Shown one piece after another: positions 1 through 34,431 of a DNA stretch of 34,431 nucleotides (the stretch's first letter is position 1; each line of letters opens with the position of its first letter). Location of the stretch: assembly GCA_022729355.1 (NCBI GenBank), contig JALDAN010000008.1:1-34431 (forward strand), written 5' to 3'. The stretch comes from Candidatus Nanohalarchaeota archaeon. GTDB taxonomy: Archaea > Nanohalarchaeota > Nanosalinia > Nanosalinales > Nanosalinaceae. The notes beneath the pieces are model-generated. The model saw nothing but the letters and a program-made list of their open reading frames with translations, did not search any database and had not been told where the DNA came from. Both the position numbers and the translations under genes were made by a program.

Positions 1-1165
1 ATCTCTCCAAGATATTCACAAGACTGTTGAAATATCCTCCAGAAATATTCCGGACATCATTTGTTCTAGTGTACGCAGCTACTTCCTGAGCTGCCTGTGG
101 AACCTGATCAGTCTGCATACTTTCAACTATCTGCATCAAACGCACAACCCACAGAATCGAAACCGGATAATCACTGGAGTTACCATCCAGTATATCAAGA
201 ACTATACTCTTCACATTCGGATTCATCTGAGAATCCCTCAAGGCCTGTAAGAAAATACTCCAGTTATCACCCGAATAACCTGAACCAGGGCCTGAACCTC
301 CAGAACCCGAACCCTGATTCCCCAAATCTACATTAATCTCCGGCTCAAAATTAATCTGAGGATTGAAAATACCCTGAGGAAGGCCTCCACCGCCTCCTCT
401 TGGTCCCTGTCCTGTGGGGCCTCCTCCCGAACCACCAAGAGTGAAGGCCTCTGTATACTCATCTGTGAGATTGTTTTTATCTTTCGCTACTGCTGTTATC
501 AAATAATTACCAGGCGGGAGGCCTTCTGCCTCGAACACACATGTTTCATCGTCTTCACTGTTTCCTCCGACTGTTTCTCCGTTAGAGGATAGCTGAATTA
601 CAGTTTTTACAACAGATGCTGTACCAGGTGAGGACTCGGCCTCGATACGGACATGTCCTTGTTGCTCATCGATTATACTGTACTCTGCTCTGACTGTTGG
701 GCCTTGTTCATCTTCAGGAGTCGGCTCTGAGGCCCTAAATCCTGTTACATCCGATTTTTCTGCGACATCCGTCAGTATAGAGGCCTTAAGCACGTTTCTT
801 CCTTGTTGTACTGTTGAAGGCTGGGATATGAAGTAGTTTTCCTGTTCATTATGTTCTCTGACTCCGACTTCCTCTCCGTTTATCTCAGCTTTCAGATCCT
901 GTACATTTCCTGTACCTGGATCAAATGAGGCCTTCAGCCAGAACTCTTCTCCGACGTCCTGTGATCCCTTACTATGGACGTGTATAGTTGGAGGCCTATC
1001 CGGATCCGAAGTTCCACCAGTATCATCTCCGCCGCCGGTAGTTCCTGTTGGCCCGGTATCGCCACCGCTCCGTGATCCCATCTTATCATTCCAGAGGTAT
1101 GCGAGGATCAGTAAGGCCATTAGAAGTATGTAGAACCAGAGATCCTCAGGTAAGGCCTCCTGCAT
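1..1165 (-). CDS. Uncharacterised membrane-anchored protein, C-terminus truncated by window edge
   Basis: Open minus frame from ATG at 1165 (MQEALPEDLWFYILLMALLILAYLWNDKMGSRSGG...) to the window edge; checked by hand at both ends. N-terminal TM, Gly/Thr-rich linker, Ig-like region, 'IFNPQINFEPEINVDLGNQG' motif. Not listed in the ORF track because it has no stop in the window. Confidence 0.75.
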   Translation of the reverse strand, partial: MQEALPEDLWFYILLMALLILAYLWNDKMGSRSGGDTGPTGTTGGGDDTGGTSDPDRPPTIHVHSKGSQDVGEEFWLKASFDPGTGNVQDLKAEINGEEVGVREHNEQENYFISQPSTVQQGRNVLKASILTDVAEKSDVTGFRASEPTPEDEQGPTVRAEYSIIDEQQGHVRIEAESSPGTASVVKTVIQLSSNGETVGGNSEDDETCVFEAEGLPPGNYLITAVAKDKNNLTDEYTEAFTLGGSGGGPTGQGPRGGGGGLPQGIFNPQINFEPEINVDLGNQGSGSGGSGPGSGYSGDNWSIFLQALRDSQMNPNVKSIVLDILDGNSSDYPVSILWVVRLMQIVESMQTDQVPQAAQEVAAYTRTNDVRNISGGYFNSLVNILER

Positions 1166-1229
1166 GAACTAAAGTTTTGTTTTAAAGCTAATTATAAGTT
1201 AACGTTGGGAAAGGCCTCTGAGAGCAGAA

Positions 1230-1976
1230 TCAAGAGGCATTTTCAAGATTGAAACTGCTATCTCCTGATGTGATATTGATAGTTGGGGCAAAGTTGATCT
1301 GTGGATTGTAGATCCATGGAGTTTGCTCTCCCTCTACTTCTTCATCGTTTTCAAGTATATCCTCGTTCAGCTCTCCTTCAGTTACCTCTACATCAGAGAA
1401 CTTAGAGGCCTGTGTCCCGAAATTGTAGTTTGACCACGTGGAGAAGTTGTCTCCTACTACTTGTGTTCCAAAGTTATAGTTTGACCACGTGGAGAACCCT
1501 CTTCTGCCCGTAGTACCAGGATTTTCTGATGGATCTATCTGTCCGAAGCCGTTAGGCCATGAGAAATCTGTGTCAATATCTGAGGTTTGATCCATGAGGC
1601 TGTTTATAGCATCCATTGCGCTGTCTCTTTCGTTCTGTGTCTCTCTGAAAAGGCCTTCGTATATTGCTCCTGTGGCCTCTGCTTTTCTGCGCTGCTCATC
1701 TACTTCTGAAATTACGTCTCCTATTCCTTCTGCGAATCTGTCGTAGCTTCTGCCCATTCCTGCCTTGTGATCAATGAAATCTTCAAAACCGAAGTCCTCC
1801 GCATCTGCGATGTAGCGTGCTACATCTTCAAGACTTTCATCAGCTTCACCGGATACGATATCCTCGACGTACAGAGCTGCACCTAAGGCCTCTTCATCCA
1901 CTGCAGAGACATCATCCGCATAGGCCTCTGCACGGGCCTCAAGATCCTCGTAGCTCAACGCTTCTTCATTAGGCAT
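1230..1976 (-). CDS. Uncharacterised acidic protein, paralogous to the C-terminal half of the 2110..3243 product
   Basis: 248-aa ORF; AGGTGA Shine-Dalgarno about 8 nt before ATG; shares 'GAALYVEDIVSGE...DDVARYIA...AKGAI(Y/F)EGL.RE.QN(D/E)RD.A.DAI' with the neighbouring ORF. Confidence 0.8.
   Translation of the reverse strand: MPNEEALSYEDLEARAEAYADDVSAVDEEALGAALYVEDIVSGEADESLEDVARYIADAEDFGFEDFIDHKAGMGRSYDRFAEGIGDVISEVDEQRRKAEATGAIYEGLFRETQNERDSAMDAINSLMDQTSDIDTDFSWPNGFGQIDPSENPGTTGRRGFSTWSNYNFGTQVVGDNFSTWSNYNFGTQASKFSDVEVTEGELNEDILENDEEVEGEQTPWIYNPQINFAPTINITSGDSSFNLENAS
1411..1496. repeat. Two 35-bp direct repeat copies, 51-bp period (1411-1445 and 1462-1496)
   Basis: tgtgtcccgaaattgtagtttgaccacgtggagaa versus tgtgttccaaagttatagtttgaccacgtggagaa; encodes repeated FSTWSNYNFGTQ within the 248-aa ORF. 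Confidence 0.9.
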
Positions 1977-2109
1977 ATTTGTATCACCTGAAATGCCTCA
2001 AAAAGAGGCCTTTATTCACTTTATAGTGACAACAAGTTAAAAGTGTTTTGGTTGTATCGTTTGATTTTTAGCGTGAAGAATAAGGAAATGGAAAATGTTG
2101 AGGGTTTTT

Positions 2110-3243
2110 TTACAAGTCCTCAAGCTTGCCTTCTAGGTCGCTGAATGTGTCAGCTGCTTCCTGCTCCTGCTGTTCAGCGTCCTGAAGATCTGCTGCCTGG
2201 TCAAGCCAGTCAGAATCCCTTTGAAGCCCTGAGACTGCGTCCATGATTCCTCCTATTGCATCATGAGCTTGATCTCTGTCGTTCTGGACTTCTCTGGCAA
2301 GGCCTTCAAAGATTGCTCCTTTGGCCTCTACTTCCTGAGTCAGATTGTTTGCTGTTGAGACAACGTCGTTTACTCCGTCAACGAACTGGTCGTAATCTCT
2401 TCCTCCAAGATTTGCCTTGTATTCGACCATTGCTCCGAAGTTGAACTCATCCTGTCCGGCAATGTATCCTGCAACATCGTCCAGAGTCGTATCGTCTCTT
2501 TCTCCTGATACGACTTCTTCGACGTAGAGAGCTGTTCCAAGAGCTTCTATCTCATCCTGTTCCAGTTCTCCGTACTCATCTTCGTTTTCGTAATGTTCCA
2601 GAGATCCTGCGTGTCTGACTTCTTCTCCGCTGAACTCGAAATCTGCTGTGTCTTCTGTCATATTGTTTTCACCTCCTTGAGTGCTTGATCTTGATTTTGA
2701 TCTTTTACTCCTATAAATGAAATCATCTGATTCCTCGCCTGTGAAAAACTCTATAAACTCCTGTGAAAGATCCTCGATTCTATCATCAGAGGCTTGTTCT
2801 GCTTCACTGCGTGAACCGAAACCCTCTACCTCATAACGAAGTGAGTCGCCGATATCCAGTCTTGCTGTATTCTTATCAGTTACCACGGCGACTTCAGGCG
2901 TGTCAGAGGCCTCCGTAACGTATACATCGAATCTGTTGAAGTCGAACATGTTGTTCTCTTCTAGGGCCGCTACCTGCCAATCATCCCAGACAGAGTTTAT
3001 CTCTAGGCCTTCCTCTCCATCCCTGAGGAACCCTATGTCTTTGTATGACTCTATTTTCTCCTCCGGCATATCCCCTTTAGATACGATTTCCCCTTCAAGA
3101 GTATCCTGGAAGGCATCGTATCTTGAGGCCTCTCCATAGTCATCTATCTGTGAGAGAGAGGCTCCTTCGTAGCTATCCGGATGGCCGAAAGCATCTGTCA
3201 GGGCCTCCTGCTGAACAGGTGTTAAATCTTCAAATCGGTTCAT
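2110..3243 (-). CDS. Uncharacterised two-module acidic protein
   Basis: 377-aa ORF; C-terminal part paralogous to 1230..1976; strong internal SD plus ATG at 2661 (see findings). Confidence 0.7.
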   Translation of the reverse strand: MNRFEDLTPVQQEALTDAFGHPDSYEGASLSQIDDYGEASRYDAFQDTLEGEIVSKGDMPEEKIESYKDIGFLRDGEEGLEINSVWDDWQVAALEENNMFDFNRFDVYVTEASDTPEVAVVTDKNTARLDIGDSLRYEVEGFGSRSEAEQASDDRIEDLSQEFIEFFTGEESDDFIYRSKRSKSRSSTQGGENNMTEDTADFEFSGEEVRHAGSLEHYENEDEYGELEQDEIEALGTALYVEEVVSGERDDTTLDDVAGYIAGQDEFNFGAMVEYKANLGGRDYDQFVDGVNDVVSTANNLTQEVEAKGAIFEGLAREVQNDRDQAHDAIGGIMDAVSGLQRDSDWLDQAADLQDAEQQEQEAADTFSDLEGKLEDL

Positions 3244-3299
3244 GTAATCTACTTAGACACCAAAAACTTTTATTTATTACCTTGCAGTAAAAAAAGGAT

Positions 3300-3539
3300 T
3301 TAGTCGAACTTGTCCAGTCTCTCCAGCGTCTCAAGTATGCCCCATGCGTAGATGACTGCCTCCCATGCCCTGATGAAGTCCTGTTCTTCAAGGAAGTGAT
3401 AAGTATCATCCCTGTAGGCCTCAACGTTCTCCATCTGCTCCACAGAGCTATCTTTCTCCTCTATACGATCCTCTAGCTTCTGAAGCCATTTCTCAGTCTC
3501 CTCTTTCAGATTTCTCTGCGTCTCATCAAGCTCAGTCAT
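3300..3539 (-). CDS. DUF357 family protein
   Basis: 79 aa; 'AYRDDTYHFLEEQDFIRAWEAVIYAWGILETLERL' typical of archaeal DUF357; 8-bp overlap with the dphB end. Confidence 0.75.
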   Translation of the reverse strand: MTELDETQRNLKEETEKWLQKLEDRIEEKDSSVEQMENVEAYRDDTYHFLEEQDFIRAWEAVIYAWGILETLERLDKFD

Positions 3540-4230
3540 AAAAATCCAGATTCTCCTCTTCCTTGTGTGATTTATCGCCTACAAGGATTATACAGTGTGG
3601 CGTCGGACCTTCAGCTTCGATCTCCCCTAGCTCCCCGTGCACGATTTTCTGGCCTTCAAGATTTGCTCTTTCAAGTATAACGGCTTCACGGCCTTTAAGC
3701 CCCTCATCCATCTCGATAAGCTTCTCTGAGGCCTCCCCTGCATCATAGTCTATATCCAGAAGTACAAGTGTGTGAAGGCCTATAGAGTCATTTCCTTCGA
3801 TATGTCCAATTATAGACTCCGGGGAGGCGTTCTCCGGAAGCGTCACTGTTCTTCCGAACTTGTAGACGTTAAGGCCTGTTTCAGCGACTGAAGTAAATAT
3901 TGAAGGTGCATGTACTACTTCTACTTCAAGGCCTTTCTGTTCTGCTCTGTGTTTTATATCGTAATGTGTGGTGGCTGTCAATGGATCGCCGGAAACAAGG
4001 AAGGCTGTATCTTTTTCTCTGGCGGACTCCAGTATGAGATCCTTCTGCTCTACTTCCTCTCTTGAAAGCTTCTGAATATTTGTTCCTGTTTCTTCGCCTA
4101 GTTCCTGTAGATCAATTGTTTCTGTGTTAGTGTAGAACTCTGCGAATACTTCTTCACTCTCTTTTATCGCATTCATTCCTTTCTGAGTTACTTCTCCGTC
4201 GTCAAGTCCGAGGCCTACAATGTACAGCAT
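3532..4230 (-). CDS. dphB: Diphthine synthase (diphthamide biosynthesis methyltransferase)
   Basis: MLYIVGLGLDDGEVTQKGMNAIKESEEVFAEFYTN...VSGDPLTATTHYDI... matches the DphB/Dph5 family; ATG at 4230 preferred over the ORF-track start at 4281. Confidence 0.93.
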   Translation of the reverse strand: MLYIVGLGLDDGEVTQKGMNAIKESEEVFAEFYTNTETIDLQELGEETGTNIQKLSREEVEQKDLILESAREKDTAFLVSGDPLTATTHYDIKHRAEQKGLEVEVVHAPSIFTSVAETGLNVYKFGRTVTLPENASPESIIGHIEGNDSIGLHTLVLLDIDYDAGEASEKLIEMDEGLKGREAVILERANLEGQKIVHGELGEIEAEGPTPHCIILVGDKSHKEEENLDFYD

Positions 4231-4289
4231 ACAGTAATTTTCTGGCACCCTTACCAATTTAACTCCTTGAACCGCCTCCAAATAATATT

Positions 4290-5324
4290 ATGGAACAGGA
4301 AAAGCTGGAAGAGAAAGCCCTGGAACTTTTCAGGCAACAGGACTTCAGGATTAAAGAGAAAGATGAAGGCCTCTACAAAGCCGTCAAAGATGATACAGAA
4401 CTGGAGATCCGGATCCTTTCCTCAGAGAAATACAGCATGGAAGAGGCCTCCGAACTGATTCAAGCAGGGGAGAAAGTTTTCGTAGATGAAGGTCTTGAAG
4501 AGTTGAAGGAAGGAGTTGGGAACGATGTTTCTGTTCTTGAGGAGGCCTCAGACAGAGAATACAGTATGCCTTCGTATGAGAGGATTGGAGATATTGTTGT
4601 GATCAGTGAGCTTGACGACGTATCTGAGGATGAAGCTGTTGAAGCTGTACTGGAGCATAATCCAGGCCTTGATTCAATACTGTTGAAGGAGGAGAATCTG
4701 AGCGGAGAGTTCCGTGTAGGAGGATACAGAAAGCTTTACGGAGATAAGACAGAGACAGTGCACAGAGAGCACGGCGTGGAGTTGAAAGTTGATCCTACAG
4801 AGATGTTTTTCTCGGAAAGAGAAGGCACGGAAAGGAAAAGGATATTCACAACAGTCGATAAGAATGATGAAGTGCTTGTAATGTTTGCAGGTGCAGCACC
4901 TTTCCCTGTAACGATAGCAAAACACAGCAAGGCCTCAGTGACCGGTGTAGAGAAGAACCCTGAAGCAGTAAAGTACGCTGAGGAAAACATCCGGAGGAAT
5001 AACGTAGCGGATAAAGTACAGATGATTCAGGGAGATGTAAGAGAGATCTGTCCGGAACTAGGAAAGTTTGATCACGTCCTGATGCCTTCACCGACAAATG
5101 CTCTGGAATTCCTAGGAGAGGCCCTGAACTGTGTCAAAAGCGGCGGAAAGCTCGTCGTATACAGTGTCTCCGATAAAGAGGATCTTTACAGGCCTGTAAT
5201 CGAAAAAGTTGGGGAAGAGGCCTCAAGGGAAGGCCTGAAGGTCGATGTATTGAAGAGGCGTGTCGTCGCTGATTTTTCTCCGTCGAAGAGGAAGGTTGCG
5301 GTCGAGTTCCGTGTAGAGGAATAA
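4290..5324 (+). CDS. trm5: tRNA (guanine37-N1)-methyltransferase Trm5-like
   Basis: 'NPGLDSILLKEENLSGEFRVGGYRKLYGDKTETVHREHGVELKVDPTEMFFSEREGTERKRI' plus Rossmann SAM-binding region 'MFAGAAPFPVTIAKH'. Confidence 0.9.
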   Translation: MEQEKLEEKALELFRQQDFRIKEKDEGLYKAVKDDTELEIRILSSEKYSMEEASELIQAGEKVFVDEGLEELKEGVGNDVSVLEEASDREYSMPSYERIGDIVVISELDDVSEDEAVEAVLEHNPGLDSILLKEENLSGEFRVGGYRKLYGDKTETVHREHGVELKVDPTEMFFSEREGTERKRIFTTVDKNDEVLVMFAGAAPFPVTIAKHSKASVTGVEKNPEAVKYAEENIRRNNVADKVQMIQGDVREICPELGKFDHVLMPSPTNALEFLGEALNCVKSGGKLVVYSVSDKEDLYRPVIEKVGEEASREGLKVDVLKRRVVADFSPSKRKVAVEFRVEE

Positions 5325-5357
5325 CTCGTTTAAGTAGGCAGTTACAATACTGTAGAC

Positions 5358-6896
5358 GTGAAAAGACGTGTAAGCCAAAGGCTCCTGAAATACATGTTTC
5401 TGACAGGACTCATAATGGGTCTAGCAGGAGCTGTGTCAGCTGATACGGTAATCGAGACACAGTCTCCGGCAGGAGTAGCGCTCGATGATCTCGATATTTC
5501 CGTCCTTGATACAGATCATTCTGTTGAAGGTACTGATAGAGCGGTTTTTGATCTGGAGGATGGCACTTACGAGGTTCTTATTGAACATCCAGATCATGAT
5601 TCTATTCAGCGAACGATTATTGTTGAAGGCAGTTCCGAGTATCGCTTTACGATGTCGGAGCCGGAGAGACAGGAGTCGGAAGTCTCTTTCGGAAATGTAA
5701 ACAGTCCGGAATCTGTCTGCACACGTACAAGCTTTGATGTCGACACCGAGATCGTTAACAGCGGTGAAACAGATGAAATAGTAAGCCTTACAGGTAAAGG
5801 ATTCGGAAAAATACTGAAAGGACAGACTTTCATAATACCTGCCGGAGAATCAAGAATACACAGATTCACTTTCACAGACTTCTCAGGTCTCGGACTCAAA
5901 GACTTCACAATCGAGCTCGATAACCGTAATGAATCAATCTCAGAAAGCATCAGACTGGAGGACTGCGACATTCCTGGAGACGAAATAAGCGTGGATAACG
6001 TGGATATGAAGCTTCACCCTAATAGAGGAAACGAAAAGGCCTCCGTGAACGAATTGGTGCGCATAAGAGGATTTGCAGACGGTGCACGTGGCTCCGTTCC
6101 TGTAGATATAGAAGTTGACGGGAGAACAGTTGCTGAAATAAATACTGACAGAGGAGGATTCTTCGAAACATATTTCAGGCCTCAGAGCTCAGGCCTAAAA
6201 ACAGTTACAGCAAGCTCAGGAGAGGAATTCAAATCCAGAGATCTCAACGTTGTGCCTGTAGCAAAGATTGAATGGATGAATGCGCCAGAACAGGCCTTCG
6301 CAGGAGAGGATTTCCAGGTATGCGGCTACGTTGACTCGGATATAGAGCCGGAGATCGTTTTGTTACAGGATAACGAAGTCATCGAGACAAGACATGCCAA
6401 CGGAGAAGTATGCTTTGATGTGAGATCGAATGATCCGGGGACACGCGACTACAAGATGCGGGCGTTAACTTACGGACAGAGCGACTCCAGAGAGGCATCT
6501 GTAAATATACTGGAGCAGGGAAGTGAAGTAGAGGCCTTCCCTAGTCAGATTCAGACAGTTGTTTCAGAGCCGGGCCTGCTGCGCGTCGGCCTGTACAATA
6601 CTCATGAAGAAGACAGAGACTACACTGTGCGTTTGAGAGAGTTCCCTGAGGACTGGGTTGACAACAGTACACAGCATGAAACTCTTTCCATGGGAGAGCA
6701 GAAGAGCGTCTTCTTCTACGCCAATCCAATGGCCTCCGGAGATTTCTCAGCAGTGCTTGAAGTAGAGACAGACGGCGAAATAATCTTCAGCGACACCGTT
6801 GAATTCAGGATAGTAGAACAAGGCCCTCATGAGCCGGAGAACCTGTTCAGAGTATTCACAAGATTATTCCTTTCGGGCCTGATACCTTTCTACTGA
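5358..6896 (+). CDS. Secreted surface protein: signal peptide, PEGA/carboxypeptidase-regulatory-like domain, Ig-like modules
   Basis: 512 aa; GTG start; signal peptide YMFLTGLIMGLAGAVSA; about 400 aa similar to the C-terminus of the 1539-aa ORF (e.g. E(V/I)EAFP...V.E.GLLRVGLYN). Confidence 0.8.
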   Translation: MKRRVSQRLLKYMFLTGLIMGLAGAVSADTVIETQSPAGVALDDLDISVLDTDHSVEGTDRAVFDLEDGTYEVLIEHPDHDSIQRTIIVEGSSEYRFTMSEPERQESEVSFGNVNSPESVCTRTSFDVDTEIVNSGETDEIVSLTGKGFGKILKGQTFIIPAGESRIHRFTFTDFSGLGLKDFTIELDNRNESISESIRLEDCDIPGDEISVDNVDMKLHPNRGNEKASVNELVRIRGFADGARGSVPVDIEVDGRTVAEINTDRGGFFETYFRPQSSGLKTVTASSGEEFKSRDLNVVPVAKIEWMNAPEQAFAGEDFQVCGYVDSDIEPEIVLLQDNEVIETRHANGEVCFDVRSNDPGTRDYKMRALTYGQSDSREASVNILEQGSEVEAFPSQIQTVVSEPGLLRVGLYNTHEEDRDYTVRLREFPEDWVDNSTQHETLSMGEQKSVFFYANPMASGDFSAVLEVETDGEIIFSDTVEFRIVEQGPHEPENLFRVFTRLFLSGLIPFY

Positions 6897-6930
6897 AATT
6901 ACAATAAAATAAGAGAGAAGTAAGAGGCCT

Positions 6931-8679
6931 TTACCATTCTCTATATAGAATGGCAGCTGAGAGCATAAGGCCTACAAGGATTGATATCAGTACTTTTGTG
7001 GTATTTCCTGTTGCTGCGATTCTATCAAAGACTTCCCCAATTGAAGCGAAGAAGTTTCCTGTCAGTCTTCCTTCAGGGCTTTCCACTGCATCTCTTACCT
7101 CATCGCCAATAATCAGTTGAACAGTTTCTGATCTTTCAACCTGTTCTCCTGTTGCTGTGGCAGTGATATCAATCGAGGCATCACTCTGATTGAATGGGAT
7201 GCCAGCGTAGATGAATGCCTTGCCTGTTTCACCAGGTGCTACTGATACCTGTTCAGGTCTTACAGTGATCCATTCAGGTGCATCAACTGATAGAGTGTAC
7301 GTGTTTGCCTTGGTGCCTGTATTCTCAAGGTTGACTTCGTAAATCACTGATCTGTTCTCACCAGCACTCGCTACATCTTCCACTACATCCATTTCAAGAT
7401 CGTAGCAGTTCTCCACAGTGAAACTGGCAGTATCTGTGACTACCGGCTCTCCGAACTTCTGTGCCTCTGCAGAGGCCTCTACATCGTAGTTGCTTCCTTC
7501 ACTGTATTCAGAGGCATCAAAGCTGACGTCTACTGTTCTGAACTCTCCTACGTCAAGCTGTACTTCATCTTCAGACAGTTCTCCTTCATCGACTTCAAGC
7601 TGGAATGTATCTGATGATTCTCCTGTGTTTTCAAGTGTTAACTGTTTCTGGAATCTTTCGTTCTCACAGACTGTTCTTTCCTGTTGTGAGAAGCTCAATT
7701 CTGCGTCCTGTCCGTTGAACGTGTCAAGTGTTGCTGAAGCGGAGCTAGGTGCTTCTCCTCCCGCCTCTACATTAATTGTTTCTGTTCCAAGTTCTTCAGG
7801 CGTGTAACGTACTGTTGTAGTCTTTGAGTCGCCGGATGCAATATTGAACTCCTGATCATCAAGAGTTCCGTGACTGGTTTCAAGAGGAACGTTCACTGAT
7901 CTAGTTCCCTCATTCTCGACTGTTACATCGAAGGAGGCCTCTGTGAATGCTGCTGTCTCCTGCTCACTTGGCTCTATGCTTGTACTTGTCTCGAAGCAGT
8001 TCTCTACTATAAATGATGTTGAGACTGTATCTCGTGCGTAGCTACTCGTTGACTCAGCATTAATGTTGAAGGATCTATCTTCTACAGCTATATCAGATGA
8101 CCTTGTAAGCTGTACTGTTGCTGTGTCTCCTGATGGAACCGTAACTCGTCTCTCTGAAAGATCTCCTCCTTCAGCTGAGAGTCTGAATGTTTCCTGCTGG
8201 GTTCCATCATTTGATACGAATACTTCATATACTGCGTCTTCTCCACGGCATACCGGACCAGGATTTTGAACGTCAAGGTTGACGTCGTGTTCCCTGACCA
8301 CATTGACAACTCCGCTTACATCATATCTTTCTCCAGAAGCTCTCGATGTAGCTGTAATAGTAAAATCATACTGTCCTTCCTCTCTGTCAAGGTCCGGGTT
8401 GAACCATACCTGTGCCGTCTTTGACTCTCCAGGCGCAAGATTTCCGGTCTCTGGTATTCGTGTAGGAGCGATATCAATCTCGCCAGGATGAGATGATGAA
8501 AGAGTATAACGATCCTCTGTAGTTCCAACGTTCTCTACAGTAACTTCATACGCAGTGTAGCTATCTACCACTGCTGTAGACTGTTGGGGAAAAATATCAA
8601 GTTCTGCCGGGCTGGCTGCAGCTGTAGAAGCAAAAGCCAGAGAGATTAATGCCACGAATACCATTTTGTCAAAACGCAT
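6931..8679 (-). CDS. Surface protein with tandem NEW3/CARDB-like Ig repeats and C-terminal TM anchor
   Basis: Start at ATG 8679 (MRFDKMVFVALISLAFASTAAA) with AGGTGA upstream, preferred over 8712; repeats ending 'F.VENC'; C-terminal TTKVLISILVGLMLSAAILYREW. Confidence 0.82.
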   Translation of the reverse strand: MRFDKMVFVALISLAFASTAAASPAELDIFPQQSTAVVDSYTAYEVTVENVGTTEDRYTLSSSHPGEIDIAPTRIPETGNLAPGESKTAQVWFNPDLDREEGQYDFTITATSRASGERYDVSGVVNVVREHDVNLDVQNPGPVCRGEDAVYEVFVSNDGTQQETFRLSAEGGDLSERRVTVPSGDTATVQLTRSSDIAVEDRSFNINAESTSSYARDTVSTSFIVENCFETSTSIEPSEQETAAFTEASFDVTVENEGTRSVNVPLETSHGTLDDQEFNIASGDSKTTTVRYTPEELGTETINVEAGGEAPSSASATLDTFNGQDAELSFSQQERTVCENERFQKQLTLENTGESSDTFQLEVDEGELSEDEVQLDVGEFRTVDVSFDASEYSEGSNYDVEASAEAQKFGEPVVTDTASFTVENCYDLEMDVVEDVASAGENRSVIYEVNLENTGTKANTYTLSVDAPEWITVRPEQVSVAPGETGKAFIYAGIPFNQSDASIDITATATGEQVERSETVQLIIGDEVRDAVESPEGRLTGNFFASIGEVFDRIAATGNTTKVLISILVGLMLSAAILYREW

Positions 8680-8756
8680 CAATTTATTGTCACCTGTCAA
8701 TAACACAAACATTTATTTTTATATATCATTTGATAGTGACACCTAGAGCCATTACT

Positions 8757-11700
8757 TTATAGGCCTAGCCAGGCACGGATTCCTCCACGCCTTTGAGGAC
8801 TTTCAACAGCTCTGATATCAACGTTTCTGGTTTCAAGTACTTCACCGTCCCGTGATATCTGGATCGAGGCCTGTGAACTTTCTGTCGGACTGAAGTAGAA
8901 GTATACTGTTTCTCTCTGGCCTGGTGCAAGTACTTCTGTCTTTGAAGTCTGTGATACTTCCCTCGTGTTAACTCCTGAAATCTCTATGTCGTATCGTGAT
9001 ACTTCTGTTCCTCTGTTGTAGAGCGATACTCTGGAGAGGCCTGATTCTGTCTTGACTGTTGTGACTGAGTCAGGGAAGCTTTCAACTTCGTTGTCGTCTG
9101 CTATCACGTTTACTGTTTTGGATGCTGATGATCCTGCTCCTGAAGTCACTGCTCTTATCAGGTATCTGTGCTGTCCTGGTGAGGAGGCTCTCTGTGTGAA
9201 GCATACTTCTCCTGATGCATCTCTGGAGGCCTGTACTTTGCCATCTCTCTCAAGGACTACTCTTGGCTCCACCTCAGACTCGACTTCTGCACATACATCG
9301 AACTCCTGTCCCTGTACGACTGTGTGTGGTGCCTGTATCGGATTTACACTTGCCCTTGGATTAACATTTACGCTTTGACGGGCTGTTCTGCCACCGTCAG
9401 TTGAAACCTGTACGGACTTTCTGCCTGGCTCATTGAAGCTGATGAAGGCCTGATACTGTCCTCTCCTTGAAGATGTTACTGTCTCCAGTTCCCTGCCGTC
9501 AGCCTTGACAGTTACCTCTCTCGGCTCCCTTGTGCCTGCGACTTCTCCACGTACACGTACTGTCTCACCTGTCAAAACTGAAGGCCTTGCGTTGATTGTG
9601 ATTCCCGAAGGTGTTCTCTCAGGAGCCTCTACCTCTCTATCACAGTCCTCTACTTCTACCGTGAAGTCTCTCTGATTGGATCCATCGTTCTCAGCTTTGA
9701 CGAAGAACTCTTTCTCTCCGAGGCCTTCAACTCTTTCAACGTCAAGTGAGAACTCTTTCACGCCGGAGGCCTCTATATCTATGATCTTTGCAGGAGAACT
9801 TGCGTCCCCTCCTACATGGACAGCTACTGTCTGACCGGTGCTTCTCAGATTGGAGGCTGCCGCATCCACAGTAAATCCATCTCCCTCGCAGATCGTTTCA
9901 GGAGCATCTACAGACACAATATTAACAGGGAAGCCATCCTGTCGAAGCCTGAACTCCAGACTATCCTCATCTCCTTCGTCAAGAGTCACTCTCTGAGTCT
10001 CTGATTCATAGCCTTCTCTCGAGGCCTCCACATCGTAAGTATCTGCCTTAAGATTAAAGGATGTCTCTCCACTGCTGTCAGTATACTTTACCTTGTTCTC
10101 GCCGTTGGAGGCCTCCACTCTGGCATTTCTAATACTGTTTTCGTCCCTATCCATCACTTTTATATCGAGCTCTGCGTCTTCGGCGTCGTCATCCTTATCA
10201 TCGTCATCATCTTCTTTCTGGAAAGTAACTACTCTCGTAACAGACTGTGCTTCATCATCGCCAGCAGAGGCCTCAGCCACGAACTCCCGTGTCTCCTCCT
10301 TTTCAGAGGTGTAAGTAGCATCGAGTGCGCAGCTGCTGCCGGAACAATCAGTTGAATCTACTTCATTCCATGCAATCTTTGATACTTCACGTGAAAGAAT
10401 TCTGAGCTCTTCAAGCTCGTTTCCAGAGGCCTCTGCCTCTAGATCCAGCTCTTTATCTACTTCATACGTATCAGGAAGTGATTCAAGTGTGACTGAATCT
10501 ACTCTTGGATCTTCTTCTGGCTCCAGATACTGTACTGTCTCTACATCTGAGAATCCTTCTTCATCTCCGGCTTCTGCCTTTACTCTGTAGTCAACTGTTG
10601 TTTCTTCGTCCTCCATGACGGAAATCTGGATTATGCATGTGCTTCCGGCACAGGAGTCCTGTTCCACTGTTTCCCAGTCATCATCTTTTCTTTCCTGTAC
10701 CTCTAGGCTGTCAAGTTCTGTTCCTGAGGCCTCTCCATCTATCTGTAATTCCGTATCAACGGGATGTGTGTCAGGTAGTTCTTCTATCGTGACGTCTGTT
10801 ACTCCTGGTTCAGGTGCCTCTGTGAAGAGTACGGTCTGTGTGTCGCTGAACTTTGTGTCATCGCCTGCGTCAGCTTTCGCCCTGAAGTCGACTTCTCCTT
10901 CCGTATCTGCCTCGAAGTCAGTGTCGAATGAACAGCTTGAACCAGCACAGCTGGTCGAGTCAAGTGTATTCCAATCCCCGTTCTCACGATACTGTATTTC
11001 AAGTGAGTCAAGTTCTGTCCCGGATGCATCTGCAGAGACTGTAAGAGGATCGTCAACATCATGCTCAGCAGGGAGATTAGAGAGGAATACTGAATCAACT
11101 TCAGGCTCCTGTACTTCACGGAAATCAACAAACCTCGTAGCAGATAATCTTTCATCTCCCCCTGATCTCGCTCTTACAACGAACTCCCGGCCCTCGGCCT
11201 CAGAAGCAGTAAAGCTCCCTGAAATCTCACAGCTACTGCCAGAACAGGTTTTCTCCTCAACAGTCTGCCACCCAATCCTGTCCACTCTTCTTGTAAGTAT
11301 CTTTATCTCCTCCAGATTGCTGCCAGAGGCCTCTCCCTCTAGTTCAAGGCTTTCACCGACAGGATGATTCGATGGAAGAGTATCCAGACTCACTGAATCC
11401 ACTCTTCTCTCCTTCCGGAAGCTGACCGTCTGTGAAGAACTGAATCTTTCTCCATCATCTGTCTCTGCCTTGATACGGAACTCTACATCTTTTTCGCTGA
11501 AGGCCTCATAAGTTTCGTCTATACTGCATGTGCTCTGCCTGTTACAGTCCCTTGAGGATACCTGGCTCCATGAATCTCCTGGCTCTCGTTCCTGTAAAAC
11601 TATTCTTGTAAGTTCGTCGCCAGAGGCCTGCCCCGATATCTCCAGTTCTGTTTCAAGAGGATGATTGGACGGCAGATTATCAAGAGTTACGCTGTCAATC

Positions 11701-13286
11701 TCATCTACTGGATCGAAAAAGTTTACTGTCTCGATGCCTGATTCATCTTCGAGATCTTCTGTAAAGGCCTTGATACGGAACTCTACTTCCCTTTCCTCGT
11801 CAGAACTGTAGGAGCCTTCCACTTCACACGATGTGGAGTCACAGCTCTCTTCTTCAAGTACGTCCCAGTCATCTTCTTCCCTGAACTGGATCTCAATCGA
11901 TTCAAGATTGTTTCCAGAGGCATCTCCCTCTATATCAACTTCTTCTTCTACTTCAACTTCTGAGGGCAGATCGTTTATTGTAACGCTGTCGATACTGTCG
12001 GAATCATCTTTGAAGTCAACTTCCTGTATATCGGAGGCCTCTTCTAAATCATCTTCTGCGAAGGCTTTTGCTCGGAAATCCTTGTCTTCTTCTTCAGAAG
12101 CTGTGTAATCTGTCTCAAGGCTGCAGTCTTCGTTGCATGATGTGCTTTCGATTTCTGTCCAGTCGTCTTCTCCTCTCTCCGAACGTTGTATTGCGAGTTC
12201 TTCAAGTCTTGTACCTTCTGCGGAGGCCTCCAGTTCAAGGCTTTCATCGACAGACCATTCGCTTGGCAGATCTTCAAGTATTACATTATCTATCTCTGCT
12301 TTCTCAAAGAATTCTACTGTTTCAACATCGCTGAAATCAAAATCGTCACCTGCTTCTGCACGTAGTCGGAAGTCGACTTCTTCTGGCTCTCCATGTTCAT
12401 ATTCGTGTTCAAAAGTACATTGGCTGCCGCTGCATCCTGTATCAGTGACTCTTTCCCAGTCACCACCTTCTACTCTTTTCTGCAACTTTATCTCATCAAG
12501 ATTACGTCCGGAGGCCTCTCCTGTTATCTCAAGTTCAGTATCTATTTCATGGCTGTCAGGTAGAGAATCAAGTTCTACATCGTCAACTCTTTCAGTCTCA
12601 ATGATAGAAGTGAACTCGGACGATGATTCTGCTGTTACTCCTCCACGGAACTCTATAAATCCTCTGAATTCTGCCTCTCCATCGTGTACAACGTCTCCTT
12701 CAAGAGTAATCGATCCTGTATTCGAGCAACTGTCTACAGATGAGGATGTTGAGCAGTCACGTGTATCAAAAGTAGTCCATTCGCTTCCATCCCAGTATTG
12801 AAGCTGTAAAAGGCCTTCACTACTCAGTCTTTCACCGTCATCTAATGCACGTACAGTCATCTGGATACTTTCATCTCTTTCAGCTTCTGATGGAGGCCTT
12901 TCACTCCATGAAACAGAGTAGTCAAGATCTCTCACATATTTTACTTCCTGTACTCTGGAGTTCTCTCTATCATCCCCTGCAAATCCTCTGAAGCGGTACT
13001 CCCATGTTCCTTCAGAATGCTCAGTGTGACTAACAATGCCGTCACAAGTATCCCTTGTCTGACAGTAAATCGTGTCCTGAGTGGAGAAGAAAGCTCCTCC
13101 TGATTCACGTGACTGGAAACGTACGTTGTCAAGATTATTTCCTGAGGCCTCCATATTGAATTCAAGGTCCTCTCCTACTTCCCATGCGCTCGGCACTTCC
13201 TCAAATTCTACGTTGTCAACTGAGCTTGCCGACGCTAACGGGAATATTATCAGGAGTGTTAGTGAAATCAGAAGGCCTTTTTTCAT
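8757..13286 (-). CDS. Giant secreted repeat protein: 10 Ig-like repeats, Asp-rich linker, carboxypeptidase-regulatory-like domain, C-terminal module shared with the 5358..6896 product
   Basis: ATG 13286 gives MKKGLLISLTLLIIFPLASASS signal peptide with GGTGAT upstream, preferred over the track start 13376. Repeats start with V/I-D-x-V...LP; most carry a paired Cys motif and EASG. Confidence 0.85.
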   Translation of the reverse strand: MKKGLLISLTLLIIFPLASASSVDNVEFEEVPSAWEVGEDLEFNMEASGNNLDNVRFQSRESGGAFFSTQDTIYCQTRDTCDGIVSHTEHSEGTWEYRFRGFAGDDRENSRVQEVKYVRDLDYSVSWSERPPSEAERDESIQMTVRALDDGERLSSEGLLQLQYWDGSEWTTFDTRDCSTSSSVDSCSNTGSITLEGDVVHDGEAEFRGFIEFRGGVTAESSSEFTSIIETERVDDVELDSLPDSHEIDTELEITGEASGRNLDEIKLQKRVEGGDWERVTDTGCSGSQCTFEHEYEHGEPEEVDFRLRAEAGDDFDFSDVETVEFFEKAEIDNVILEDLPSEWSVDESLELEASAEGTRLEELAIQRSERGEDDWTEIESTSCNEDCSLETDYTASEEEDKDFRAKAFAEDDLEEASDIQEVDFKDDSDSIDSVTINDLPSEVEVEEEVDIEGDASGNNLESIEIQFREEDDWDVLEEESCDSTSCEVEGSYSSDEEREVEFRIKAFTEDLEDESGIETVNFFDPVDEIDSVTLDNLPSNHPLETELEISGQASGDELTRIVLQEREPGDSWSQVSSRDCNRQSTCSIDETYEAFSEKDVEFRIKAETDDGERFSSSQTVSFRKERRVDSVSLDTLPSNHPVGESLELEGEASGSNLEEIKILTRRVDRIGWQTVEEKTCSGSSCEISGSFTASEAEGREFVVRARSGGDERLSATRFVDFREVQEPEVDSVFLSNLPAEHDVDDPLTVSADASGTELDSLEIQYRENGDWNTLDSTSCAGSSCSFDTDFEADTEGEVDFRAKADAGDDTKFSDTQTVLFTEAPEPGVTDVTIEELPDTHPVDTELQIDGEASGTELDSLEVQERKDDDWETVEQDSCAGSTCIIQISVMEDEETTVDYRVKAEAGDEEGFSDVETVQYLEPEEDPRVDSVTLESLPDTYEVDKELDLEAEASGNELEELRILSREVSKIAWNEVDSTDCSGSSCALDATYTSEKEETREFVAEASAGDDEAQSVTRVVTFQKEDDDDDKDDDAEDAELDIKVMDRDENSIRNARVEASNGENKVKYTDSSGETSFNLKADTYDVEASREGYESETQRVTLDEGDEDSLEFRLRQDGFPVNIVSVDAPETICEGDGFTVDAAASNLRSTGQTVAVHVGGDASSPAKIIDIEASGVKEFSLDVERVEGLGEKEFFVKAENDGSNQRDFTVEVEDCDREVEAPERTPSGITINARPSVLTGETVRVRGEVAGTREPREVTVKADGRELETVTSSRRGQYQAFISFNEPGRKSVQVSTDGGRTARQSVNVNPRASVNPIQAPHTVVQGQEFDVCAEVESEVEPRVVLERDGKVQASRDASGEVCFTQRASSPGQHRYLIRAVTSGAGSSASKTVNVIADDNEVESFPDSVTTVKTESGLSRVSLYNRGTEVSRYDIEISGVNTREVSQTSKTEVLAPGQRETVYFYFSPTESSQASIQISRDGEVLETRNVDIRAVESPQRRGGIRAWLGL
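10220..13220 (-). repeat. About 10 tandem ~95-aa Ig-like coding repeats
   Basis: Repeat starts: VDNVEFEEVP, YSVSWSERPP (divergent), VDDVELDSLP, IDNVILEDLP, IDSVTINDLP, IDSVTLDNLP, VDSVSLDTLP, VDSVFLSNLP, VTDVTIEELP, VDSVTLESLP. Boundaries approximate. Confidence 0.85.
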
Positions 13287-13290
13287 TGCA

Positions 13291-13728
13291 TCACCCACAT
13301 ACGTCCGGCAAATAATCATCAGTGTCATACTGGCCACTTGCATTAGTATCAGCCAATAAAAGAAGCTCTCCATCACTTTCAGCCCTGAATTCTATTCTGC
13401 CGGAATTAACGTATCCTGTTAGATCATCTTCCATTCCAAGATCATCTCGCACATAGGCCTCTATATCATCTTCATACGCAGATATATCACATCCCTCCGG
13501 TACTGCATCCTGCCATGTGCTGTATCCATTATCAGGATCTACATCCGGTTCTGCAGGTTCCTCTGTGTCTTCTCTGAAGTTTCCTGGCTCATTTCTTCCG
13601 CCCAGTATTTCTCTGAAATACGGCCATCCCCATGCTCCTGCTCCCGCAGTAGCTACAATTGGCGGTGTAAGAAGATAGAAAAAATGTCTTCTTGGTACTC
13701 CAGAGCTTTCATTTTCATCATCAGTCAT
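13291..13728 (-). CDS. Uncharacterised membrane-anchored protein, possible Tat-like N-terminus
   Basis: ATG 13728 (MTDDENESSGVPRRHFFYLLTPPIVATAGAGAWGW...); RR followed by a hydrophobic segment; AGGGT upstream. Confidence 0.6.
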   Translation of the reverse strand: MTDDENESSGVPRRHFFYLLTPPIVATAGAGAWGWPYFREILGGRNEPGNFREDTEEPAEPDVDPDNGYSTWQDAVPEGCDISAYEDDIEAYVRDDLGMEDDLTGYVNSGRIEFRAESDGELLLLADTNASGQYDTDDYLPDVCG

Positions 13729-13843
13729 GTTACCCTTATTGGATAACAACAATTAAATATTGTGTGGGCGATAGCAGTGCTTCGACTCCGGAGAAGTAGT
13801 GAAGGAAAATAAAATAGGGTTGATGAATACGTGGCTTGAGGCC

Positions 13844-14830
13844 TTATCGGCCTTCTACTGAGACTGTCGTTGCGTCTTCCTGTTTGTAGAAGTAGGTGCT
13901 ATCTATGTCTACAGGAATTGTTGTTTCGAGGGATGAAGATCCGTCAGTCTCTATTTCCATGTCCCAGCAGACTACTGCTCTTCCTCCAATTATTTCTGCT
14001 TCTTGTGAACTGACTCTTTCACTGTAGTCTCCACTGTCATCTTCTCTGAAGGATAGTCTTCCTACGTTCTCTATTGATAGTTTGACTTTGTTGGTGTTGT
14101 CTGACACTTCATCAAGGTCATATCCTTCATCTCCTCCTACAAGCGCTTCATCATCTTCATCTGCGAAAGGTACTCCATCTCCTTGATTCCTCACGATCAC
14201 ACAGAGTTCCTCTTCAACTGTGTCTTGATCTGTATCGTAGATCGCTATCGGAGTAGGGGTTCTTATCTCCATCTGTATAGGACCAACATCGTTCTGGATT
14301 GATGCTGAGCCTTGTGGACTTCCTGCATCTCTATATGCATCATCTCCCATGACTTCTAGTTCAGTTGTTGCTGAAGTGCCGTATCTATATAGTATATCTG
14401 CCCTCATGGTGTAGTCAACTGTTCTACCATCATCTACTTCTGGAGACTGGAATGTGACTGTTCTTGTAGATGGTGTTGCTGGCGTGTCTCCTGGAGCGTC
14501 AAGATCTGAGAATTCTAATGTTCTTTCTGCTGTGTCAACTCCGTCTCCGCTTTCACTTCTCCAGCTGTTAGTATCTGCACTACTATCTGCAAAAGGCGGA
14601 TTGTATAATCTTGCGTAGACGTCTTCAGCATCATGGTCTCCTACGTTTTCAAGCTGCATTCTAAAACGGACATTCTGATCTCCTGGTGCTGGATTTGGAA
14701 AAGCAGATAATTCATTAACGTCTATGGCCGCAGTATCAGAAGTTTCTTCTCCATCTCCTCCAGCACATCCTGATACTATTATTGTAATGAAAAGAACCGC
14801 TAATACCAACTTGTTTTTAGCTATACTCAT
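13844..14830 (-). CDS. Archaeal lipoprotein with CARDB/Ig-like domains
   Basis: 328 aa; lipobox VSGCAG; C-terminal 'DSTYFYKQEDATTVSVEGR' module shared with neighbours. Confidence 0.8.
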   Translation of the reverse strand: MSIAKNKLVLAVLFITIIVSGCAGGDGEETSDTAAIDVNELSAFPNPAPGDQNVRFRMQLENVGDHDAEDVYARLYNPPFADSSADTNSWRSESGDGVDTAERTLEFSDLDAPGDTPATPSTRTVTFQSPEVDDGRTVDYTMRADILYRYGTSATTELEVMGDDAYRDAGSPQGSASIQNDVGPIQMEIRTPTPIAIYDTDQDTVEEELCVIVRNQGDGVPFADEDDEALVGGDEGYDLDEVSDNTNKVKLSIENVGRLSFREDDSGDYSERVSSQEAEIIGGRAVVCWDMEIETDGSSSLETTIPVDIDSTYFYKQEDATTVSVEGR

Positions 14831-14833
14831 TAA

Positions 14834-15700
14834 TTAACTCACGATTGTTATACCCATAGTTGGAGATTTGACGTATTTATAATCTGCGGTAAAGAATAGA
14901 TTTCTTGTTTCGCTTGTTGAGCCATCTAAGCTTATATCACACTCAAACTCTAGACTTGATCCAAGAACGATTACCTCTTCAGTCGGACATTCTCCGTCTT
15001 CACCTGTCACCTCATCATTTCCTGTCAAGTCGAATAGTTCAACAGGCTCATAGTCGAACTCTATATCATCTCCGAGACTTCCATCACCTGCGTTTCTAAT
15101 ATTATATTCTATGGACTGTTCCTCTCCAAAAGCTACTGGTGACTCCGTGATTACATCTACTTCTACCTCACCATTAGTGAAAGATATTGATCTTTCATTG
15201 GTGTTGTCTATGTCATCGAGAGGCATGAACTCTATTTCTAAGGCCTCAAGATTTTGTATGCCTGTCTCGTACTCAATATTTGCACTGAATGATTCACTAA
15301 CTTGTGAGAAGCCAAGCTCATCTTCTTCCAAGGCCTGTACGTTCCAGCTACATTCTATAATAGGATTAGTTTGTTCAGTTGCTGGCTCCAAGTCTTCTTC
15401 TGAAGGCGTACAGCCCTGTTTATCTACTTCAAGATTAGGCCCGGTGTTGTACAAGTTGATTTCGTTAAGTTCTATTTCCTCTCTATGATAGTTCTGTAGT
15501 TCAAGAGTTAATTGTGCTGTTTGCCCTGGTGAAAGTGTTTCGTCACTCATCTGAAAACTATTGACTTCTAAACCTTGTCCTGGAAGCTGTTCCGGTTGTG
15601 TGTCTTCTTCGCTTTCCCCTAATATATCATCCATTCCTGCGCATCCTGATGTTATTATTACTGCGGTAAGCAATGTAACTAAAATCTTGTTATTCTCCAC
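14834..15700 (-). CDS. Archaeal lipoprotein, paralog
   Basis: 288 aa; GTG start; lipobox ITSGCAG; C-terminal 'ADYKYVKSPTMGITIVS'. Confidence 0.8.
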   Translation of the reverse strand: MENNKILVTLLTAVIITSGCAGMDDILGESEEDTQPEQLPGQGLEVNSFQMSDETLSPGQTAQLTLELQNYHREEIELNEINLYNTGPNLEVDKQGCTPSEEDLEPATEQTNPIIECSWNVQALEEDELGFSQVSESFSANIEYETGIQNLEALEIEFMPLDDIDNTNERSISFTNGEVEVDVITESPVAFGEEQSIEYNIRNAGDGSLGDDIEFDYEPVELFDLTGNDEVTGEDGECPTEEVIVLGSSLEFECDISLDGSTSETRNLFFTADYKYVKSPTMGITIVS

Positions 15701-16682
15701 GGTACCTCACATCTACTGTTTGTGTTCCTGCCCTTTTAACAAATGTGTAGTCTGAACTTGCATAAACTTCACCTTGCATACTCGGACCGTCTAATTCCCA
15801 ATCAATATCACATCTTAATACTGTTGACTCTCCGTCAGTCAGAGAAAGTTCAGCTTCATCTTCTAAATCACTCGGGTCCGGACACATTCTAACATTCTCG
15901 CCTTCTTCTATATCCGAGGCATCAAGATTTGGCGTTCTGTCGGCTATGAATTCCGCTGCCTCTTCGTTATCTTCCGTTATTTCAACTTCGCCGAATTCGA
16001 TTCCTCCTCTAGCACTCATTACAGGAGGCTCTAAATAAATATTACCTTGGAACCTGCTTTCTTCTTGCTGTCTATTCACTAAACGGATTAAAGCCTCACC
16101 ACCATCATCCTCTAGAAATGTTGGGGCTCCGCTTGGAGCACTTGTACCTATCATCTCAATTTCTATATCTAGAGGGCCTTCAGAACTTTGTGCAAATACT
16201 TCAGAACCTTCCACATCCGAATCTTCTTTTATTTGTACTTGCTGGAATGCATCAACAGTATAATTGAACGGAACCTCAAACCTGAGATTACATTGCAGAC
16301 CATTCAGTGGAACACTATCACCTGGCTGATCTAAATTCCAGCTCAAACTTGTTTCATAGCCCGGATCCAGATAATAAGAAGATTCAGTTGTAGAAACGTT
16401 TGATGTTGAAGCAGAAAAGCTCTCAATATCAAAAATATCTCTACAAGGACTAACCATTATATCCTCTCCTTCCTCTCCAACAAGCAGTTCAGCAGGCAAT
16501 TCTCCTGTATTTGAAATACCCATTGTAACACGAACATTGGAACCTGCGAATATTTCATTAGGCTCAACCTGAAGAGAATCGACAGTTACAGCACCAGAAC
16601 TTCCTCCACCTCCATTACCGGCACATCCTGAAACAACAAAAGCAGCAAACAACAAAATTATTACTGTGCGCCTTCTAGCCAT
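15690..16682 (-). CDS. Archaeal lipoprotein, paralog
   Basis: 330 aa; lipobox VVSGCAG; C-terminal 'SDYTFVKRAGTQTVDVRYRGE'; overlaps the next gene by 11 bp. Confidence 0.8.
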   Translation of the reverse strand: MARRRTVIILLFAAFVVSGCAGNGGGGSSGAVTVDSLQVEPNEIFAGSNVRVTMGISNTGELPAELLVGEEGEDIMVSPCRDIFDIESFSASTSNVSTTESSYYLDPGYETSLSWNLDQPGDSVPLNGLQCNLRFEVPFNYTVDAFQQVQIKEDSDVEGSEVFAQSSEGPLDIEIEMIGTSAPSGAPTFLEDDGGEALIRLVNRQQEESRFQGNIYLEPPVMSARGGIEFGEVEITEDNEEAAEFIADRTPNLDASDIEEGENVRMCPDPSDLEDEAELSLTDGESTVLRCDIDWELDGPSMQGEVYASSDYTFVKRAGTQTVDVRYRGE

Positions 16683-16693
16683 ATTATATTACT

Positions 16694-17497
16694 ATGTTCT
16701 CCGAGGTTAAAAACTTTATACTTGAGGCCTTTTACATCCCTCTGTTACCAGGCACAGAGCCCTACAACGTATACAACACGCTTCTGTACGCCTTAGCATT
16801 TGCAGGAATTACAGTGTATCTACTTATTCCAGCTCTGGAGAAACTGGAATTAGAGAAGGATATTAACTTCTATCTATCTTTTACTCCATGGATTATGGCG
16901 GCAGGAGCAGTATCTGCAATACATGAACTGCAGATAATAGATACAGCTCTCTTCAGCTCTCCTTTAATAGGCCTGGGCCTGATAGTTTCATTGATAGTTT
17001 TACTGAGGGCTTTAGAAAAAACGTCTGTAGAATCTAGAATAAATCCTTTAAAATTAATTATGTTATCAGGCTTTACAGTTTTTATTCCTCTGCTTCTGTT
17101 ATTTGATTTCCAAAATTTAGAGGCCTTAGGGCCTTTAGTTTCTCTCACTGTTATCTGGGCTATTCCCGGGATCCTGATTTTGAGAATGTTGAAACCCGAA
17201 CTACTGACTTGGGGGTTCATTTCTCCAATAGCGGCTCATTACTTGGATGCAACATCTACTGTCGTTGCCCTTTCTTTAGGCGGCACAGAACAACAGTTAG
17301 TAGCAGCTCGTCTTATAGATGTTTTAGGACCTTATGCGATATTTATTTTGAAAACAGTAGTCATAATTCCTGTTGTTTACTTAATTGAGTTGAAAATAAA
17401 TGATGAAAAGGAGAAGCTGTTCTATTTCTTCATAATAGCTGCTTTAGGCCTTGGAATAACAGTTAGAAATGTCCTTGTAATACTGGCAGGTCTATGA
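16694..17497 (+). CDS. DUF63 family polytopic membrane protein
   Basis: 267 aa, multiple TMs; 'AHYLDATSTVVALSLGGTEQQLVAA' fits archaeal DUF63. Confidence 0.78.
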   Translation: MFSEVKNFILEAFYIPLLPGTEPYNVYNTLLYALAFAGITVYLLIPALEKLELEKDINFYLSFTPWIMAAGAVSAIHELQIIDTALFSSPLIGLGLIVSLIVLLRALEKTSVESRINPLKLIMLSGFTVFIPLLLLFDFQNLEALGPLVSLTVIWAIPGILILRMLKPELLTWGFISPIAAHYLDATSTVVALSLGGTEQQLVAARLIDVLGPYAIFILKTVVIIPVVYLIELKINDEKEKLFYFFIIAALGLGITVRNVLVILAGL

Positions 17498-17502
17498 CTT
17501 AT

Positions 17503-20421
17503 TCATCCGTACTGACCTTGATAGCATTGCAGATCTCCTCCTGACTCAATGAGGATGCCTCTATCACCCTCTGTTTCTCCAGATACACATGCTAGTGCTC
17601 TTTCTTTATGGTCCATACAGTCTTCGTCTTCTTCAAATTCTTCCAGATTTCCTGTCAGTATTGCGCTTCCAATAGCGTCTAGAGTGCTTAGTGAGTTAGA
17701 TGCTCCACAAGAGGCCTGATCCTCCACCCATTCTCCTAATCCTCTTTCACAGTCGCTCATCTCAGCTACTATCATATATGGGATGTCTCCCTCAGTGTAT
17801 AATTCTCCGGGTTTAGTTTCCCCCCATTTTATCAAATATTCTTCAACTGCTTCGCTATGGCTGCCTATTGTGTCAGTCTCGTCAGCATTTAATTCACAGA
17901 GGCGCCCAGGGAGGCCTTCGAAACGCACATTATTCGGGTTGTCCCTAGGCTCATACGCTACAAAGGCATCCTGCCTTTCTTCAACTCTTTGAAGTTCCTC
18001 TTCATTAACACCTACAGGAAGATTTCCAATATCATTCTCAGTATAAGGAGTAATCATCCCTACAAAAGCCCCGCCGTCAGTATCCTGTCCATCAAAGGCC
18101 TCTATTCTTTCCTGGAAATATTCATGGCCTCTAACAGCCTTTGTATCCTCCTCTATAGTTATTTCTTCTTCTCCTCTAATAGGATCATCTCTTTCAGCAA
18201 GACTTACAAGCTGCCAATCAATTTCCTCTCCCTCATCATCCGGAACTCTGATGGAACAACCATCTCTCGAATCAATTGATGAGCTTCCCGAACATTCGTA
18301 AAATAGGCCTGGAGTTTCATCCTCATACTCATTTGCATACTGCTCTGTTACAAGCATTGGACACGTCTGTCGCTCGCATGCAGTATTCCATACTGAGAAG
18401 GCCTCCATTTCTTCAGAGCGTCTTATCTGATAATCAGCATCCACTCTCATTAAAAGCTGTTCTCCAGTCTCACTGATCTGGTCAGGATCAGAAAGCTCCA
18501 TTGTACATCTTAGAGGTGAAGGAGAGACTTGGCCAGAGAACCACTGGTCTTCCTGTCTTAACTGTATTCTTTCCTTTGCATCCTCTGATATAGTGTAAAC
18601 GTTTTCACCTTCATCTTCAACAGGCCTCAGGCCAGAGCAAGATCCGTCTATTGGTTCAGTAAGATCTGATTTAATTACTCTGATTGACTCAGGGTTTACT
18701 CTGTATTCAACACCCATGTCCGTTTCAAATCCTACTCTTACTGAGAACGGGACAGAATTTCTGCCAGACTGTGTTTCATAGAATGTCGCCGGGCTCTCAA
18801 CATTAATATAGGACTGTACAGGTGTTCTGGCTGTTTCGGACTGCTGGAAACCTGGTTCTATGCCTACATCACGTCTGTGTTCTCTGGACATTGCTTCAAA
18901 GTCTAAAGTGGCTTGCGATGAATAATTATATCTTAACTGCATTTCTAAAACTCTGTTAAGGCCCATAGCTGGTTGCAGTAACTCACAATCTGCCAAGTTT
19001 AACTCATCCAATGATTCGGTAGGAGTTACTCCTAATCCCGGAAGTATCTCATTATCATCAGGATCCAAATCCTCTGTGGCCTCTATTCCTTGAGAATTAA
19101 TTGAAACCCAGTCATCACCGTTAGTGCCATCAGTACTACAGTAAACCTCGTCACTATCCATCATCCTGATTCTGTAATGTACGTCTTCAGCAGTAATACC
19201 TCTTATGCCGTGTCTAGTATTAGCAACTAGGAAATTAATCGGTATAGTGAAGTCACTTTCCTTGAAAGCGGTGTCTAACCTATCAGTTCCCATACCAAAC
19301 TCTTCTATACGCAACTCGTAAGTCTGACCTACTTCCTCAGATCCCGGTCGTACTGTATTATTCATTCTCCACTCTCTCATGCATTGAGGACCTTCAAGCA
19401 TACATCCCACTCTTGCAGTAACTTGAGATATAGCCTGTCTCTCTTCCTCAAAGGCACTATCTACCTGCGGGCCTACTCTATCCTCTGCCGCACCACCTAT
19501 CCATTCTCCATAAGCCTGTCCTAGTCCTAAGAAAGCAAGTATTGGGCCTCCTATTACAGGAATTAATTCTGTAACATATCCCCATGTTAATATAAACAGA
19601 ATGCCGGAAATGAAAATAGCTAAAGCACTGAAGAATAACCATGACGCTATAGCTCCTACAATAATAGGACCAGCCACACTAGAGGCAGCTCCACCACCTA
19701 CTGCAGCCAGTATTCCTTCAGCTCCCTCTGCCGCAGCACCTGCAGCTTCAGCTCCTTCTAAAGCAGAGCCTGCAGCTTGCAAATCTTCATACATTCCTAC
19801 TCCACTTTCTGCCAGTTCAGCTGCTTCTTTACCTTGGGCTGCGGCGGCTGCCGGAGCTGCAGCTGCTGCTCCTGCTGCTCCCGCTCCTACAGCTATTCCT
19901 TTGCCAGAGGCCTCTTTTGCAGAACCTGTTAAGCTGCCTGTTTTCTGGTATTTATTCCAGATCCCGCTGAATACTACTAGTATGAAGAAAGGGAGGCCTA
20001 CAGCGAAGAAGTTAGTGAATGTATGTATAGAAAATTCCGGGATTCCTCCTTGAACTAATGGCTGGATAAAGTAGATTGCGGAGATTGCTAGTGCACCGGT
20101 TAATGCAAAGAGGTATCTTAATTTGAACTGGCTTAAGCCCGGAATTGATATTGCAGGACTTTTTCCTTCCGGGACTTCCATGTTCTTGATTCCTCCTGTA
20201 AAAATTGATACAATCCACTTAGCATCACCTATGACTGCTTCTACTATCGTTGCAATTATGTAAAGTACTATAGCCAGAGGCATCAGGAAAAATATTTTGA
20301 GGGCTCTTACGTACCATTTTCCAATTTTCTTGAAGAACCAGTAGTAGAAGTACAGAATCAGAGATATGCCGATAGTAAAAGGTGAAAGCAATAAGGCTAT
20401 TCCCCAGCCCTTCAAACTCAT
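17503..20421 (-). CDS. Large polytopic membrane protein with Ala-rich segment and Cys-containing ectodomain
   Basis: 972 aa; several N-terminal TMs; 'AAGAAAAAPAAAAAQ'; ectodomain motif 'LRCTMELSDPDQISETGEQLLMRVDADYQIRRS' resembles the lipoprotein modules. Confidence 0.8.
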   Translation of the reverse strand: MSLKGWGIALLLSPFTIGISLILYFYYWFFKKIGKWYVRALKIFFLMPLAIVLYIIATIVEAVIGDAKWIVSIFTGGIKNMEVPEGKSPAISIPGLSQFKLRYLFALTGALAISAIYFIQPLVQGGIPEFSIHTFTNFFAVGLPFFILVVFSGIWNKYQKTGSLTGSAKEASGKGIAVGAGAAGAAAAAPAAAAAQGKEAAELAESGVGMYEDLQAAGSALEGAEAAGAAAEGAEGILAAVGGGAASSVAGPIIVGAIASWLFFSALAIFISGILFILTWGYVTELIPVIGGPILAFLGLGQAYGEWIGGAAEDRVGPQVDSAFEEERQAISQVTARVGCMLEGPQCMREWRMNNTVRPGSEEVGQTYELRIEEFGMGTDRLDTAFKESDFTIPINFLVANTRHGIRGITAEDVHYRIRMMDSDEVYCSTDGTNGDDWVSINSQGIEATEDLDPDDNEILPGLGVTPTESLDELNLADCELLQPAMGLNRVLEMQLRYNYSSQATLDFEAMSREHRRDVGIEPGFQQSETARTPVQSYINVESPATFYETQSGRNSVPFSVRVGFETDMGVEYRVNPESIRVIKSDLTEPIDGSCSGLRPVEDEGENVYTISEDAKERIQLRQEDQWFSGQVSPSPLRCTMELSDPDQISETGEQLLMRVDADYQIRRSEEMEAFSVWNTACERQTCPMLVTEQYANEYEDETPGLFYECSGSSSIDSRDGCSIRVPDDEGEEIDWQLVSLAERDDPIRGEEEITIEEDTKAVRGHEYFQERIEAFDGQDTDGGAFVGMITPYTENDIGNLPVGVNEEELQRVEERQDAFVAYEPRDNPNNVRFEGLPGRLCELNADETDTIGSHSEAVEEYLIKWGETKPGELYTEGDIPYMIVAEMSDCERGLGEWVEDQASCGASNSLSTLDAIGSAILTGNLEEFEEDEDCMDHKERALACVSGETEGDRGILIESGGDLQCYQGQYG

Positions 20422-21563
20422 CTTTCAACCACCTCGGACTCTAGTGTGAAATCATCCATTACGAATGCTCCAGCGCCCTGTATGTTTACAGTATTCTCTT
20501 CTTCGAATATATCTTCTGGCAGTACTTCTGTATTCTCACCATTTCTGGCAGTAATAGTAGTCTCATAATCGTTTATAGTAAGATCTATATCACGGTTTCC
20601 GGACAGGGCCTGAAAGTTGAACGATACTGTCTCTTCTGTGTCTTCTCTTTGTATAAATGAAAGTTCTTCCTCAGCAAGCTCAAAATCCAAAGATCTTTCG
20701 GCTCCCTGCGTAGTGCCAATATATCTGACAGCTAACTGCGCGTTTTCCAGCTCATAACTGCCATCTGCTTCAGTAGAGAACCTTACAGTGTTGAGGCCTG
20801 GTGATAGATCAGCGTTAGAAGGCGTTAACTCCACTGTCTGATCCGATCTTACAGGATCTTGACGGAACACCTGATTGTCATTTACTTCTATTTCAAGTGG
20901 CTCAGTAACCACAGAACCATCTACAGGTATCGAAAAGCTTAGATTAGCGCCTACAAAATCCTCAACCTCATACTGAAACAGTCTGAAATCATCCACATGA
21001 TCATTAAACCTTCTATCCCTCACATTCATTTCGACATCCCGAATAACATATTCAGTTGAGCTGAGAAGGCCTCCTCTGTTTGTCCCTATCTTAAATTCGT
21101 TCATTCCTGTGTTGAGAAAATCTGAGGAAATATTAATCGTCTCCTCTGCCGATGAGACCAAAGGTTCTTCAAATACTCTTTCACCATTTGCCTCTACATA
21201 CAAAGCCCCAGTCCCATCTCTTCCTAAAACATTAAATGATATTTCAGCGTATTCTGGCTGAGTAGCATTATAATCAAACGTTGTACTTCTTTCAGAGAAC
21301 AATGCTCTTCTTAATTCTAGCCTATCAGCTCTATAAGCTCTTATGTCTCCCAGGCCTTCACCTACGTTGAATGATCCAAACTGTGTTGTTCTTACGTCCT
21401 CTGTAGCCCCTCCTATCTCTCCAAAGCTTTCTGAGGCCATAACCAGTGGTTCTTCTCCATCATCACCGAAGTCGAACCCTAGATCTATCTCTTGGGCTGC
21501 TATAAGCATTAGACCAAAGAATGTGAGGCCTATTGCAAGTACCACTCCGAAACGCTCTGCCAT
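20418..21563 (-). CDS. N-terminally anchored beta-rich surface protein
   Basis: 381 aa; TM MAERFGVVLAIGLTFFGLMLIAA; repeated domains of the 'SFNVLGRDGTGALYVEANGERVFEEPL' type; 4-bp overlap with the 972-aa gene. Confidence 0.78.
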   Translation of the reverse strand: MAERFGVVLAIGLTFFGLMLIAAQEIDLGFDFGDDGEEPLVMASESFGEIGGATEDVRTTQFGSFNVGEGLGDIRAYRADRLELRRALFSERSTTFDYNATQPEYAEISFNVLGRDGTGALYVEANGERVFEEPLVSSAEETINISSDFLNTGMNEFKIGTNRGGLLSSTEYVIRDVEMNVRDRRFNDHVDDFRLFQYEVEDFVGANLSFSIPVDGSVVTEPLEIEVNDNQVFRQDPVRSDQTVELTPSNADLSPGLNTVRFSTEADGSYELENAQLAVRYIGTTQGAERSLDFELAEEELSFIQREDTEETVSFNFQALSGNRDIDLTINDYETTITARNGENTEVLPEDIFEEENTVNIQGAGAFVMDDFTLESEVVER

Positions 21564-21617
21564 ATGAAAATCACTGTGTTTTGCAGGTTTTTATTTGTAG
21601 GCCGGTGACTGAACACC

Positions 21618-22607
21618 ATGGATATACTCAAATCAAATAAGGAAGATGGCTACGTAAAGCTCCGTATAGAAAACGAGGACGATCTCTGGTACTTAAAGGA
21701 CATAATCAGTGAAGGCGACGTAATGAAGGCCTTTACACAAAGGACAAAGCTTGATGGCCGTGAGAAGAAGGCGACTACTTTGAAATTAGAGGCTGAGAAA
21801 GTAGAGTATCAGGAGAACCGTCTCCGAGTCACAGGGGAAATCACGCAAGGAGACGAAGATATCGAGATGGGGTATCATACGTTCAATCTTGAGCCTGGTA
21901 AAGAGTTTGAACTGTGGAAGGACTTCTCAGAGGAGTCCTGGAAACGTTTGCAGGAGGCCGAATCCCATAGATGTTACAGAGTGCTTTTCGTTCTGGTTCA
22001 GAAAGGAGAAGCAGATTTCTATGTCGTAGAGGAATCAGGCATCAAGAATCTCTCAAAAATAGATGTAAATATACCTGGCAAGCTTTACAGCGACCAAATT
22101 GATAGTGGAGACTTCCACAATCAGGTGACTGAAGTAATCAAGCGTTCAAGCCGTGACGTCGATAACATCGTTCTTTGCGGGCCTGGATTTGAGAAGAACA
22201 AGATAAAGAACATGCTTGAAGATGAAACCTTGGAGAAGACTTTTGTACAGGATACATCTGTAACTGGGATGACAGGCCTCAACGAGGCGATAAAGAGAGG
22301 AGCACTAGATAAAGTTGTGGAGAGTTCACGTATATCAGAGGAATCTGAAGTAGTTGAAGAAGTAATGGAGGCCTTGAGAGAAGATGAGAATGTATCATAC
22401 GGAGAGCCTGTCGATGATCTTGTTATTCAGGGTGCCGTGGAAAAACTTGTACTGACTGCAAAGACTTACAGGAACCAACCAGAACTTGCCCGTAAGACAG
22501 AGGAGATGGGTGGAGAAGTTCAGATTGTTCATACCGATCACGAAGCCGGGGAAAGAATTGATAATTTTGGCGGCAAGGCAGCTATTCTACGTTATCATCC
22601 TGGCTAG
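21618..22607 (+). CDS. pelA: Pelota/Dom34 mRNA surveillance protein
   Basis: 'EDGYVKLRIENEDDLWYLKDIISEGDVMKAFTQRTKL' and 'GPGFEKNKIKNML' are characteristic. Confidence 0.93.
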   Translation: MDILKSNKEDGYVKLRIENEDDLWYLKDIISEGDVMKAFTQRTKLDGREKKATTLKLEAEKVEYQENRLRVTGEITQGDEDIEMGYHTFNLEPGKEFELWKDFSEESWKRLQEAESHRCYRVLFVLVQKGEADFYVVEESGIKNLSKIDVNIPGKLYSDQIDSGDFHNQVTEVIKRSSRDVDNIVLCGPGFEKNKIKNMLEDETLEKTFVQDTSVTGMTGLNEAIKRGALDKVVESSRISEESEVVEEVMEALREDENVSYGEPVDDLVIQGAVEKLVLTAKTYRNQPELARKTEEMGGEVQIVHTDHEAGERIDNFGGKAAILRYHPG

Positions 22608-23712
22608 CAGCTCTGCTCCCAAGAGTTACAGGTAATTCAATTTCCTCTCCTTCTCTAAGTACTGTAACATTTATCTCCTCATCAGGACTGTGATATCTAG
22701 GAAGGAAGCTTAGTAGATCACCTGTGCCCTCTACCGTTCTTCCATCGATCTCTCTGATAATGTCACCGCCTACAAGAGTGTCAAAGCCGTCTATCTCTAC
22801 TGTTTCATTGCTTTCTATCATTCCTGCTTCATCCGCCGGGCTGTCCTCGACTACCTCTGCTATGAGGAATCCTGAGGCCTCAGAAATATTCATAGCATCT
22901 GCTACTGCAGGCGTTACAGTAGTTCCTGAGACTCCTAGCCACGGATAGTTGATATCATCGTCTTCTATTATATCAGGTACGACTATCTCTACCTGGCTGA
23001 CAGGTACGGCAAATCCTATGCCGGAGAAAGCTCCTGTACGTGTTTCTATTGCTGTATTAACTCCTATTACTTTTCCTTCACGATTCAGAAGCGGCCCTCC
23101 AGAGTTTCCAGGATTAATTGCAGCGTCGGTCTGGATAACGTTTGGAATTGAGAATCCTGTTTCAGTAGGTATTGTTCTTCCCTTCTGTGAGACTATACCT
23201 GATGTCATAGTTCCTCTAAGTCCAAAAGGATTTCCAATTGCTATGGCCGTTTCTCCTACATCAACTTCAGAAACATTTCCGAGTTCAAGTGGATCAAGAT
23301 TGTCTCTATCGACCTTCAGTACAGCAAGATCCGAGTTTGCATCTGCACCGACCACTTCAGCATCATACGATTTGCCCTCTGTGAAAGTAACTCTAACACG
23401 TTCAGCACCTTCAACAACATGCTCATTTGTAACAATATGTCCATCTTCAGAGTAAACAAAGCCTGATCCCTCTGCACTTTCTCCTCCTATAGCCGCTACA
23501 GATACTACAGAATTATGGACGCCCTCAAAAATCTCCGTGAAGCCTTCAGTACCTTGAGAATCATTCACATACATTATCTGGGGAGTAGAGCTCCCTTCCA
23601 GTTCTTGAAACCTGTCATCCATATGCTGATACATAGCGAAAGATCCTATAACTGCTCCGAAAAGTAGAATTGCAGATACTGCAAAGATATCGATCTTTCT
23701 TTCGCTTACCAC
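22582..23712 (-). CDS. HtrA/DegP-like trypsin-fold serine protease with PDZ domain
   Basis: Triad context VTNEHVV / SDLAVLKV / GNSGGPLL; PDZ 'GFLIAEVVEDSPADEAGMI'; N-terminal TM; GTG start. Confidence 0.93.
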   Translation of the reverse strand: MVSERKIDIFAVSAILLFGAVIGSFAMYQHMDDRFQELEGSSTPQIMYVNDSQGTEGFTEIFEGVHNSVVSVAAIGGESAEGSGFVYSEDGHIVTNEHVVEGAERVRVTFTEGKSYDAEVVGADANSDLAVLKVDRDNLDPLELGNVSEVDVGETAIAIGNPFGLRGTMTSGIVSQKGRTIPTETGFSIPNVIQTDAAINPGNSGGPLLNREGKVIGVNTAIETRTGAFSGIGFAVPVSQVEIVVPDIIEDDDINYPWLGVSGTTVTPAVADAMNISEASGFLIAEVVEDSPADEAGMIESNETVEIDGFDTLVGGDIIREIDGRTVEGTGDLLSFLPRYHSPDEEINVTVLREGEEIELPVTLGSRAASQDDNVE

Positions 23713-23733
23713 AGTTAGGAGAATATGCCTGAA

Positions 23734-23746
23734 TTATTTTATAGCT
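23734..23746 (-). promoter_or_regulatory. Putative archaeal TATA box for the htrA-like gene
   Basis: Minus strand GCTATAAAATAAT, about 27 nt upstream of GTG 23712, consistent with a leaderless transcript. Confidence 0.45.
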
Positions 23747-23800
23747 TTCAAGAGGCCTACTAACTGGGGAGAAAGGTAATAAGACAGTAAACCGTAAACT

Positions 23801-24181
23801 TTGTTTGTGAAAACTTGGAAGGAGAAGCTCTTCAAACTCACACCGCTGGGAAGAGCGGACGTAGAACTGAGGGAATATTTTGATGATGAGGCCTTCATTG
23901 AAGCGGATGAATACAAAGCTTACGAGGCCTCAAGGAAAAAGTTCAGGAATAGAAAGCTGTTCGAGATAGTTGTTAAAGTGCTTCTTTATGCTAGTGTTAT
24001 TACTTCTGTAGCTGTGGCTCTAGGCTTCCCACAAATCCGTGTTTTAAATAGAATAGCATCTTATTTCGGCGTATCTATACTGCTTGTACTATATGTTGTG
24101 GCACTTTACTTTTCAGCCCTGTACAGAGAAGAATACTACTTACGTAGGGAACTCCTTATATCACACATACAGGAAAAGTGA
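23801..24181 (+). CDS. Small two-TM membrane protein
   Basis: 126 aa with TTG start at 23801, or GTG at 23807; two hydrophobic helices; soluble acidic N-terminus. Confidence 0.6.
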   Translation: MFVKTWKEKLFKLTPLGRADVELREYFDDEAFIEADEYKAYEASRKKFRNRKLFEIVVKVLLYASVITSVAVALGFPQIRVLNRIASYFGVSILLVLYVVALYFSALYREEYYLRRELLISHIQEK

Positions 24182-24195
24182 GTTGACAGGTAGAG

Positions 24196-24283
24196 CGCCG
24201 AGGCTGGGATTTGAACCCAGGAGGGAGCGTAATGTCCCACCACCTTTCCAGGGTGGCACCTTTAGCCACTCAGTCACCTCGGC
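24196..24283 (-). tRNA. tRNA-Ser(GGA)
   Basis: Minus strand GCCGAGG...CCACC-CTGGAAA-GGTGG...GGTTCAAATCC...CCTCGGC+G; anticodon GGA; long variable arm; acceptor pairs GCCGAGG/CCTCGGC. Confidence 0.95.
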
Positions 24284-24350
24284 AAGCAGTTTACGTGTAA
24301 ATAGAATTCGTCGATAGACTTTTTTAATTGACCTCAGATAATATGGAGGC

Positions 24351-25307
24351 CTACTGTTTCCATCTCTTCGGATAAGTCTCTGGATCCATGTGAACTGATT
24401 CAAGCTCGGCTGCGGTACCATCAGAGTCAAACATTTTTTCCGAAGTCATCGAGGCCTCTGCAATCGCAACAAGCTCTCCCTTGAGAGTAGTTATTGCTAT
24501 TCTTTCTCCTTCCTCTATGCCATCCTGTAGTTTCGATATCCCTGTTGCCCCGAGGTTTGCGCCGTTGGCGACAGCGTTAACAGCTGAATCCTTGATAGCC
24601 ACTTTCTTCAAGTGATTGACTCCTTTCTCAATCGGATGAAGTACTTCACGTATCTTCTCTTCATCACCTTCGTTGTAGAAGTGATAGGCATCTACTACTT
24701 CCTGTATAGTAGAGGCCTGTGATTCTTCCAGAGAGGCCTGTCTTGTTCTACGTAGTTCTGTCATTGAGGCCTCGGTTTCAAGTTTTTCTCCAAGTTGCTG
24801 TATGAGGACTCTGACGTAGAATCCTGATTCGCATTTGACTCTTCCAAGTATCTTCGTTCCTTTTTTATCGAGGAATTCGATTTCATATACTTCTCTTTCC
24901 CGTTCCTCTCTTTTGACAGCGCTTTTCTCCGGAGGAACCTGCTTGTTCACTCCTTTGAACGTTTCCAGTGCCACCTCGACTGCTTCTTTACTTTTTTCTT
25001 TTTTCAGTTCTGCCTCGAATACGTATTCTTTGTCGGCTTTTGCCATGGCTTTGTTTATCCGTGTTCCGGAGTTGAGGCCTACAGGCAGTATTCCTGTGGC
25101 GTTGGGGTCCAGTGTGCCGAAGTGTCCTGTCTTCTTCAGGTCTAGTTCTTTCTTTATCCATGCGGATACCTGATTGCTTGTTGGTCCGTAAGGCTTGTCA
25201 ATTATCACTATACCTTTCTGAAGGAGTTCTTCCACAGGTCTTTTCTCCGGTATGCAGCCGAATTCAGGATCTGTTTCTGATTCTTGCCTTACGTACCACT
25301 CTGTCAT
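24351..25307 (-). CDS. tRNA/rRNA pseudouridine synthase Cbf5/TruB with C-terminal PUA domain
   Basis: 'IIDKPYGPTSNQVSAWIKKELDLKKTGHFGTLDPNATGILPVGL', 'PPEKSAVKR', 'GFYVRVLIQQLGE'. Confidence 0.94.
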   Translation of the reverse strand: MTEWYVRQESETDPEFGCIPEKRPVEELLQKGIVIIDKPYGPTSNQVSAWIKKELDLKKTGHFGTLDPNATGILPVGLNSGTRINKAMAKADKEYVFEAELKKEKSKEAVEVALETFKGVNKQVPPEKSAVKREEREREVYEIEFLDKKGTKILGRVKCESGFYVRVLIQQLGEKLETEASMTELRRTRQASLEESQASTIQEVVDAYHFYNEGDEEKIREVLHPIEKGVNHLKKVAIKDSAVNAVANGANLGATGISKLQDGIEEGERIAITTLKGELVAIAEASMTSEKMFDSDGTAAELESVHMDPETYPKRWKQ

Positions 25308-25370
25308 TGTATCCAGTGTTTTACCGGTGAGTCTTTTTAATTCAGTAGAAAAAAGAGTCGGAGGAAGTTG

Positions 25371-26081
25371 TTAGTGTACTCCAAGTAGTTTCCTGAATGC
25401 GAATGTCATAGGCATCACTATCAGTATGTAGAAGCCCAGCCAGTTGAATGCGTCCCCAATCAAAGGCAGTGTTACAGGGAGATCAACGAAACGGCCGTTG
25501 GCACGTAGTTCTGCACCTGTATCTGTCTTCTCGAAACTTGTGATCTGCCAGTCCATACCATAAGCTCTTATGATGTTATCCGTAAATGTTTCTCCTGCTA
25601 TTCTGTACTCCATGCTGTCCTCTGTTTCAAATGCCTGTATAACTTCATCTTGACCTGCGAAAGTCATTGTGCCTTCAAAAGATGTTTCGTTGATTTGATC
25701 CATCTGTATTGTTGGACCGTAGGTAGCTCCCAGCCATGGGAATAAAAGCGCCACGAAGATCATTGTAACTAGCATAGGCTTCATATTCAGCATCATGAAC
25801 TTCTGATTAAGCTGCAAAGTCTTCTTGAAGTGCTCAGAGGCCTTCTCCTCTTCATCGTTTTCACGGGCCTCCTTCATTCTATCCTGATACTTACTTATCT
25901 TGTTCTTAATTCTGTCAGCTCTTTCAATATCAAGTAGCCACCAGTAAATAACTGAGAAAAGAGCTGCCAGCAGTGTAGAGAAGAAAAACAGCGAAATATA
26001 AGGGCCAAAAGCCAATACTGGCTGGAATACTGCATCATAGAATGCGAAAAGTGGGCTGAGTATTGCTGTTATACCGGACAT
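25371..26081 (-). CDS. DUF106 / EMC3-TMCO1-like membrane insertase
   Basis: Three-TM protein 'LNQKFMMLNMKPMLVTMIFVALLFPWLGATYGPTI' next to secY. ATG 26081 preferred over the track start 26096. Confidence 0.85.
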   Translation of the reverse strand: MSGITAILSPLFAFYDAVFQPVLAFGPYISLFFFSTLLAALFSVIYWWLLDIERADRIKNKISKYQDRMKEARENDEEEKASEHFKKTLQLNQKFMMLNMKPMLVTMIFVALLFPWLGATYGPTIQMDQINETSFEGTMTFAGQDEVIQAFETEDSMEYRIAGETFTDNIIRAYGMDWQITSFEKTDTGAELRANGRFVDLPVTLPLIGDAFNWLGFYILIVMPMTFAFRKLLGVH

Positions 26082-26110
26082 CTTTGTGTTAATCAACTCT
26101 TTGTTCTTCG

Positions 26111-26120
26111 ACTATATAAT
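26111..26120 (-). promoter_or_regulatory. Putative TATA box upstream of the DUF106 gene
   Basis: Minus strand ATTATATAGT about 30 nt before ATG 26081. Confidence 0.45.
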
Positions 26121-26156
26121 CTTCCTTCTTTCTTGGAGGCCTTCTGATTTCACTTA

Positions 26157-27548
26157 TTATTGCATGAAATCCTTGAGTGCTGGGTGTAGTTCTTCCATGT
26201 GCTTCTGCGCCAGCTGTTCGTAGAGTCTGTACAGGATCATGACTGTTAGAAGGATTCCTGTTCCTCCTCCTGCTGCCTGTGTCATTTCTGCAAGTGCTGC
26301 TACTAGGCCTACAAGGAATCCGGATAGTATTGTTAGTGCTGGAATGTATCTGTTGAGTACTTTTTTGATAACTCTCTTGTCCTTTCTGAATCCTGGTACT
26401 TTCATGCCTGTTCTCTGGATCTGTTCTGCTACTGAGTCAGGATCCTGTCCTGATGTACGCATCCAGAAAATTGAGAACAGTGTTGATCCAAGTGCGTAGA
26501 ATAATACGTAGAACAGTATGTGGAATATATCTCCTGTTACAATGGTTCCCGTGCTTATAAATGCTGATACTGCTTCAGCAGGTGGCTGTAGAAGCGCTAC
26601 AAGGCCTGAAGTTGCCTCTCCTCCCTGGAAGCATCCAAGAATTGAGCATCCGCTTTCCCCTGCTAGAGATGATCCTAGGATCTGGAAGTTTGTAATCATG
26701 GCTGCGATCAGGATAACAGGCATAACAGATGTGTAAAGGAATTTGAGAGGCCATTTCTGTCCGAAGCCTCTTACATTTCCGAATGTGAGCGGAATCTCTA
26801 CTTTCATTGCCTGCATGTATACAACTACGGCAAATACGGCCATTGTGGCTATCATAGGCATTAGTGCTGTCAGTTCGAAAGTGTTGACAAATTGCAGGAA
26901 TGCTCCTACAGGTGCTGCGTCTCCGCCTCCTACTTGCCAGAATATTTCTCCTGTTTCTGTTAGAGGTGATAGAATTCCGATGTATATGGACTTGGATACT
27001 CCTGCAGCGATGAAGAGGCCTGTTCCGCTTCCGAATCCCCATTTCTGAACGAGGTCGTCCATCATGATTATGAGCCAGCCTCCTATGATTATCTGTCCTG
27101 ATAAGAATGCTACCATGCCCCAGTCTCCTACTACAGGCCCGAAGTTTCCGGATAGTACCCATCCTAGGCCTGTAACTACGGCGAGTGCGTATGCAAGTAC
27201 TTTCTGTGCTGCTTGGAACTTCTGTTTCCCTGCCTGTGTATTAGTATCCCATTTGAGTAGTTCTGATCCTACAAGCATCTGAAGGAGAATTGATGATGTG
27301 ACGATAGGTCCAATTCCCAAAGTTATGATCGATCCTATTTCTGCTCCAAGAATTGTTTGGAAGGTAGCAAGCCTTTGTAGTGCTTGCTCTACAGCAGCAT
27401 CTTCAGCTCCGTAAACAGGTACCTCGGAAAGTAAGAAATATACAAGGAGGACTATACCGGTCCATATAAGCATCTGTTTCAGTGATTGCTCTTTCTCCGG
27501 CTCCTTGATACTTGGAAGATAGCTGGCTATTGTTACGACCGAGACCAT
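26157..27548 (-). CDS. secY: Preprotein translocase subunit SecY
   Basis: 463 aa polytopic; 'TSSILLQMLVGSELLKWD', 'PLKFLYTSVMPVILIAAM'; downstream of the rpl15 gene. Confidence 0.96.
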   Translation of the reverse strand: MVSVVTIASYLPSIKEPEKEQSLKQMLIWTGIVLLVYFLLSEVPVYGAEDAAVEQALQRLATFQTILGAEIGSIITLGIGPIVTSSILLQMLVGSELLKWDTNTQAGKQKFQAAQKVLAYALAVVTGLGWVLSGNFGPVVGDWGMVAFLSGQIIIGGWLIIMMDDLVQKWGFGSGTGLFIAAGVSKSIYIGILSPLTETGEIFWQVGGGDAAPVGAFLQFVNTFELTALMPMIATMAVFAVVVYMQAMKVEIPLTFGNVRGFGQKWPLKFLYTSVMPVILIAAMITNFQILGSSLAGESGCSILGCFQGGEATSGLVALLQPPAEAVSAFISTGTIVTGDIFHILFYVLFYALGSTLFSIFWMRTSGQDPDSVAEQIQRTGMKVPGFRKDKRVIKKVLNRYIPALTILSGFLVGLVAALAEMTQAAGGGTGILLTVMILYRLYEQLAQKHMEELHPALKDFMQ

Positions 27549-27560
27549 GTTTAAAGTCCT

Positions 27561-27992
27561 CTACTTTTCCTCTAGTACGACCATTTCAGCGTCAGATTCT
27601 TCAATCTTGTTTTCAGCTGAAGATGAAAATTTCTCAGCTCTTATCTCTACAGACCTTGTGATCCTTCCGGATCCCAAAACTTTGTCAAAACCGGCTTTGT
27701 CTGCGTGGAAAACGTAACCGTCTTCAGTCTCCTCTGCAACACCCTCTGCAACAAAAGAGTCAAGCTTTTCATCTATATCTCTCAAATTAATGCCTGTCTG
27801 AGGATCTTTTCTGGAGTTGAAACCTTCTTCTCCAAGCTTATTGACTCCATCTTTCCTCATGTTCTTGGACTGGGCTTTTTTACCGCTTCCAGCATTTCCA
27901 CGGCCTCCACGATTACCTGCTCCCCTGTTCTTCTTGGAGCTGCCGTATCCATGACTACCTGACCGATTCTTGCTCTTTCTTCTCTTAACCAT
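27561..27992 (-). CDS. rpl15: Ribosomal protein L15 (uL15)
   Basis: MVKRRKSKNRSGSHGYGSSKKNRGAGNRGGRGNAGSGKK. Confidence 0.94.
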   Translation of the reverse strand: MVKRRKSKNRSGSHGYGSSKKNRGAGNRGGRGNAGSGKKAQSKNMRKDGVNKLGEEGFNSRKDPQTGINLRDIDEKLDSFVAEGVAEETEDGYVFHADKAGFDKVLGSGRITRSVEIRAEKFSSSAENKIEESDAEMVVLEEK

Positions 27993-28013
27993 TATCTAGT
28001 AACCTCGTTAAAC

Positions 28014-28370
28014 TCAAAGCATTTTATGCAGAAGCTCATCCATATCCTGTCTTCTGCCCAAAGCTCCTCCAGCATTAACATGCGCCTTCGTATCCTTAAA
28101 TCCTCCTTTTGGAGGATGAAGACCTACAGTCAATCCTGGAGAGGCCTCTCCATGCTTTTCCTCGATTTTGCTTACTGTTTCCTCACTTATAACTCCGAAA
28201 GTAATGTAGTCACTAACTTTATTCAGCATCCCTACTACTGCATCGTTTTCAGAATCCACAAGTACGCAACTGTTTCTTGAATTGAGGCCTAGACTCTCCA
28301 TTGTGGACTCAACGTCTCCTGATACGTCTACAGGCCCTCTGACTCTTACTGCTGCGATCATATCTGTCAT
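28014..28370 (-). CDS. rpl30: Ribosomal protein L30 (uL30)
   Basis: IAAVRVRGPVDVSGDVESTMESLGLNSRNSCVLVD...HPPKGGFK; position in spc operon. Confidence 0.93.
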   Translation of the reverse strand: MTDMIAAVRVRGPVDVSGDVESTMESLGLNSRNSCVLVDSENDAVVGMLNKVSDYITFGVISEETVSKIEEKHGEASPGLTVGLHPPKGGFKDTKAHVNAGGALGRRQDMDELLHKML

Positions 28371-29041
28371 TCGTTATCACTTTCTTCTGTCTGGTATTCA
28401 TTCAGTTTTTTGAAGGCCTCGAATGTTGCCTTCACCATGTTCTCACGTGTGCGTGTGCTTCCTCTTGAAGTTGCCCAGATGTCTTCGATTCCTGCTAGTT
28501 CGCACATCTTCTGGATTGCTTCTCCTGCTGCAAGGCCTGTTCCTTTCGGTGCAGGTTTAAGTTCTACTTCAACTGATCCTGATTTCCCTGTTACTTTGAA
28601 CGGGATTGAGGTTTCTGTGTCTCCTCTGTCTTCCCAGGATCCGTTTCCTCTCTGTACTTCAATAAGGTTTAGTTTTGCGTTTCTTGTAGCGTCGTCTATT
28701 GCTGCACGGGTGTCGTCGCTTTCTCCCATGCCGATTCCGATTACCTTGTTTCTGTCGCCGAGGATTGCCATCGCTTTGGAGTTGTATCGTGCTCCTGACT
28801 TGTGCATACGGACTGTTCTCTTTGACACTGTTCTTGACTTTCCTCCTCCTTTTCCAGGAGTTCCTCCGATAAGTACGACTTCTTCGTCAAGATCTACAAG
28901 TTGATCAACTAGCTCTGGTTCCATGATCTTCCTGTCAGATCGCAGGGCCTCAACTATATCTGTTATCTGGCCTTTTGCAACCTGCTTTCCTAACTTGGTC
29001 TTCGGAGTCCAGATTTCTTCCTCCATTTCCTGTTCACTCAT
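28367..29041 (-). CDS. rps5: Ribosomal protein S5 (uS5)
   Basis: 'WTPKTKLGKQVAKGQITDIVEAL'; 'VIGIGMGESDDTRAAIDDATRNAKLNLIEV'. Confidence 0.95.
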   Translation of the reverse strand: MSEQEMEEEIWTPKTKLGKQVAKGQITDIVEALRSDRKIMEPELVDQLVDLDEEVVLIGGTPGKGGGKSRTVSKRTVRMHKSGARYNSKAMAILGDRNKVIGIGMGESDDTRAAIDDATRNAKLNLIEVQRGNGSWEDRGDTETSIPFKVTGKSGSVEVELKPAPKGTGLAAGEAIQKMCELAGIEDIWATSRGSTRTRENMVKATFEAFKKLNEYQTEESDNE

Positions 29042-29094
29042 TTGAAATCACCATAGATTTCTGTAAGACCAGAAAATCTTAGATTTTCGATCAT
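29038..29094 (-). CDS. Candidate 18-codon ORF coupled to both rpl18 and rps5 (MIENLRFSGLTEIYGDFK)
   Basis: GGTGA upstream; ATGA overlaps with the L18 stop and the S5 start. Confidence 0.4.
   Translation of the reverse strand: MIENLRFSGLTEIYGDFK
29072..29088. repeat. Perfect inverted repeat GAAAATC-TTA-GATTTTC in the L18-S5 spacer
   Basis: 7-bp stem, 3-nt loop, read directly. Confidence 0.9.
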
Positions 29095-29600
29095 TTGAAA
29101 TCACCTTCGATATTTTCCTTTACCTGTTCAAGATTTGAAGGCACATCTTTATCTGACATTTCCTTGATGTGTTCTCCTTTCATCCTTGATTCTTCAGGAA
29201 GTGCGTCTTCTCCTGCAGGAACCTGTACTCCTGCGTCTCTGAGGCCTTGGACTGCTGCGAAGATTCTTCCTTTGCGTGCGTCCTTTCTGAGGCCTATGTC
29301 AAGTACTGCTTCGTCTGTGTCTGTTCTTTTTCCTGCAAGGAATCCTGTGAGGTATGCTGCTGGAAGGTTGCCGGTGTGGTGTTCCCATCCGTACTCTTCC
29401 AGTTCTTTACTTATTGTTTGAGCACTGTTTTCATCTCCCTCCGGATTGTATCTGGAGAGATGTACTCTTGTATGATTGTTTGATGTTCTTACTACTACTC
29501 TAGGCTTATCTGATTTGATAAGCTGAAGTCTTTGCTCGTAGTCGGTCTTCTGCTCCTTTCTTCTCTTGAAAGGCTTTTGATAGTTTGCTGTGTCTCCCAT
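29091..29600 (-). CDS. rpl18: Ribosomal protein L18 (uL18)
   Basis: 'YEQRLQLIKSDKPRVVVRTSNNHTRVHL', 'AAYLTGFLAGKR'. Confidence 0.95.
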   Translation of the reverse strand: MGDTANYQKPFKRRKEQKTDYEQRLQLIKSDKPRVVVRTSNNHTRVHLSRYNPEGDENSAQTISKELEEYGWEHHTGNLPAAYLTGFLAGKRTDTDEAVLDIGLRKDARKGRIFAAVQGLRDAGVQVPAGEDALPEESRMKGEHIKEMSDKDVPSNLEQVKENIEGDFK

Positions 29601-29601
29601 A

Positions 29602-30042
29602 TTACTTTACCTCGTCTTCTACATAGTTGTGTAAGTGTTTACGATTTCTGAAGAAACCGCCTTTAGCCTTCTTGTAGAGCTCTCTGTATTGCTCATTAGT
29701 GATTTCTTCTTCCTCTTTCATTTCTTTAAGATCTGATCTTAGAGCTCTGATTGTCTCCATCCACTTATCCTTATCGGATTTGCGGGCTGAACGTGAACCT
29801 TTTCTGCTTCCCTGGCCTTTCCTTCTTCCTTTCTCCTTCTGTTTCTTATTCTTACGTGCACGGCCTTTCGAAGTTCCCTTAACCTTCCTCTTTTGAATAG
29901 CTCCTCCTTCAATAAGATTGCGGATATCTTTGCGTGTAAGAGCTTCATCAATCTGCTGCAGTTCATCCGGATTCATCCATACACGATCTTCGCCAACATC
30001 CATTATATCTGCAGCCATTCTTCTCTGACTCTTCAAATCCAT
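29602..30042 (-). CDS. rpl19e: Ribosomal protein L19e
   Basis: 'MDLKSQRRMAADIMDVGEDRVWMNPDELQQIDEALTRKDIRNLI'. Confidence 0.95.
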   Translation of the reverse strand: MDLKSQRRMAADIMDVGEDRVWMNPDELQQIDEALTRKDIRNLIEGGAIQKRKVKGTSKGRARKNKKQKEKGRRKGQGSRKGSRSARKSDKDKWMETIRALRSDLKEMKEEEEITNEQYRELYKKAKGGFFRNRKHLHNYVEDEVK

Positions 30043-30368
30043 TAAAGATCACCTCTATTAAGTACTTTAACATCCATTTCGTCAGCTTTTTCAACCATCT
30101 CAGCTTTTTTACGGCCTCCTACATTCGAGGAGATCCTTGCGGCCTGATCCTCTTCAAGTTCCTCAACTTCTGAAACGTTGTGTACAAGTACTTCTTCAAG
30201 GCCTGATGGATGTAGCCCTCTGATTTCCGAAGGCTTTCTATATCCTGCCTTTGGTCTAGGTGCAGCACCTTTCTTTTCCAGTCTTGATCTGGAGTGACGG
30301 CCTTTAGGCCTTCTCCATGACTCCGGTGCGCTCTTTATCTTGTGAGTATCCTGTCTTTTGAAGCTCAT
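30042..30368 (-). CDS. rpl32e: Ribosomal protein L32e
   Basis: 'SWRRPKGRHSRSRLEKKGAAPRPKAGYRKPSEIRGLHPSGL'. Confidence 0.95.
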   Translation of the reverse strand: MSFKRQDTHKIKSAPESWRRPKGRHSRSRLEKKGAAPRPKAGYRKPSEIRGLHPSGLEEVLVHNVSEVEELEEDQAARISSNVGGRKKAEMVEKADEMDVKVLNRGDL

Positions 30369-30371
30369 ATT

Positions 30372-30905
30372 TTATTGATCACCTTCTACAATGTAGATCC
30401 CGTCCTGAAACGTTCTTGGATCTCTATTTCCTTTTTTAGACAACTGTTCTATTCTAGCTGCTGTCTGTGATACCTTGTCTTTATCAGGCCCCGACACTGT
30501 GATTTCTTCGCCGTCTACCTGTACGTCAACTCCATCCATTATCTCTGCTTCTCGTGGCTTCCTTTCTCCCATGAAGTTTTCGACAACCAGCTTATCTCCC
30601 TGTGTCTTGATTGTCATCGGGAAGTGTGCGTATACTCCTTTCAGTCGGTAGACGTGTTCTTCTTCAAGGCCTTCAATCATGTTGTCGTAGTGTCTGCTGA
30701 AAGTCTTGACGATGCTTTCGATATTGGCCTTGTCTCTGTCTGTTGAGAATACTATTTCGTCGTCCTGTACGTCTATATCAATCTGTGCGTGTTCCAGTTT
30801 CTTCTCTACTTCCTGAGAGCCGTCAGATACCGTGAGGATTCCCCCTTCGTATTTTGCCTGGAAGTCTTCCGGAATATCTTTTGTAATCTGCATCTTTTTC
30901 TTCAC
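30372..30905 (-). CDS. rpl6: Ribosomal protein L6 (uL6)
   Basis: 'YRLKGVYAHFPMTIKTQGDKLVVENFMGERKPREA'. Confidence 0.95.
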   Translation of the reverse strand: MKKKMQITKDIPEDFQAKYEGGILTVSDGSQEVEKKLEHAQIDIDVQDDEIVFSTDRDKANIESIVKTFSRHYDNMIEGLEEEHVYRLKGVYAHFPMTIKTQGDKLVVENFMGERKPREAEIMDGVDVQVDGEEITVSGPDKDKVSQTAARIEQLSKKGNRDPRTFQDGIYIVEGDQ

Positions 30906-30911
30906 ACCTTT

Positions 30912-31301
30912 TTAGTAGACGTATCCGAGGAGTTTGCCTCCGATCTGTTCTTCTCGGGCTTCTTCATGTGTCATGACGCCCTGAGGGGTTGTAACGATAA
31001 GTTTGCCGAATCCTCGTGCCGGAAGGTATCTTTGAGCCCATTTCTGATATTCGTTATTGCTCATCGAGAACCTTGGCTTGATCGGCTGGCATTCATTGAT
31101 TTTCTCTGTTACTTCTACCTTGAACTTGCCTCCTTTACCGTCTTCAACAAGTTCGAATACACCGATGTAACCTTCCTGCTGAAGCTGGACAAGCACGTTC
31201 TTCACAAGATTGCTTGTCGGGGAAATCACTGCGTACTCATTATCTGATCTTGCAGCATTGTTAATCGATGAAAGTGCATCGCTCAGTGTGTCCTGTGTCA
31301 T
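30912..31301 (-). CDS. rps8: Ribosomal protein S8 (uS8)
   Basis: 'DTLSDALSSINNAARSDNEYAVISPTSNLVKNVL'...'GFGKLIVTTPQGVMTHEEA'. Confidence 0.95.
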   Translation of the reverse strand: MTQDTLSDALSSINNAARSDNEYAVISPTSNLVKNVLVQLQQEGYIGVFELVEDGKGGKFKVEVTEKINECQPIKPRFSMSNNEYQKWAQRYLPARGFGKLIVTTPQGVMTHEEAREEQIGGKLLGYVY

Positions 31302-31357
31302 TATTCGAAAACACCCTGTGTTTTCTGTGAATTCATAAAATCTTCGATTTTAGTCAT
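31301..31357 (-). CDS. Candidate 18-codon ORF coupled to rps8 (MTKIEDFMNSQKTQGVFE)
   Basis: SD GGAGGAG about 6 nt before ATG; TAA overlaps the S8 start as TAATG. Confidence 0.45.
   Translation of the reverse strand: MTKIEDFMNSQKTQGVFE
31336..31352. repeat. Perfect inverted repeat TAAAATC-TTC-GATTTTA in the S14-S8 spacer
   Basis: 7-bp stem, 3-nt loop, read directly. Confidence 0.9.
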
Positions 31358-31373
31358 GTTTTTCTCCTCCGTT

Positions 31374-31598
31374 CTAACTCAGCTGCTCGAAGCCAAGTTC
31401 TTCTGCGATTTCACGGAAGCACTGTCGGCAGTAGTCAAGCCCGTACTTCGAGATGACTCCTCTACCTGTTCTTCCGCATCTTCTGCATTCTTTCTTGGAT
31501 TTTCCGTAATCTCTCTCCTTCGGAGTATTATGCTTCTCAAACTTCTTCCTCTTACCTTCCTTGTGCTTAATCTGATCAAGTACTTCTTCATATGACAT
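31374..31598 (-). CDS. rps14: Ribosomal protein S14 (uS14), zinc-binding type with N-terminal extension
   Basis: '[28 protein letters not shown]'; about 28-residue charged N-terminal extension. Confidence 0.93.
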
Positions 31599-31601
31599 AA
31601 T

Positions 31602-32126
31602 TTAATTCACCTCTACGCCGAGCTCTTCCTCGACGAACTCACGGGCCTCATCATCACTTATCAAATGATCCTTACCAATATCACGAGGCTTGTGATCTCT
31701 CTTCTTAACCCTGTAACCAGGCCTCTCCAACTTCACAGCAACCTCGAAACCACGCATACCGATATCAGAGTCGTAGTCAACACCCGGCACATCGATGTAC
31801 TCTGAGATACCGAATGCGAAGTTGCCGTTGCCGTCAAAGGCCTCTCCACTTATTTCATTGTCAGCTGCCGGAAGTACTTTTTCAAGGAATTCACGGGCCT
31901 CTTCTCCTCTCAAAGTAGTCATTACTCCGAGATTCAGGCCTGCTCTTTTTCCGAAGCTCTTGGCATCTTCTCCTGACTCTGTTCTCACAGGCTGGTTTCC
32001 TGTCAGTTTCTCAATCAGCTTATAGGATTTCTCTACTTCATCTCCTACTTGGCCTGTTCCAATATTGATTACTACTTTTGCGATCTCTATTTCCTTCATC
32101 ACGTTTTCAGCCATTCTATTATTCAC
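31602..32126 (-). CDS. rpl5: Ribosomal protein L5 (uL5)
   Basis: 'IAKVVINIGTGQVGDEVEKSYKLIEKLTGNQPVRTES'. Confidence 0.95.
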   Translation of the reverse strand: MNNRMAENVMKEIEIAKVVINIGTGQVGDEVEKSYKLIEKLTGNQPVRTESGEDAKSFGKRAGLNLGVMTTLRGEEAREFLEKVLPAADNEISGEAFDGNGNFAFGISEYIDVPGVDYDSDIGMRGFEVAVKLERPGYRVKKRDHKPRDIGKDHLISDDEAREFVEEELGVEVN

Positions 32127-32782
32127 CTGTAGTTGACGCCTGTAACGGCGACAAGGTTTTCTTGCTGGGTTTCGTATTCCACTCCTTCCTCATTCTCAAT
32201 CAGTGCAGTGTTCGGATTCATGCCTCTGTCGTTAAGTTCCTTGACTTCAGCTGTCTCTCCTGCGTGACTACCTTTTACTACTAGGGCCTCTGCACCCTCC
32301 TCAAACTCTACTTCCTCAACTCCATCTCCGAAGACGAGAGTGTTTCCTGTTGAAAAACTGTCTCCTGTCCTGTAGTTCTCTCCGTTGTGAAGCCTGTAAA
32401 CAAATTCATCTCCTTCAACAGACTTGTCAACCACCTTGGCAAACACTGTATCGTTTTCTACCCGGACGAAATCCAGATTATCTCTGTTCTTGAGAACCCG
32501 GAAGGCCTCTCCAGTTTCCGGGAGCTCAATCAGGTCAAGGATTCCCAGGCCTTCCTGGATATCTCCGATTCTATCTCCATTTCTCAGTAGATCGCCGTTC
32601 GTAACAATCTCTGTTGCTTCTTTACTGCTGTCAGCGTATCCAACTACATCCCTTAGAAACAGGACTGCAGGAACAGCTGTATCAGCGTTTCTTGAACCTT
32701 TAATAGTTGAGACGTAAGTCGTCTCTTTCCTCTCAACCGGGTAATGCTTTGGTGCTGAAAGCCTCTTCTGGTGATTGCTCAT
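32123..32782 (-). CDS. rps4e: Ribosomal protein S4e
   Basis: 'LPVVLFLRDVVGYADSSKEATEIV'-like region, here 'VPAVLFLRDVVGYADSSKEATEIVTNGDLLRNGD'; operon position. Confidence 0.94.
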   Translation of the reverse strand: MSNHQKRLSAPKHYPVERKETTYVSTIKGSRNADTAVPAVLFLRDVVGYADSSKEATEIVTNGDLLRNGDRIGDIQEGLGILDLIELPETGEAFRVLKNRDNLDFVRVENDTVFAKVVDKSVEGDEFVYRLHNGENYRTGDSFSTGNTLVFGDGVEEVEFEEGAEALVVKGSHAGETAEVKELNDRGMNPNTALIENEEGVEYETQQENLVAVTGVNYR

Positions 32783-32789
32783 TAATTTT

Positions 32790-33590
32790 TCAATCCTCCT
32801 TTTTACCTTCTAAATACTCTATCATGGTTTTACGATTCTTTCCAGACTTCTCCGCCTCAATCAAGGCCTCGTAGTCAGGACTATCAATCTCCTCAATAGC
32901 ATCCTTTGCCTCACCGATAGTGCCGGAAACAATACCGTCATAATCAGTTGAGGCCTCATCCTCTTCCTCTTCAGACTCCTTTTCTGCCTCTGAATCATCT
33001 TCCTGATCTGAGGCTTCTTGATCAAGTTCTTCTTCGATTTCTTCCTCAATCTTCTTGAGCTCTTCTTCGGAGACTCCTTCATCTTCCTTCTCTTCGTCTT
33101 CTTCTGTGTCGTCTCCGTCCTGTAACTGCTCAATCATTTCTGCTTCTTCATCCTGTTCAAGAGCTTCCTCGACTTCATCCTCTGATACCTTGATGGATTC
33201 AAAGTCGTCGATTGCGAACTCTGATACTCTTTTCTCGTCTGAAAGATTCAGTCCCTGAATCTGAAGATTTGAAGGCCTCAGAGGGACTTGGTTCTTTGAT
33301 CCATCTACGGCTGTTTCCGTGATGCCGTTTACATATACTTTCTGATTATCTCTATCGATACGGTTTACGATGCCTTCCCTGCCTTTATGATCTCCACGCA
33401 TTACTTTGATACGATCTCCGTTTCTCAGGCCCAAGTTGCGTGTATCAAGTTCTTCTCTAATTACTTCGGAAAGATTTGCTGAAATAAAATTATCTTTTAC
33501 GTGGTTCGGAGCGTTCTGCCTGTACTTCCTCTGCTTCTGAGGATCAGTACTTGATTTCCATGAACTACTCCAGTTACTTGTCTGTCTCAT
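32790..33590 (-). CDS. rpl24: Ribosomal protein L24 (uL24) with long acidic C-terminal extension
   Basis: KOW region 'NGDRIKVMRGDHKGREGIVNRIDRDNQKVYVNGI'; about 140-aa extra C-terminus. Confidence 0.93.
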   Translation of the reverse strand: MRQTSNWSSSWKSSTDPQKQRKYRQNAPNHVKDNFISANLSEVIREELDTRNLGLRNGDRIKVMRGDHKGREGIVNRIDRDNQKVYVNGITETAVDGSKNQVPLRPSNLQIQGLNLSDEKRVSEFAIDDFESIKVSEDEVEEALEQDEEAEMIEQLQDGDDTEEDEEKEDEGVSEEELKKIEEEIEEELDQEASDQEDDSEAEKESEEEEDEASTDYDGIVSGTIGEAKDAIEEIDSPDYEALIEAEKSGKNRKTMIEYLEGKKED

Positions 33591-33603
33591 TGATTTTATA
33601 CCT

Positions 33604-34002
33604 CTATACTACCTTTGAAGCAATTTTTCCTACAGGACTGAAGCGTTGGACAACTTCTTTTGCAATAGGACCTTTTGTTACAGAACCCTTTGGAAGGCCT
33701 CCTTCTTCAACAAGTACTGCAGCGTTGTCTTCAAATTTCACGCGCATCCCGTTAGGCCTCTGGTATTCTTTGCGTTGTCTTACGATGACTGCTTCGAATA
33801 CCTGTCCTTTGACTTCTTCGTCTCCTTTAAGGATTTTGACTATGACTACGTCGCCGACTCCTGCAGAGTTTCTTCTGCTTCTTCGGCTTGCCTGACTTTT
33901 CACTCCGATTATCTTCAGTCTCTTTGCTCCGGAGTTATCAGCACATTCAAGTTCTGCGCCGATGTCCAGCGTCCTTGTAATATTTGCTCCGATAGGCTTC
34001 AT
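33604..34002 (-). CDS. rpl14: Ribosomal protein L14 (uL14)
   Basis: 'LECADNSGAKRLKIIGVK', 'GVGDVVIVKILKG'. Confidence 0.95.
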   Translation of the reverse strand: MKPIGANITRTLDIGAELECADNSGAKRLKIIGVKSQASRRSRRNSAGVGDVVIVKILKGDEEVKGQVFEAVIVRQRKEYQRPNGMRVKFEDNAAVLVEEGGLPKGSVTKGPIAKEVVQRFSPVGKIASKVV

Positions 34003-34017
34003 TACAGTTTTACACCT

Positions 34018-34347
34018 TTACTCCTCTACTTCTTCCTCTTCGTCCAAAACGTTCAGGACGACATGGCTCTTGGTTTTGGAGATAGGCCTTGTTTCTCCGA
34101 CCTTTACACGGTCACCTTCCTCTAGCTCCACGCCTTCAGGAACGTGTACGGAGATCTTAGTATTACGTCTTTCATACCTCTCGAACTTCGGGACTTTCTC
34201 AGCGTACTCCCAGCGGACAGTAGCTGACTTATCCATCTTATTAGATATAACTCTACCAACAAATGTTCCTCCTTTTACCGGGTACTCAGATTCAATTTCA
34301 GATTCTGCTGTCAAACTTGATTCACCTCTAATTTTTTCGACTCTCAA
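34018..34347 (-). CDS. rps17: Ribosomal protein S17 (uS17)
   Basis: 'GTFVGRVISNKMDKSATVRWEYAEKVPKFERYERRNTKISVHVPEGVELEEGDRVKVGETRPISKTKSHVVL'. Confidence 0.94.
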   Translation of the reverse strand: MRVEKIRGESSLTAESEIESEYPVKGGTFVGRVISNKMDKSATVRWEYAEKVPKFERYERRNTKISVHVPEGVELEEGDRVKVGETRPISKTKSHVVLNVLDEEEEVEE

Positions 34348-34431
34348 CTATGTTCCGCCAGCAACATCAAAGGCTAAAAGGAGCAAAACCTGCAAACAAG
34401 CGGGTTTTTCCATTCACCCCTGAAAGTATCG

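Follow-up and report, generated by a model that had tools for sequence, protein, structure and literature searches.

The hexamer AGGCCT occurs about once per 250 bp along the whole chromosome of carrier nanohaloarchaea, among them the organism from which the window (the whole 34,431-bp stretch of DNA analyzed here) derives, a nanohaloarchaeon near Ca. Nanosalina. A pressure at the DNA level, with 2Ns of about 3 for each site, has filled some three quarters of the places that protein sequences permit. It is equal outside genes, favors a dyad-symmetric flank, holds sites between carriers, is weaker where two sites are closer together than about 40–100 bp, and is patchy among close relatives, its loss leading to site decay; this patchiness and decay indicate that the pressure requires a factor which lineages can lose. 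The reading we favor, with a probability of roughly 40%, is that AGGCCT (preferably RAGGCCTY) is a HIP1-like mark on unmodified double-stranded DNA, read by a dispensable, sequence-specific protein. This reader, perhaps a dimeric duplex-binding protein or complex, would cover some tens of base pairs at each site, and the mark may serve recombination, self-DNA recognition, or chromosome organization.

Abundance, saturation, and spacing of AGGCCT

The window contains exactly 124 AGGCCT, matching the hand tally of about 124 in the original prediction, at a mean spacing of 275 bp and with a longest gap of 1,402 bp. Dinucleotide shuffles of the window yielded 7.5 ± 2.9 copies (maximum 16), and AGGCCT ranked first of the 64 palindromic hexamers, its observed-to-expected ratio (O/E) of 16.7 being far ahead of that of the runner-up, TCCGGA (4.3). 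One-base variants were, as had been claimed, individually far rarer (AGGCCA 5, AGGCCC 9, GGGCCT 19). The 30 main reading frames hold 104 copies, whereas codon-usage resampling of the coding DNA gave 11.2 ± 3.1 and synonymous permutation within genes 14.7 ± 3.4, the largest count in these codon-aware nulls being 27. Chance, base composition, dinucleotide usage, and codon usage are thus ruled out as the cause by the nulls, and a general GGCC excess is ruled out for the window and for a second carrier, SG9. In a third, M3_22, AGGCC with other neighbors was raised too, which indicates looser specificity there. The copies lie in the following features:

241..34089, no strand: field of 124 AGGCCT palindromes (first copy at 241, last at 34084-34089; from position count and null models)
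4290..5324, + strand: gene for a Trm5/Tyw2-type tRNA methyltransferase, with 8 AGGCCT
8757..13376, − strand: gene for a surface-type protein of 1,539 aa with a carboxypeptidase-regulatory-like domain, with 24 AGGCCT
24351..25307, − strand: gene for a Cbf5/TruB pseudouridine synthase, with 5 AGGCCT
24713..24772, no strand: one of few close clusters of AGGCCT, with copies at 24713, 24734, and 24767
26157..34002, − strand: secY and spc-type ribosomal protein gene cluster (SecY, L15 region, L30, S5, L18, L6, S8 region, L5, L14), with AGGCCT inside conserved essential genes

The gene identities proposed from the letters alone (Trm5, Cbf5, SecY, L30, S5, L18, L6, L5, and L14) agree with Pfam. The signal also proved to be genome-wide, as anticipated, the chromosome being well away from background: the window's whole genome carries 3,601 AGGCCT in 886,350 bp, compared with 459 for the reversed control, and SG9 carries 4,489.

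AGGCCT fills 69% of its synonymous opportunities in the window, about 74% in SG9, 47–51% in M3_22, and 2–4% in Ca. Nanohalobium. The pressure is frame-blind, occupancy in SG9 being 76, 68, and 78% in the three frames (shuffles, 8–12%), and density in that genome is 4.8/kb in non-coding DNA versus 3.9/kb in coding DNA. A 5′ purine and a 3′ pyrimidine increase occupancy, which extends the motif to RAGGCCTY; in frame 0 of SG9, occupancy was 0.84, 0.81, 0.65, and 0.42 when the base at position −1 was A, G, C, or T, respectively. The pressure also bends protein sequence. Arg-Pro and Gly-Leu dipeptides reach an O/E of 1.48 and 1.44 in SG9, compared with 0.79 and 0.95 in the motif-poor Nanohalobium, and the reversed dipeptides Pro-Arg and Leu-Gly show no rise. 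A DNA-level signal can therefore bend protein composition genome-wide, which is relevant to codon-usage and phylogenetic work on carrier genomes. A replication-oriented strand skew of AGGCC[ACG] was weak only, matched the coding-strand bias, and was rejected.

Sites avoid one another within about 40–100 bp. In the window, 3 gaps shorter than 25 bp were found versus about 11 expected. Pairs less than 24 bp apart were both occupied at an O/E of 0.42–0.55, which regained 1.0 by 100–150 bp in SG9 and by about 40–50 bp in M3_22. Helical (10.5 bp) phasing of the sites was looked for and not found. The short-range exclusion could also reflect how long conversion or repair tracts are, which counts against the footprint of a bound protein.

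Gain and loss among relatives

Seven genomes in four genera of the family are AGGCCT-rich, namely that of the window (G000), SG9 (G003), Ca. Nanohalovita BNXNv (G010), M3_22 (G016), and the clade of U2g21, U2g27, and U2g29. Counts are at background in the other 12 family members, 2 of which belong to the window's own genus, and in 9 more genomes of the order. In 5–20 kb samples of motif-poor relatives, no substitute palindrome of similar strength was found. U2g27 (37 sites) and U2g29 (27 sites) have 16 AGGCCT sites in common at 71% identity, with 16% of control hexamers conserved between them; U2g21 retains 2 of these 16 and has recently lost the other 14 ancestral sites. Foreign DNA lacks the motif, an acquired island in M3_22 carrying it at 1 of 38 opportunities (p = 2e-10). 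The predicted HIP1-like palindromic signal, beyond codon usage or GGCC excess, was upheld.

Candidate readers and alternative explanations

The best physical lead for the reader is the AddAB helicase–nuclease, which occurs in all carriers. In M3_22, adjacent genes (G016_0430/0431) encode an AddA-like protein, with a UvrD helicase and a RecB-type PD-(D/E)XK nuclease (addA_Gpos, 7.5e-52), and an AddB-like protein, with a degenerate helicase and an intact PD-(D/E)XK. AddA with a nuclease domain is present in 7/7 motif-rich genomes (in that of the window, at G000:C30:8846-14096) versus 2/12 motif-poor family members (Fisher p = 7e-4, uncorrected for phylogeny). Neither motif-poor member of the window's genus has such an AddA; in Nanohalobium and Nanohalococcus, which are also motif-poor, AddB is retained and AddA has no nuclease, and in one motif-poor genome AddB is interrupted by 7.6 kb. 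AddAB alone tracked the trait among 25 DNA-metabolism genes, and besides it none did among about 80 of the 369 candidate proteins common to SG9 and M3_22 that were profiled (gene content was compared in part, as was Nanohalobium). Rejected as readers were an 86-aa protein, found in four carriers and missing from the U2g clade, and an MBL-fold protein, which occurs in non-carriers as well; an AlphaFold model of AddB was discarded (mean pLDDT 39).

This distribution raises the possibility that AGGCCT is a Chi-like site of an archaeal AddAB, bidirectional because it is palindromic, that would halt degradation at breaks and of incoming self DNA, chromosomes and fragments with the word thereby surviving and recombining. 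Like the Chi sites of RecBCD/AddAB, AGGCCT is short, over-represented, and potentially linked to recombination, and if the link to AddAB is true, it would be the first Chi-like site in Archaea known to us. AddB, however, is also present in motif-free sister families (G019, G022, G025, and G027, three of the four with the AddA nuclease domain) and in the motif-poor G004, U2g21, whose addB falls at contig breaks, has kept AddA, an exclusion confined to 40–100 bp is not predicted, and no relative of AddB was found in the PDB by sequence. Moreover, the Chi sites known to us are non-palindromic and much sparser. Because AddAB occurs in some non-carriers too, a Chi role for AGGCCT is unproven and its Chi activity putative; we regard this explanation as unlikely. 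Rather improbable is a signal for DNA uptake or self-recognition, comparable to the DUS of Neisseria and the USS of Haemophilus, which are likewise dense, short words of self DNA. Molecular drive, by which word-bearing fragments are favored in uptake or recombination, is plausible for it, and one AGGCCT per short fragment would suffice, in keeping with the near saturation, the same density in and out of genes, the short-range redundancy, the patchy gain and loss, and the lack of the motif in acquired islands. Yet the ComEC channel (PF03772) was found in 0/28 genomes of the order, and uptake sequences known to us are longer, less dense, and not palindromic.

A mutational or repair bias that generates AGGCCT as a site without function would account for equal coding and non-coding pressure that acts also at amino-acid changing positions. 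On the other hand, all six positions are involved rather than a single substitution type, a bias would not be expected to produce short-range exclusion or symmetric flanks, and sites are conserved between carriers far above background, which makes such a bias quite improbable. Highly improbable is a methylated HIP sensu Elhai 2015, whereby a methyltransferase marks AGGCCT and copies accumulate through the ratchet of methyl-directed mismatch repair, even though a matching methyltransferase is present for every cyanobacterial HIP examined (PMC4390886). An m5C methyltransferase (PF00145) was detected in 0/7 motif-rich genomes, and PF01555 exceeded the cut-off in one carrier only, BNXNv, where it is a known type III Mod. 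The complete genome of M3_22 encodes only two methyltransferase-like proteins of the [NDS]PP[YFWH] type, both of housekeeping type, and no recognizable DNA methyltransferase was found there with PF00145, PF01555, and the motif regex, a search that is complete for M3_22 only. The sole published nanohaloarchaeal methylome found, that of Ca. Nanohalococcus SVXNc, marks GDGCHC, at 140 sites in the genome. Thus, the methylated signal and the orphan GGCC/AGGCCT methyltransferase considered in the original prediction were not supported, and an HIP driven by a methyltransferase was rejected on the same searches. The other version of that prediction, a signal bound by protein for repair, chromosome organization, or DNA recognition, is narrowed by the present results. 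A drive by m5C deamination of the VSP type was rejected as well: one-base neighbors in SG9 and M3_22 show no C-to-T-specific depletion, and the site decay in U2g21 is not dominated by C-to-T. AGACCT was low in the small window (8/26).

Comparison with known chromosomal signals

Restriction-modification sites such as GDGCHC of SVXNc are palindromic hexamers too, and from the same archaeal family. They are typically avoided, however, whereas AGGCCT is enriched in carriers that have neither a cognate methyltransferase nor any avoidance of the site. Closest is HIP1 (GCGATCGC), with Elhai's alternate HIPs: short, GC-rich palindromes, found chromosome-wide both within genes and between them, that spread by substitutions, are patchy among relatives, and are kept above background, and AGGCCT likewise exceeds Markov and codon-aware nulls genome-wide. 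It is not HIP1 proper, which has a cyanobacterial host, but a hexamer of a nanohaloarchaeon, and no DNA methyltransferase that matches it was found in the carriers. It is also over four times denser than HIP1 in Synechocystis 6803 (1 per 1131 bp; PMC6604393), and the filling of about three quarters of synonymous opportunities and the short-range exclusion set it further apart.

In the literature searched, there was no prior report of AGGCCT or any HIP in nanohaloarchaea. To our knowledge, no earlier chromosome-wide mark of this kind is known in archaea. We tentatively propose, at somewhat less than even odds, that it is the first archaeal chromosome-wide recognition mark, methylation-independent, near-saturated, read on the duplex, possibly linked to AddAB, reshaping proteins' amino-acid sequences, and subject to gain and loss from one sister species to the next. 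The purpose of HIP1-type palindromes has stood as a question since 1995, one that in cyanobacteria is entangled with methylation; AGGCCT offers an independent, denser, archaeal, and seemingly methylation-free case. A natural on/off contrast exists inside one genus and in one close pair (82% identity, longest aligned stretch), and the carrier BNXNv, which grows in stable laboratory co-culture, allows direct tests.

Excess of AGGCCT and its distribution among relatives

The window contained exactly 124 copies of AGGCCT, in agreement with the ∼124 of the original prediction, against 7.5 expected from dinucleotide shuffles, and the word was far ahead of every other palindromic hexamer. In the coding DNA of 30 main window genes, 104 copies were present, a count not reproduced by codon-aware shuffles (11–15 copies). 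The excess was genome-wide, as had been claimed: the window's genome (886,350 bp) carried 3,601 copies (one per 246 bp), compared with 459 of the reversed word. A second, weaker palindrome excess in the window, TCCGGA (24 copies versus 5.6 expected), derives partly from trinucleotide content. The window also encodes:
24195–24283, − strand, tRNA-Ser (GGA) gene

In a SecY tree, the window adjoined Ca. Nanosalina J07AB43 and the MAG ERR2683643 (support 100/99) and thus belongs to a nanohaloarchaeon. The family genomes compared included SG9 (CP012986), M3_22 (CP046106), Ca. Nanohalovita haloferacivicina BNXNv (1,046,959 bp), Ca. Nanohalococcus occultus SVXNc (948,351 bp), NHA25, and a genome of 973,463 bp (G011), which we take to be Ca. 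Nanohalobium constans. Judged by motif density, GC content, and contig number, G012, G017, G018, G001, and G002 probably correspond to U2g21, U2g27, U2g29, J07AB43, and ERR2683643, respectively. Carriers of the excess were the window's genome, SG9 (4,489 copies), BNXNv (2,466), M3_22 (1,803), and the clade of U2g27, U2g29, and a weakened U2g21 (0.9 per kb). Motif-poor were the 12 other family members, two of which make up the rest of the window's genus, and each of the nine sister-family genomes sampled. Two very close relatives, L170 and L172 (SecY ∼96% identical by tree distance), differed in density (0.9 versus 3.7 per kb) and GC content (39.2 versus 43.3%).

Strength and reach of the pressure

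Where the encoded amino acids permit AGGCCT by synonymous choice, SG9 used it in 76% (Arg-Pro), 68% (NAG.GCC.TNN), and 78% (NNA.GGC.CTN) of cases, compared with 8–12% in codon shuffles; occupancy was 69% (103/150) in the window, 47–51% in M3_22, and 2–4% in Nanohalobium. These ratios suggest a scaled pressure of ∼3 per site. Density outside genes was at least that in coding DNA. The pressure extends to amino acid-changing positions, because Arg-Pro and Gly-Leu were raised in SG9 (1.48 and 1.44 of expectation; Nanohalobium, 0.79 and 0.95) and the reversed dipeptides were not. Occupancy was higher with a preceding purine and a following pyrimidine (RAGGCCTY). SG9 favored the full palindrome, whereas in M3_22 half-matching AGGCC[ACG] was also increased 2.5- to 4-fold; thus, stringency varies between species.

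Methylation, AddAB, and a possible reader

AGGCCT works like HIP1, the cyanobacterial highly iterated palindrome, and to that extent the prediction of a HIP1-like, genome-wide signal stands. The accompanying idea of a methylated signal with a GGCC or AGGCCT methyltransferase was not borne out. PF00145 had no match in any motif-rich genome. In the complete M3_22 genome, only two NPP[YF] proteins resembled methyltransferases, both of housekeeping type (presumably a release-factor-type and an rRNA-type enzyme) and both also present in SG9 and Nanohalobium. PF01555 exceeded the cut-off in one carrier only, BNXNv, whose type III Mod has been published (PMC10266531). Every cyanobacterial HIP examined has a matching methyltransferase (PMC4390886); the AGGCCT carriers break this rule, and we therefore do not place the word among HIPs in the cyanobacterial sense, although a methyltransferase of another family could be hidden in them. 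Compared with known HIPs, the mark is archaeal, denser, near-saturating, and apparently methylation-free. In 20 kb of SVXNc (L006), GAGCTC occurred once where 8.9 copies were expected, as would fit a strain that avoids its own methylated GDGCHC motif.

We infer that the mark has a purpose and is recognized by a reader protein. Pairs of occupied sites less than 24 bp apart occurred at only 0.42–0.55 of expectation, returning to 1 by 100–150 bp in SG9 and by ∼40–50 bp in M3_22; occupancy in SG9 climbed with distance between sites from 0.44 to 0.84. No 10.5-bp phasing of the sites was found. The short-range avoidance, whether it reflects diminishing returns of the signal or steric hindrance within some tens of base pairs, is more readily explained by a reader that binds duplex DNA than by a mutation bias acting on each site independently or a repair signal on the kilobase scale. 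One lead is that AGGCCT may be a Chi-like site of AddAB, although Chi alone does not predict exclusion at this range. An AddA-like helicase-nuclease with a neighboring AddB-like protein, found among the proteins common to SG9 and M3_22, was present in all seven carriers, among them:
G000:C30:8846–14096, AddAB-like pair, window's genome
L116:12179–17489, − strand, AddAB-like pair, M3_22
L075:1465–6752, AddAB-like pair, SG9

The pair was absent or damaged in most of the 12 motif-poor family members: seven lacked both proteins, an eighth had no more than a piece of AddB at the edge of a contig, two had AddA without the nuclease, and in one AddB was split by 7.6 kb. In Ca. Nanohalococcus and Ca. 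Nanohalobium, AddB was kept and AddA (open frames of 769 and 759 aa versus 888–919 aa in motif-rich genomes) stops before the C-terminal nuclease domain. None of 23 other DNA-metabolism or regulator proteins tracked the motif, nor did ∼57 further proteins, save a small protein missing from the U2g clade. However, the twelfth motif-poor member (G004) had both proteins, and AddAB also occurred in sister families without the motif, so that it is at most necessary. Horizontal transfer is suggested by G056, a complete archaeal genome of 2.1 Mb from outside the order, which encodes a close relative of AddB (E 3e-226).

Maintenance, loss, and probably acquired DNA

Along an aligned stretch (71% identity), U2g27 and U2g29 had 16 common sites out of 37 and 27, respectively, whereas only 16% of control hexamers were conserved. 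U2g21, 80% identical to U2g27, kept two of these 16, and the substitutions at its lost sites were of mixed types. Thus, carriers preserve their sites, which erode after the cause has disappeared. An island of M3_22 (388172–400623) used the word at only 1 of its 38 permitted places (p = 2e-10) and looks recently acquired; by eye, its genes encode DsbA-like/thioredoxin-like, DoxX-like, and regulator-like proteins and a P-type metal ATPase (metal transport). A second motif-free island lies at 134769–140455.
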